NCBI GenBank assembly: GCA_030062745.1
Contig: CP099842.1
Location: forward strand, 11,229,838-11,293,837
DNA from: Capitulum mitella
Lineage: Eukaryota; Arthropoda; Thecostraca; Pollicipedomorpha; Pollicipedidae
DNA length: 64,000 nucleotides
Direction of reading: 5' to 3'
Shown here: positions 1 to 64,000 of the stretch, piece by piece
Numbering within the stretch: position 1 is the first letter of the stretch
How the letters are laid out: each line of letters starts with the position of its first letter
Position numbers and translations under genes: made by a program
The notes under the pieces: model-generated
Database searches by the model: none
The model's input: only the letters and a program-made list of their open reading frames with translations
Told to the model about the DNA's origin: nothing

Positions 1-640
1 TAACTAGGGCGATCGGCCCCTCCCCCTGAAGCCTGAGAATGGCCCCCCGCCAGACTTAAAAGGAGTCCCGAAGGCGCCCCGTATAAGCTTCACGGGGTCT
101 CTATAAGAACCTGTTGGGCTCTTAATGCAGTCAGGGAGGCCTCCTGAAGGGTCAGATGACCTCTGCCACGCATGGAGAGTCCCTAAAGCCCCCAAAGGGC
201 CCCTGAGATCACACAAGGTCCCCATCACTGCAGAGCGTTCCTGAGACCGCCAGATGACTCATAGGGCCCCTGAGACGGCCAAAATGAGGACTAAGTCCCT
301 AGGGGGCCCCTGTGAGTGAAAAGCTGAAGGTTCTTGATGTAGTCAGAGGGCCTAAGGGAGGGTTAATGAGGCCGTGGCACGGTAAGATGGCCTCTAAGAC
401 GGAAAGAAGGGGCCTTGAAACTCATTTTAAGAAGGACCCCTGGGACCGCAAGAGGCCCCAACACGGTAAAGGGTCCATGAGAACGCTAAAATTGCCAGAG
501 AGGCACACGAGACGGAAAGAACTTAAGAGGGTGCTCAGCACGGCATAGGAAGACCCTGGCCAGTCAGAGGGGCCCCCTGAACGAGGATTCGTCGGTAACC
601 GTCTTAACCACGAGAGGAGACACAAATGGCCTACACTGGC
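1..640. repeat. Degenerate ~30-bp array R1, copy 1
   Basis: The stretch is built from loosely repeated units around CCCCTGAGACGGCCAAGATGG, rich in GGGCCCC and AGGG. It aligns by eye, in the same orientation, with 52540-53120: both share the order CCCCTGAAGCCTG, then TCACGGGGT or TCACAGGGT, then TTGATGCAGTC, then GAGGACTAAGTCCCTAG or GAGGACTGAGTCCCTAG. It is therefore a dispersed block of decayed tandem units. Short open frames on both strands come from this periodicity. The left edge of the window cuts the block, and weak R1-like units continue to about 760. Confidence 0.6.
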
Positions 641-1915
641 CTTTTTGAAACTTTGAGGGGTTCTTGATGCTGTCAGGGGCACAAAGCCCAGACCTTACTT
701 TTTTAACCATTTGGTTGAAAGCACACTTGTTAGCCGAGGTCCCTTCGGGCCCCTCCGACATTTGGTTGACGATACTAAATAACCACCCTTTGGAAGCCAC
801 TATCCTGAAAGACACTAAGTGAACATACATTTCAGCCATTACGAAATGACTGCACCCATTCATGATCACTTGCAGCGCAAGGCTTCAGGAAATTCTAGAC
901 ATGTAGGTGTGTATTGAAGGGAAGTTCGAACCATCGAACCACCCATTCAAAATATCATTTTTCATTTTTTTTTGTTTTTGCAGCTACATCAAATCGATTC
1001 ATTCAGATCAGGAGGCTGGGTGTAGGTCACTGTTTATCTCTCTTCCTGTTCTAACCGGCGCTCACAGTTAACCAGATCTTACGTTCAGGGACGCAGCCAG
1101 GATTTTCTTAAGGGAGGAGGGGAGGGCCCGGACCTCAGTGCGAACTTAAATCATACGAAAACCGCCTGCCAGGAAGACGATGTGCGATGGTTTTCACAAA
1201 AATGCGGACATAGGAAGGGGGAGGGTGGCGGGCCCTCGCCACCCCCTCAGCCGCGCCTGTGCTAGCGTCTTAGCGCAACCCTGTCATCCGAGTCATCTGA
1301 AACATACAGCAATATCCTTCTTTCCTTTGAGATGACCGGGACGGCGAGGCATTTGTTGCGTCTCGCTGACAGTCCAGAGTCTTGTCTTTTGGATGTTCAA
1401 ATACAGGGCTTTGAGAAAAATCACGACTGAAGGCTGCTTGTTTGACCCCATTAGCTACCTGTATAAATCGCAGTAAATGTCAGGCTTCTGCAGCAAAGTT
1501 ATGTTGTTTTCTGAACCGGTGGCATACGCTCAACGTTTGTGTTATCCAGCGACACATATTTACGAACCTGCCTGGGATGCTCAGCCTGAAGGCAAAAGCC
1601 AACAGACTGCCATCATGTTTCAGTCAGGGCCAAACATATCCGGTGGTGCCATCTGTTGAGCGCCGGCCAAGCCGCTACTAAAAGCCACTGAATGGTGGCA
1701 GCACGTTTTAGAGACCTTCGGTAAATATTTTTCAGATATCGGTAGACACTAAAGCGCCCTAATCCACTTGGTGGAAAACAGATGTGTTTCATTTCAGGAA
1801 AAATTTTTTAGTTCAGGGCATTTCGCTCAAACTTCGCTAATTTCCACCTCTGGACTCACCGAAGTCATCGATCACTGCTTTTACTCATCACTTCACACCA
1901 TTTCCATTGTTGGAG
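641..1915. other. Unassigned intergenic sequence
   Basis: No gene or recognisable transposon was seen. A G-rich segment at about 1085-1255 contains GCAGCCAGGATTTTCTTAAG followed by a G-rich run, a motif that recurs in inverse orientation near 57525 and 63790. The rest is AT-rich unique-looking sequence with a T-run near 965. Confidence 0.4.
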
Positions 1916-1961
1916 TGGCGGAAACCATATGTATATATATATATATATATGGTTTCCGCCA
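1916..1961. repeat. Perfect inverted repeat with AT core
   Basis: Arms TGGCGGAAACCATAT and ATATGGTTTCCGCCA flank an alternating AT core, so the whole block can fold into one uninterrupted hairpin or cruciform. The arms are unique-sequence rather than simple repeat, so this is not just a TA microsatellite. It may be the centre of a small palindromic element or a product of AT-driven inverted duplication. Confidence 0.8.
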
Positions 1962-4370
1962 TATGTATTTTGTCAAATCACCTTGTGCGGAACCAAGGCC
2001 CTATATATCGGGCATGGCAATTAGACATTTCGACATGTATCTGTGACGATACTGGTCTTCAACCTAAAATACTGTCATTCTGGTGGACTAAAATATTGCA
2101 ATCAGCGCTTCATAAAATGTTCCGGGGTTTAGATATTCGCTGCTGAAAATGGTTAAGGTGTAACCCTATCATGATGCATTGCAAAATTTAAGCCCTGCGA
2201 TACATTTTCCACGGCCTTCGACTTTTTATGCTTGTACGTTTTACCAGGTCATGACCGTAACTTGGAGAAAAGTATGCTTCCACCCAGAAAAAAAAACTTT
2301 TCAGAGGATATTAGATAAACTTGGAAGAAATGTTGTTGGACGAAATTTTCAAGCACATCAGGGAATTCCAAGTCGGAGTCACCCTGGCTGGCATATTGCC
2401 CTGAGTTTGTCACGACCGCTGTAACATTCTACATTTAATTGCATTTATTAGTGCGGCGTCTCTGTAAGCACGTAATTGAGAAATAATGATCAGGGGACAG
2501 TCGTTTAATAAGTTATAACAATTGTTTCAAGCCTTTGCAGCGTTTCCTACACGATGTCATGGAAGTGCATCAGTGACTTCCACACTTGGGTCCGACTTGG
2601 GTCTAATTTATCTTTCGTAAAGCAGTAATTTATCTTTTGTCAAATCACCATATTACATAGTAAATAATATAAACTAATTACTATATCAAACAGTAATTTA
2701 TCTTTTGCTGTGGCGATCAGGAGCCTCTTGGAGCAGCGAGGGGCCTGCTATGATGGGAAGGTGGCGCCTCTTTCACCTTCAGCAACGAGTGGACCTCTCG
2801 ACGCGTTGCGAGTCCTTTTCGCGCTAATCAAGGGCTCTGACAATGCTTGAGGCGCATTGACGGTCCCTGACATACGTATAAACGGAGAGTGGTGCAGTGT
2901 GGTTGGGCAAAGAGTGATGGAGATACGTCTCTTCCCCCTCGTTCCACGGTTCCTGTCCCAAATTAAGTTCCCCTTTCCACTAAACATGGGCCGCTAAAGC
3001 ATTGCATCGTTTTAAAGAAGTGAAAACCAGTGGTGGCTCGTCGTTAGTGGCAACTGAGGAAGAACCTCACCAAGGACATCGTGAAATGTGGCACTAAAAT
3101 CACACTTAAGGTGTACTGGTGTAAGAAAACCGTGTATGCAATTGAATACATGACTAAATTGGGATAAAGTGCTCGTTTTGTTCCCGTATTCGTCATCATA
3201 GCAGGGAGCATGCCCGCAAAGACGCCTCGCGCCGCGCCGCATCCCCATCCTCGCTGCCAACGCAAGCACACGAAGCAGTGCCGTAGAGGCAGCCCCTCAT
3301 CCGTCTCAGTCAACGCTAGAATCCCGTGTAATACAGCACCCCTGGTGAGAGCCAGCAAAACTGCACGTCGATCGCCGCCAACGCAGCTGAAACAGACCCC
3401 TGTGACGCCCGACGTAGTACTGTCTCTGCCGCCCGCCGTCGCGGCGCCACCGTCGGACTCACTAACGAAGGATTCTTGACTGCGCGAGCTAGCATCAGTG
3501 GAGGGAAAGGAATGTACTTGTAGGGTAGCCATTAATTGAAATACATTTGCATTTCGTATTAATGTAAAATGTTAACCATATGTTTTGGGACTGCGCAAGC
3601 GATTTAACAATGACTATACCTACAGCAGTGATGATCATTTATCCGCCCTTGAAACGGGAGAGAACTTTTCGCCTGTGGCGGAAGAGGCGGCGTGGGACGA
3701 AAGTGATGCGTCATGTCACCTTTCGTTTCTTTTACATACGTCGACCTGACAAGGGTCCGATATCATTTACCGTTTAATAGTTAGACAACGTATACAAGAC
3801 AACTTCGGGCAACACTTGCGCTGTGCCTCAGGTGTTAGTGAGATCAAGAGCCTCCACTGGTACAAACTGAGCAATGGGGCGATTTAAGCGCAGAATACAA
3901 CTGAGTTCGACTGTAAGGATGAACTGACTTTCGGGGTCCAAATCTTCAAAAATGACCTGTCAAATAGACTTTAATACAACGTCATAGGTACTAGTAATAA
4001 AGACAAGCTGTTAGTTTTAAACTTGATCCAATTTGTTTATTTTGTTCACCAAATCACTAGTGCCACGGATCTACTACTAAACGTTTCAAAATGACAGTCT
4101 TCAGGGTAGCGGCACGCCCAGCATTTTGCTAAGAAAGGCGGGGGAGGCTCTTTCGACAGTGTGCATTACGTTTGTTTCGCAATCAGCGACGAACCATGGA
4201 CTTTCCCAAGTGGGAGCTTAGGGGGCTAGCTTTTTGGCTGAGGAACTCTGGTTTCAGTGAGCCCCTTCGTGCGGCAGCCTGTGTTGCCTTCGTTTTGTAA
4301 TCGCGAGCTACGACGTGAGATTTGCGTAAGTGGCATTCGAAGCCACAAAAATTTCTTTCCAGAAGAGCAG
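1962..4370. other. Unassigned intergenic sequence
   Basis: No supportable gene. A moderately GC-rich patch at 3200-3480 keeps open frames on both strands (a 162-residue ATG-started minus-strand frame at 3532-3044 and an 89-residue plus-strand frame). Neither resembles a known family, and the minus frame runs from GC-rich into AT-rich sequence without a change of character. The rest is AT-rich sequence with no obvious repeats. Confidence 0.35.
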
Positions 4371-5010
4371 GGGCTCTTTTAGGGTACAGTTGAGGGGAAC
4401 TCTTTACAGGGCGATATCTACAGGCCTGCAGGGACCTCTCTGCAGGCCTGCAGGGGGATCGTTTACAGGCCAACAGAGGGGTCCTTTAAGGGCTGGCAGG
4501 TTGCCTATCGATAGGCCAAGTTATGGCCAACGTTATGGCGTCTCTTTGGCCTCTTTGGCCTCTTTGGCCTTTGGCCGACAGCAGGGGCCTCCTCTACAAG
4601 ACAGGAGGGTCCATTTAAAGGTCGGTAGTCGTCCCCTTTACAGACTAGTGCGACTCCTTTGAAGGTCAGCAGGTCCCCTTTACAGGCCTGCAGGGGCCCT
4701 TTCACGGGCCGGCGGGGGGTCCATCCACAGGCCAGTAGGCGGGATCTTTACAGGCCATCAGGGGGCCTCTCTGTGGGACAACAGGGAACCACTTACAAGT
4801 GGTATGGGGCTCTTATAGGGCCCCTCTTAAGTCCCGCAGCGGACCATGTGCGGGACGACACAAGACCCCTTTAAAGGCTAGCTAAGGTATGTTAACAGGT
4901 CTGTAGACCGTAATAACAGGCAGGGGCTTTCTAAGCAGGCAGGGGTCCTCTGTAAGGGCCAGAAGGGGTCTTCTTCCCTCGACAGCAGGGGCCCCTTAGT
5001 TAGTAGAGAA
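4371..5010. repeat. Degenerate ~30-bp array R2, copy 1
   Basis: Units around TTTACAGGCCTGCAGGGG are repeated about twenty times with much divergence. A 9-bp sub-repeat, CCTCTTTGG in three copies, sits near 4540-4565. The same unit in inverse orientation (CCCTGCCGGCCTGTAGGG) forms the array at 53130-53740. Because the unit is near 30 bp, frames stay open for 60-110 codons with a ~10-residue periodicity. I treat these as repeat artefacts, not genes. Confidence 0.65.
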
Positions 5011-5984
5011 GCCCGGTAATTGAAAGGGACGTGATGACGGGATTAAGGGAGGGTTCTAGACCCCTAAGACCCCTCCCCCGTGTGTGCCTCTGCGTCAAGG
5101 GAAGGTTTGGAAAAACATCGAGATTTAGGGGAAATTGCCCAGTGGGCGCCACCCTGCCTAATTACTCGCCACCCCATTACCTCCTGATTGAGAGAGATGA
5201 TTGACAGATAACGGGCATTTTCAGAGAGAGACAGCATGGCTGCAGATTCGATCCATTCGTCTTGCTCTCTTGCAGCGTTATAGACGTATGGTGCGTCCGT
5301 GAAGTTTCAGTGCAAGTTTGGAATAATTTTCCGGCTTGTGATACCCGTGTATAACTGTTTCACCAATACCATGCGGCAAAACTGGTCTCTCAAAGTGCTT
5401 CCGCTGTGGAATTACGCTTCCCTATTTGGACCAGAATAGAGATGATAGTGCGAGTGCGTTTTTTATCCGCGGCTTGTTTTGTTATCGGTAGAGCCATTGC
5501 CCTTTTTGCGACCACCATTTGCCGGGCCCGTTTGCGCCATTAGCACGATCAGGGACAAGGACTAGGCAATGGTGTAATGATGGTTGTTCCAATGCTTCGC
5601 ACAAGTGTGGGACTCATTTAAAGCGAGAATCACTGGTGGGGGGGGGGATTTCGGCTGCAAAAGGGACACATTAAGAGTGAGGCAGAAACGTTGCCAGAGC
5701 CTCCTTGGGAAGGCTGCAACCGACAGTCCTCTCCTCTGCTGAGTCCGTTTAGCGCTCGCCGTCCATGCGGGCCACGGAAACTAATGTAAAACACCATTTT
5801 TTCCCATTCACCCAAATTCTCGCAGGCAGCCTACAGGCCGAGAATCCTGGCGACACCCATGGAACGTCGGCCTCGTTTCAATCTTGCAAGCAAACATTTT
5901 TCATATTTTGGCCAATTCATTTGGAGAGATGGGCTCGCCGGTGACCACACTCTCTGTACCCTTCGAAGCCAAGTTGCCTCGTGT
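5011..5984. other. Unassigned intergenic sequence
   Basis: Nothing recognisable beyond a run of G at 5637-5647. Composition is ordinary and no repeat periodicity was seen. Confidence 0.4.
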
Positions 5985-6040
5985 TTAGTTTAATTTAGTT
6001 TAGTTTAGTTCAGTTTAGTTTATTTATTTAGTGTCCATCT
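5985..6040. repeat. TTTAG-type simple repeat (LINE 3' tail)
   Basis: Interrupted repeats of TTTAG, TTTAA and TTTAT lie exactly where the minus-strand LINE should end. On the LINE strand they read as AAACT/AAATA repeats, consistent with a slipped 3' tail generated at insertion. Confidence 0.6.
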
Positions 6041-6364
6041 GTGCGAGCACAGTTCTCTCAGGTCATCACGTCATACAAAAGTACATTAAATAAAATGCCG
6101 CTAAACGCACAAGGCGAAAAAAAGACACGCATTGAAACCGAAAAGGAAGTCCACAGATCAAACTGAACTCTCAAATTGGGTTCTCCAGCCGCGGACTGCC
6201 GCCCTAAACTCACAAATGCTGGAAGAGCCCGGTGCCTCACTGGCTAAACTATTCCCCTCCGACACTACCCGGTACACGAAACACCTCTGGGTGCTGGCAA
6301 ACCGCACTCTCCGCAGGTGGAGTCGCTTTCCGTGCGCGTCAAGCGGGTATCGCGCACAGCCAGG

Positions 6365-6719
6365 TCACATCGGCGTGTGAACATGGTCTGAGCGGCCACT
6401 GGGGCGTTCACATCGTGGAGGGCGTGTTACACCTTCAGGCAGTCTCGCTCCACGACCAGCTCGCCAATCCTTGACTCGCGAAGTTAGTTTAGGGCTGGTG
6501 TGATGTGATCGCGGCGCCATACACCGGTCACTACCCGAGCCGCAAAGTTGCCATAACTTTTTGGATCCGATGTAATTGGTAGTCGGCTGCTCCACTCCAA
6601 ACTGGGACGCAGTAGATGATTTGAGAGAAAAGGCCTAAATTATCAGAATGAAGGACTTTGGTAGTAAAGTGACGTCGAAATATATTCAAGGAAAAGGGAA
6701 TACCGTAGCACCGGCGCAC
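6365..6719 (-). pseudogene. LINE RT C-terminal region, broken
   Basis: The minus-strand frame at 6719-6531 contains SQIIYCVPVWSGA, followed by YQLHRIQKVMATLRLG. This matches the pattern of LINE reverse transcriptases after the catalytic core (xYCxPVW followed by LxxLQxxQNxAxR). An overlapping frame (6595-6365) continues with VKDWRAGRGARLPEG-like residues, so at least one frameshift separates them. It lies downstream of the palm fragment, as expected. No activity is possible. Confidence 0.65.
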
Positions 6720-6922
6720 AGCTGTGGAGACGTGCCGGTCCCAGGTCAGTCTCCACGGCCACTCTCAACATTTTGATCGTGTCCAATGACTAAAATGAGC
6801 TGCCAGAAAAATTGGGCTGAAAATGGAACGTTTTTTTCCACAGATTTTTGATACCAAGAAGAGTAAAATGTTTTTTTTTTTACGCGTTTGCCCTCTGAGA
6901 GTTGTTTTTATCCAGTTTTATC

Positions 6923-6961
6923 CTAGTGGAGTCAATGCACCGATGTTATTGACTCCACTAG
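6923..6961. repeat. 15-bp inverted repeat
   Basis: CCTAGTGGAGTCAAT and ATTGACTCCACTAGG flank a 9-base spacer. It sits exactly where the LINE palm frame is interrupted, so it may mark a small insertion or foldback duplication that broke the LINE. Confidence 0.75.
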
Positions 6962-7165
6962 GCGAATTTTGAGCTGAAGTAAACTATCACTGTCAGGCAG
7001 CGAACTGGCGAGGAGCTGCGTGTCATCCGCATAGCACAGCAGACGACCGTGGGGAAGAAAGTTCGGGAGGTCGATTACGACGATGCTAAAAAGTGTGGGT
7101 CCGATAATAGATCCCTGTGGGACGACAAAATCCACGGGACGAACCTCGGAACCGCCCCGAACCAT
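6932..7165 (-). pseudogene. LINE reverse transcriptase palm fragment
   Basis: The 77-residue frame carries VPQGSIIGPTLFSIVVIDLP followed about 15 residues later by LLCYADDTQLLASSL. These are the VPQGSxLGPxLF and FADD-box motifs of non-LTR reverse transcriptases, with YADD giving the two catalytic aspartates. Motifs and spacing are intact here, but the frame stops at 6932 at an inverted repeat. Residues upstream of the VPQG motif are in other frames. It is a fossil fragment of the RT that copies LINE RNA onto nicked chromosomal DNA. Confidence 0.8.
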
Positions 7166-7538
7166 CTGCTCACGACCGCTGAGGTAGATATGGAACCAGT
7201 GGGACGGAATACCATACCATGCCAGCTTCCGCAGGAGGACGCCGGATCAGCACTGTCAAAGGTCTTCGCTTAAATCTGTCGTCTTTATCGACACGAGGGG
7301 GCCGCTATCGATTTGTCGACTGCCCATGCCACAGCGTCGAGCACGGCGTCTTCCCCGCAGAATGGCCACGGCGGTAAGCGTACTGACAGTCGCTGAGCAA
7401 GTGGTTGTCTTCGAGATAATCATTGATCTGGGTACAAACGACACCTTCGTCGGTTTTGAACATAACAGGGAGCTGTGAGACTGGTCGTCATTACTCGCCA
7501 GGCTGGGGCCACCGCTCTTGTGCGGGGAACCACGCACG

Positions 7539-7763
7539 CTATCTTCCATCTCTCTGGGATAGAAGATCAACACTTACACCGCTAACGATGTAAGTGTTGA
7601 TCAAGTGCAACAACGGTGGCCCTACAACATCAAAGCAGCGACGCACCGCCAGGATACGCACTCCGTCCAGTCTGACAGCTCTAGAGCTGCTCATTCGGCG
7701 TACGGCAACTGACAACTCGGGGAGCGTGGCTGGCCTCAGCTCAAAGCTCGCGGCGCATACCAT
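7539..7763 (-). pseudogene. LINE reverse transcriptase fingers fragment
   Basis: FELRPATLPELSVAVRRMSSSRAV, a D/G pair and PPLLHLINTYIVSG fit the usual LINE RT opening: FxLxPVTxxEVxxxLxxLxxxKAxGxDGI followed by LxxLxNxSLxxGxxP. It lies upstream of the palm fragment on the same strand. The ~290 bases between (7540-7256) are frameshifted. Confidence 0.55.
7565..7602. repeat. 14-bp inverted repeat
   Basis: GATCAACACTTACA and TGTAAGTGTTGATC with a 10-base loop, at the end of the LINE fingers fragment. Like the foldback at 6923-6961, it coincides with a frame break. Confidence 0.7.
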
Positions 7764-7890
7764 AGGAGGGCGGATCTCTGGTGCAACAATCTGGGTGTCA
7801 GACCGTAGCTCAGTGGCAATGGTGGAACCAACACTGGCAAATTACGCTTTGAATAGGTCAGCCTTTACGGTTCCGAGCTCATTGTTCGAA

Positions 7891-10150
7891 GAGTCGGTGT
7901 GACCAGCAGATACACTTCTGGTGAACTGGTTAAACCGACTCCGAAAGCCACGAAAATGTCCCCCATTGGAGGATTTAGCTGCCACTGCAGGAATTTGCCC
8001 CCTAATTGACATGCTAAAATAAGTCCTGAAGGGGAGATTGCACCCTTCTCATACCCCAAAACACTTCTGATTTCGGTTACCTTGTTTCGACATTTGGAAA
8101 ACGCAGGACTGTTTTATTTTCAGGCTTAAGAGGGAAATATCTTCGGACCACAATAGGGGTATGGATCCGAATCCTTCGGATGCTCTTCTGTGGTCACCTT
8201 CATGGGGTCTGCCCGGCATCTTGTCGGGATCCCAGCACCTTTCCCTAACCATCGGGAATTATCTGAAGAAGGACTTATAGGTGAAGCTGTTCACATAGTG
8301 TACCAGGTAGTGGTCCATTATACCTTTACCCGACGCAAAAGTACTTGGAATTCCGTATTGTTTCCATGATGGCGCAATTAGGCACATCATGCGGCGCAAA
8401 TATGGCACGGTTGCCCTAATTGCGCCTTTTGCAGCGTCTTGTTAGAAATTAAGTAAAAAATAGTAGGCAAAGACTTAAGTTCTAAGACGCCAGGTATTTT
8501 GGTGACCAAAAGACCAGAGATGATGTATGAAAAAGAAATGAAACAATTTCTGCTACATCATCGTCATAGTGTCGGTTTTTCGAAAAGAAGGCGCAAATTG
8601 CGCAGTTTCTTCTACATGCTCGTCGACATCCAACGGGAGGAACTCCAAGATTAGAATAGTAGGGGGATGCCGGCTTTGGTCCTAAGTTTAGTGATCGTTG
8701 GTGTCCCCTATACGCATGACATGGTCTGACGAGACTGCACCTTTCCCAGTTCCAAGATGTAATAAACCACTGTCATGGTTTAGTGGCTGGCGGCGATATC
8801 TAAGCTTGCCACGTTTGACGCCAGATGGCAGGACCCTAAAAATAACGCCAGCGGTGGCAGCAGCCACAAATAGAACAGCTTTCTGCCACCAAAGAGGCAA
8901 AATGTGCGGTTCTTTTTTCTTCTGTCATGAGTATATCGTGAGTCAGCATTTGAACGCTCTACTCGGAAAAGAACTCATGTCACGAGATGGCTCGGAGAAA
9001 GACATCGCTTTTTGGGCACAAGGCGCAACACAAATCATTTCGTATTCATACAACAGATCACACCCATAATCTCCCGCAGGAAACGATCCGAGCAGTGTAT
9101 CAAGCGACTCTATTGACGTTATTCCAACGACGCGTTTGCGCCCAGAATTTGAACGGCGCCCTAAAAAGCATCAGATGGACAGTTTCACGCAACCCTACTG
9201 TCAAGCGCACGAGCCGGAATAGTCGTCACGAACTTGATCGCTCGGCACCGTTCCATTTCGCCCCATTCGATTTTCTTGATCTCCAACGAAGATTTGATGC
9301 CCATCTATACTTTCTATATGAGGAAATCGCAATAAATTACACCGGTACAACTGCATAAAAATATTTGGAAACGCGAGGCTGGTTAAATGCCAAAAAAGTG
9401 GATTGCTATGCGACAACAGGTATCCACATGGAACAGGAGAAGCGCATTTTTAGAGCGCGACGCACCAGCCGGACAAATAAATTCATTTTCAACCAGTGTT
9501 TCAGTCGATTTTTTCAGTCTTCTCATGACTGGACGGAGCAGGAGAGGTGAAAAAGCTCATGTGGAATCCGACAACATAAGCCAGCGGCGACCTGGCCGAG
9601 ACCTGCGACTTCGAATACGTCTGCAGTGAAAACTTCAGCGGCAGGAGAGGTGCTCCCGCGCGAGGCGGATCACGGGGCAGTTTTTCCGCAGAGTCAAAGG
9701 ACTACGGAAATCCGGCCTTCACTCCGAATAATCACATAACAAATGGTTTAAAAAATGGGTTTCCTCCGCTCTGGAAACGCACTGCCGCTTCCGACTGCTG
9801 TCCCGATCGTTAGAGCTCCGAGCTCCCGGTCACACACCGCACTGTTTGATCCGAGATAACCCCGGGAAAAGACGCGTAGACGAGAGCGGTTTCCCTTGGC
9901 GTCTGTCCATGGCCAAGCAATCTACGTCACCCTCTTCAAGTTTAAAATAGCCGGTCGACGGGAAGGCGCGTGGACGGTCGAAAGAGACACAGACGAGCCG
10001 GAGCCCGAACGGCAGTCGGAGCTGAGCCAGGAACTACACCGCATGGGTATAGCAGCACATGGGGTGGATATGGTCCTATTAGTTTTGGACGATTTTAGCG
10101 TTATCTCGGAGTACTGTCTAAGAAGAAACTGCCTAAAATGTTTTTTCTCT
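7891..10150. other. Unassigned sequence with one hairpin
   Basis: No gene could be supported. An inverted repeat at 8371-8426 pairs GGCGCAATTAGG with CCTAATTGCGCC. The segment 9550-10040 is GC-richer with short open frames on both strands (for example 9896-10168, whose end runs into the neighbouring transposable element); none resembles a known protein. Confidence 0.35.
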
Positions 10151-11354
10151 TTCCCCGACCCTATCTGAGGTTTTTCTGGCATTGCGAGAGAACCAACAAA
10201 CACAGAGCCACGAAACTTTGTGTACCTTTTGCTCCATCAATTTTACGTCCCGTGTCAAAATTTTGACCTCAGGTCAGGTCAAGTTCCTGACCTAGGTCAG
10301 GTCAAACAGACCTATGTCCAAAAAAGTTTAGCGCCCTCTAACTTTTTCGCAAAACAAGATATCTCAATAATACTTTCAGGGAGTAGTGACCGTGATAGAT
10401 GCAACAAATCTGCTATCTCAGATTTTTTGGGATTTTCCGGGTCATTGACCTAAGTTCAAGCCCATTTTTAAGACATATCGCCGTTTTTTCGGAAATTGAC
10501 GGAATATTCCATAACATTTTTAGTGTGGAGTGAAGCAAACATCTAGTTACCGTCATTGGGCAAAGTATCAGTGACCTCCAGCCATTGACCTGAGGTGAGG
10601 TCACGAATAACTGTAGTGGGCCAAAATGTACCACCGTCAAAACCGACGATGAACTATTCAGAATGCGTAGAAAATGGCAGAACTAACTTGCACAGACGTA
10701 ATTAATACCAGGAACCTCAAAAAGTTTCAAAAAGTAGCATATTTTGGAAATAAATAGGCTCTCGCGAATAAAGCTCCGCCAACTTTGTAGATTGGCAACT
10801 GAGCAATTTTCCCAAAATTTAAGCATGAGAAACCATCACAAGAACCACAGAGATCAATAAAATTGACATAGATTGTCCTTTTTCGCGAAAATAAAGGAAC
10901 GCCAAAATTAGTTCCCGTCAATTTGGTGTCGCATACGACAGCGGCGCACACTGACGGCCGACCGGGAGAATTACGGTGTCTTTAACTCAACGTTTCGGCG
11001 TATATATTGAAGAAATCTGGGGAAATTAGACGTGTATCGGCATCCGCGAACATTTACTTGTGCGCTGGTGCCTTTACCTATGCGTTATTAGTCACAGCCC
11101 TTGAGATTCAGGCCATTTCTCGGTCTCATGCAGTCGGCTATGAGAAAACATATGTAGGGCGTAAATTGGCTTACATATTATCTAAAACTAAAAATGAGAC
11201 CAGTTTCGAGCTCTTCTCATCACAGGCTTTCCAACGGTATGCTTATTTTTTTATCGTGCAACGAACCGTTCGTGAGTTAGAGGGGGAGGCAGTCAACTGC
11301 CCCCCCCCCCAGTCGCCGACGTTCGGGACGGACCGACGGTCGTGCGCGGGTTAA
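10151..11354 (-). mobile_element. TTAA-type non-autonomous element, family A, copy A4
   Basis: A ~1.2 kb non-coding element in inverse orientation, homologous along its length to 39042-40249, 40830-42055 and 48368-49581. Its 5' end, on the right, reads TTAACCCGCGCACGACCGTC on the minus strand, with TTAA at 11351-11354. Just inside is a G-run/C-run hairpin with core GGCAGTCAACTGCC (11288-11302). The interior has several AGGTCA/TGACCT hexamers, including the palindrome TGACCTAGGTCA near 10288-10299. The 3' end near 10153 has lost its G-run hairpin (CCCCGACCCTATCTGAGG remains). Short open frames have no recognisable protein. Confidence 0.7.
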
Positions 11355-11499
11355 AAGCACTCGTCACTGTTGCTCTGCAGTCTTCGTAGAACTTTCGGAA
11401 TCAAAATCCAAAGTCGGATAAAAAGATCTGAGATCGGAAATACAGGTCCCAATGGGACAGAGTATGCAGCCAGGGCACGTTCCGCACCTGGGTCACCAT

Positions 11500-11690
11500 T
11501 CCAAGATGTTGACGAGGTTGGGTCGCAGTTCATGGCTGTGTCATAGTGCGAGTTTGAATCACAGCTATGTCTATGTCATTCACAGCTATGTCTTAGTCCG
11601 AGCTTGGACCATTATTCACAGCTATGTCATGGTCCTAGGCTGGGTCATCATTCGTGGGTCATGGTTTACGGCTGTGTCATAAGCGGTTGG
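11500..11690. repeat. Degenerate ~30-bp word array (CAGCTATGTCATGG)
   Basis: Variants of CACAGCTATGTCATGGTCC recur five or six times with irregular spacing. Only the word is conserved; the spacers drift. No protein-coding sense is visible. Confidence 0.6.
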
Positions 11691-11710
11691 GCATACCGAC
11701 ATCTAAAGGG

Positions 11711-11772
11711 AGATATGATTTGATTTCATATGATCTGATTTGATTTTCATTTGATCTGATTTGATTTGGTAG
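11711..11772. repeat. GATTT-type simple repeat
   Basis: Interrupted repeats of TGATTTGATT, TGATCTGATT and similar words form a short imperfect satellite. Confidence 0.7.
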
Positions 11773-12239
11773 GCAAGTAGATTTTGCATACCGCGAGCGG
11801 TTGGCCAAGACAAATCTTTAGGTATTGCAGCAAACAAGGCCGCCCAACTGGGTGAAAAACACGGCTTAAGCACGCCATCGCTGAGACATTGAGGGTTGTT
11901 AACTCGCGAATTGCTGAGCATACTATCTCCCCCTAAGTTTTTACAGCATAACTACCGCACGACAAACGTCAACGACCTCAAGTTTTCGTGCTCTTACCAT
12001 AACAACACGGTCATCTCTTGACAAAAACAGCTAACAGGATCACCGTAGTTCAGGTCACATGACCTCGGTATCCGAATCGAAGGCGCGGTTTTTAGGTACT
12101 GTTAGGACTCCTGCATCTGGCGTTTCCTGTTGACATGATTTGCGACAAGCTCATCAGGAATGACACAGAGACCAAATATCAGGTCACACAAGCACAAATG
12201 ACCTAAAGTGAGGTCAACGTCGGCCATTGGCTAGCTTTG

Positions 12240-12580
12240 CATGGTACCTGGATCAATAGCCGAAGTGTTTTTTTTTGTCGAAAGCTTTTCTGCGGAATGT
12301 GATTGGGCAAATGCTTTTTTGGTAAATGGCATTTCATCGACCTTGCAAAATGTCGAATGCAAAAAGACGAATGGCTATATGTCGACTGTTATTTCCCACC
12401 AAAATGTTAATCCCGAAGGCAATTAAGGGAAAGCCAGAAAACTGAATGCTATTTGGCGATCATCAGTTAGTCTTTCGTTGGTTGTAGAATGGGCAAAAAG
12501 CCGAAATGTTTTTTCGCCGAATGCAGTTAGACAAATGCTGTTTTAGAGATCAGTCGAAGGCGAATGGAATGAACGTCGGT
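12240..12580. repeat. Degenerate word array (GCCGAATG)
   Basis: Words such as GCCGAAGTG, GCGGAATGTG, GTCGAATGC, GCCGAAATG and GCCGAATGC alternate with T-rich tracts every 15-35 bases. It resembles the arrays at 11500, 25620 and 26330 in style but not in sequence. Confidence 0.5.
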
Positions 12581-13954
12581 ATGCTGACGAGTCACCCGAT
12601 CTCATCTGAATCTCTAACAGAACTAAGCTTTGAACCGTATGGCTCTTCTCATTTGACTGGTAAATGTCATTGGCAACAGATGCTGAAATCGGTAAATGTA
12701 AACGGTAAAAAGCACCAGCCAGGTCTCCGAATACAATAGTGTTGTTGTCCGTGTTCGTCAAAACGTGTGCAGTCGGACTATATTTTCAGGCTACTTCGCA
12801 GCTAAGGCCTGGGGCACGACTCGCTTTACGGCGGGGCCCCCACCGGGCACTTGCCAGCACGTGAGGTATGCGCTTCTCGTCACGCACGTTTTCCCGCGAA
12901 TGCCAGTCTCGGCAACAATGCGAACAGTTACGAAATTCGTGCCAAAATTAGGTAACTCCAGCTGGGTTTCGTGGGGCACTAACCCAGCATATCGTCTCAA
13001 ATAAGTATGCGGTTTATCCTGCAGCACCTCGAAACGTAGCCATCCTGCCTGACTATCCTGCCTGACTACCGCGAACCATTAGTGAGGATTAATTTCATGC
13101 GAGCAAAGTAGAAAGATATCTCAGAACATGTGCAATACAAACGGCATCAACCAACAGTAAAGAGATCCCTTTTGTGACCTGTTTCTAGAGAAAACATCGG
13201 TAATTTTTGGCTATCTTACCTACATTCGCTGTCGGTGGGGGTTTGACTTGGATTCGACACACGGCCAACGTTTCCAGGCCAAATGCCGTTCTGCAATGCC
13301 AATAAATGCTGAGAGAAACTAACGTGAATTTTTAATCAAGTTTGAGATAAGATAGACATAAAGTGCATTTTTAATAAGAAATTCAGAAATATACCGGAGT
13401 GCTACACTACTCTAGATATAGTTTTCAATAACGTTCTCATGTGGCATTCATCGGTATCGAGCAGCGACTTTGCAGCTCCCTGTGCTCACTCTGCGTATAG
13501 CCTCTTTTCCAGCTGGCACTGACACCTTCGGTTACGATGCCTGAAGTATGCTTTGGCACTTTATTTTGTTTTCAGTCAGCGACTGGGAGTCTCTTTTCAA
13601 ATGATGTGGTTGTTATAGTGGTCATATCGCCGCAGGTGAAATGAAGCTTGTTTTCTGCTGGGGCCTAGCCCCCTGTGACGCCATAAGGTGGCTCTTCATC
13701 ATACCTCGGCCTGTTTCAGCCTCTGTAGATCTGTTTATATCGGACTAACCACTGTGAGTCCGATATTAACCTATAAATGTAAATTCACCATATGGATCAG
13801 CGAATTTCGGAATTGTCTGCTGTACATGTAAGTGTTCGTAATGTTTTAACGCTCGCAACTTGTGAACGCATTGACTTTAAGTTATTCATCTTTTTTGCTT
13901 GATGACATTCAACGTAAGTCTATTGAAGAAAAACCGTTTGGTCATTTTCTGCTC
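12581..13954. other. Unassigned intergenic sequence
   Basis: A GC-richer patch (12785-12980) keeps overlapping frames of about 78 residues on both strands, with no recognisable family. A short foldback, ATATCGGAC/GTCCGATAT, occurs near 13738-13768. CTGCCTGACTATC is directly repeated near 13046-13070. Nothing else is evident. Confidence 0.35.
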
Positions 13955-14080
13955 CTTTATATATATATGCGTACGTGCACACATATTACCTTATTTGTCA
14001 TATATCCATACATGATGTGGTAAATATGCGTTTATATAACATACACGTTGGGTAGATCAGGCGCTTGCAATATATATGTA
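13955..14080 (+). repeat. Direct repeat, left copy (pseudo-LTR-like)
   Basis: It matches 14858-14990 through CATGATGTGGTAAATATGC and GTTGGGTAGATCA, at roughly 80-85 percent identity by eye. The left copy continues with GGCGCTTG, the right copy with AGCGCATG followed by a TA repeat. Confidence 0.65.
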
Positions 14081-14246
14081 TGTAATGTAATGTATGTAAT
14101 ATGTATGTATGTAATGTAACATATGTACATATATACACAAATATAATAAAAACAAAATATTCCACAACATGGATGTATTGGAGTGCTTATGTTTGGCCAC
14201 AATGCAGGTCTCGGCATAGCTGGTGAGATATTGGTGCTAAACTTAC

Positions 14247-14573
14247 GTGGATCGATTGTTCAAAATTCCATGTGGGGGATGCGATAAGGTTTATTTCGAT
14301 GAAATGGGTAGGGGGTTGAAACAGCACATTCAGGAGCACAAAGCTGATTTAAAGTACCATAGGACGACGAATTCTTTTGTGATGCATGCGGGAACTCATG
14401 ATCATCTACCAGACTGGACTGGATCAGCCATTTTGCATGGTGGCATAAATAAAAGAAGTGGGAGGGCTGTAGAGGCTGCCTATATTGCAACGAAACAGAA
14501 CATAAAGTTGCCGCAAGGGTTTCTCAAACTGTCGATCTCAGTGGCGCAATTAACAAAAAGTGAATTCTAGAAT
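14247..14573 (+). pseudogene. Penelope-type GIY-YIG endonuclease domain, 5' truncated
   Basis: The frame reads FKIPCGGCDKVYFDEMGRGL, then a histidine/glutamate pair (IQEHKAD), THDHLPDWTGSAILH and a late EAAYI. This is the order of the Penelope-like GIY-YIG endonuclease: a YxIxCxxCxxxYIGxTxRxL start, RxxEH, HxxDW and the metal-binding glutamate. The GIY-YIG half is degraded (YFDEM where YIGQT is expected), so catalysis is doubtful. The frame has no ATG of its own (it opens on GTG) and no RT upstream, so this is the C-terminal remnant of a longer protein. It ends at TAG 14568-14570. Confidence 0.7.
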
Positions 14574-14857
14574 TAGTATGTTGGGTACGGGAGCGGGAGG
14601 GGAAGGACAGGGTGGATGTGTGCAGCTGCGTCTGCCAAGTACTGTGTTATGTGAAACTTACTCGTTTGCAATCTTCACGTGGATATGCAATGTTCTTCAC
14701 GTGCTGTGATCACGTTTTGTGCATCGAAAAAACAAACTAAAAAAACAGCATTCCTGATGAAGGCAATAATAAAGCCGAAACACCGATTACTGTTTTTATC
14801 TTTCGAAATATTTAGTTCCATTATCATCTTCATTCTATGAGAAAAAACATCCTATCT

Positions 14858-14981
14858 TAATATATCGGTACATATCTATGCGTGTGTGCACACTTATTTC
14901 CATATATGTCATATATGCATGCATGATGTGGTAAATATGCATTTATTTAACACATTTTATGTTGGGTAGATCAAGCGCATG

Positions 14982-14990
<9 letters not shown>
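14858..14990 (+). repeat. Direct repeat, right copy (pseudo-LTR-like)
   Basis: Partner of 13955-14080. It runs into the TA microsatellite at 14984. Beyond the microsatellite, CAAGCGCCTGAT (15044-15055) is the inverse of the ATCAGGCGCTTG near the end of the left copy, so the right junction can also fold back. Confidence 0.6.

Positions 14991-15042
<52 letters not shown>
14984..15042. repeat. (TA)n microsatellite
   Basis: About 29 uninterrupted TA dinucleotides, sitting inside the right repeat of the Penelope-like remnant. Confidence 0.95.
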
Positions 15043-15043
<1 letters not shown>

Positions 15044-15235
15044 CAAGCGCCTGATATACGTAGCCAGCTTAAGGGTCGGCTGGCTGCTGTCGGCCGGCCG
15101 GCCGGGCGGCTGTCTGTCGACAGCAGCGCGCTGAGTGACGCCGTGTCTCGGCCCGCCGAGTCTGACCCCGGCTGGCGTCACGCCCGGCACCGGTCCGCGC
15201 GCGCCCCGACAGCTCCCACGACCGGCCGAGGCGGG

Positions 15236-15490
15236 GTCAGCTGGCGGGTCAGAGGGCGGCCGTGATGGCGTCAGAGGTCAGCGGTGGCGGGTCAGAGGTC
15301 AGCTGGCGGGTCAGAGGGCGGCCGTGACGGCGTCAGAGGTCAGCGGTGGCGGGTCAGAGGCCAGCTGGCGGGTCAGAGGGCGGCCGTGACGGCGTCAGAG
15401 GTCAGCGGAGGCGGGTCAGAGGTCAGCTGGCGGGTCAGAGGGCGGCCGTGACGGCGTCAGAGGTCAGCGGAGGCGGGTCAGAGGTCGGCT
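15236..15490. repeat. 62-bp GC-rich minisatellite
   Basis: Four near-identical 62-bp units start at 15236, 15298, 15360 and 15422. Each contains GTCAGCTGGCGGGTCAGAGG and GCGGCCGTGACGGCGTCAGA, and a partial fifth unit follows. Sub-repeats of GGTCAG(A/C)GG lie inside each unit. Because 62 is not a multiple of three, reading frames rotate through the array, which argues against a coding role. Confidence 0.9.
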
Positions 15491-16682
15491 GTAGCGGGTC
15501 AGAGGAACGCTGTGACGCTGTCAGAGGTAGTGCTGCTTTCTCCTCCGAAAGGACGAACACGACCTTTGGAACCGAACATGCATTTCAGATGTAAATGGCA
15601 AAATGCAGTGATCTGGCTGTTCAGCTGAAAGCAATTTTGTGCACAAATATGCGAAACTAATGTCATTATATCCAGCAGACTTCAGATTCGTCACTCCTAA
15701 CGTTTACCGGCGATGTAAGCAAATACAGGTATGGATGACATCCGCTCCTTCGGCTGGCAAAGATCAGCAGTATTGAAGATCAACAATGTTCTTCTTTGTG
15801 GGGATGACTGTCACCCAGCAAGACTTTTCGTAGACTGCTGGCGAACGGCCACCATAAAAAATTCAGGCCAAATCAGGTCACTAAAATCAGGTCACTACAA
15901 AAGCACGGCTTGCCGACCAGAGCGCTTTAAAGCACTAAGACGACAACGGAGACCGAAACCGATAGGTATTCTCCTTCCCTGTGATCTGAGAGGTTAGTGT
16001 GGCCTGAAGGTATTACGTCAGATAGCAGACAGAAACATGCTACACTCTAGTTTTTGTTTCGCCACCCCATTTTGTTTAGGAAAAATGACATGAGAGGTTA
16101 GCAATCTCCCTTGTCCGGAGCATGGAAAACAATTATTACGTCCAGCGAGAGTTAACTCATTCCAGCGATAGCAAGAGCCATGACGCCCTTTTCTGTCAGA
16201 TTCATACATAGAGCATATGCACTGGCTTAAGCACGATGACAAATCGCAGCTAGTGTAAGTCATTCTTGATGGTGCGAAAGATGAGCAGTATAATAAGATT
16301 CACAGACTAAAGAAAAACGGAAACTGGCACATTGCTTCGTGTTTGGTTGAGTCGTGGAAACAGAATGCAATATGGGATTTCGCTGTTTTCTGTTTCTGCC
16401 ATATTTCATGTCTTACGTATGTTTCCATAGGATTGCCACAGTAGAAGACGCATTGATAAAGGACAACACGAATATTTCAGACTTAAGGTGGGCTTTCCGA
16501 CTGCACTCCCCTGACTTCATGTAAGGACAAAGAGAAGATACGAAGAGAGTTACATAGTGCAAATGATTACCTTGGAACACCACCTGAACTCCAGAGGTCA
16601 AAAAAGACACCAAATGATAGACGATTTCGTAACTGAGTGGACACAAGCTCCCAAAACATATGTAAAGTATGGGATATAAATA

Positions 16683-16723
<41 letters not shown>

Positions 16724-17999
16724 ACGAAATTGAAGATTAGTGTAACCGCAGGGTCTCTGTCCGTCGGATGATATGCGCCAAGCCTCCAGGCGATAGCAAT
16801 ATTCCTTGGGACGTGATCCCAACAACTCCAACTGTACGGAACACTGTGTGGCACCTTGTTAACGTGTATCCATTAGGACGTCGTCTGGGCTCGCTGCTTG
16901 AAAAATAAACAAAAACTGCAAGTAATATCATTGTAAAGATTGATGTCAACTAACTCGAGTTTGCCACTTGCGCTGAAATCTAGAATAAACAAACAGGGAA
17001 CAATGCGGGATAAATCAACAATCGTAAGGAGCATAAACATTTAAAGATGAACATGTATTGAAAGATCAGAAAATTTTCACGAAAACTTTTTCGCCTCCGG
17101 AATGTTTTCGTACAAAAGGAGTTTGTTGACCGGTGGCCAGTTGTGTACTGCGGTTTCATATCTGGCAGCCTGACTGAGAGGAACAGTGAGCACCACTGAT
17201 TATAGTTATGGTTGGTAAAAGTCTTTATATCTGTTTTAGTGCATCACTCGCCGTTCAATGACTCGAATTTATGTCCATTTCATTGCTTCCATTACTAAAT
17301 GGAGGAAAGCATATGGCGCATGTAGCGATTCAGGATGAAAGAGAAACAGGTTTATAGTCATATGGCAGGTATCTTTTACACAACATTAAGAGACAGAACG
17401 AAGGCAGTTAAAGGCAATGATGTTTCATCAAAGCTGACTAATTCTGAGAATGCCATTGAAAGAACTCTTGCAGTATGTCCATTAGAAAATGTGTACAAAA
17501 AGGGTCCATATCCTAATAACGTCTCGCGTCCTTTCCACAACTTGTGTCAAGGCATCACGCGATAAAACATTAATATTTTTATTCGTTATACTAATAGGTG
17601 GGAGAGATAGCAAATTAAAACGTCCTTGCATTCAAATTAGCTGTGCTTCAAGACACACATAACTTAATGAACGCCAAATATATTCCAATGGTTTACATAT
17701 ACAATTGAGGCATCTTTTCATCTTATAAATTAGTTCTCCCGTTAAGGACTACAGCAAGCAGAAGCCCTTCAACCCAGTATTTGGCAATTACAATTACATT
17801 TTGAGCAATGTTTAACAGCGACGTTTTAGGCAAACCTGAGCGTGTGGCATCGAAACATATACGAGCCTAATTGCCCAAAAACGCATTTTCGCTGATTGTC
17901 ATCGATAAAAAAAGCATTCTCAATCAATACAAACACTATCAGAGCAGTGCAACCACCTAGCCACCGATCGGTTACTCATTCAAAATCCTTTGACAGACG
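15491..17999. other. Unassigned intergenic sequence
   Basis: Mostly AT-rich, no gene supported. AAATCAGGTCACTA is directly repeated near 15868-15897. A (TA)n microsatellite lies at 16689-16717. Short open frames (for example 17335-17565) have no recognisable content. Confidence 0.4.
16689..16717. repeat. (TA)n microsatellite
   Basis: About 14 TA dinucleotides, slightly interrupted at the left edge. Confidence 0.9.
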
Positions 18000-18560
18000 A
18001 CATCCTCTGACCCGTCCCGGAACATTTCACTCCGGCACCGCAGTTTCCCCCCTCCCCCGCCCCCGACCGCCCAACAGCACCCGCTCTGCCCTCCTGAGCA
18101 GCGCCGGCGACAGCCAACTCGGCAGAGCTGAACAGGCGCTAACCGGCCTCCTCCCAGCCTCCGTCTGAATCCTCAGAGAGACCCCGCGGCGGCGGGATGA
18201 CGTCACGCGCGGTGCCGGCGGGACGCGGCCGCCGTCTGTTGACGCCTGCCCTGCCAGAGCTCGGCCCGCTCAGATATCTGGCCAAGACTGCGGGCGGAGC
18301 GCTCCTGGCGAGCCCCTGGCGGCCGCGGTCGGGGGGACGCGCGCCGGCACCAAGCTCCTGGAACGGCTCCGCAAACGGCGCCCGCGCGGCTGCCGCGCTC
18401 CTGTGGCGGCCCTTTGAACCGGCCCCCGGAAACCCGAGACAACGCCGCCCGCGAGTCTGCAGCGCCGTCACGCCGTCTGCGGCTCCTTCTGTCCCCCTCC
18501 CGCCGTCATGGTCCGCCTCCATGGCCGGGCTCGGTTTGGGCTGGCACAGTCCGCGGATGA
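18000..18560. promoter_or_regulatory. CpG-rich island with a perfect CRE
   Basis: A sharp rise in GC and CpG content is visible against AT-rich flanks. It contains a perfect TGACGTCA cAMP-response-element palindrome at 18198-18205, in GGGATGACGTCACGCGCGG. Long open frames on both strands (132 and 127 residues) are typical of CpG-rich sequence and match no family. The block could be the promoter or first exon of a gene I cannot otherwise see; orientation is unknown. Confidence 0.35.
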
Positions 18561-18600
18561 TTTGTAAACTTTGGCCAACTTTCGTGCTTTTTTAGTAAGC

Positions 18601-21498
18601 AAAGACTATCTATGTTGAAAACAAACAAACACTAGCCGTCTCCGCGCCCCACGATTGCTCCAGTTAGCCGTTAACTGCCTGTCCGTCGGGCAGGTGCAGT
18701 CCCTCCAGACCGCCAGCTGGGGCCCGGTAACCAGCTAATTCCGCCAGACAACAAATCTTACGGATGGTAAGTGGCCGTCGTCGAGCGGAACTGATGTAGT
18801 CAGCGCGGTGCCATCAGCCAAGAGGTGATGTAACAAAGTTCTGCTCGGCACCAGTGACACGTGACGACATTCATCCGCCCACCAGCCCAAATACGTTTCT
18901 CAGAGGCCATCGTCCCAATTTCTCCGCTGTGCATTGATTTTAATTTTGGAACTGAGAAAACAACTCAATGTAGGTTATTTTTGTGGTCTGCATGGTTGAA
19001 ATTCATGTAAGTCTTGTATGTCAATCAGATCATGGCTAATCCAGCCAATAGTCATAGGCATTAGCAGGCTTACATCTGATACGAGTGGGGTTATTCTACT
19101 AAGTAAGAAGCAGACAAGGAACTGAAAATAAATTGGACCTCGCCAGGCCGGGAGCTCATAAAAGTGCCTTCCACTTATTTTGAAGACCTCCCCCCCAAAA
19201 AAACGGGGACGTGAAAAGCTCTGAAACTTGGAGAACACTTTTATAAGTCCATTTTACGCTTTAGCGTAAAATGGACTTATAAAACTTAAGCAGTTTTTTA
19301 CCTGGCTATCACACCAGGTCACTGACCTAAGGCAGGTTGAAAAGGAGCATCTTCCAAAAACGTAGTGGCACTGATGATATTTTGTGAAATGTATCGATTC
19401 ACGCGAAACTTACTAGATCCAGATGCTATGAAAGATGCAACAATTTCCCTCCTTCTTCCGAAATGTCAAATGCTTTAACCTTTTTCTATGTTTGCCGTTG
19501 ATGTGATGGGCGAACTAATGATACCTGCGTCCTGTGACTAAGAAATTTTATCTGGTGACTTGCGACCTGGGATCAGGTCATGCCTTACAGCAAATTTTCA
19601 GGCAAACAACAGGACATAATCCTTTAGTGTGAGTCATGGAACCTTTATTCGTCACGATGTGTACTTTGGAACAACTAATTTTTGGTAAGGGTCTTACTTG
19701 TCAAGGGTCGCTTAATCTCATTTGACCTGGGGCGACCTGCTTTGACCTTTCGAAATATCTGCCTGTTTTTCATGCGAACACACCTTGTGTGACAATAAGT
19801 CATAAGACAAAAGCCATATCCTCTATCTACACAGTTCTTACATTTTGCCCTATTCTCTTTGGTAGCCAGAATAAAACCCTTTATAACGTGAAAACAACTT
19901 TCCACTAAATAGTAAAGTCTTACGTTGCAGCCGCACCTGCCGCCCGGCGCCCAGGAGCCTCGTGAAAAACTTTTCGGGACACGAGTGCTATGAAGTAGGA
20001 GGAACATCACATAAATCGATCTGATGGGATTTTAAGCCGTTTCGCATCTGAACAATGGTAGTACACACATTTTCAGGATGTTTCAGCCAAAACATCCTGT
20101 TCGCGGAGAAATACGCGACTCCAGTCCGTACAAAAAGTCGTTACTTCTTTATTGTAATTTTTGTCTGGAATGATCACATTGCCTGCCTTGTGCTGGACCG
20201 TGGCTAAAGCAGACCTTTTTACTGTAGGCACTTTAAAGCCAAACACAACATATGAATACCAAAATTTTTATCAAAAGTGTGCACGTATAGTTTGTCCTGA
20301 GATGGCACTAGTAATCTTGACATCGATCTGATTGCAGGCATTCTGAGTGCTTTCTTTTAGTGTCACCTAGGCCTTTACAACGCCGTACAACGACAAAGAT
20401 TTATTAACTGGCGACGGTTGATAAATTTTAGCCACCGAAATGCAATGTCCCAAAGCAGAATCGCCCGTCTCGATCGTTAGACAAATGGAGCAGGTAGATA
20501 CCGTCGCCAGATGTATCCGCACGATTGCTTACAGAACCAAGACAAGACGTGTTTATTCACGTCAAGCCTGATGGTCCCTCAGCTACCTGTTCAGAATTTT
20601 CGCTGTCAGCGTGCCCGTCCGGGCCCTCGACAACACTGAGAAGTGATCGCGTCACAGTTCGACAACCACAATATGATATGTGCTCACTGAGGAGAACCAA
20701 GCAAGTCGGTTTTGACGGGTGAGGGTGCTTTTGTTCCATTTCTAGGTGAAGTAAAACACAACTATTCCTGTTATGTCTTTCAGTCATAAACATATAGGAC
20801 AAAGACGCTCTTTTCAGAACTGAGAAGACGCGAACATCAAGAAAGCGAAAACAAATGCTGTGGCGAGAGTGAATGACAGCAGTGTCGACGCCTGTTTTTG
20901 CCGGAGCAAAAAACACTTTCAGAAGTAAGACAGCGTTCCGCTTATTTGATTCGGATGTGCTTTTTAAGACACATGCAAGGAACTGATTCCAGCATCTGAG
21001 GGCAGAGCTAGAAGCCTTTAGTCCAAGGCAAGTACCACGTGATGTTGACAATGACATGACGGACACGCACACGGTTTTCAGGAATCATATGAAGCATTCT
21101 TAAAATGACGAGGGCACTTCTAATCGCAAGCACAACGGAGACGCCCGAGGCGGTGCACTAATCTTTGTTCAGCAGGTACGGACACTGCCATCAAAAGCGC
21201 TTGAAAGTGTTTTCTGTCGCTGTCACAGAATTTTTACTGCAGTGACTCAGAGGAAGAAGCGCCGTGCTCAGGCGTATATCCTCGAAATGGTCGAACGCCA
21301 GTGAGCCGTTCCAACGATATTGTGCATTCGGCGCTTTGATATCGTGTAACACCCGATTTAGACCCGTGCCCTCGAAGACTTCGAAGAACCGTTGGTGACG
21401 ACATAGCAGAGAACTACTGATTCACCATGACGCCGTTCCCAGAAGGGCGAGTTCACGATCTGGTTTTGGCAAGCGAGAAGCGGAGGGGCACTATGGAT
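18601..21498. other. Unassigned sequence with a perfect palindrome and AGGTCA-type words
   Basis: No gene supported. The stretch 19290-19780 has several AGGTCA/TGACCT hexamers (CAGGTCACTGACCTAAGGCAGG near 19317, GATCAGGTCATG near 19571) and phrases reminiscent of family A interiors. It may be an old relative of those elements, but ends were not found. A GTG-started minus-strand frame of 171 codons at 21072-20557 resembles nothing I know. Confidence 0.35.
19240..19284. repeat. Near-perfect 22-bp-arm palindrome
   Basis: TTTATAAGTCCATTTTACGC is mirrored by GCGTAAAATGGACTTATAAA across a few bases (core CTTTAG). The arms are unique sequence. A C-run/A-run (about 19190-19205) lies just upstream. 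It could be a small foldback element or the junction of an inverted duplication. Confidence 0.85.
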
Positions 21499-21620
21499 AA
21501 CACAGACATACAGAGAGACAAAGAGAGAAAGAGAGAGAAAGAAATGAAGACGGAAAGGGAGAGTGCGGGAAGGGAAGAGAGTAAACGGGAAAGGTAAAAA
21601 GAGTGGAAGAAGGAGAGGGT
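21499..21620 (+). repeat. Polypurine (GA-rich) tract
   Basis: About 120 bases of almost pure purine on the plus strand: GAGAGA, AAAGAGAG and GGAAAGG words with few interruptions. Such strand-asymmetric tracts can form triplex DNA, but no mirror symmetry is obvious here. Confidence 0.8.
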
Positions 21621-23533
21621 TTTCGTGATGGCACTCCTAGACTTATCGCTGAAGAGGTCAAGTCATAAAAACAAACCGGTACTTGACAAAGCCACGGTTC
21701 TAGTGCCCCCTATCACGAACAGAAAACATAGAACATTGACTGAATCGGTTAAACATATTCGGGTTGTAAATAAAACATTAAGGTGTTCGGGCCGGGTTTT
21801 TACATTTCCAGGCTTAAGGACAGAGATGCCGGCACTGTAACTGAGAAATACGATAGCGAGGCAAAATATTTTTGCGATAGTTCGGTTGTTTATACGGTTA
21901 CGCCAATGGTCCTTTCATGACGTGCCAAGCATTTGGCGTAAACTTTATGCTCGCAATCAACCCAAGACCAAGACTAGGTTGCCTAACGGTTGAGTCGCAG
22001 AGTGTCTGGTAAGGATGCTATCGTAGATTTGAAGCGGATAAGCTGCCGTGGGATCTGCCAAGACTTTGGGGCCTCTAATGTTTCTTGCGTCTCTGGAAAT
22101 GGTCCAAACCGCAATCAGCTGTTTGATTGATGTATATCAGCCGCGTTTAGATCATCCTCTGTCCGTTTGATTAGAATTCCGTATACAGACGTGTGACGGA
22201 ACATGATGTGAATCTGAATACTCAATAAGAACCCCTTTTCCCGACATACAACCAACCAGAAAACCTTACAGAGGTATATTGTTACATGCGCGAAATGTGC
22301 CATATTTCGTCTACTTTGAAGCAAGACTTCCTTTGCATCAAAATGTCAGCTACATTTCAGTCACTAGTCTTCAATAGCCCTTCCATCTGAGATTTTTCCT
22401 CCCTGTTTATGAGCTGCGAAACGTACAACCATGGAACTTGGAGGCTTTTCCCAACCTTTGTTTTACATCCACTCCTGAAATTTTAGTATGTACGTTTATC
22501 GGAGAAGGTTCCAGCAGACGTTTTTTGGACACATTTTTGGCCGTTTTGCGCTACTCTGAAGGCCATGTTTGGTTATCTTTGTTATAGACATGAACTACTT
22601 TCCACGTTATAGTAATTAAATAACATTTCGTTTTGCAATGCCCTGGTTTATTTTATGCCTTATGGCAAATTTCGGACAGTTTACGACGGTAGTGAATTAA
22701 GACGGACAAAAAGCTGCACAAAGACTCTGTTTGAGGAAAAGTAAGTTGCTGTGTCGCATCAGGTACGACTATTATAATAGTTTGTGTGCTTAAAGGTTGA
22801 TGTTATCCATCTGGGCAAATGAAGACAACATATAGACGGCGGTGAAGGGGAGGAGATCCAGCGGATCGAACAAAGACACTCCGAAGACCGTGTCATGAGA
22901 CTAACTTGCAAAAAATGCAATTGCAGGAGGGACTGTGTCCTGTTTCGTGACTTCCGGGTGAAGCATATGGCTTTGGTATATTAACATATGCTTGTTTTAC
23001 CACAGGCGGATCCAAGAGAAAGTTGTCTTGTGCCAAAACATCACGGGAAACACTACGGCACCATTCGGGTAGAAACCGAATGGTACCGTACCATTTCTAC
23101 CCATTTTCTACCCACTGTAACATTTGGTTTTGTTATGCTGTAGATCATCAGTGCAGCCAAATATCTATGTCTAGACGTTGAGAACTTGCTGCCTTGTAAA
23201 CAGCCATGGTCATCAGCGGTCCCTAAGAAAGGAAACTTGAGCACTACGCAAACGTCTCAGATCCAACTGTCTGTCTGCCTGCCGTCGCCAGACTGCGGAA
23301 CGGCAGAAGGGGCGGCGATGGACACGCATGGCACGCGCCGCTCGGGGGCCCGTGAACGGGGCAACACCTACTCGAGGGGCGTGACGTTGAGGGATTGCTT
23401 GAAAATCCAGTCGGAGCCAGTTTGGCCGTCGGCTTATACCACCCTGCCAGCTGCCAAATTGCATTAGCTGTCAGAGGCGGTGCTCATAAATTCATCCATA
23501 ACACGCGAGCAGGGGGATTTTGGCACTCCCGAC
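21621..23533. other. Unassigned intergenic sequence
   Basis: No gene supported. An interrupted foldback around CCATTCGG/CCGAATGG lies near 23061-23085. GC rises after 23250, leading into the minisatellite. Short open frames on both strands at 23186-23467 match nothing recognised. Confidence 0.35.
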
Positions 23534-24275
23534 AACGACCTACCGCGGACCAAGGCAGCAGCAGACGACGGTCTACCGCTGACTAAGGCAGCAGCAGGCG
23601 ACGGTCTACCGCGGACCAAGGCAGCAGCAGACGACGGTCTACCGCTGACCAAGGCAGCACCAGACGACGGTCTACCGCGGACCAAGGCAGCAACAGACGA
23701 CGGTCTACACTCACCAAGGCAACAGCAGATGACGGTCTACCGCTGACCAAGGCAGCACCAGACGACGGTCTACACTCACCAAGGCAGCAGCAGACGACGG
23801 TCTACACTCACCAAGGCAGCAGCAGACGACGGTCTACCGCTGACCAAGGCAGCACCAGACGACGGTCTACCGCGGACCAAGGCAGCAGCAGACGACGGTC
23901 TACACTCACCAAGGCAGCAGCAGACGACGGTCTACCGCTGCCCAAGGCAGCACCAGACGACGGTCTACCGCGGACCAAGGCAGCAACAGACGACGGTCTA
24001 CACTCACCAAGGCAACAGCAGATGACGGTCTACCGCTGACCAAGGCAGCACCAGACGACGGTCTACACTCACCAAGGCAGCAGCAGACGACGGTCTACAC
24101 TCACCAAGGCAGCAGCAGACGACGGTCTACCGCTGACCAAGGCAGCACCAGACGACGGTCTACCGCGGACCAAGGCAGCAGCAGACGACGGTCTACACTC
24201 ACCAAGGCAGCAGCAGACGACGGTCTATCGCGGACCAAGGCAGCAGCAGACGACGGTCTACCGCGGACCACGGCA
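23534..24275. repeat. 32/33-bp minisatellite with 293-bp higher-order repeat
   Basis: About 23 units of GGCAGCAGCAGACGACGGTC followed by one of three endings: TACCGCGGACCAA (type a, 33 bp), TACCGCTGACCAA (type b, 33 bp) or TACACTCACCAA (type c, 32 bp). The type order from 23642 is b a c b c c b a c, repeated exactly once more from 23935. This gives a 9-unit higher-order block of 293 bp that also shares private variants (GCAACAGACGACGG and GCAACAGCAGATGACGG). Flanking units are variants a and b. The mix of 32- and 33-bp units breaks any long reading frame. Confidence 0.92.
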
Positions 24276-24859
24276 GCATCGGACCCGCAACGTTCGACTT
24301 CTCTCCCTGCACGGAGCCGCACAGCACAGGTGCCTCTCAGTCCGCGACGGCGGGTGGTGTTCGGGTCCTGTCATTCTGCTGCCGTGGACGGTGTACGGGT
24401 CCCTTCATTGTACGGGCTCTGGGCAGTGTTCGAGTCCTCTATTGTGCGGACTCGGCGACGGTCGTCTGACACGATGCCGGGAATAGAAGTGTCGGCGAAA
24501 TTTTGAGGCCGTTTCCGCGTTCCGCGCATTTCTCCGGCGCATGGCTGATACGTTCGATTAGCGCTAGCGCCAATGGCGCGACTGGGCAGCGTTTCAGGTG
24601 TACCTCTGCCGATGAATCATTTTGTTTTTGCCGAGGCATTGGCGGGAAGGAGAGCCCCTCGGATGTTCATCATCGGGTTCTTATCAACGCTGGAGGTAAT
24701 TTGTACGGCGTTTGGCCCCAACGCTAGGTCGCATTCCCCGTCATTCGTCAGAATGTGAGTGGCGTCTCCATCCGTCAGAGGGCTGCCGTGCCGCCGCCAC
24801 GCATTCCGACCTGGCGGCCGGCGACTGCTTCACGGTCCGATCGGCCGGCGGCGGAGCGT

Positions 24860-25150
24860 GCGCAGAGGAGGGGCCGCAGGGCGCAGAGGAGGGGCCGGAA
24901 GGCGCAGAGGGAGCCAAAAGGCGACCATCCAGCCGGTGCAGAGGTGGGGTGAGAGGGGCAATCCAGATGGCGTGGAGGAGGGACCACACGGCGGCTATCC
25001 AGATGGCGCAGAGAAGTGGCCAGAGGAGGCCATCCTGACGGTGCAGACAAGGAGCCAGCGAGCGGCCATCCAGACAGCGCAGAGAAGGGCCAGAGGACGG
25101 CCAACCAAACGGTGCAGAGGAGGGGATGGGAGGGCGGCTACCAAACTGTG
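24860..25150. repeat. Degenerate ~45-bp GC-rich minisatellite
   Basis: Units around GGCCATCCAGACGGCGCAGA followed by GAAGGGCCAGAGGA recur about six times with substitutions. Near-45-bp periodicity keeps frames open on both strands for up to 181 codons, giving a ~15-residue periodic pattern such as LDGRSLAPCLHRQDG on the minus strand. I see no independent sign of coding. Confidence 0.65.
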
Positions 25151-25619
25151 TCAGGGAGCGATACGCTCTTGCCAGTGGTACCTCTAAACAAAGGAATTTT
25201 ACCGCACGCCAAATAAATGACCACTCTTTGCATGAGCGTTGCTTTGCACTCTTTCCGTTAGGTATGTCGTCGACATCGCGGTGCACGAAAACAGATTTTA
25301 ATGGACGGATCTATGTAACTGTATGGTTCTCAATGGCGCGACCAGGATTTGTTTGAGGGTTTCTAATCACAAACCCCTGGAAATACCATGCAGACACCCG
25401 GAATATGCATTCCATGGAACCCGAGGGAAAAAGGAAAAATTCTCACGTTGTTGAAATTTCGTCAGAACCCACGAAGAGGATGTTAGGAGGCCATTTTGAG
25501 AATTCAACAATCGGCGTTTACAGACGCTAAGCTTGTGGTGGAGTCAAAATGGGAAATCAGCCAAAACATCAAGGAGATTGAGTCCCGACGTATCCCAAAA
25601 GGTCTCTCGCACCAGACTT

Positions 25620-25940
25620 CTGCTCGATCCCATTGGAACCAGAATCGATTCCGGAATCGATGCCGTTCCGACCACAGTCAGAATTGGAATCGATTCGCTT
25701 GATAAATGACGAAATCGGAGTCGTAATTTAGTCATGCGGTCGTCTACGGAATCGGAATTAGAATCAATCCCAATAGCTTAATGCAGCCCAATGGATCTTA
25801 GTGGAATCGATTGCAGAATCGACTCATTTCATCCTAAGTCAGAACCATAATCGATTTAGTTCTGTAAAACCGCGTGGAGCCAGAATTGCAATCGATTTAG
25901 CAACCCATGAATCAAATCCGAAATCGATTGCCGCCCAAAT
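25620..25940. repeat. Degenerate word array (GAATCGATT)
   Basis: GAATCGATT, GGAATCGAT, AAATCGATT and related words occur about ten times in 320 bases with spacers of 10-40 bases. ATCGAT sites are strongly over-represented. No frame or known element explains it. Confidence 0.65.
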
Positions 25941-26329
25941 GAAATCCAGCACAAGTTTGCCTCGTACTGGCAGGTCTTTGCGTCGCACAAGGTTGGATCA
26001 TTCAGTACCCGAGCCAGAAAAGAGTTAGCTGGGAAACGCCTGAACCTGAAAGAGGTAGGAGAAGACTTTAATAAACCACAAGACAGTGAGAGGCAAAAAA
26101 GCTTATAATGCAATTATGAAACAATGCGAAAAATCCGGAGTCCTTACAGCACGCTTGTCGGGATGCCCCGGGACAATTTTCGAGAAGTGCCAGTGAGGCT
26201 GAATCCACCAGGTTGTGATACTATGTACCTTGCCGCTGTATTCACCGAGTTGGGTAGCATTTATCTTGAACTGTCAGTACAGGCAGACTTGTGCTTGGTT
26301 CCACGTAACGTCTGATAATTATCCAGTTC

Positions 26330-26600
26330 GTTATTGATCCTTTCGCGATGTTCTGTCTCGATGTTCCGCCCATTAAGTATAGACCACATCGATATTTATC
26401 CTGTTCGACATTTCCCTGCTATATCTTGCGCTGGACATTTTACCGTTTAATACTTAATTCAGCAATATTTTCCCATCACGATACCTATCCTTGATCGATA
26501 TTTTGGTGCTCAATTTTCCCAGTTCAATGTTTATAATTGTTGATATTTACCCCTTGAGATCGATTTTGCGTTCGATGTTCTTTCATTTCATGTTCTGCGA
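26330..26600. repeat. Degenerate word array (TCGATATTT / GTTCGATGTT)
   Basis: Words such as TCGATGTTC, ATCGATATTT, TTCGACATTT and GTTCGATGTTC recur roughly every 15-25 bases among pyrimidine-rich spacers. It is similar in style to the array at 25620-25940 and shares the TCGAT core. Confidence 0.5.
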
Positions 26601-26655
26601 CGAAAACATGGTTCATGATGTTAAAGCTCACAGATGGTTCGATGACATGTTTATC

Positions 26656-28123
26656 TTAACCCGCCCAGTACCAGTGGTCAAATCCACCTTCCCCGTACCA
26701 GGAGGGGGTGTTTGAACAACCCCTCTAACTCGCGAGTCATGAATCGGAGGAAAATGAAAGATATATCATTGGAAATCCCTTGAAGAGTAGAGCTCGGGAC
26801 CGGTAACATTTTGAAAATTACTCACAATTTTAGGGAAATACTGCCGAAATTTTGTTTTTTTTCTTTAATATCTCAGCAGTTTATCTATATTTTGCCCCAA
26901 ATTACACCTTACATGGTAGCTTACAACATGTCAAACAATCTTTTTTAAGTAAATTCCATTTTTCTTATCTTCAGCGAGCGTCAGGTCAGGTCACTTCATC
27001 GTTCGGAAATGGTAAATTGGTAAAATATGCATCCTCCTTTTCTTCCTACTGGTGAGCATGTTTTTACGGCTAATTTGCATTTAAGGGGGTGCTGATGAGA
27101 TACCCAAACACATTTTAGATGCCCAAACAGGATTTCAGGTTGAAACAAAGATCAGCTGAGGTCAATTAAGGTCAGATTTTCAAATCATAGGTGTCGAGCA
27201 ATTCAAAGCTTTAGCGAGGTCTACGTGGCAAGTGGAATATTTTTTTCAGGGTTCAGGAAGGGCCAGTGGAGGCCAAGAGGTCGCCTGCCGACAGTCTCCG
27301 ACGCCACTTAAAGCGCCTGCCATGGGGAGAAATAAGTAGGGTGCACAAGGCCATGTAGGAATTTTCTTTTAATGGAGCCGTCTTGTCGCAACTTATCTCT
27401 GGCATTGTTTTCACATTGCAGTGACCCATTCAAGGCTGCAACAAACTCTTTGGTGCATTGCTCAGGTCAAAAGGGATCATTGACCTCAGATGACCTCCAA
27501 TGAGCTTATTTCGCCCTACCGTGTGAGGTATGTTTTGGGTCATAAATTCGAATTCAGCTATTTCAACCCTACAGAACTGCAAATTGCTAATCCTAGGCAT
27601 AAAGTTTGGGCTTATAACATGCACCCATATTGCTGTGTTGTGACATCAACCAAGGTGACGGGTGTTCTGGTGACATGATGGTAACATATGTGAGGGGTTA
27701 TGCTGCTGATAATATCTCAGCATCGTTATCTCGTAAGAATCCGTTCAAATTTAGACAAGGTCTCAAAAAAAAAGACTAAAACTGACCTGCCGTCAGGTCA
27801 CTGACCTGGAATTTTCCGAAAAATCTGAAATACAAAAACTGTACCCTCTGTCATGTGCTATAATCCAGCAAGTTTTCGTAAACTCAGTCCAACAACCAAA
27901 AAGCTGTAGGGGGCAAATTTTTGTTTCAAGGCTGACCTTTTCGACCTGACCTAAGTCAGTGACTTGACCTGATCTGGAGCTAAAATTTTGGTAGGATATG
28001 TGCAATGAATGGTAACAAAGATACCGTAAATTCGACGGCTCTGTGTTTTCTCGTTTTTTGGCTACAGCGAAAAAACCTGAGGGGTGTTCAAACGTCCCCA
28101 CCCCCTGGTACGAGGAGGGTTTA
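26656..28123 (+). mobile_element. TTAA-type non-autonomous element, family C
   Basis: The left end is TTAACCCGCCCAGTACCAGT (TTAA at 26656-26659). A second CCCGTACCAGG follows about 30 bases later, then the hairpin GGGGGTGTTTGAACAACCCC (26704-26723). The right end has GGGGTGTTCAAACGTCCCC (28081-28099) and CCCCCTGGTACG, then AGGGTTTA where GGGTTAA is expected. The ends are thus inverted repeats of each other. AGGTCA/TGACCT hexamers recur inside (about 26982, 27150, 27468-27497, 27785-27812, 27925-27972). The last 350 bases align with the 3' part of family A. About 1.46 kb, no protein. Confidence 0.6.
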
Positions 28124-29499
28124 CTTTAGTGGGAAAATAAACTTGGTAATGACCCTGGCGGCAATATCCTTCACATCGAATGCAAAGAGGTACAAACAGA
28201 AGCGGTATCACTTCTATTTGTGCAAATTTCTCAGGTCATTGTTTCCGTCTTACATAAATCATTTTGCGACCATCTGTTTGGTGCAACATTTGTATGTCAC
28301 TGGGTCCAACATGCTTTGTGTTATGATCCTGAACGGATGCAGATGCTGTTACGGTTGAGCGTTATTAGTTTCCGGCGCCTTGGGCAGTCCTTGATTGATT
28401 GCCTTGCCGACAGGAGACGTTTGGAACATTTCAGTTTTACGTCATCTGCGCACAGTGACGTCATCTTGGCGGGCGTCCTGCTGGCCCTGGTGGTCGGGAG
28501 GCCAGCGGGCGTCGGCGCTTGCTGCTCGCAGAAACGGATGAAGTATTACAGCAGACTGAGTTTGTCTGCGAACCTAGCGGACGGAGGGGAGTGGCTGAGC
28601 ATGGCAGCGAACCGTTACGTGTCTGATGTATAATATACGCCTGAACTCGACGTACTCACGCGCAGTTAACCTTATCAGCGTCAATTCCCTGCCATAACGG
28701 CTAAAATAACTTGAAACCAAATGCACTTTCATTGGAATCTGTGGGTGTGCCGACTTCTAGGTTTTCATAAGACACTTGCACACAGATGGGAATCAAACTT
28801 TACCATACAAAGCGTAAATTACCGGCAGACTTTACCACTTGCTGAACTTGCTGTACCTGCAAGTCTCAAGCTTACAAGCCGTTTGCGCACAACAATCCGG
28901 TCACAAAGCCGAAACACGTCAAGAGCAATGACGTAAGTAACTCACAACAAAAGGCTCATTTGAAGATTGCGAACCTTCATGATAAGCACATAATCACGCA
29001 TTTTTCTCTCAATTAGACAGCATTATAATGTGAATGAATGCTGTACGGCCGCGAGAGATACACGAGGGTCGTTATAGGAAACTTAGCCAGTTGGCTGGCA
29101 TATCAATGGGAGTGGCGCACTTTCGACCGCAGGATCATTATACACAAGGTACTATGAAAAAAGAAAAACCAGTGATCGTCAAGGTAGACTAAAGTCTCTA
29201 CGAATTTAAGAGGGCAGAAACGACGGATACGAAACCAGGCAATAATGCTAGTTTCATATTTTACGTTTCGATGGGAGAGGTCCATAAATGAATTGAAACC
29301 CCCAGTTTGAAAACAATATTTCGCAGAGATGTTCTGCACTAATAACGTCACACCTGAAAAAGATCCGTATTTGTTACTTTTGAGCTTGGCAGCCACCGCA
29401 TCTGCCAAGCTCTATCGCGGACTCGTTTCCACTGAAAACAAACGTCCCACAGTCTAAGGCAAACACCACTTAAAACCAAAGCGGATGACAAACACTCTG
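28124..29499. other. Unassigned intergenic sequence
   Basis: No gene supported. A CRE palindrome TGACGTCA occurs at 28456-28463 with a second ACGTCAT just before it, inside a GC-rich patch (28440-28620). This patch shares CCGTCCGCTAGGT-like words, in inverse orientation, with 45700-45725. Frames such as 28005-28633 have no recognisable domains. Confidence 0.35.
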
Positions 29500-30720
29500 G
29501 CTCTGCCCACTGACCTGAACAGCTGTTGTTCCTCCTCTCAGCCCAGGTCCCAGCAGCGACGTCAGGTGGCGTTCAGGCCAGGTTCTGGGTTCACCAATCC
29601 TGGGCAACCCGAGCACCGGACCGTACGACAATTCCGGACAGCACTTCAGCGCATCACACCACTCTCAGACGCTCACACTCTCACGGCAGCGCTGCAGGAC
29701 GCTACTGGGGCTGCCGGTCGCTCGGCACGCTGTGGCGGCCGGTACGGGCGCTCAGAGGGGGCCGGGACGCGGCGCCGACTGTGGGGCCGCGCGCCAGCCG
29801 CCGGCGCGCCGTCGGTGGCGCCGGCGGCGGCCGCCTCCAGCCTTGCGTCGCGGCCGACGCGGCGGCGCCGGGCGCCCGCCGTCGGCGCCGGCGGCGGCCG
29901 GCCGGTCTCGGGCGTTGCGGGACAGTCTCCCGCCGCCGTTCAGGGGCTGCGCCGGGCCGGTGGGGGCCGACTCCGCGGCCAGAGGGATGCCGCTGGGGAC
30001 CGGACTTCGACGGCCGACGGCGCCGGTGCGCCGCCGCCGTCCTGGAAGAAACCCGACTCCGGCGGCGGCTGCCGCGGCCGATCCGCGCACAGCAACCACC
30101 CACGAGCGGGCCGGACAGAAATAGCGGGCCGGTGCGCGGCGGCGGCGGCGACGCCAGGTGGCGGCGGATACGATCACGGCGCGGCTGCGGCGCCGGGGAG
30201 CGTGCCAGGCCGGCCGGCCGCGCGGCGGACGGGCTCTCGTCACGGCGCGGCAGCCGCCCCGGCCTCTCGGTCTGCAGCCCCCGGCAGCCGACCCCGGCCT
30301 CTCGGTCTGCAGCCCCCGGCAGCCGACCCCGGCCTCCCGGTCTGCAGCCCCCGGCAGCCGGCCCGGCCTCTCGGTCTGCAGCCCCCGGCAGCCGTCCCCG
30401 GCCTCTCGGTCTGCAGCCCCCGGCAGCCGACCCCGGCCTCTCGGTCTGCAGCCCCCGGCAGCCGCCCCGGCCTCTCGGTCTGCAGCCCCCGGCAGCCGGC
30501 CCGGCCTCTCGGTCTGCAGCCCCCGGGGGCCTCGGTCTGCAGCCCCCGGCAGCCGCCCCGGCCTCTCGGTCTGCAGCCCCGGCAGCCGGCCGCTCCCGCC
30601 GCGGGACCAGTCAGCCCGGACCGGAACAGGAGAGCGGCCGACCCGTGCCCGTCGCCGGCGCCCCGCCCAGCCGCGTCCCGCCGGGGTCGGCGAGGGCAGC
30701 CGACCGGCCGTGTTTTTTCG
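29500..30720. other. Extremely GC-rich CpG island
   Basis: About 1.2 kb of very high GC and CpG content with overlapping open frames of 360-420 codons in at least three frames on both strands. Simultaneous openness is expected where stop codons are compositionally rare. The translations are proline/arginine/alanine low-complexity with no domain. It could be the promoter region or first exon of an unseen gene. The right half is a minisatellite. Confidence 0.55.
30256..30590. repeat. 33-35-bp GC-rich minisatellite, ten copies
   Basis: CGGCCTCTCGGTCTGCAGCC followed by CCCGGCAGCCGACCC repeats ten times with unit length varying between 33 and 35 bases and one shorter unit near 30520. Every copy holds a CTGCAG site. 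Unequal unit lengths rotate the frame, so peptide repeats such as PASRSAAPGSR, RPLGLQPPAAD and GLSVCSPRQPT appear in turn in each frame. Confidence 0.92.
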
Positions 30721-32448
30721 GATGAACTTGAGCTGGCGCCAAGCAGCTGACTGTTGTTGTCGGCTTAATAATGACGAATCGTGCGGGCACCGGCGCTGTT
30801 CGCGGCGAGGCTGGGATGGTTTCCCCGTCACGCCGTCCAATTACTGGCTCGGGCCGCTAACGAGAATCCTCGCAGCTCGTGCCTGACCTGGAGTCCGCCC
30901 CGCCTGATGGACTCTGATGGACCGTGCCACAGGCCGGCGCTGACACTGATAGATGTCTATGTATCCCTCTCCTGTTGTGTGGCCTTCCACAATGCAAGCT
31001 CGCTGCAATGGACTGGGCGTGTTATCGCCACTGCCATCGAATGCGGAAGGACGATATCACCTTTGGAAAACATATCTTTGGATGCAGACAGCTGGGTCTG
31101 CTGTCTGCATCTAATTTTTTCTTTCCAATGCCTACTCTAGCAGTTTTTGCTTATTCCCAGAATTACGTAATTTTGTAAAACCGTAAAGTTATTCGTCCCG
31201 TAAAGTACTACTTTTGCGACCCCTCGGATTATGCACTAAAATACAGATGGTAAGTGCGCAAAAAACGTTGACAATGGCCTTGCTTGAATTAACTGTCGTC
31301 GGGCCGGGGTACTTGAGACCGCTTTCGTTTTTGTTTTTTGAGACAACGAAAAAAGCAGATAGGTACAGAGTAACGAAAGGTACAAGCGGCCACTTACGAT
31401 ATGACTGCGAATGTGACATATTTTGGATCTCAAGATCTCATGTTGCATGACGTAAATCGAAACAATATTCAAGCCTTGCAGTTTCATAAATTTGGCCTAT
31501 AATGAGCTTGCAAGAGTTCATGGGCAACCCTTATTGACTTCTCTTGGCACTATAAAACACACTATCGGATGTGTCGCAGGGCCGCTGTGTTGACAAAGTT
31601 CAAGCAAATTTGAAAAACGGCAAAATTTATGCATCAACGCCTTTAAAACCTTTTTTAGCATGACTTTAAATGATTTTGAGCATGTTTTTACCACAATATA
31701 CAGAACTGATACACTAGCGTATCCTGAAAAATTCGCTATCATGTTATCGTTGCGTTACGAAGTTACACAGCGGAAACGAATTGGCCATAAAACGCCCCCT
31801 GCCCTTCTCAAGCGAGTCACAGGTTAAACTGTGATGATATGTCCAAAAATGCTCGCTGAACATTTTGGTGTTAATTCAGCAATGCCGAACACTGTATAAT
31901 GTGATTTCACCAATGATACGTTGGGATTTTTCTCAGGTCCTATCAGTACCATGCTTCTCAATTTTGATCACAATCACTCTAGGGAAAGGACCCACGTAGT
32001 CAAAAATATGATGGTGTGTTCAATATATCATTGCATTATTTTAATTGTCCCATTGCCGATGGGGCATTCTGGCGGATATTGGTGTGATAACGCCCGATGA
32101 TGTGAGGAACTTGGTGGTGTCACAAATATTCCAATGAATGTGTAATCCTCGTGATAATGGGAGTGCTCAGCGATCGCCACTGTTGATATGCATGGTGCCC
32201 CTTTGTCCGCGTCTTGGATTAATGATTCACTTCTTTCCGCGATAGGCTTTGCACAACAGAATAATTCATTTTCAGCATTTCTGGGCTGTGTTACTGCATC
32301 CAGAGTGGAACAGCACGAAGGCCTCGGCCACAATCATTGAATCAAGCATTGGAAACCATAAGTCTTCGATGCAAATAGTCTTAGTTAAAGGTAGCCTATC
32401 CGTAGCTTGCATCATCGGTCATGATCGGTGTCAGCCAGGCATTGCAGC
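30721..32448. other. Unassigned intergenic sequence with one hairpin
   Basis: No gene supported. A strong hairpin at 31081-31111 pairs GATGCAGACAGC with GCTGTCTGCATC over a 7-base loop. The rest is AT-rich and unremarkable. Confidence 0.45.
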
Positions 32449-32450
32449 TA

Positions 32451-32477
32451 CCGTAATCACCCAAGTATAATGCTCCC
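32451..32477 (+). repeat. pogo element 5' terminal inverted repeat
   Basis: CCGTAATCACCCAAGTATAA continuing to TGCTCCC. It matches the inverse of 34475-34521, allowing for a 16-base duplicated segment in the right end. An inverted copy of its inner half (GGGAGCATTATACTT) follows within 60 bases, so the left end alone can fold into a hairpin. Confidence 0.85.
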
Positions 32478-33011
32478 ATTTTCGTCCCAAATTTTAACAT
32501 TAAAAGTTGGGGGAGCATTATACTTGAGTATGTGAGAAATCCCAGTTTGCAAAGTCAAATTCTGTGTAAGGGGAGATCAAATTATATAATAAATTTTATT
32601 AGTACGTTTGTGGTATTTTATCAATCAATATAATACAGGAAGGGAAGTTGCAGGAATCGAGAAATCTGCTTAATTGAGCATCCAAGCCGGAACGCCCCCA
32701 TCGCTTAGTTTTTCTCAGCCACCGAATAATGCTTCATCTTATCGAGTGAAAGTTCACAATGAACAACTTGTGTAAGCGTCACTCATTTCATTCTTTATGA
32801 ACAATAGAGGCGATGATCATTCATAGGGACGATCTGAACGCTCATCATTCGTAGAGCGCTGATCACAGTAGAGACGGAGATCATTCATTGATTGGCCCGT
32901 GCAGTTAAAGAAGTTACAGTGAGAATGAACGAATGAACTTCTATGCACCGAATGTTGTTGATTTACCGTTGTTAATTTGAACGACAATCATTCTGTATCC
33001 CCCAAACAGGC

Positions 33012-34265
33012 ATGACTGACACTCCAGGATCGAAAAGAAAAAGGTCTTCTTATGAGGCTTCTTTCAAGCTAAAAGTCATCAAATTTGCAGAAGCAAATGG
33101 CAACTGGGCTGCTTCCAGAGAATTCACAATTCCACAGGCAAATGTCAGGCTGTGGAGAAAACAGAAAGAACTTCTGGTTGAGCTGCCAAAAACCAAAAGA
33201 GCATGCAGGGGCCTTCCAGCGAAGTACCCGGACTTGGAAAAAGAGCTTGTGGAATGGGTGACTGACCAGAGATGCAGTGGCTACATTGTCACGATGCTTC
33301 ACATCCAGCTAGAGGCTCTCAGAAGGAAGAGAGATCCAGGTTTCAAGGCTTCTCTGAATTGGGTCCACAGATCCATGAAGAGAAATGGCCTGAGCCTGAG
33401 GCAGAAGACAAAAATCTCTCAAAAACTACCTTTAGAACTTGATAACAAAGTAATTTCATTTCACTCCTATGTGTTGAATCAAAGAAAACTGCATGACTTT
33501 GAACTCTCACAGATTGGGAACATGGACGAAACACCTCTGTGTTTTGACATGCCTGGCAGTAGAACAGTTGAGCCCAAGGGAAGCAAAACTGTCCAAATCA
33601 GAACAACTGGATATGAAAGGACACACTTCACCACAGTCCTGACCTGCATGGCAGATGGAACTAAGCTCAAGCCAATGGTGATTTTTAAACGAAAGACAGC
33701 TCCAAAAGAGAAATTTCCAGCTGGTGTGGTGATCCATGTACATCCCAAAGGATGGATGGATGAAGAAGGAATTGTGCTGTGGCTCAATCGAGTTTGGAAT
33801 AGCAGGCCTGGAGCTCTCCTGAAGAAGAAATCCTTTTTAGTGTGGGATCAGTTCAGAGCACACATGACTGACAAAGTGAAAAGAAAATGTGCTTCTCTCA
33901 ACACCACCCAAGCAGTGATTTCTGGTGGCTTGACATCTATCCTGCAACCTCTAGATGTCGTTCTGAACAAACCGTTCAAGGACAGAATGAGGCAAAAATG
34001 GATGGCTTGGATGGCTTCTGGTCAGCAAGAACAGACCAAGAGTGGAAACTTCAAGAGACCTAGCCTGTCTCTAGTCTCTACTTGGGTCAAGGAAGCCTGG
34101 GATGACATTCCGTCTCAGATGGTTGTCAAGAGTTTCCTGAAGACTGGAATCTCAAACAATTTGGATGGCACAGAAGACGATGAACTCTGGAAAGAAGACA
34201 CAGAAGAAGAAAATGAAGAAGATGAAGACCAGCTTGACCCAACTGGGATACAGATGCAAGACTAA
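33012..34265 (+). CDS. pogo/Tigger-like transposase (DDE_1), C-terminal frameshift
   Basis: A 417-residue transposase that would bind the element ends and cut and rejoin DNA in the nucleus. Residues 8-52 form a lysine/arginine-rich helix-turn-helix of the pogo/POGK type (SSYEASFKLKVIKFAEANGN, then VRLWRKQ). Residues 66-130 fit the second, CENP-B-like DNA-binding helix-turn-helix. The DDE_1 catalytic triad is visible: D172 in NMDETPLCF, D279 in FLVWDQFRAH and D315 in ILQPLDVVLNKPF, spacing DD35D. The tail (about 385-417) is acidic. The ATG at 33012 is the first in frame and precedes the HTH at the usual distance. After the stop, a shifted frame carries TPEEFHELFDDSDHDDFDGL and stops at 34325-34327, so a one-base indel near 34240-34250 has cut an acidic tail of about 25 residues. 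Confidence 0.9.
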   Translation: MTDTPGSKRKRSSYEASFKLKVIKFAEANGNWAASREFTIPQANVRLWRKQKELLVELPKTKRACRGLPAKYPDLEKELVEWVTDQRCSGYIVTMLHIQLEALRRKRDPGFKASLNWVHRSMKRNGLSLRQKTKISQKLPLELDNKVISFHSYVLNQRKLHDFELSQIGNMDETPLCFDMPGSRTVEPKGSKTVQIRTTGYERTHFTTVLTCMADGTKLKPMVIFKRKTAPKEKFPAGVVIHVHPKGWMDEEGIVLWLNRVWNSRPGALLKKKSFLVWDQFRAHMTDKVKRKCASLNTTQAVISGGLTSILQPLDVVLNKPFKDRMRQKWMAWMASGQQEQTKSGNFKRPSLSLVSTWVKEAWDDIPSQMVVKSFLKTGISNNLDGTEDDELWKEDTEEENEEDEDQLDPTGIQMQD

Positions 34266-34474
34266 CTCCGGAAGAGTTTCATGAACTTTTTGATGACAGT
34301 GATCATGATGACTTTGATGGATTATGATTGAAATGCAGAAAATGTATTTTTTATCGGAAATAATTTTTATTCATAAAAAGTCTGAAAACTTCTTTTTAAC
34401 AGAAAAATCTGAAAACTTAGGGGGAGCGTTATACTTGGGTATGACAAAAAAGACCTGTTTTTCGATTCAAAAGT

Positions 34475-34521
34475 GGGGGGAGCATTATACTTGGGTAAGC
34501 ATTATACCTGGGTGATTACGG
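34475..34521 (-). repeat. pogo element 3' terminal inverted repeat
   Basis: Read on the minus strand it starts CCGTAATCACCCAGGTATAA, matching the 5' terminus, then repeats the inner part (CCCAAGTATAATGCTCCCCC). The duplicated inner word is absent from the left terminus, so the ends are asymmetric. Confidence 0.85.
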
Positions 34522-34523
34522 TA

Positions 34524-37500
34524 CTAGAAACAATGGCGTGGACGTGACCACTTTTTAACAGCAAAACTATTCATATCTGAAAACCATCAAGATGACATTA
34601 TAAATCAGTACGAAGTCGTATGCCGTACAGCACATTTATCACTTTGCGTTGCTTATCATGCAGTTTTCCGAGACATTCGTTTTACCGAGGTCTGCGGTTC
34701 AAGCCCATATACCCCGCTGGCCAGCTTGAGACAGATCAAATCATTTTTTAGGCGGAGATTGGTTGGTTGATTATTGGGTTATTTATCGGAGCCCTCGACT
34801 GCCAGGGGCATTTCGAGTGGCACGCTGGTTGTCACGGGGGACGGCGAAATGCCGCTATCACCCAGCAACCAACGTGGGCCTCTAATAACAATGACCAACA
34901 AGCAAATAATAACGTGGGCTTTTCAGCCACAAGCCGAGCATGGCAACCACTATACCAGGACACCTTCTTTTTTCGGCAGAGAGGCAAATGGTGAAATGAA
35001 TAGCGCGATTTTTCAAAATATCATTAAATGTCCCAAATGCTGCCTATCACTGCCTGCTGCAGTGATAGGCAACATTTGGAGCATTTATGACATTTTGAAA
35101 AATCACGCATGAGATGCATTTTTGGTAACAAGTAGTGAAAATTCACTGCTGGCTGCGGAAATAAAAGAATATTGGCGCAAGCTTGGTCATTTTTGGTTTA
35201 CCCCAGTCTCCTCGGCCCAGTTTGCATGCCCCCTCCCCGCAAAACAGCTGCGAAGTTTGATCAACTCACCACAAAAGCACACAGATGACGTTTTCGTAGA
35301 ACTTTAAAGGACTCCACATACAATATAATTGGTTTTCGTCATCCAGACTCATCACCTTTAAGCAACGTAAGCTTGGCGGACTACTCACAAAGAATCTGCA
35401 AAATTCTCGAAGCTGCCAACGCGAGTCATTAGTCATCGCATTACTGGACCCAGGAAATATGCATCCGGCATCATTCCCATGCCTCTAAAGAGAAGTGCAT
35501 TCTGAAACACTCGTTTGCATTGCGCATTTGGATACGACCGGGCCAACAAACACACACCTGTGATATGTTCTCCGTCTTGTACAGGGACTAGCCGGTGACA
35601 GGTGATCCAAATGGCAACATCAGCTGTCGGGAAACATTAACTTGATCAAAGTTTTGCCGTTCTGCTCGGTGACAAACATTTGGCATACTCAAGGAAAATC
35701 ACATCGAATGTCTGACTGACCTATATAAACCCTGATTCCAGACTTTGTTAAAGCGACTCGGAAAGGGTACAATTTTCACCGTTTTTGTGCACAGTTATAC
35801 TTTTAACGAACTTCTGATGTGAGTCGGCTATAACGTCATGACCACCAAAAATCGTTCTTTCAACTACGTCCCATTCAGGATTCGTTTCAGCCCTTTAAAC
35901 GTCCGAAAAACGAAACACTGAAAAGCTGAAATTTCAGCTACTCCATTGGTATGAAGAATGCATTTTCTTACATAAATGGGAAGGTTTGTAATGAATAGAT
36001 TTCAGGGAAACATTTTACAGACCGACGCATAATTGGACCGGACGTGAGCCAGGACACTTGGCGCAACTGGCTCTGCCCTTAGCCCGGCACCGCCTGAGAG
36101 AGAGTCAAACTGGGTACACCCTCGGTTTTCCGTAAATAACTTCCGACCCATTAAAGTCAATCCAACCAAATTCTCGGCACCTATCCATCAACCAATTTTA
36201 CATATTTTGGCATCAAAATCATTCCCATGCTAGGTCAGGTCTTGGAGATATGATGTCATAATATACATAGTATTAATACATACATGCACCCTTGCATGCA
36301 TGTATGTGACTCTTGGGGCGGTGGTGCGAAGAAGCTTCATTTTTTTATAATATTCAGGAATACAATACATGAATCATTTGTATTTGCGCAGGACACGGTC
36401 TCCAAAAGCATACACATCCGTGACGCGTCAGCATTGCCGGCGACCTTTCCCATCGTTCAAGTCAGACAAACAAATCTGTATGCGCCTCCTAGCAAGGTTC
36501 ACCAAATGCCACGTACTGTCGTCAGGTCACGTCATTGGTAGATGTCAAAACGAAATGGAATACATTGCCTGTGGAAGATCGTTCATTAGCGCCAGAAAAC
36601 AATTCTTTTTCTTAGTCAGAAAAAGGAAAATGCCGACCAGTCCCGACTTGGCTTGACTTTGACCCGATAAAGAGCAGACAGCGCACATATAATTATCACG
36701 AGATATCATTTCACTTCTGTATTTGACGCAGTTAAGAATCACGGCGCGAAATTATTGCTCTTTGGAAGGAAGAGTAATAATATATTCTGTATTACATATA
36801 ATTATATATAATAAGAGCTGCTGGAGAAATCATAGCCAAGTTTTAGCTACAAAACACACGAAATACGTTTTGGTTTCTTAAACATGCTGTAATACAGACG
36901 GCCAATGGCTGTCCTACCCCTGCCTTCATGAAATGTACATGAATCAGTCCTTGAAGAGTCTGGATTCATAGATATGAGGTAACTGAAATAGTCCTTTTGG
37001 TTAACACCCCTCACCTGAATGCACGCTGAATGGGTAAATGGGAACTAAGTTTCGAAACCGTTGCATCCGGCTGCGGGCTGCCACTTCTTTTGCATGAAAT
37101 TCTAAGCTGTTCGTAAGTTTTTTTGTCGATCTTGATTTGCATGAAAGCGGATAAAATGTTTACGGGGTTAAAACGACAATACATGATTTTTGTCTGGCTG
37201 GCGTGGATGTTTTCTGCCCACTGCAACCGTATCAATTTGCGGTTTAATGGTTTGCTGATAAGTTTGGAATAGCACCGGCCAGGGATGGTGCATGATGGTG
37301 ATGCAAAATGATGCAGCTAATCAATGCTGAGATTAGCTCGGCACCGCCTGGCTTGTTTTCGTACCCGAGATCGCCTGGGGGTTGCCTAAGGGGCAAGCTC
37401 GTGTTATATCAGGATCTAACCGTTGGATTTCAAGTGGTTTACCACATTTACCACAGTTAACCCCGTAAATGGTTTACCACGAAACGACAGCCCCAAGTCT

Positions 37501-38189
37501 TGCGATTCAGGAAATATTCTGTTAGCCCTGGTCACGTGGTTGATGATGTCACAGGTCTCGTCAAACGCATAACACGACGTCGGAAAACTGATATCGGTTC
37601 GTACATGACATCATCGGCAATACTGGTCTAACAGTCTTCGGTTCCATGTCAAACGAAATGTCACAATCTTCTGCTGAAGGATGTTTTCGTGTAAAAAAAT
37701 GTCGGGCCAAGGCCAACCTGGGTCCGGTGAAATATTAGCCTTGCTTTACCTGCCAAAGATCAGTGCTTACTCGCAGCTGTTGTGATCAGCGCCACAAAAA
37801 GGGCTTTAGTGAAACCTTCTGATGACCAGTTCTACAGCACCTGTTTTCCATCCAGCCTAGATCAAAGTGGGGTCAGATAAGGTTATATTACTCTTCCTAC
37901 CATAGAGCAGTAATTATTGGCTGGGATTTTTAACTTCGTCACGTACAGAACTGGAATGACATATCGTGATAATTAAATCTGCTCTGTCTGCCCTTTATCG
38001 GGACAAGGTCAAGCCAGATCACGACACATAGCCATTCTCCTTTTTGTGGCTAGGAACAATAATTGTTCTCTGCTGCTACTGAACGATCTTCCACAGACAA
38101 TCTTTTATTTCATTTCGTTTTGACATTTGCCTATGACGTAGTTCGACACGACCTCACGTTGCAATTGGTGAATCTAAGCACTTCTTTTT
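34524..38189. other. Unassigned intergenic sequence
   Basis: No gene supported across about 3.6 kb of AT-rich sequence. It holds a long imperfect hairpin at 35003-35108 (listed separately) and a short perfect hairpin near 36276-36306 (CATACATGCA/TGCATGTATG). Open frames at 34767-35112 and 36284-36656 have no recognisable features. Confidence 0.4.
35003..35108. repeat. Long imperfect hairpin (~50-bp arms)
   Basis: The arms GCGCGATTTTTCAAAAT...TGCCTATCACTGC and GCAGTGATAGGCA...ATTTTGAAAAATCACGC pair over about 50 bases with a few bulges around a 5-base loop (35054-35058). Size and bulged stem resemble either a tiny foldback MITE or a microRNA-precursor-like hairpin. No target-site duplication was evident. 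Confidence 0.85.
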
Positions 38190-38353
<164 letters not shown>

Positions 38354-39041
38354 CTCAGAGATTACTAAAATGCACATATAGATTTGCTTGTCCAGCTTGA
38401 ACGACGGGGAAGGTTAATGGCAACCACTTCTATCAGCCGCAACCGAAATCATTTTCAAGTATCGTTATGCGACCTAGTATGACCTCTTATGTTGACATGG
38501 CACGGTTGTATTTCCTTTTAGAGACCATTATATTTGCAAATATTATCAAAAAACGAAGCCTGTTTGCGCCACCGCTCGAAGAGGCGAAAACATGCGTGCA
38601 GGGGTTCACTTATGGCGTCATATCCCCATTACCTGACCTAGCATGGAAATGGTTTTGATGCCAGAATATGTAAAATTAAGTGATGGACAGAAGTTTTCCA
38701 GATGGAGAAAAGTTTCAAAAGTTATTCACTAAAAACATGGAATGTGCCCTATTTGACCCCTCCCAGGCAGTGCTGGGTTAAGTCAAACTGATGTCATATT
38801 TATAAGAAGAACTTAAATGACGGCTCTTCTCTTCAAATTTGAGATCCGAACCCTATCGTATGTCATATTTCATAAATCTGGTGCGACACGGATGAAGTAA
38901 AATGGCTGATGGACGACGGAGTTAAGCTTTTAGAGTGATCTAAAAAGTTGCCGAGTCCAACTCTGGACGGGCGTCTAATTTAAGAAGCCAAAATGCGTCA
39001 GGAACATGAATGTTGGAGATATGTGTTTTCCCAGGGATGAG
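38354..39041. other. Unassigned sequence
   Basis: No gene. Near 38745-38781, ATTTGACCCCTCCCAGGCAG followed by TGCTGGGTTAA looks on the minus strand like a TTAA-type element left end (TTAACCCAGCACTGCCTGGG, then AGGGGTCAAAT). A matching opposite end was not found, so this could be a solo or decayed terminus. Confidence 0.3.
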
Positions 39042-40249
39042 ACCCGCGCTCTACTGCGGGTCGTTGCCATGCACGCCCAACTGAGGGGCTTGACTGTTCC
39101 CCTGTAACTCACGAGCGGCTGGTCGTACGATAAAAATAAGCACGCTGTTGGAAAGCTTGTGACGAGTAGAGCTCTCATTTGCGGTTTTGGACAACATATC
39201 AGCCATTTACGCTCCATGTGTGTTTTCTCATAGCTGTCTGTACGAGACCGAGAAACGGCCTGGATCTCAAGGGCTGTGGTTAATCAAGTCTAGATAAAGA
39301 GACCGGTGGACAGGTAAAAGACCTCAAATGCCCACACACGTCTAATTTCTGTGATTTGTTTAATATATACGCCGAAAGATGAGTTAAAGACACGGCGATC
39401 TTCGTAATGCTGCACGGCAGGCGCCGCAGAGGAACGTGGTATAAAGTTAAAGAGAACTAATTTTAGCGTTGTTTGTTTTCGCGAAATATGTCTTTCCAAG
39501 TGTTGGTCCTTGATCCTAGTTGCTCTTGTGATGGTTTCTCATGCTTAAATGTTGAAAAATTCAGTAGTCATCAATTTACACAATTGGTGGAGCTTCATTC
39601 GCGAGAGCCTGTTTGCTTCCAAAACATGCAATTTTTTGAAATTTTTTGAACTTCTTGGTATTATTCGCAACCATGCGAGCCAGTTCTGCCATTTTCTACC
39701 CAATCTGAGTCACTCATCACCAGTTTTGATGACAGTGCATTTTAACTCAAAACAATTATTCATGACCTGGCCTCGGGTCAGTGGTCGGAGGTCATTGAAA
39801 CTTTGTCCATTGACGCTGAATGGGCATCTGGACCTCCCGACACTCATACTGTTGTAAAAAACCGTGAATTTTCTAAAAAAAGACGAAATGCGTAGAAAAC
39901 GGGCCTGACCAGATCAATGACCCGGACATTCCCAAGAAATCCGACGTAGCAGATTTCTTACATTTATCAAAATCTCTAACCCTTGAACGTTTTATTGTGA
40001 TATCATGCTTTGCGAAGAAGCTACAGGGCGCTAAGCTTTTCTGGACATAGGTCCATAGGTTCATTTGACCTGACCTAGTTCAGACATCTTACTTGACTTG
40101 AGGTAAAAAATTTGGTGTAATGTGTAAAAATGATAAAAAAGGCACACAAAGTTTCATGGCGCTGCGTTCGTTTGTTCCCCCGCAATCTTGGAAAAATCCC
40201 AGGGGGTGGTCAACCACCACCCCCCCCCCCCCCAGTCGGGGCGGGATAA
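39042..40249 (+). mobile_element. TTAA-type element, family A, copy A3 (diverged)
   Basis: It aligns with 40830-42055 over its length, sharing words such as ACTCACGAGCGGCTGGTCG, GATAAAAATAAGCACGCTGT and TATATACGCCGAAA. The left end is decayed (GAGACCCGCGCTCTACTGCG where TTAACCCGCGCACGACCGTC is expected). The right end carries the hairpin GGGGGTGGTCAACCACCACC at 40202-40221, followed by a long C-run, AGTCGGGGCGGGATAAA. The hairpin stem differs from the other copies but is perfectly paired. No protein. Confidence 0.65.
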
Positions 40250-40829
40250 AGACACGGGCGCTATCTGCATTACAAAGGAATGAATTACTGGTCAAAGTTA
40301 GCCACATCACAATGGTCTTTTTAAATGTTCCTGTGAGCTAACTAACACCAGACAAGTGACAGTCGCACCACAATCGAAGTGCATAGAAAAAATTAGATTC
40401 GACCTCGACCGCCCAGCTTGTTTTACGTTTCACAATTGTAGTTGACTGAGCCAGCCATTATCTTCTAGAGGTCGGTGTGACACCCTCCTGACGCTTTCTC
40501 ATATACGTAATTGTCACAGATAGTCACGGGTAACCAATATGAGGTCAATCAAGGTTCACCAGACTTACTTGCTCTATCCGATTTCTTCTGAGAATGTGAT
40601 ATCAACGAAATTACATATCCAAAAGTGCAGGTAATTTGTGGCAGTAATGGAAGGCTTTCTTTGCTCTCCTTGCATGCGTCCGACTTTACTTGATCTGGCC
40701 TTGTTACATAAGCACGTGCATTGGTGCGTTAACGTATCGTACCGATAACGGACTGACCCTGCACCTGTTCAAATTTAAGAGTACTTCTTTCTGAATATAG
40801 AGGACCTTTCTACAAAACTGTCACTTATA
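40250..40829. other. Spacer between two family A elements
   Basis: 580 bases with no gene. A few GGTCA-type words occur (GAGGTCAATCAAGGTTCACC near 40541) but no element ends. Confidence 0.4.
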
Positions 40830-42055
40830 TTAACCCGCGCACGACCGTCGGTCGGTTACGATCATGCCCGACTGGGGGGGGGGGGACAGTTGACCGTCCC
40901 CTCCAACTCACGAACAGTTGGTCGCACGATAAAAATAAGCACACAGTTGGAAAGCATGTGACGAGTAGAGCTCGAAAATGGTCTTATGTTTTAGTTTTAG
41001 ATAATATGTAAGCAATTTACGTCTTATATACGTTTTCTCATAGCCGACTGCATGAGACCGAGAAATGGCCTGAATGTCAGAGGCTGTGCCTGCAACGCAT
41101 AGGTAAAGGCACCGGCGCACGAGCAAAGGTCCGCAAATGCCGATACAGATCTCATTTCTTTTCTCGGATTTGTTCAATATATACGCCGAAACGTTGAGCT
41201 GAAGACACACCAATTTTCGCGCCGGCTGTCGGCGTGCGCCGCAGCCGTAAGCAGTACGAAATTGACGGAAACTAATTATAGCGTTCCTTTATTTTTGCAA
41301 AAAAAAACTATCCATGTTAATTTTATTAATCCTAGTGGTTTTGTGGTGGTTTTTCATGCCTAAATTTTGGAAAAATAAATACCAATCCACACCATTGGCG
41401 GGGCTTTATTCGCGACAGCCTGTTTATTTCCAAAATATGCAACTTTTTAAAACTTTTTGAGGTGCCTGGTATTACTTCTGTGCAAGCCAGTTCTGCCATT
41501 TTCTGCTCATTCTGAATACTTCATCGCTGATTTTGACGGTGGTACATTTTGGCTCACAACATTTATTCGTGACCTGACCTCATGTCAATGGCTGGAAGTC
41601 ATTGATACTTTGCCCAATGACGGTTACTAGATGTCTGCTTCACTCCACACTAAAAATGTCATGAAATATTCCGTCAATTTCCGAAAAATCGACGACATGT
41701 CTTAAAAATGGGCTTGACCTTAGGTCAATGACCCGGAAAATTTCCAAAAAATCTGAGATAGCAGATTTGTTGCACCTATCAAGATCACTAATCGCTGGAA
41801 GTATTATTGCGATATCCTTTTTTCCGAAAACGTTTCAGGGCGCTAAACTTTTTTAGGCATAGATCTGTTTGACCTGACCTAGGTCAGGCACCTGACCTGA
41901 CGTGAGGTCAAAACTTTGACACAAGGTGTAAAAAATGGTCAAGCAAAAGGTACACGAAGTTTCGTGACTCTGTGTTTGTTCGTTCTCTCGCAATCCCAGA
42001 AACACCTCACGGGGGGCGGTCAACTGCCCCACCCCCGGTCGGGGACGGATGAAAT
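40830..42055 (+). mobile_element. TTAA-type element, family A, copy A1
   Basis: The left end is TTAACCCGCGCACGACCGTC (TTAA 40830-40833), then ATGCCCGACT and a G-run with the hairpin GGGGACAGTTGACCGTCCCC (about 40882-40901). The right end has GGGGGGCGGTCAACTGCCCC (42011-42030) and CCCCCGGTCGGGGACGGATGA. Copies A1 and A2 are roughly 85-90 percent alike by eye. The interior at 41868-41912 is dense in TGACCT/AGGTCA hexamers, including TGACCTAGGTCA. The minus-strand open frames inside (for example 41213-40908) recur in the other copies with different stops, so they are not genes. Confidence 0.75.
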
Positions 42056-42257
42056 TAACAGAGAGCTTGTTAAAGAAGATAAAAATTAAAAATTCAGGCA
42101 CCTACGACCCATGCCCACAATGCAAATTGTTCTGCATGAATGAAGGGACCCTTATGGACAGCACTTTTGGGGCATTTTGAATAGATGGCTGAATTCAAAA
42201 CACCTTAGTAATCTGGCAGGTAAGATTAATGGGGAAGAAATATTTTTAGGATTTTAA

Positions 42258-42757
42258 NNNNNNNNNNNNNNNNNNNNNNNNNNNNNNNNNNNNNNNNNNN
42301 NNNNNNNNNNNNNNNNNNNNNNNNNNNNNNNNNNNNNNNNNNNNNNNNNNNNNNNNNNNNNNNNNNNNNNNNNNNNNNNNNNNNNNNNNNNNNNNNNNNN
42401 NNNNNNNNNNNNNNNNNNNNNNNNNNNNNNNNNNNNNNNNNNNNNNNNNNNNNNNNNNNNNNNNNNNNNNNNNNNNNNNNNNNNNNNNNNNNNNNNNNNN
42501 NNNNNNNNNNNNNNNNNNNNNNNNNNNNNNNNNNNNNNNNNNNNNNNNNNNNNNNNNNNNNNNNNNNNNNNNNNNNNNNNNNNNNNNNNNNNNNNNNNNN
42601 NNNNNNNNNNNNNNNNNNNNNNNNNNNNNNNNNNNNNNNNNNNNNNNNNNNNNNNNNNNNNNNNNNNNNNNNNNNNNNNNNNNNNNNNNNNNNNNNNNNN
42701 NNNNNNNNNNNNNNNNNNNNNNNNNNNNNNNNNNNNNNNNNNNNNNNNNNNNNNNNN
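42258..42757. other. Assembly gap (500 N)
   Basis: Exactly 500 unknown bases, a conventional scaffold-gap size, so the true distance is unknown. Open frames spanning it are meaningless. The gap cuts the family B element that continues to 43027. Confidence 0.99.
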
Positions 42758-43027
42758 AAGACCCATCCATAATCTTTCGATTCATGCCAACTTCATCAAA
42801 ATCGGTCCATAAACAACGGAGTTATGAGACGTCCAAAAGTACCCTCCATTTTGATATTTTTGCCCCCCTGTATCCACCCCTTTCAAAATTTTGAAGAGTT
42901 CTTTTTTAAAAGTGTAGTTTACGTCATGGCAAATGGATTGCCGTTTCTTGCGATGGAATCGGATGTATAGTTCCCGAGCTCTCAGGGGGGGAGGGGCATG
43001 CCATGTAGCCCTCCGGAAATACGGTTA
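42758..43027 (-). mobile_element. TTAA-type element, family B, left end (inverse orientation), cut by gap
   Basis: On the minus strand it starts TTAACCGTATTTCCGGAGGG (TTAA 43024-43027) and continues with CCCCCCTGAGAGCTCG and ACGGCAATCCATTTGCCATG. ACCGATTTTGATGAAGTTGG follows, matching 54185-54480 in order. Its right end is lost in the assembly gap. Confidence 0.7.
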
Positions 43028-43886
43028 AAAAGCCTTCGAATGGCGAGCGGAAAAAAAAAACAATGCAAACTTCAGAATTATCCTTCTTCCCAGATGAGAA
43101 TAGGTTTGAAATATGTAATTTAAACAAACGGAACTTTCCACGAAGAATTTCCTACCAATCCCATCTACTACGTAAGTTTATTATGGGATACCGCCAACTG
43201 GGTGGTGTTGCTATTCGTGATTTTAAATGCTACAAAACGGCAATTAAAATTGTTTCCGGTGGCTGACTTTGTGTTGTTACTTGTCAGCAATTTGCACAGT
43301 AGAGCTGACGATTCTAATTCGGATGATTCGAATACTCGGCTGAATATAGGGAATGTTTGGCAAATGTTCGTGCTTTGATTTCAAGATTCGAATACTTTGC
43401 GAATCTTTGGTTTATCACTTTTCATTCAAATACTCTTTTGCAGAAGAATCTGAAGAAACATATCAGCCGTATTATGCAAACCAAGCGGAATCCCCATCCG
43501 GGTATTGCCCACCGTTTTTTTTTTTTTGTTACTTTTATACATCATTATGGATGAAAGTTATACTGAGAGTGATGGTACTAAGACATGTCCCTCTCACTCC
43601 CCATTATAACACAGATCTCCCCGTCATATTTCGTGGGAGGTAAGAAGACTTGAGAATAATCAGACATTTCTTCCGTGTCTGACAACCACGGCCATCTGCC
43701 CGGTCGGTATCTGTCGGTAATTGAGGCTGGACACTATAACGTAAGGTACATATGAATGTGCATGCATTGCCTCTTTTCTTGTAGTCTATTGAGACGAATA
43801 CAGGGATCAGCCGGTCTCTCACATGAATTGGCACTGTGAGTGCGACAAGCTTTTGCACATATGTTTATTTCCCATTACCACCGGCA

Positions 43887-45030
43887 TACAGGGTGTTTCA
43901 AAAGTCCTTCCTAATTTTACCACCATTAGTAAATCACTTCATATTCATGCGACATTTTTCATCAGCAAACCTGTACTCCCCCTTTAATTCCGGACACCTG
44001 GCAATCCTATTAGGCTTGCCATCCCTACAGAGCGTGAAGGGCGAGATGTTCGCCCAGTCCCTCTGCAGCGCTGTTTCCAGCTCCGCGACGCTCTCGCAGG
44101 GGTCCATCTCGCTGAGGCGCGTCCTCAGGATGCCCCACAGATTTCCGACGGGGCTCAGGTCGGGTGGTTCCCGGCCATGTTTTCTTACCCCAGAACCCCG
44201 GTAGGCGCGCTCGGCACCACCCCTGGGCTCCCTGCGTCGTGAGAGCGGGCGCGCCGTGCTGCATGAAGACGGTGGCCACATGTCGCGCGCCATCTCCGGA
44301 TTTTTGAGGTCCGTGCTCACCATCCTGTTCATGACTTCAGTGAGAGACCTTTCCAGAAGCTCACTGAAATAGTAGTCTGTGCTGATCGTCTGGCTTTGCG
44401 GTACCACGTGCAGTCAATGAGGCCCACAGCATCATTGCAACCCAGACCATTACCGTCTGGAACCCCCTCTCAAGGCGGAAAGATGGCGACTCCGCCCTGT
44501 CTTTTGCCCATACGCGGTCGCTTTGGAGTTTGAGGCTTATGTGAGCTCGAAAACAGCTTTGTCGCTCCAAAAGAACTCATGCTTACTCCAATTCTCCAGT
44601 TTTTCTGCACAGCTCCACTTTTGCCTTCCCTTGTTTTTTGCTCAGTTTTGGTTGTATGGCCCTCTTGCATGAAGTGAGTCCCAGTGAGCGCTTCTTGTTT
44701 CGGTAACCAGTCTTGCTGGATACCTCGTAGCCCTTGCTTTCCAATGTGACAGATGATTTTCGCATGTTCTGGTCCCACCTTAGCGCAGCTTTAGACAGAC
44801 AGTTTTCACCAGCCGGCTGACCAGCGAAGACCGGCCTGAGCACTGCCTGTCACTGGGAGGTCCTCCCCGTGAAAATCTTCTCCACCACGTGTCCGCCGTA
44901 CGACGTGACGTGACCCGTGCCTTGGCGACGTCTTTTTGGCTGGCGCTAGCCTGGACCGTTCTCATGTCTTTCGCATGAACAGCTTCCCGGGAGAGAGCCT
45001 TTCCAGTAATACCCATGTTTGCTGCTTGGT
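43887..45030 (-). mobile_element. Dead Tc1/mariner-type transposon
   Basis: TA at 43887-43888 is followed by CAGGGTGTTTCAAAAGTCC, a typical Tc1/mariner terminus. Reading the minus strand from 45016 down, frame-broken pieces follow transposase order: an N-terminal HTH ending DTWWRRFSRGGPPSDRQCSG, a middle part with WVAMMLWASL, QHGAPA, then PPDLSPVGNLWGIL. The second catalytic position, normally in QDGAPxH, is QHGAPA, so the aspartate is lost. PPDLSPVGNLWG keeps the third. The matching terminus at the right was not found. At least four frameshifts make it inactive. Confidence 0.8.
43934..45016 (-). pseudogene. Tc1/mariner transposase pseudogene
   Basis: Pieces, from N to C: 45016-44780 (HTH, starting MGITGKALSREAVHAKDMRT), 44843-44583 (RWDQNMRKSSVTLESKGYEV, the spacer between HTH and catalytic domain), 44778-44470 (ends in the first catalytic region), 44570-44361 (VWAKDRAESPSFRLERGFQT, then VMVWVAMM), 44279-44025 (ATVFMQHGAPALTTQGAQGW) and 44407-43934 (EPPDLSPVGNLWGILRTRLS, then the C-terminal helix ELETALQRDW). 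An intact family member of about 340 residues would fit the ~1.08 kb span. Confidence 0.75.
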
Positions 45031-45647
45031 CATGTCTGAGCTCTGTTGCCCAATAAAACCTAATTAATCGTTTTTTTCGAATTCACAAGAGCTGCGCAAA
45101 AAGCAGAAAAATGCACTGGTTTTTGGTTTTTGGTTACTTTTTTCCTGAATGTAAAAAGTGATGAAGCTACATGACCGAATGTGCAGACGGACGGCGAGAA
45201 AGAACTTTAGAGACACCTTATAAAGCAGTCGGACATCGAAGCGAGAAACTGCAGCACAGGGAGCCCCTCACATGCCGTTCTGGACACTAGAATTCAAAAA
45301 TTCTCCATACGAAGATGTGGTTATTTTCAAACACGTGTGATTAATTGCTCTACTTGAACGGAAGCAAAAACGTTGACGTAGACCGTTCACAAAAATCACG
45401 TTTTGCTGTCGATGCTGGAAATACGAGTTTGGAAGCTGTTAGGAGTAATACCGAGGGCCAAGCGGAAGCCGGTCCTTGTTCTAATATTACATACAATGTG
45501 ATAGCGAGGAGCAAAAGATTCCCACCAATTTCAAGGCTGCGGTGGATGCATTCCCATATTTATCTCTTCTTGTAAAAATTGTCATTTCGAAGCGCCTTAT
45601 CGCACGCAACTGACCTTTTGTATCTTTGGTGACACAGAAGCGTAACT

Positions 45648-45765
45648 GCCAATCAGAGCGCCCTCTGCCGCTGACGTCATGCCATTCCCTGCCTCTGCAG
45701 TGCCCGTCCGCCGTCCGCTAGGTACTCGGCGCTGGCCGCAGCTTTAAATCTCTGTACCTTGTTGA
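45648..45765 (+). promoter_or_regulatory. Promoter-like patch: CCAAT box, CRE, TATA-like word
   Basis: GCCAATCAGAGCG is followed 12 bases later by a perfect CRE (TGACGTCA at about 45672-45679), a CpG-rich stretch and CTTTAAATCTCTG (about 45742-45754). Spacing and order resemble a compact polymerase II promoter reading rightward. It lies inside the hAT-like element, so it may be the remnant of the transposon's own promoter. No gene follows. Confidence 0.3.
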
Positions 45766-45905
45766 TGCAGTTATGAATCAGTCCGAAATTTACATATTAT
45801 TCCGATTGTAGCCTTTGGGAAGAAATGGCACAATGTTCAAAAGATTCGAATATACCCATCCGAATATTTAAATCACAAAACGTATCCAAATTCTCAGCTC
45901 CACTG

Positions 45906-48367
45906 CACCTGGAAAATTGTGTTACCAGGTATATCAGATACTGTAGTTGTTGACATTTATTGATAATCAGAGTACCGGCTAGTCAACAACAGGCATAAAC
46001 GTCAAGGAGGCCGTTAAACATCCCGTTTACCCCACATCGCATGTGACACAGGCATATCAGACAACCCCTTGGTAATCCTCAAACATATGGCACATGACAT
46101 AACACGACATATTATCTAAGCATATAAACAGCAGCAAAGTGTCAAACATATACCAACACATCTTATGAATCTATAGATTTGGTAAAGATCTGGTGACAGC
46201 CCGCTGATGATAAATATGCAGAACTGGGAAACTCGTTCACGCACCGAATAGCATTGCATGACAAAATATTGTCTTTTAAACGGCATAAACGTGTAATAAT
46301 ACAGCCAGCAAATGACAGCGGTGCATATTTTTTTGCAAATGCCGACAACACCTATTTGTGGAAGGTGGAATTTAAATAAACGCATGTGGATTATTCTTAC
46401 AAATGTAAGGCTCCTGATAACCCTCTGAGAAAGAAAGGGAGAGAACACATTGTCATTGAGCTAGTAAGCGACTAAGTGGGGGAGTAATGGGAATGCCAAT
46501 GAATAAGCAAAACATTAAAAATACCGTAATAGTATTAATTCACCATATTTCCTTTGTACTTAAAAAATAGTTTTATCAAGTGGTTGACGGGCACATTGGA
46601 CATTTTACGAGTATGACGGTTTTTCAGGGACTCAGTGCTGCATTGTACGCAAATCTTTCTTCAGTTCTATATTTTAACGAATTCCCGTGGAATTATTCCA
46701 GAAATAACGATAGTCTTTAATGTGCGTAAGCATCGCTTTTACTTATGTTCAAAACATCCGACGCCCTGAGACAGTTATTTTAAATTACAGGTACATCATA
46801 TTTTTAATACGAAATTGAGCAACAATGTGTGCAGATTTACTATCCCACATTTTAATTCCTAAAGTGGAGCCTTCCAGAACAAATCGACCAGGCACCTACC
46901 AAAATTAACACACCATACTCTCAAACTCTGATGAAATTTGGTTCGACTGGTAATCTGTGGCCGACATTTCATATTTTCATTTCTTAGCTCGGTCGTACAA
47001 GCGGCATTTTTTGCTAGAGCAATCTGAAATCTTGCGATTTGATCATTTTTTGGCCAAACCCTTGGTGAAATAATGCGAATTTTTCAGTAACCAATGGGCA
47101 CATTTTCAAAAAATGAGCATGGTTGAAATGCTGCATCTTTTTACCATTCGTATTTTCCGGAATGTAATTTGCTTTTTATTTGACCCTGAAACCCATTTGA
47201 AGGTGAGATTTTGAAGGTGTGGTCAGTGATTCCCATTGAAATTTATCACAAGCAAAATATCCTCCAAAGAATTCCCATTTGCTTTAAATCGAGAAAAGTT
47301 TCCCGTTGTAGTTTTTAATGCTACAAAATGCACTTCAAATGCACGATGCTTTTACCGAAAACGTCCTTGTCGGGAATGTCCGACCTGGACCGGCAAAACG
47401 TAGTCTGAACAATCTGCGAAAGCAGTTTTGAACACCCAAGGTCTTTGTTTTCTTTCCTGTGTTGTTTTTTTTACCACAAATTCCGTAATCTCATTATATT
47501 TATTGTCATCTGCCGTCCCCCTGCGAAGATGTAGTTAATTTTTTTCCCACGATAGATGGCCGTTCCGCATGGCCTTGGCCCACATTACACGCCAGGTGGA
47601 AGTGTGCGGGGGGGGGGCGGTAAGGCGTTAAAACTCAGTTTACTCGAACAGTGATCCGTCGCGGACTCCACCGACGCGGACTCGACGGACAAACGGAATG
47701 ATGCCACCCAGATTTCGATGACGTGACACCTCGGTGGACTCGACCGAAAATACCGTCAGCTAACGGTAAGTCTAAAAATTTATGGTTGCTCTAGCGCAAA
47801 AACCGCTCGTCAGACGGAGCTAAGAAATGGAAATCTGGCATCTCGGCCAAAGATTACCGCGGACAAAGTTTCGTTACAGTTTGAGACGAGGGTGTATTAC
47901 CCCCTGGTCGATCTCGCGTGGAACGCCCCAAAGGCGATACTGTTCTCTGCATTCCCTGGCATCACTCAGTGATTATGTGCTCACTGCTGTAGAGTGTTCC
48001 TGCTGCTGACATCCACGGAAAAGGCAGGCACGATAGTTGCGGAACGCAGATCACTTGGCCTACGTTTAACAAACAAGGCTGGACTCATACATTCTGGGTG
48101 TTTAACGTAGAATGAGGTATCTTTGCAACTCATTTATGGATTCCTTTGGAGACAATATTATGCGATGCAGACAACTCAGCCGTATTTCAGGTACCAGCTT
48201 TCGATTCTGTATCCACATTTCTCACTTCACGATAGCTAACCTGATATAAAATAACAAGCATTAACACTTCTTTATCACTTAGAATGATTTCCGCGATCAA
48301 ATGAATTTAGTTTCTCATGCTTAGCTGAAGCTGATTACGAGGTATTCTATAGCCGTTTTCATAACGG
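45906..48367. other. Unassigned intergenic sequence
   Basis: About 2.5 kb, AT-rich, no gene. Phrases near 46920-46945 (CTGATGAAATTTGGTTCGAC) resemble wording in family B interiors but no ends were found. A G-run (47609-47619) sits in GTGCGGGGGGGGGGCGGTAA, and CGCGGACTC is repeated near 47660-47685. Confidence 0.35.
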
Positions 48368-49581
48368 TTAACTCGCGCACGACCTTCGGTCGGTTACGAC
48401 CATGCCCGACTGGAGGGCAGTTGGCCGCCCCCTCTAACTCACGAACGGCTGGTCGCACAATAAAAACAAGCATACCGTTGGAAAGCTTGTGACGAATAGA
48501 GCTCGAAACTGGCCTCATTTTTAGTTTTAGATAATATGTAAGCAATTTACGTCCGACATGTTTTCTCATAGCCGACTGCATGAGACCGAGAGATAGCCTG
48601 AATCTCAAGGGCTGTGACTAATAACGCATAGGTAAAGGCACCAGCGCACAAGTAAAGGTCCGCAAATGCCGATACACATCTAATTTCTCGGATTTGTTCA
48701 ATACATACGCCGAAACGTTGAGTTAAAGACACGACAATTTTCGCGCCGGCTGTCGGCGTGCGCCGCAGCCGTACTCAGTAAGAAATTAACGGGAACTAAT
48801 TTTAGCGTCTCTTTATTTTCGCGAAAAAACTATCCATGTCCATTTTATTGATCTTAGTGGTTCTTGTGATAGTTTTTAATGCTTAAATTTTGGAAAAATT
48901 CATTAGTTACCAATCTACACAACTGGTGGAGCTTTGTTCGCGAGAGTCTGTTTATTTCCAAAATATGTAATTTCTTAAACTTTTTGAGGTTCTTGGTATT
49001 ACTTACGTCTGTGCAACCCAGTTCCGCCATTTTCTACCCATTCTGAGTAATTCATCGTTGACTTTGACGGTGGTACATTTTGGCTCACTACAGTTATTCG
49101 TGACCTGACCTCAGGTCAATGGATGAAAGTCATTGATACTTTGCCCTGTGACGGTAACTAGATGTCTGCTTCACTCCACACTAAAAATGTGATGAAATAT
49201 TCCGTCAATTTCCGAAAAAACGACATGGCTTAAAAATGGGCTTGACCTTAGGTGAATGACCCGGAAGATTCCGAGAAATCTGAGATTGGAGATTTGGTGC
49301 ATCTATCAAGATCACTCTTTCCTGAAAATATCACTGTGATATCTTGTTTTTGGAAAAAGTTACAGGTCGCTAAATTTTTTTGGACATAGATCTGTTTGAC
49401 CTGACCCAGATCAGGCACTTGACCTAACCTGAGGTTGAGACTTTGACACAGGGTGTAAAAATGATGAAGCAAAAGGTATACATAGTTTCGCGACGCTGTG
49501 TTTGTTCGTTCTTTTGCAATCCTAGGAAAAACCTCAGGGGGCGGTCAACTGCCCCCCCCCCTCCAGTCGGGGACGGGTTGA
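48368..49581 (+). mobile_element. TTAA-type element, family A, copy A2
   Basis: The left end is TTAACTCGCGCACGACCTTC (TTAA 48368-48371). The right end has GGGGGCGGTCAACTGCCCCC (49536-49555) and CCAGTCGGGGACGGGTTGA, so the target copies are TTAA and TTGA. The left hairpin (48413-48432) is GAGGGCAGTTGGCCGCCCCC. The interior matches A1 closely, including TCATTGATACTTTGCCC and GATGTCTGCTTCACTCCACA. The receptor-like hexamers cluster at 49397-49437. The body is 1206 bp and non-coding. Confidence 0.75.
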
Positions 49582-49960
49582 GCTTTATGTGATGCCATAT
49601 GTCCCCCTCAATTTTTGCAGTTTTTTCAAGAGAGTCCAGTCCCCAAGACTTCGAAAGCGTCGTCGACCTCTGCAAGTCTCGTTTGTATGTGGAAATCAAC
49701 CTGGACAATGTTGTCTTACCGCTTACATGAATTATACCTTGCACCAAAATGCTCGTCCAAAAAGTGTCGGCAAATGAGCCACCAGTTTTGTCTATCTACG
49801 AGGAAAAATAGGGATCCGCAGTGTTGATTGCCTAAGTGTGGTTAAATAGAGATCTGCAGTGTTGATTGCCCGAACTTGTTAGAACTGTTAGTGAGGATCC
49901 CTAAGATAATGACAACGGGAGTCAGATGGTGGCTCTGTGAGTCACGAGGGCGGCTCTGGT

Positions 49961-50062
49961 AGTCAGAGGGCGGTGTCTCTCTGCTGCAGATGGGAGTCAG
50001 AGTGCGGCCCTCCTCTCCTCTGCTGCAGACGGCAGTCAGAGGGCGATCTTCGTCTGCTGCAG
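49961..50062. repeat. ~35-40-bp repeat spanning the channel gene's stop codon
   Basis: AGTCAGAGGGCGG followed by CTCTGCTGCAGATGGG occurs about three times with slightly different lengths. The last unit encodes the final residues (LQQTKIAL) and stop of the DEG/ENaC gene on the minus strand, so the C-terminus may have been set by repeat expansion or may vary between individuals. Confidence 0.6.
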
Positions 50063-50440
50063 GGCGCCGTCCGCCGCCGCCTTCGGGCCGCCGCTGACGA
50101 CACGCACCAGGTGTGGCGCCGACTCGCCGGCCCGCGACGGTGGCGACGCGTAGCGGGCGGGTGGCGGTGGCGGCTGCGGCGGCGCCACCTTGGCGGGCCG
50201 GCGTCGACGGAGCCCGCGGACCCGCGCGCGCACCACCAGCAGCAGCGCCTCGGTGCTCTGCACGATGCTGATGACGGAGACGCCCAGCAGCAGGCTCATG
50301 TTGCCGCCCACGTCCGAGATCAGCCCGCTGAGGCCGTAGGTGACCTCCTCGGTGGAGAGCTCGATCTGGTACGGCCAGCGGGCCAGCAGCTTGCACTTGC
50401 CGGAGCGCGCCATGCCGGCCACGTTCTGGGACGAGCTCAC
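50036..50440 (-). CDS. DEG/ENaC channel, exon 3 (TM2 and C-terminus)
   Basis: Last exon: an acceptor (CCTTCTGACGTCAG, AG at 50442-50441) precedes VSSSQNVAGMARSG, and the exon ends at TGA 50038-50036. It encodes residues 309-442: the palm strand before TM2 (PYQIELSTEEVTYGLSGLIS), DVGGNMSLLLGVSVISIVQ (TM2, about 344-378) and a cytosolic tail rich in arginine, then proline. The GVS triplet (361-363) is the GxS selectivity-filter motif that marks DEG/ENaC pores. Where most family members have a glutamate eight residues after the filter glycine, this protein has glutamine (Q369), with a glutamate three residues later. Phase joins cleanly to exon 2. The tail is less certain, since a possible donor lies in AAGGTGGCG and the tail overlaps a repeat. 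Confidence 0.85.
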   Translation of the reverse strand: MSSSQNVAGMARSGKCKLLARWPYQIELSTEEVTYGLSGLISDVGGNMSLLLGVSVISIVQSTEALLLVVRARVRGLRRRRPAKVAPPQPPPPPARYASPPSRAGESAPHLVRVVSGGPKAAADGALQQTKIAL

Positions 50441-51014
50441 CTGACGTCAGAAGGAGTGGAAGAACATGTTAACTGCGGCGTGTCATCGCCGACACATGCG
50501 GGTGATCAGTGCGTGTGCAAGAATATAAACTAATGTATGAGCGCAATCTGTTGCATGTTCACGGACGCACCTCTTTATTCATTTACGTAATTACACACAT
50601 ACGTACATTTACTCATAACTGTCCTAAAATATTACACTAACCATGCCCTCCAAATTGTTTTATGCCTCTGATGCTGCTTTCGCAGCACATGCATCACACT
50701 CACTGAAATGGGCGGAGGGGCGCTTTTGTGCCCCCACCTGTTTTTATTCAACATCTCAAGAACAGATCAGGGTTGGTCGCTACTATTTTGTGACATGGAT
50801 AACAACTGGAAAACTCCTAGACTGACGCAAAAAAAAAATCGCAAATCGGCCCGGAAATTGTTGAAGTTTGAAGCATGTCAAACAAACAAAACGACGAAAA
50901 TAAAGGTTGTCGCTGACAAATGGGACTTTTGCGAAAGGCTAGCGTTTTACGTAAGATTACCGTTGGAACATAACCAGCCGACATCATTCGGGCATAAATG
51001 ATGGATGTACCAAG

Positions 51015-51469
51015 ACCAAGGCCAGGGTCAGTAAGGGTCAAGGTCATCAAAGACCAAGGTCAACCAGTTTGTGACCTGATCCAGATTTGTTTTGCAACAT
51101 GTCGGTTTGTATGAAATATGCATTCAAAGACGCTAATAAAACACGTGTGCGCACATTGGTACGCTTACTCGTACATATACAAGGGTCAGTGAAGGTCAGA
51201 GTCGTCAAACGTCAAAGGCAACTGTTTTGCGACATGGTCCATATTTGTTTTGCAACATGTCGATTTCTATAAAATATGCATTCAAAGGCCCTAATAACAA
51301 CACGCTTGCGCGTATTGATACGCTTATATATACTAGGATCAATGCAGGTCGAGGTCGTCAAACGTCTAAGTTAATTATTTTGTGACTTGGTCCAAATTTG
51401 CTTTGCAACATGTCGATTTGTGTGAAACATGCATTAAATGACCCTAATAAAAACACGTTTAGCACATTA

Positions 51470-51470
<1 letters not shown>
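51015..51470. repeat. Three tandem ~160-bp units
   Basis: TTTGCAACATGTCG recurs at 51091, 51249 and 51412, each followed by TATGCATT or CATGCATT, then CCCTAATAA or GCTAATAA and AACACG, and preceded by TTTTGTGAC or TTTTGCGAC. Periods are 158 and 163 bases. Each unit also has a GGTCA-containing stretch. Confidence 0.8.
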
Positions 51471-51578
<108 letters not shown>

Positions 51579-52539
51579 ATTTCTACCCTGTATAGCAATC
51601 AAATCGTGCAATTGGGTCCATTGAAACGAAACAACTTCAGCGCAAACAGTTGACATAAAACTTACTTCGGGTGAAAAACTTGATCCAAGGTCAATGGCCT
51701 CGTTTCACTTCTTTTGACCTTGCGGAGGCTAGTAAACACCAAAAGTGACCAAATGTATCGATTTTGGCCATCTCCATTGAAAATACGCCAAAAGATGTGT
51801 TTAGTGCCCTTATTTACACCCAGTTGACACCAGGATTCCGCGTTACTCGAAATCTGATCCGCCAAAAATGAAAAATGGCCTCATAGATCAATGACCTGAC
51901 ATAACCTCAACCCAACTCCTCAGTCAAGACGTCGAATGAATGGAAATTTTCGTATTCCATGTCTGAACGCTCAAACACGCAGTCTTTTCCCTTTCCTTTC
52001 GAAAAGTCGTATGAAATGGCATGTGCGGCCCGAGGAAGTGCCCAAAGTTGACATTTTCGACCCCGTTTGACCTGGAAGATATTAACTTAGGGTCGTGAAA
52101 ATTGCGCACTATGTAAATCTTTATAGCCCTACCCTACCCTCAAAAACTCATCTCTAATTCTGCTTGTCTTACCGATCAGAGGGGGCACTTTTGTGTCCCC
52201 CCTTGCAGTGCACGTCATATGACAGTATTTGAATGAAATTGCAAATTGCATGGATGGTTAGCTTGCATTAAGGCGTTTTAGGTTTCATTTTCATATCTGA
52301 AAAGAATACATGTGTCTGGTGCCCACCACTTTTGACATCACATCTAAAGAGTTTAACGGAAGTTACAACCTGACCTTGGTTCAAGCACCGTCCAATTTGC
52401 TTCGCCTTCAGCTTTGTTTCTTCACCCCTCTCTCATTTTCTCAATTTTTTCATAGAAAATCTTTAATCTCACGGAGTTTTCTGGTTTAGGAGTCTCTGTA
52501 GTCTCTGTCCTCCTTTTATGGCGCTCCCTTGTCTCCGAA

Positions 52540-53125
52540 AATCCGGGATTCGAGCAAGGGGGGACGATGGGGGTGATCACTCTCCCCTGAAGCCTGGGAA
52601 AGGGCCCTTCTCAGACTCAAACGGGGCCCCGAGGAGGGCTCCGTTTGATTCTTTTCTAACCCCCTTTCAGCTTCACAGGGTGTCTGTGGAAACGTGACGG
52701 GTTCTTGATGCAGTCGGGGGCCTCCAGGAGGGTTCGATGACCTCTGGGATGCAAAGAAGGGCACCTGAAGCTCCCAAAGGGTCCCTGAGGCCACAACAGG
52801 GCCCCAACACGGCCGATTGCTCCTGAGGCCGCCAGAAGGGTCACAGGGCCCCTGAGACGCCCAAGATGAGGACTGAGTCCCTAGGACAGTTTAGTGGCCC
52901 TTGCAATGTCTAAGGGGCCCCGAATGATTTTCACGGATCTGTGTGAAAAGCTGAAGGTTCCTGATTGCGGTCAGAGGGCCTCTGGGAAAGTACCTGAGAC
53001 CCTGAGACGGCAAGATGGCCCCTACGATGGATAGAAGGGAATCTAAGATCCTTCAAGGATCCCTGGGGTCGCAATAGGAGCCCCAACACGGCAAAGGGTC
53101 CGTGACACGGCTAGAAGAGATCCAA
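52540..53125. repeat. Degenerate array R1, copy 2
   Basis: It matches window positions 1-640 in order and orientation (see that entry). It ends where the unit type switches to R2 at about 53130 (CAAGCCCATAGGGGGCCC). Confidence 0.65.
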
Positions 53126-53129
53126 GCCC

Positions 53130-53740
53130 ATAGGGGGCCCTATTGGCCTGTACGGGACCCTCTGCCGGTCTGTACTGTCCCCTGCCAGCTTGTGCGGCCC
53201 CCTGACAGCCTGTAGATGCCTCTTGCCAGCCTGCAGGGGACCCTGCCGGCCTGTAGGGCACCCTGCCAGCCTGTGGAAATTCTGTTGGCCCGTAGGAATT
53301 CCCTATTGGCATATAGGGGGTCCCTGCCGGCCTGCACGGGCCCAATGATGGCCCACAGGGGGCCTCCTGCCGGCCTTTTGGGCCCCTACGGTACTGTAGG
53401 GACCAGCTGCCGGTCTGTAGGGCTTCCTGCCGGCCTGTGGGCCCCCGCCAGCCGTGGGAAGGCCCTGCTGACCCGTGGAGGGACCCTCTACTGTTCCATG
53501 GGGCCCTGTCAGCCTGCAAGGTCGAGTCGGAATGGATCCCCTGCTTGCCCGTAGCTGTCCCCTGTCGGCATGAAGGGGCTCCTGCTGACATGCAGGGGTC
53601 CTTGCCGCCGCCTGTAGGACCCCCTGCCTGTCTATGGAGGGGCTCGCTTACGGCCTGTAAGAAATCCCCGATGGCGTTTAGAGGAGGCCGCTAACGGCCT
53701 GCAGAGGGGCCCCCTGACAGCTGTGGAGGCCCCCAGTGAA
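53130..53740. repeat. Degenerate ~30-bp array R2, copy 2 (inverse)
   Basis: About twenty units around CCCTGCCGGCCTGTAGGG, the inverse of the units at 4371-5010. The minus strand stays open for 182 codons (53591-53043) with a ~10-residue pattern such as GRQEALQTGSW and RPAGSPAGWQEAS. The period near 30 explains that. A direct junction with R1 at 53130 shows the two unit types are parts of one larger repeat. Confidence 0.65.
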
Positions 53741-54184
53741 AACTTGTTTTTGGTGCGATCATCGACAATCAGGGAAGATTGTCGGTTGCAGGTTATAATG
53801 GTTGTTGATGCTGGTTGCAGCTAATGATGTTCAGCAACGGCAAACGTCCATTGTCGTAAAATTTTTATTGGCTGTTTTTATTCAGGGGCCCACTCATGGG
53901 ATACGGTCTCACAACTGGTCACACACACCCCTCCCCTACCCCTCCCAGAATTCTGAACCGGTTATACCTTTCTGCGAGCCTTTTGTGAAATGCCATGTTA
54001 ATATCTTTGTCTGGGGGGCCCACATGAAATGAAGGAGACTCACCGCTGGGCGAGGATCATCCGAAATTTTGGGCTGGCTGCGCCCCTGCCTCCCAAGTGT
54101 GTTAGGTGAGCTTCTGGCATAGAAAAGGTCCGCCTGAAACTGCGAGGGAGTCCCCTAAAGCGCCAATAAAGGCTAATGATATGG

Positions 54185-55407
54185 TTAACCCTATTCCCGG
54201 AGGGCTAGACGGTATGGCCGATTCCCGGCAGGGGGGGGGCGGATTCGGCCCCCCCCTGAGATCTCGAAAACTACTTATCCGATTTCATCGCAACAAACGG
54301 CAATCGATTTGCCGTGACGTGAACTACATTTTTATAAAAAGAAATTTTCAAAATTTTGAAATTTGTGGATACAGGGGGGCAAAAATGTCAAAATGGGGGG
54401 TACTTTTTGACTTCTTGACATAACTCCGTTGTTTATGGACCGATTTCGATGAAACTGACATGAATCGAGAGATTATGGATAGGGCTTTTACCATGGGTAT
54501 GCAAATTTGAAATTTTGAGAAAATTCATGGGCGTTCACAGGGTTTTAAAAATGGGGGGATTAGTTTTCTAATAACGGAATGAACAAAAGAGGCCAAAACA
54601 CTTTTTTAGCTTCTGCTAGTCATATTATGCTAAAGAAGTACAAATCGCATTACAATGTTTGTATAATGTTAGCATAGGCGGTGCCAGGGACATAAAAAAG
54701 GGGGAACTGTCATGGTCCCACGTTCTTCAGATCAACTTGTGACCTTTGACCTTAAATGACCTCCGGTGACCTTGGGGTCACCTGGAATGATGTCGTGTGC
54801 ATTTAATATTATCTGTAAACGTTTTTAATTGATTGAATTCACTCTATTCCAAAAAATTCATTTTTTGGCTTTTGCGATATCGGGTACGCGCACTGACATT
54901 TTAGGTCATAGCTCCGTGACCCGACCTGATATCAAGCTGAAACTTGCTACACAAGTAGAGGGCACCTTGTTACGTCATATTTATTCCGGGTTTGGCATTT
55001 GAAAAAACGGCGCCGAAATTATTGCGAAAAAAACAAATTTTGACTTTTGACCTTGACCTGACCTTGTAAAGTGACCTCAGATAAACAAAATTACATATGC
55101 ACATTGCCCAACTATTTAACTATACATTCATATAAAGTTTTAAGTTCTATCTTAAAAACTCTGTTTTTGGCAGACATTTTCCTTTTACCCTCAACATGGC
55201 CAAAAATGACCTGAGGTGCCTCCCAGAAACGTTGCCTGGCTCCGCCCCTGAGCAAAATAGAATTTCGAAATTTTGTCACGGCGCGTAGAAGGAATAGCTA
55301 GGAAAAGTGACCAAGTTTCGTGAAGCTGCGTTAAAAAGCCTGGAATTGGCAAGCAAAAAACCCGAGGGGGGGGCGGATTCCGCCCCCCCTGCCGGGAATA
55401 GGGTTAA
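54185..55407 (+). mobile_element. TTAA-type non-autonomous element, family B, copy B1
   Basis: TTAA at both edges (54185-54188, 55404-55407). The left end is CCCTATTCCCGGAGGGCTAG; after a partial duplication, CCCGGCAGGGGGG begins a hairpin with core GGCGGATTCGGCC (54231-54257). The right end is GGGGGGGGCGGATTCCGCCC (from 55366), TGCCGGGAATAGGG, the inverse of the left end without the duplication. The body is 1215 bp. TTAA duplication plus a CCCT start is the piggyBac pattern. The interior has TGACCTTTGACCTTAAATGA (DR1 spacing) followed by two more half-sites at 54741-54775, and TTGACCTTGACCTGACCTTG near 55047. No protein is encoded. Confidence 0.85.
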
Positions 55408-55831
55408 AGGGGCCTTAAGACCACCAAATATACTCCATGTAACAGAGGAAGACCCCTGATACAGTCATGGAAACTACCGGAAACGTTCAGGAGGCCCATG
55501 ACATTGCACAGGGGCACTTAAATCTCAAAAAAGTCCTCTTTAACCTGCCAGAGGGCCTCTGAGACGGCAAAACTGTCCCCTAGAGACGACAAGAGGGGAG
55601 TCTAAGACAACAAGGGTCCACTGAGACGAACAGAGGGGCCTTTTCCACTACTAACCCTTGTGACGTCCAGATGGCTGCTGACACGGCCAAAGAACCTATA
55701 GCATTGCTAGAGGCGCCTCTGTCACGACAGAGAAAGACTAATAGAGGGCCTTTGCTACTGCTTGAGGGGCTTCTAAGACGGTGAAAATTCGTCACGGATT
55801 TGGCAAATTGCAGGAGGGAGCCCGAGATGGC
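55408..55831. repeat. R1-type degenerate array between B elements
   Basis: Units such as CTCTGAGACGGCAAAACTG and CCACTGAGACGAACAGAGGG recur every ~30 bases. The two family B elements interrupted a once continuous array (52540 to about 57200). Confidence 0.6.
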
Positions 55832-57039
55832 TTAACCCTATTTCGGGAGGGCTAGACGGTATGGCCGATTCCCGGCAGGGGGAGGGACGGAATCGGCCCC
55901 CTGAGATCTCGAAAACTACTCGTCCGATGTCATCGCAACAAACGGCAATCGATTTGTCATGACGTAAACTACATTTTTATAAAAAGAAGCTTCCAAAATT
56001 TCGAAAGGGGTGAATACAGGGGAGTCAAAATGTGGAATATTTTTGAACTTGTTATAACTCTCTTGTTTATGGACCGATTTTGATGAAATTGGCATGAATC
56101 GAGAGGATATGAATGGGACTTTTGCCGTTGGTCCACACATTTGAAGTTTTGAGAAAATTCGTAGGCGTTCACAGAGTTTCAAAAAAGGAAGGTTAGTTTT
56201 TTTCAAAAACTGAAATAACAAAAAAGTTTGAAATAACTTTTTACTTTCTGTTAGTCATGTTATGCTGAAGAGGTACAAATGGTATTGCAATGTTTGTAAA
56301 ATGTTAGCAAAGACGGTGCCAGGGACATGAAAAAGGGGAACCGTCATGGTCACATATTCTTCAGGTCATCTTACGGCCTTTGACCTTAAATGATCTCCAC
56401 TGACCTAAGAATCGCTTAAAACGATCTTGCGTGCATTTCATATGGTTTGAAAACGTTTCCAATCATTTCAATCCAATCTATTCCTAAAATTCCATTTCAC
56501 GGCTGTTGCGATAAATGGTACGCGCACTTACATTTTAGGTCATAGCTTCGAGACCCAACCTGATATCAAGCTGAAACCTATTATACAAGTAGGAGGCACT
56601 CTTCCATATTATATGTATTCCAAGTTTGGCATTTGAAAAGGCAGCGCAAAAATTATTACTATAAAACATATTTTTGACTTTTGACCTTGACCTGATCTTG
56701 TGAAGTGACCTGAGATAAACGAAATTGGATCTGTATGTTGCCCAACCATTTACCTATACATCCACATAAAGTTTTAAGTTCTATCTTAAAACCGCCATTT
56801 TTGGAAGACATTTTCGTTTTACCCTCAACAGGGCCCAAAAAGGCCTGAGGTGCCTCCCAAAAAGGTTACCTGGCTCCGCCCCTGAGCAAAATAGAATTTT
56901 AAAAATTTGTAAAGTACGTGAAAACGTGTCTGGAAAAAGTGACCAAGTTTCATGGAACTGCGTCAAAAACCCTGCAACTGGTAAATAAAAAACCCAAAGA
57001 GGGTGGATTCAGCCGCCCCTGCCGGGAATAGGGTTAAGG
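55832..57039 (+). mobile_element. TTAA-type non-autonomous element, family B, copy B2
   Basis: TTAA at 55832-55835 and 57036-57039; body 1200 bp. The left end is CCCTATTTCGGGAGGGCTAG with the same ~28-base partial duplication as B1, and the right end is GCCGGGAATAGGG. It aligns with B1 throughout (shared CGATTTTGATGAAATTGGCA, TTTGACCTTAAATGA). The hairpins have decayed here (GGGGGAGGGACGGAATCGGC at left, GAGGGTGGATTCAGCCGCCC at right), and several receptor-like hexamers are mutated. It is probably older than B1. Confidence 0.82.
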
Positions 57040-57200
57040 ATCCTTGAAACTGCCAAATGGTTCCATGACACTACCTGAAGTGTTCCTGAAACTGCCAAAT
57101 GAGCGTCTGAGACGTCCCGAGGAAAACGTGAAACTGTAAAGGAAACTTTAGACCACTTGAGGTTCCTGACTCGGCAGACGGACCGATACCACCAAAAAGC
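57040..57200. repeat. R1-type array remnant
   Basis: CTTGAAACTGCCAAATGGTT, CTGAAACTGCCAAATGAGCG and CTGAGACGTCC are R1-like units that continue the array after element B2. Confidence 0.5.
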
Positions 57201-57818
57201 TAACAAAGAAGTCTCCAGAAGTTACAAGGGAGCAAAGGGGCTTCTGGACCAGATACAGACACGACATTCCAAATAGAGAGAAGGACGCAGCCGCTTAAAA
57301 TTCCTCCATTTTTGTCATATTTCTGTAACTTTGTGAGGGAACAAGACGTAAAACTTTCTGAAATGAGGTGACGCGCTTGAATTTTTTCGGTTTCTTTACA
57401 TGGCAAAAACGCAAAATTGCATCCAATACTTCAGCCTGGACCCGAGCAGATCGACGATTTTTCATATCTGAAGAGCAAAAAGTGGGGGGACCGGTCGGGA
57501 AGGGGACTTCGCGTTGACCATTGCCCCCCCCCCCCAGCGAAATCCTGGACCCGCCCCTGGACCCGAGTTTGCTCCTGGGGCTTACGCATTGCATCGTTAT
57601 CCGGTTCAAAGGCATGGGGTCATTAAGACGGCCCTCCAGTGTCGCGGCTCTCCGCCATCCGTGTGGAAAAGCTGGTTCCTTCCACTTCACTCTGAATGTC
57701 CACGATCCTACCTCATAAAATACTTTTCCTCGGTCATTGCTACCGCTCGACAGCGTTTCCATCGTCTAGGCCCATACTCAGTTACTTTCGTACCCTGATG
57801 CTCTGAACGTATTATAAT

Positions 57819-57925
57819 TAGGGATGCACCGGATATCCGGTCCGGCCGGATATGCGGCCGCATACTAGAGATTATCTGGTATCCGGTCGGATATTTCTGT
57901 GATCCGATCGAATATTGCCGGGTAT
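57819..57925 (+). mobile_element. hAT-like terminus (solo or truncated)
   Basis: TAGGGATGCACCGGATATCC is followed by many copies of GGATATCCGG, CCGGATAT and GGTATCCGG. Starts of the type TAGGGATGCACCG with CGGATATCCGG-type sub-repeats are familiar from hAT elements. No opposite terminus was seen downstream, so only one end is present or the partner is decayed. Confidence 0.45.
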
Positions 57926-59219
57926 TTAACTTCCCGGAGTACGATCAAGACGTTGTTTAGACGTTGCTTTAATGCCTGCCGACAAAACCGTTTCAGGAGA
58001 AATGTGCCCTGTTGCGTTATATTATCGATGTAACTGGCAGTTCTAGTCTTTCTGGATCACCACTTTTCTTTCTTGGTTTGGGAGGGTGTCCATGGATCGG
58101 TTCAAATTTATACAAAAATTCGTTGTGTAATTGCCATTTAAAACGGTGATTACATTTCCGCCTACAATGCATATTAAAATCAACCAAACAGACATGGTGG
58201 AACTAACAGGCCAAGGCGAATCGGGCCAAAAAGAAGCCTTGGTAAAAAAACGTACATAAACAAATTTTTCGCTGAAATCCTCGTTGCATATGTACTGATA
58301 AATGAATGGATTACACTAGTTTTTTGCTACCTGCTGACAATATTAGCCTAAGGCAAAGTGAGCGGGAAAGTCCTCGAAATGAGTAAGCAAAAGGATAATC
58401 CGACTAGATTAGCCTTCGGGTTACTTCGTTGGAGGACTTTCTTGCCCACCGCCTCAGGCAGTTTAGCCGAGTTCTGCGCAATGCAGATGACACTCCTTCC
58501 TTTCGTGGAAGCACTATGTATGTAAATTAGCAGGTGGGTTTCAGTATTATCACAGTGGATGCGTTTACGTTAGTACCGAACAGGCTTCGATTGTTGAGTT
58601 GTGGTTAATGCAGCGTAACGAAAATGAATCAAACCTATATCATTAAGCTGACGGAAATCCAAAGAAGGTGTTGTGAACAATGGCACAAATGAAACAGTTA
58701 AAATGTCGACAGAAGCATATGAAGAGTGCAGAAAGAATAGGGTTAAAAATAAGACGCTGAGAGAATCTGTTACTTGTTTGTCCCTTTTTAGGGGTCTGCG
58801 TTGCCCCTGCCGCGTGTCGTCCGATTTCACGAAACCAAAACTCAGCTCATGCCAAGAAAGGACCAAGAGCACCAGCATTCTCTGGCAATACAACATCAGC
58901 AACGTCTCATTGCTGACGTGTTGACGTTGCTGACGTTCTCGTATAGCTGGGATGCGACGTCACCCAATGTACCCGCACCCAAAAATGTTTTTAAACGCTG
59001 CTGGCATTACTTTCATCTAAAGCTGGAACTTCTGAAGTTTGCAGCGGGTTCTCACCCCGTTAATCCCGGACCGCTACACTTGCAGCTCAGAAAGGATTTT
59101 TTCCTTTTTTTCCTCGCCTCGACCTGGTACGACTGAGCATCACAGAACTCCTCCTCTTCGTCACTCGGGTCTGGTACACATGAAGCTCAAGGAGGGCCCT
59201 CCCCCTGCCTCATCCTCAC

Positions 59220-59439
59220 CTGGACCTGGTACATCTGGATCTCACAGGAGGTCTGGCAGTGCGGACAGCTGACGGTGCCGCGCGGGATGGCCGGCAAGTT
59301 CTGCATCCTCTTGTATTCCTGCGTGGTGTTGCATAGACGCTGGGGTAACGGCAGGTCGCTCATCCACGGAGCGCGGCAGCCCAGCATCTGGGCCTGGTGC
59401 GACCACATGCACCGCTCCTTGCACTTGCCGTCCGTGTAA
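59220..59439 (-). CDS. DEG/ENaC channel, exon 2 (cysteine-rich domain)
   Basis: The middle exon encodes residues 236-308 of the extracellular cysteine-rich region. It starts YTDGKCKERCMW, then QMLGCRAPWMSDLPLPQRLC and PAIPRGTVSCPHCQTSCEIQ, ending at MYQVQ. The eight cysteines (241, 245, 256, 271, 293, 296, 300 with C234-equivalent upstream in exon 1) and the CPxCxxxCE pattern just before TM2 are typical of DEG/ENaC thumb and palm disulfides. Acceptor CCGTTCCAG| (AG at 59441-59440) and donor CAG|GTGAGG (GT at 59219-59218) are canonical. The first base completes the glycine codon begun in exon 1, and the exon ends in phase 0, matching exon 3. Its GC content is well above the surrounding introns. 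Confidence 0.9.
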
Positions 59440-60751
59440 CTGGAACGGCCGGGCGGCAGGACGTCACGCAGAGAAGCGAGACGTGAATCAAAGGAGGCAT
59501 GTGCAGGGTCATCGCCGCATAGCTGCAGTTGAATCGCATGGTTCCGCGTTTAAAACGTTTTGAGCGTGACGTTAGTGAAGCTTATTTCCCAACGACATGC
59601 CGTTGCACATGTTGTCGTTCCGTGCATTTAATTTCATGCCGCACTGACGTAATGGCAGCGAAGTAAGTCATTCGATCAATGACAGTCACTGAATGAGCCA
59701 GAGCGTGCTTCGGGGTTTCCTTCAGTCGCAGGAGAGGATAGGTGGCGTACATAATGCAGCTAGAAGCGATAAGCAAAACATTTTCGTGTGCGTCATCGCC
59801 CGACGTATTTATGACCAAGAAACAAGGGTGGAGACTCTGGACAGTTATTCGTGTTGTCAATATCATCGTGAAGTCGATTTTTCCATGTATCGTCTAATGC
59901 TAAATTCCGGAATTATCGGTGCTGTATTGGAAAAACCAGTAATACAGGAGACTCCACGTACGCCAATGAATTTCTAAAAGTAAAAATGGTTTTCTCAATA
60001 ATTTTAGATTACACGGAATATTTGGTTTTGACCTTAAAACATCAAACATTTCTACTTTCATAAAATATTCAGAAAATCAGAGACCAGGAGAATATTATTC
60101 CTAAAATCTGGTCTCGGCCCCATTCACGTCAGCAATTCATCGAAAGCTTATTTGACGTTATCGTGGCTCCATTGCCTTCTTTTACAGTAATGTTCTCGTA
60201 CTGATCGAATAAGACGCTTAATCATTTGCAGCATGCCATGTCCCTGGGTGTCACTGGATCTTTTTCTGGCAACAAGAGAAAGTTCACGTTCCCTGTATGA
60301 GATGAAATAGAAGATATAGGCTGATAATTGATACGACTACTTGACTGCTGAAAGCTAATTTCTATCCATGGATGTGCATTTTTGCAGTTTAGTGTACTGC
60401 TGCCGTTTACCCGTTAACAATACACTGCGATATGCTTTATTGCTGAGAAAGTGTTTAAGCGGTATTAACACAGATGATCGCCGAAAAAATTGGCATCTTC
60501 GCTTTGTCGAGTACATTTGTATTCTTAATTACCTTACAAATCAAATGGCAAACATGAAACAACAGTGTCCATCAGTGTCAGTTAACTTGTAGTGATGAAA
60601 TTTAGACATGGTGTTACGTTACCCCTTTCACTTCTCTCCCTTTCTTTTTCTCTTACCCCTCCCCATCGTTCTCTCACTTTCTTCATGAACTCTTCCGAAG
60701 GCTTCCAAAACAACAAAGTACTGAATTAATATCCAAGCCGTCACCACTCAC
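59440..60751 (-). other. Intron 1 of the DEG/ENaC gene (1312 bases)
   Basis: Donor GGG|GTGAGT at 60751 and acceptor TTCCAG| at 59440 bound a phase-2 intron. A pyrimidine-rich tract on the plus strand (60624-60698) makes the transcript purine-rich 50-130 bases after the donor, which could act in splicing. No other genes; open frames on both strands at 59582-59977 match nothing. Confidence 0.75.
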
Positions 60752-61455
60752 CCCAATTGCTTCCGACAATGGCGCCTATTGAGCGACTTGAAGACAGCCT
60801 GTCGGCCAGTGATGTCGACGTTAGTGATGTCGCCCGGAATCAGCTTCACTTTGGGATGGTCGGCCACGTTGAAGAAGTTGGAGTGCACGATCACGGGCTC
60901 ACTGCCGTGAAAGTACACGTCCACGAAGAACTGCACGATGCTAACAAAGTAGTCGTTCACGGACAGACTGAAGAGGATGTCCAGCTTCTCCTCGTTCTTC
61001 ACCACGAGCGTCTTGTTGGCCGTGAAGGTGTAGCACATGCCGTTGCGGCCGACGACGGACGTCCAGCGGCCGGCGGGCGCGGCGCCGCCGGTCGAACCCG
61101 ACGTCTTGCAGGCGCCCCGATTACAGCTGTACACCAGCTGGTCCAGCTGGGCGCCGGCCCGCCTCCAGAAGGCCTCCACGGACAGGTTGGCTGGGAACAG
61201 GTTCCAGTCGACGTCCGTGCCGCGTCGGTTCAGCACCCCCATCGCCTCCGTCCGGCTGCGGCTGAACTTGAGCGACGGGCAGGCGGTGAAGGCCGGGAAC
61301 AGCACGCGCTCGCCTTTCTCGATGGTGACGGTCATAGCGGCCGGCTCGCTCCAGTACAGGTTGAACTGCGTGACGCACTGCACCACGCAGACGATGGCGC
61401 AGGAGGTCAGCATGGCCGAGTAGAAGACGGTGCGGAGGGCGCTCGAGTCGGACAT
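60752..61455 (-). CDS. DEG/ENaC channel, exon 1 (TM1 and finger/palm)
   Basis: Encodes residues 1-235 of a trimeric, probably sodium-selective plasma-membrane channel. Visible: TM1 (about 9-31, VFYSAMLTSCAIVCVVQCVT), the post-TM1 motif FPAFTACP (53-60), a YSCNRGAC pair, GMCYTF (139-144, the GxCYTF motif), and VYFHGSEPVIVHSNFF (a palm strand). It ends HCRKQL plus two bases, joined by the donor GTGAGT at 60751. The chosen start is an ATG at 61455 in an ideal context (GCCGCCATGT). The frame opens further upstream only from a GTG. Only eight residues precede TM1 and no His-Gly gating motif is present, although the family normally has it 20-30 residues before TM1, so an upstream coding exon may be missing. 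The total, 442 residues, is short for the family (usually 450-650). A 374-codon antisense frame here is a composition artefact. Confidence 0.85.
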
Positions 61456-62186
61456 GGCGGCAGCGGCGTCCCGCCCTCGTCCGCCGCTGGCGTTCCCCTC
61501 GACCGTCACCGAGGCACCGTCCCGGCGGCTGCCGGCCGGCGCCCGCTCCGGCCTGAGGCGACCGTGACCGTGTCGGTCACTGATCTCCGCCCCGGGCGGC
61601 TGAGGCCGTCACCGGTCGGTCCACGCGACCGTCCTTTAACGAGCGTATCGAGCTCCGACCGCGGTCGCCATTCCATTCGGCGGCGAAGACGGGTGGGAAC
61701 CACGCACGTGCCACGCGGAGGAGGTGGTGCCCGCTGCCTCCGGGCCATTGTCGCTGGCGAACGCCGGCTGCCTTGTCCTGACTCGTTTGTATTCACCGCC
61801 GGCGGCGGAGGCTCTGGCCTCAGAGAGCTCACAAATTACCCGGCGAACTGTATGAGGTGTAGCCAGGAGTGGCGACTGTAGGGCAATGACGAACGCCTGT
61901 CACCGTACAAGTGACACGGCAACACGGCTAAGAATAAGACTGCGCAGCACAACACACCTTTGAAATGCTACCGCATATTGTTCTTATCCATGCGCCAATC
62001 CAATTTGCGTGTCTCATGCAATCGAATAATACTAAAGCTAAATGAAAAGGAACTGTGTGAAACCTGCACCTGGTCGGAACGTTATAATTCATGGACTGAA
62101 GCTTAGCGTTCCGTCTTTTTTGTTTACTTTCACACCGGGGCAGCGTCAGGACAACTGTTGAAGTACTTCAGCGGAACTCACGGCCT
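61456..62186 (-). promoter_or_regulatory. GC-rich 5' region of the DEG/ENaC gene
   Basis: CpG-rich sequence from 61456 to about 61850 leads into the channel's first exon and probably holds its 5' untranslated region, promoter or an unrecognised upstream exon. Open frames on both strands here are compositional. Past 61900 the sequence becomes AT-rich and unassigned. No TATA box could be placed with confidence. Confidence 0.35.
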
Positions 62187-62912
62187 TTAATCCCATTCCC
62201 ATACCCATAGCTTTCGGGCGCATTCTCTCATGAGGACAAAGGGCTTATTCGCCCCCCTGAGATCTCGAAAACTACACGTCAGAGTTCATCGCAACAAACA
62301 ACAATCGATTCGTCACGACGCAAAACACATTTCTATGAAAAGACATTCTGAAAATCTTTCAGAGGTGGATACGGGGGCAAAAAGCCAGAAAAGGGACAGT
62401 TTTTTCTATTTGTTATAACTCCGCTGTTTATGCATCGATTTTGATGCCATTGGTATGAATCAGGAGCTAATCGACGGGGCATTTTCCACTGGCCTATACG
62501 TTTAGAATTTAAAGAAGACTATGGGCATTAACAGCGTTTGGAAAGTGGGAGCTTTTTTGAAACTGAGTTAACACAAAAGTTGAAAATATTTTTTGTTTTT
62601 ACTTACCACGTTGCACTTGAACTACAAATCGTATTACAATGTTTCTTTAATACTGGCATAGGCGGCGCCAGGGACATGAAAAAGGGCAAACTGTCATGGT
62701 CGCATGTTCATGAAGTCAACTTACAACCTTTGACCTTAAATGATCTCAGATAACCCAAGTCACATACAAGGACCTTCAGTTCTTTTCATAATGTTTGGTT
62801 ACGATTTCAGTCACTTGAATTTACTGCATTTTTAAAAGCTCTTTTTATGGCCGTCGTCATACAGGGTACACGTACGGACATTTTAGGTCCCAGCTCCGTG
62901 ACGCGACCGTTT
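62187..62912 (+). mobile_element. TTAA-type element, family B, copy B3 (3' truncated)
   Basis: TTAA at 62187-62190 is followed by TCCCATTCCCATAC, then CCCCCCTGAGATCTCGAAAA and CATCGCAACAAACAACAATC, in the same order as B1. TTTGACCTTAAATGATCTCA (62728-62747) is the decayed receptor-like cluster. Homology stops at CCCAGCTCCGTGACGCGACC (about 62912), where B1 continues for 500 bases. It therefore lacks the right end. Confidence 0.7.
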
Positions 62913-64000
62913 GCTCGGAAGGCCCTGTGCTGTTGACGGAAGGGGGAATGGAAACGGGCTCTGTTTTGATTTGCCGCGGCACGATGAATTTTTATTTCTG
63001 AATGCCTAACATAATTTTTCGCGCTAGCGAGGCGGCGCAGTATACTTAATTTCCCTCGGTTCTTGAATCTGCGACACCCATTTCACTTTTGCACGGCTGG
63101 AGGCGCATTCTTAACACAGTTCAGATGTAAGCAAACTCCGTTTTTCTTTGTTATAATCAAAACATACAGCATGAGGATTTGCTTATTCCGGTTGTAATGA
63201 CACATCCGTAACGTACTTTTGCACATTACAGGGATTTAACCCCATGCTTCACTGCCAGAAAATATATGGCATCATAACTCAGAAGCTTCAGAATTTCACT
63301 GGCTTCGCCGCTTTGGTCTACCACCAGCAACATTTCAATATTCACGCCATGCAATGTCACTTGAGTCGTTACGATTTAGAATTCGTGTAAAAGTTACTGT
63401 CGTCGCTTGGAACCATTTACTGTAAGACCAGCGTCCTCCAAATTTTTCTTCCGGCTCTGCCTCACATAACGATAGCTAGTCATTGGGATGAACTGTCGTG
63501 CCGGGCTTTGATGGTATTTAACAGCCAGCTTTTAACTCATTTTGCCTTACATTCTCCGCAATATTTAGCCTCAAAATGGCAGGATTCACCTGTCTCCAGA
63601 GAAATCGGACACGCTTCATACAATGCATTTTCTATGTCTCGCCGTCCAGGGTTGCGCCCAGGATGACAGCTTCCCGTATTAAAAGAAAAGAAAAGTTAAA
63701 AAATCAGAGCCTGAAAATTAAGTGACCGAAAACCGAAGACATTTTTCCTACAGAAGCAACAAATGCCAGGGGGCACCATAATGTCGCATGCCCCCCTTGA
63801 CGAAATCCTGGGATCCACTCTTGGGCCTCACCCTTCATGGGCAGTCTTCTGGCATGACATCATCAAGCACATCAGCGTCACTCACTACTGTTAGGTTGGT
63901 CTTTATCTTGAAAAATCGGTCTCAAACCAGGCACGTAGCCACCAGAAAGCATGGGGGCTATGCCCCCTCCCGAGCCAAGCGGTCTACACTTGATATTTGG
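62913..64000. other. Unassigned sequence with recurrent GGATTTCG-type motif
   Basis: No gene. CCCCCCTTGACGAAATCCTG followed by GGATCCACTC (63792-63821) is the inverse of a motif also seen near 1085 and 57525. CACGTAGCCACCAG with a following GGGGGCTATGCCCCCTCCC foldback lies at 63931-63972. These may be ends of another repeat family cut by the window edge. Confidence 0.35.

Follow-up and report, generated by a model that had tools for sequence, protein, structure and literature searches.

In piggyBac of the cabbage-looper moth Trichoplusia ni (T. ni), a palindrome is reported at bp 17–33 with its centre at about bp 25, and bp 34–63 of the right end are almost identical to bp 7–35 of the left end (PMC7351741); the palindromic 19-bp internal repeat is described as asymmetrically placed at the two ends (PMC7351741; PMC11707139). 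According to published work, the transposase zinc fingers bind this palindrome as a dimer, and the structural paper terms the unequal ends of the moth element enigmatic (PMC7351741). We analysed a window of 64,000 nucleotides from Capitulum mitella that carries four families of elements, A–D, with a G-run/C-run hairpin near their ends. An earlier note on this DNA knew of no described family with such a hairpin architecture, which T. ni piggyBac in fact has (PMC7351741; PMC11707139). Judged from their sequence, A–D are new families with an end architecture already known from T. ni piggyBac, and no prior description of them was found in a limited search of the open-licence literature.

The window holds four A, two B, one C and one D copies (Table 1), all of them non-coding and 1.2–1.5 kb long as the earlier note had described. 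No stop-to-stop frame that overlaps one of these elements is longer than 126 aa, none of 10 stop-to-stop frames taken from them matched Pfam, and the window had no Rfam match at the gathering threshold. Of the at least 118 piggyBac transposase matches found in the genome (116 of 267 candidates scored), none lies in the window. MITEs in the strict sense are under about 0.6–0.8 kb; given their length, A–D are termed non-autonomous elements instead. The 477 Mb genome from which the window comes could be searched, so that claims were tested on additional copies; the A copy at 48368–49577 has 90% identity to its best other match there. For the window copy of family D, the left boundary was set by eye against relatives and the right limit is the end of homology. 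The window elements are also rich in AGGTCA hexamers, although these were rejected as conserved functional sites (identity in the motif columns of family A was 95.2%, compared with 93.9% on average under the null, p 0.11).

Table 1. Elements of families A–D and related fragments in the window
Element	Position	Strand	Features	Basis
Family A copy	10165–11354	minus	right hairpin lost by deletion; the end at 11354 is long-spaced	blastn self-match, 85% to 40830–42048 and 48368–49577
Family A, older copy	39042–40245	+	72–74% to other A copies; right palindrome 40202–40224	self-match, sequence reading, stem scan
Family A copy	40830–42048	+	TTAA at 40830; left palindrome 40882–40901	self-match, sequence reading, stem scan
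Family A copy	48368–49577	+	right palindrome 49537–49556; right TTAA changed to TTGA by mutation	
Family B copy B1	54185–55407	+	exact TTAA...TTAA; palindromes 54229–54258 and 55367–55389	
Family B copy B2	55832–57037	+	exact TTAA...TTAA; palindromes partly decayed	
Family C copy	26656–28123	+	left TTAA, right TTTA; palindromes 26702–26725 and 28081–28104	
Family D copy	about 50691–52215	+	both TTAAs lost; right palindrome 52180–52203; left hairpin about 50716–50735	
Family B relative, truncated, diverged (71%)	62241–62908	+		
Family B fragment	42758–42991	minus	adjoins 500-base run of N	

The earlier note had read TTAA duplication and CCCT termini as a sign of piggyBac-like mobilisation. Within the window this applies to B1 and B2, in which TTAA and CCC termini are perfect at both ends, but no A copy has TTAA at both ends and the D copy has lost both. 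Among relatives genome-wide the reading was upheld: exact TTAA was found at the left and right ends, respectively, of 36/39 and 31/39 family A copies, 10/10 and 10/10 family B copies, 6/10 and 4/10 family C copies, and 6/9 and 4/9 family D copies. Empty sites were in agreement. Flanks could be joined for 26 of 40 family A copies, and 7 of these matched other sequence across the junction; a single TTAA was aligned at four of the seven junctions inspected. Of the other three, L050 has a TTAA displaced by one base, and L053 and L070 have none. These sequence data show that families A–D insert at TTAA. CCC tips were present at both ends of A, B and C and at the right end of D in most copies read; the tip of the D left end is CAC. 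Insertion with duplication of TTAA only and CCC/CCY termini are both features of the piggyBac superfamily.

The ends themselves are of two kinds. At one end of each family the recognition motif lies at bp 4–9 with a palindrome centred near bp 24.5–27, and at the opposite end the motif lies 27–28 bp deeper (offsets A 27, B 28, C 27, D 28). The motif starts at 9 in 36/38 short-spaced and at 36 in 35/39 long-spaced ends of family A, and at 6 and 34, respectively, in all ten ends of each type in family B. For family C it starts at 8 (10/10) and 35 (4/10), the recognised motif in five others of the ten long-spaced ends being the tip copy at 8 only; for family D it starts at 4 (8/8) and 32 (4/7). 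The end types of family D are reversed compared with those of A–C, and in B1 the left end bears the 28-bp displaced motif. Palindrome centres, computed from hand-typed consensus ends, were 24.5 and 51.5 for A, 26 and 54 for B, 24.5 and 51.5 for C, and 52.5 for the right end of D, with the D left end not resolved by the centre scan. The ends thus have the T. ni-type design of an internal palindrome near bp 25 and a second end set 27–28 bp further in. The spacing from motif to palindrome is inexact because the G-runs differ in length even within the set of B copies 96–97% identical to B1. A further transposase-bearing locus (L170) has its tip motif repeated 27 bp in; at another, L172, the second motif was missed by the script. 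On C1, where 84 and 100 family B tips of the two types were listed, 60 opposite-type pairs lie 1172–1246 bp apart and no like pairs were found; this pairing was not used to argue for a requirement for both ends, since common descent predicts the same pattern.

The palindromes were assessed by scanning for stems of 6 bp or more that include a run of four G or four C, with 20 dinucleotide shuffles as the null. The window gave 10 clusters against a shuffle mean of 2.05 (range 0–4), and eight of the ten fall at element ends, including the D right end (52180–52203). The proposal of a hairpin inside each end needs correction at several ends: the right hairpin of 10165–11354 is gone and those of B2 and the C right end are imperfect; that the palindrome sequence differs between families was confirmed. 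Folding of six ends as single-stranded DNA clearly beat shuffles at both ends of B1 (z −2.4 and −2.7) but at none of the other four (z −1.2 to +0.2). Even the consensus arms contain mismatches, at pair 4 of A (A.C), at left pair 3 of B (G.G) and at several inner pairs of D.

The frequency of stems at element ends, far above chance, could reflect selection for hairpins in single strands or for RNA structures, in which case changes in one arm should be compensated in the other, and the earlier note had indeed held that changes on one arm are mirrored on the other. Across all pairs of family A, two-sided changes that remain paired do exceed shuffles (left 5 versus a mean of 1.09, p 0.002; right 7 versus 1.96, p 0.001). 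Of these 12 changes, however, eight are at pair 4, which is unpaired in the consensus, and two come from L064, a copy with its core deleted; in a stricter A set, 7/8 pair-4 cells are T-A, from five copies that by eye resemble one subfamily. The excess of two-sided change in A is mostly at one consensus-unpaired pair and chiefly in five subfamily-like copies. At the outer, consensus-paired positions of A (pairs 5–9, counted on 70/80 ends) there were 46 one-sided changed cells versus 2 two-sided (L040 left and L063 right), with about 0.7 two-sided expected (on average 0.29 at left and 0.44 at right ends in shuffles). Family C (20 ends) had 42 one-sided changes, none two-sided and paired, and 4 two-sided and unpaired; family D (15 ends) had 22, 0 and 3, and family B (20 ends) 1, 1 and 0, respectively. 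G-run and C-run lengths in family A ends were uncorrelated (Spearman −0.005 and 0.08). Mirrored change was therefore not borne out, with no excess of compensatory change at these outer pairs of A or in B, C and D, and on these counts, together with the four of six ends that fold no better than shuffles, selection on a hairpin was rejected and is in our view very unlikely. A purely mutational process without function, in which arm-to-arm copying through cruciform or template-switch repair keeps the arms alike, would account for L090, a B copy from the set 96–97% identical to B1 with both arms changed symmetrically, and for the two-sided A changes in L040 and L063. The ratio of 46 to 2 means that such copying is rare at best, and as it also leaves the fixed 27–28 bp offset unexplained we regard it as an unlikely explanation for the likeness of the arms.

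One family D copy elsewhere in the genome (L152) is informative as to the transposase. Family D positions 25–767 match its positions 286–1039, and 815–1440 match 3435–4047, with a DDE_Tnp_1_7 domain (PF13843) between them and TTAA at both ends; it is a single broken copy with a broken reading frame. The transposase scored 63.4 bits to T. ni piggyBac versus 14.1 to piggyBat, and its second piece 39.8 versus 20.8. Because this copy holds a T. ni-like transposase between the same arms, D elements seem to derive from a transposase-bearing D element by internal deletion. The genome does contain piggyBac elements nested in members of A, B and D (L011, L017 and L026), although a nested insertion is disfavoured for L152: in L011 and L026, where a piggyBat-like element has landed within an A and a D copy, its inverted repeats are present at the inner junctions (alignment score 38, against shuffle maxima of 21 and 22), whereas the inner junctions of L152 scored 14 against a shuffle mean of 15 and have none. 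An old nested insertion could, however, have lost its inner repeats. Among 21 divergent transposase loci with flanks read (8, 10 and 3, the last three in short pieces), one, L152, proved to be a D element and none belonged to A, B or C. The piggyBac transposase that the earlier note had proposed to look for between such ends was in this way found for family D but not for the others. A B element at L160 and an A element at L163 inserted next to transposase loci and do not enclose them, and on C1 the two B ends lying 6.4 kb apart belong to separate neighbouring elements. L155 and, with an internal stop, L172 carry a C-x2-C ... C-x2-C-x4-C-x2-H ... C-x2-C pattern, which we take to resemble the cysteine-rich domain of the T. 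ni transposase; searches with the L155 zinc-finger segment alone matched neither a Pfam family nor a PDB sequence.

Kolobok elements also use TTAA, and the genome contains two further, well-represented piggyBac lineages closer to piggyBat, their representatives scoring higher to piggyBat than to T. ni piggyBac; A–D could accordingly belong to another TTAA-specific superfamily or be mobilised by these residents. The tips of the piggyBat-like lineages differ from those of A–D (TTAACCCATTAACGCCCAG; TTAACCCTTTAGTGCCCA and TTAACCCATTAGTGCCCA), and those of their ends that were inspected by eye showed neither the motif nor a displaced palindrome, for which reason these lineages were rejected as mobilisers. 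Given also that the gene-bearing D copy encodes a T. ni-like piggyBac transposase, both possibilities appear extremely unlikely.

Families A–D are very probably non-autonomous members of the piggyBac superfamily of DNA transposons that T. ni piggyBac-type transposases mobilise in trans, and the hairpins at their ends resemble palindromic sites at which transposase docks. The transposase core would bind the tip motif, the two C-terminal zinc fingers of the transposase dimer would bind the two palindrome halves as double-stranded DNA, and the displaced palindrome of the opposite end would seat a second dimer. The arms would then match because one dimer reads both halves, and not through single-stranded hairpin formation. 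Each family-specific palindrome may track its own transposase, with copies decaying independently after insertion. Finding the same displacement with different palindromes in four families of another animal suggests a requirement of the machine, not an accident of one element, and A–D are ready variants for testing it. It is conceivable, although we put this at somewhat below even, that the 27–28 bp asymmetry reflects a deep constraint of geometry on the clade of T. ni-type piggyBac elements, in which palindrome sequence is free and displacement fixed. If so, this genome would offer a natural series of matched zinc-finger/palindrome pairs, in several families of hundreds to thousands of copies. 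More generally, transposon-end palindromes that resemble conserved hairpins can be protein docking sites.

Of the known systems, T. ni piggyBac (PDB 6x67/6x68) has the closest solved transposase to that of the gene-bearing D copy, and as described shares with A–D the TTAA target, a palindrome near bp 25 and its displacement by 27–28 bp at the opposite end. Unlike in T. ni piggyBac, the palindromes here have long G/C runs and are family-specific, and the window elements are gene-less and contain numerous copies of the AGGTCA hexamer. PiggyBat of Myotis lucifugus (PDB 9c0f; PMC11707139) belongs to the same superfamily; its palindrome, unlike those of A–D, is reported on the left end only in the relevant passages of that paper, and it is closer to the transposases of the two other lineages here, not to that of D. 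The CMITEs of Acropora corals (PMC2872659) are likewise non-autonomous, with TTAA and CC[C/T]T tips, and are attributed to piggyBac-like transposons; unlike A–D they are about 100 bp long and share an internal region, and the available sections of that account describe no asymmetric palindrome.

Ends were read from 40 A copies and, for B, C and D, from 10 copies per family, only the best-scoring copies being used, so that older or rearranged copies are under-represented. TTAA begins all 20 B end pieces. The motif preceding the palindrome starts close to the tip at the short-spaced end (bp 9 in A, 6 in B, 8 in C and 4 in D) and at bp 36, 34, 35 and 32 respectively at the long-spaced end, which is the left end in A, B and C and the right end in D; the offset between the two ends is 27 bp in A, 28 in B, 27 in C and 28 in D, in a count that left out eight ends (three A, five D) with an unmatched tip or core. 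Allowing one mismatch, 4 of 10 C left ends had a recognisable inner motif, and in five only the tip copy was recognised; D had it at bp 32 in 4 of 7 right ends. Palindrome centres in the typed consensus ends lay at 24.5 and 51.5 (A), 26 and 54 (B), 24.5 and 51.5 (C) and 52.5 (D right); the D left centre was not resolved in the centre scan, and at the long-spaced end of A the one centred at 51.5 was slightly outscored by a shorter palindrome at bp 15. Median centres in individual copies were 25.5 and 56.5 (A), 27 and 55 (B), 27 and 53 (C) and 25.5 and 52.5 (D), shifting to larger values with longer G runs.

The earlier note had proposed that changes on one palindrome arm are mirrored on the other. 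Within families this was not borne out: in A, C and D one-sided changes far outnumber two-sided ones, indicating that the arms decay independently. For A, 77 of 80 ends were extracted and 70 kept; pairs 5–9 had one-sided changes in 19 cells at left ends and 27 at right ends, with a single two-sided change at each (shuffle means 0.29 and 0.44). The looser sets gave 42 one-sided, no two-sided paired and four two-sided unpaired changes in C; 22, none and three in D; and one one-sided and one two-sided paired change in B. The looser A set did yield a formally significant excess of two-sided paired changes (p 0.002 and 0.001); of the 12 cells behind it, however, 8 belong to pair 4 and two to L064, a copy with a deleted core. 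Pair 4 is an unpaired A.C in the consensus, with eight cells two-sided and paired; seven of these are T-A, from five copies (L006, L061, L062, L066 and L067) that by eye have other differences in common. G-run and C-run lengths were not correlated across A ends, and the palindromes of the A, B left and D consensus ends still contain unpaired positions. The mirroring noted in the stems is mostly a matter of differences between families. One young B copy (L090) has a right palindrome changed symmetrically on both arms, possibly by arm-to-arm copying.

At least 118 DDE_Tnp_1_7 matches occur in the genome (116 of 267 candidates scored), the best 30 splitting into two main groups (14 and 15 matches) and a singleton. 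In bit score, group representatives were closer to piggyBat (93.4 and 85.2) than to T. ni piggyBac (70.9 and 41.7); where read, the tips of the two groups were TTAACCCATTAACGCCCAG, or TTAACCCTTTAGTGCCCA and TTAACCCATTAGTGCCCA, and a displaced palindrome was not seen by eye in the ends read. These groups (loci L009–L038) represent two piggyBac lineages nearer to piggyBat, and several of their loci have a long open transposase frame. Among 20 further transposase fragments, eight matched neither group nor singleton above 35% identity, and surroundings of 4.2–5.0 kb were taken for each.

One of these eight loci, L152, aligns with D on both sides of its transposase (D 25–767 with L152 286–1039; D 815–1440 with L152 3435–4047) and has TTAA at the expected far end. 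Its transposase is interrupted by stops and no longer functional; the two pieces scored 63.4 and 39.8 bits to T. ni piggyBac and 14.1 and 20.8 to piggyBat. PiggyBat-like elements are nested inside A (L011), B (L017) and D (L026) elsewhere, and L152 might likewise be a piggyBac nested in D. However, L011 and L026 show inverted repeats of the nested element at their inner junctions (alignment score 38; shuffle maxima 21 and 22), whereas the inner junctions of L152 scored 14 against a shuffle mean of 15, and between them occur just two TTAAs, both well inside the insert. Nesting is therefore disfavoured, and the best reading of L152 is a D element that carries a gene, decay of old nested tips being a possible alternative.

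A search with one L152 transposase piece gave 45 matches, including itself and weak ones, and flanks of ten more such loci were read. L170 repeats the tip motif 27 bp in at one end; at L171/L172 D-like tips flank a transposase match on both sides (the L172 likeness by eye), the inner motif repeat of L172 not being recognised by script. Short pieces at three more transposase loci yielded nothing. The expectation that a piggyBac transposase would lie between such ends was thus borne out for D, by L152, and not for A, B or C, of which no gene-bearing copy was found among 21 transposase loci.

Features located in the window and at transposase loci
Feature	Position	Strand	Remark
Sodium-channel (ASC) matches	window, within 50036–50446 and 60748–61608	minus	
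Tc5/pogo-type transposase (DDE_1)	window 33012–34262	plus	uninterrupted 417-aa frame
GTTA repeat	window 38191–38353		perfect 4-base repeat, ~41 copies
B fragments	window 42758–42991 and 62241–62908		from self-comparison
L152	C15:17038980–17043533		begins with D-type TTAACACGCGCACTGG tip
L171/L172	C7:22155077–22158938		

Self-comparison of the window (contig C4, 11229838–11293837; genome 477 Mb, 16 contigs) recovered four A and two B copies, and a weak A–C link. From its ASC and Tc5/pogo-type matches the source is taken to be an animal. A G/C-run stem scan gave 10 clusters versus 2.05 expected, eight of them at element ends. The longest stop-to-stop frame overlapping any element is 126 aa, ten such frames from the elements matched no Pfam family at E 0.1, and the window matched no Rfam family at gathering threshold; without a gene, these elements would rely on transposase made elsewhere. 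AGGTCA/TGACCT hexamers, a nuclear-receptor half-site, are concentrated in the window elements (68 of 115; 6.1 per kb versus 0.9 outside). L152 has 10 in its 1.74 kb arms and none in its 2.15 kb middle, and six piggyBat-like elements have 0–2 each; in A, hexamer columns were not significantly more conserved than others.

First-look candidates in the genome numbered 8557 (A), 7193 (B), 550 (C) and 3817 (D), and the best 40 scored per family were 86–90%, 96–97%, 71–77% and 73–81% identical to the window copy. Two B tips occur exactly 5109 and 5927 times, their reversed control patterns not at all. For empty sites, 26 of the 40 A copies were bounded exactly by TTAACCC and GGGTTAA and could have their flanks joined, and seven joined flanks matched other sequence across the junction. 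With one match inspected per copy, four of the seven (L042, L063, L065 and L067) aligned a single TTAA at the junction; in L050 it was one base off, and L053 and L070 had none. L042 sits within an element related to the C copy of the window, and at L163 an A element and the apparent tip of another piggyBac-type end stand back to back on one TTAA, near position 1068.

Distinct palindromes bound by a protein dimer are already documented in the piggyBac superfamily. In T. ni piggyBac the C-terminal cysteine-rich domains bind, as a dimer, a palindromic 19-bp internal repeat (left-end bp 17–33, centre near bp 25), and left-end bp 7–35 are almost identical to right-end bp 34–63, an asymmetry called enigmatic there (PMC7351741, excerpts). 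By analogy, the tip motif of A–D would be held by a transposase dimer whose paired zinc fingers engage the palindrome, the displaced palindrome of the opposite end would seat further subunits, and the element would be excised and then joined into a TTAA; this mechanism rests on structures in the case of T. ni piggyBac, and for A–D we infer it. The near-identity of the two T. ni segments amounts to a displacement of 27–28 bp, compared with motif offsets of 27, 28, 27 and 28 bp in A, B, C and D.
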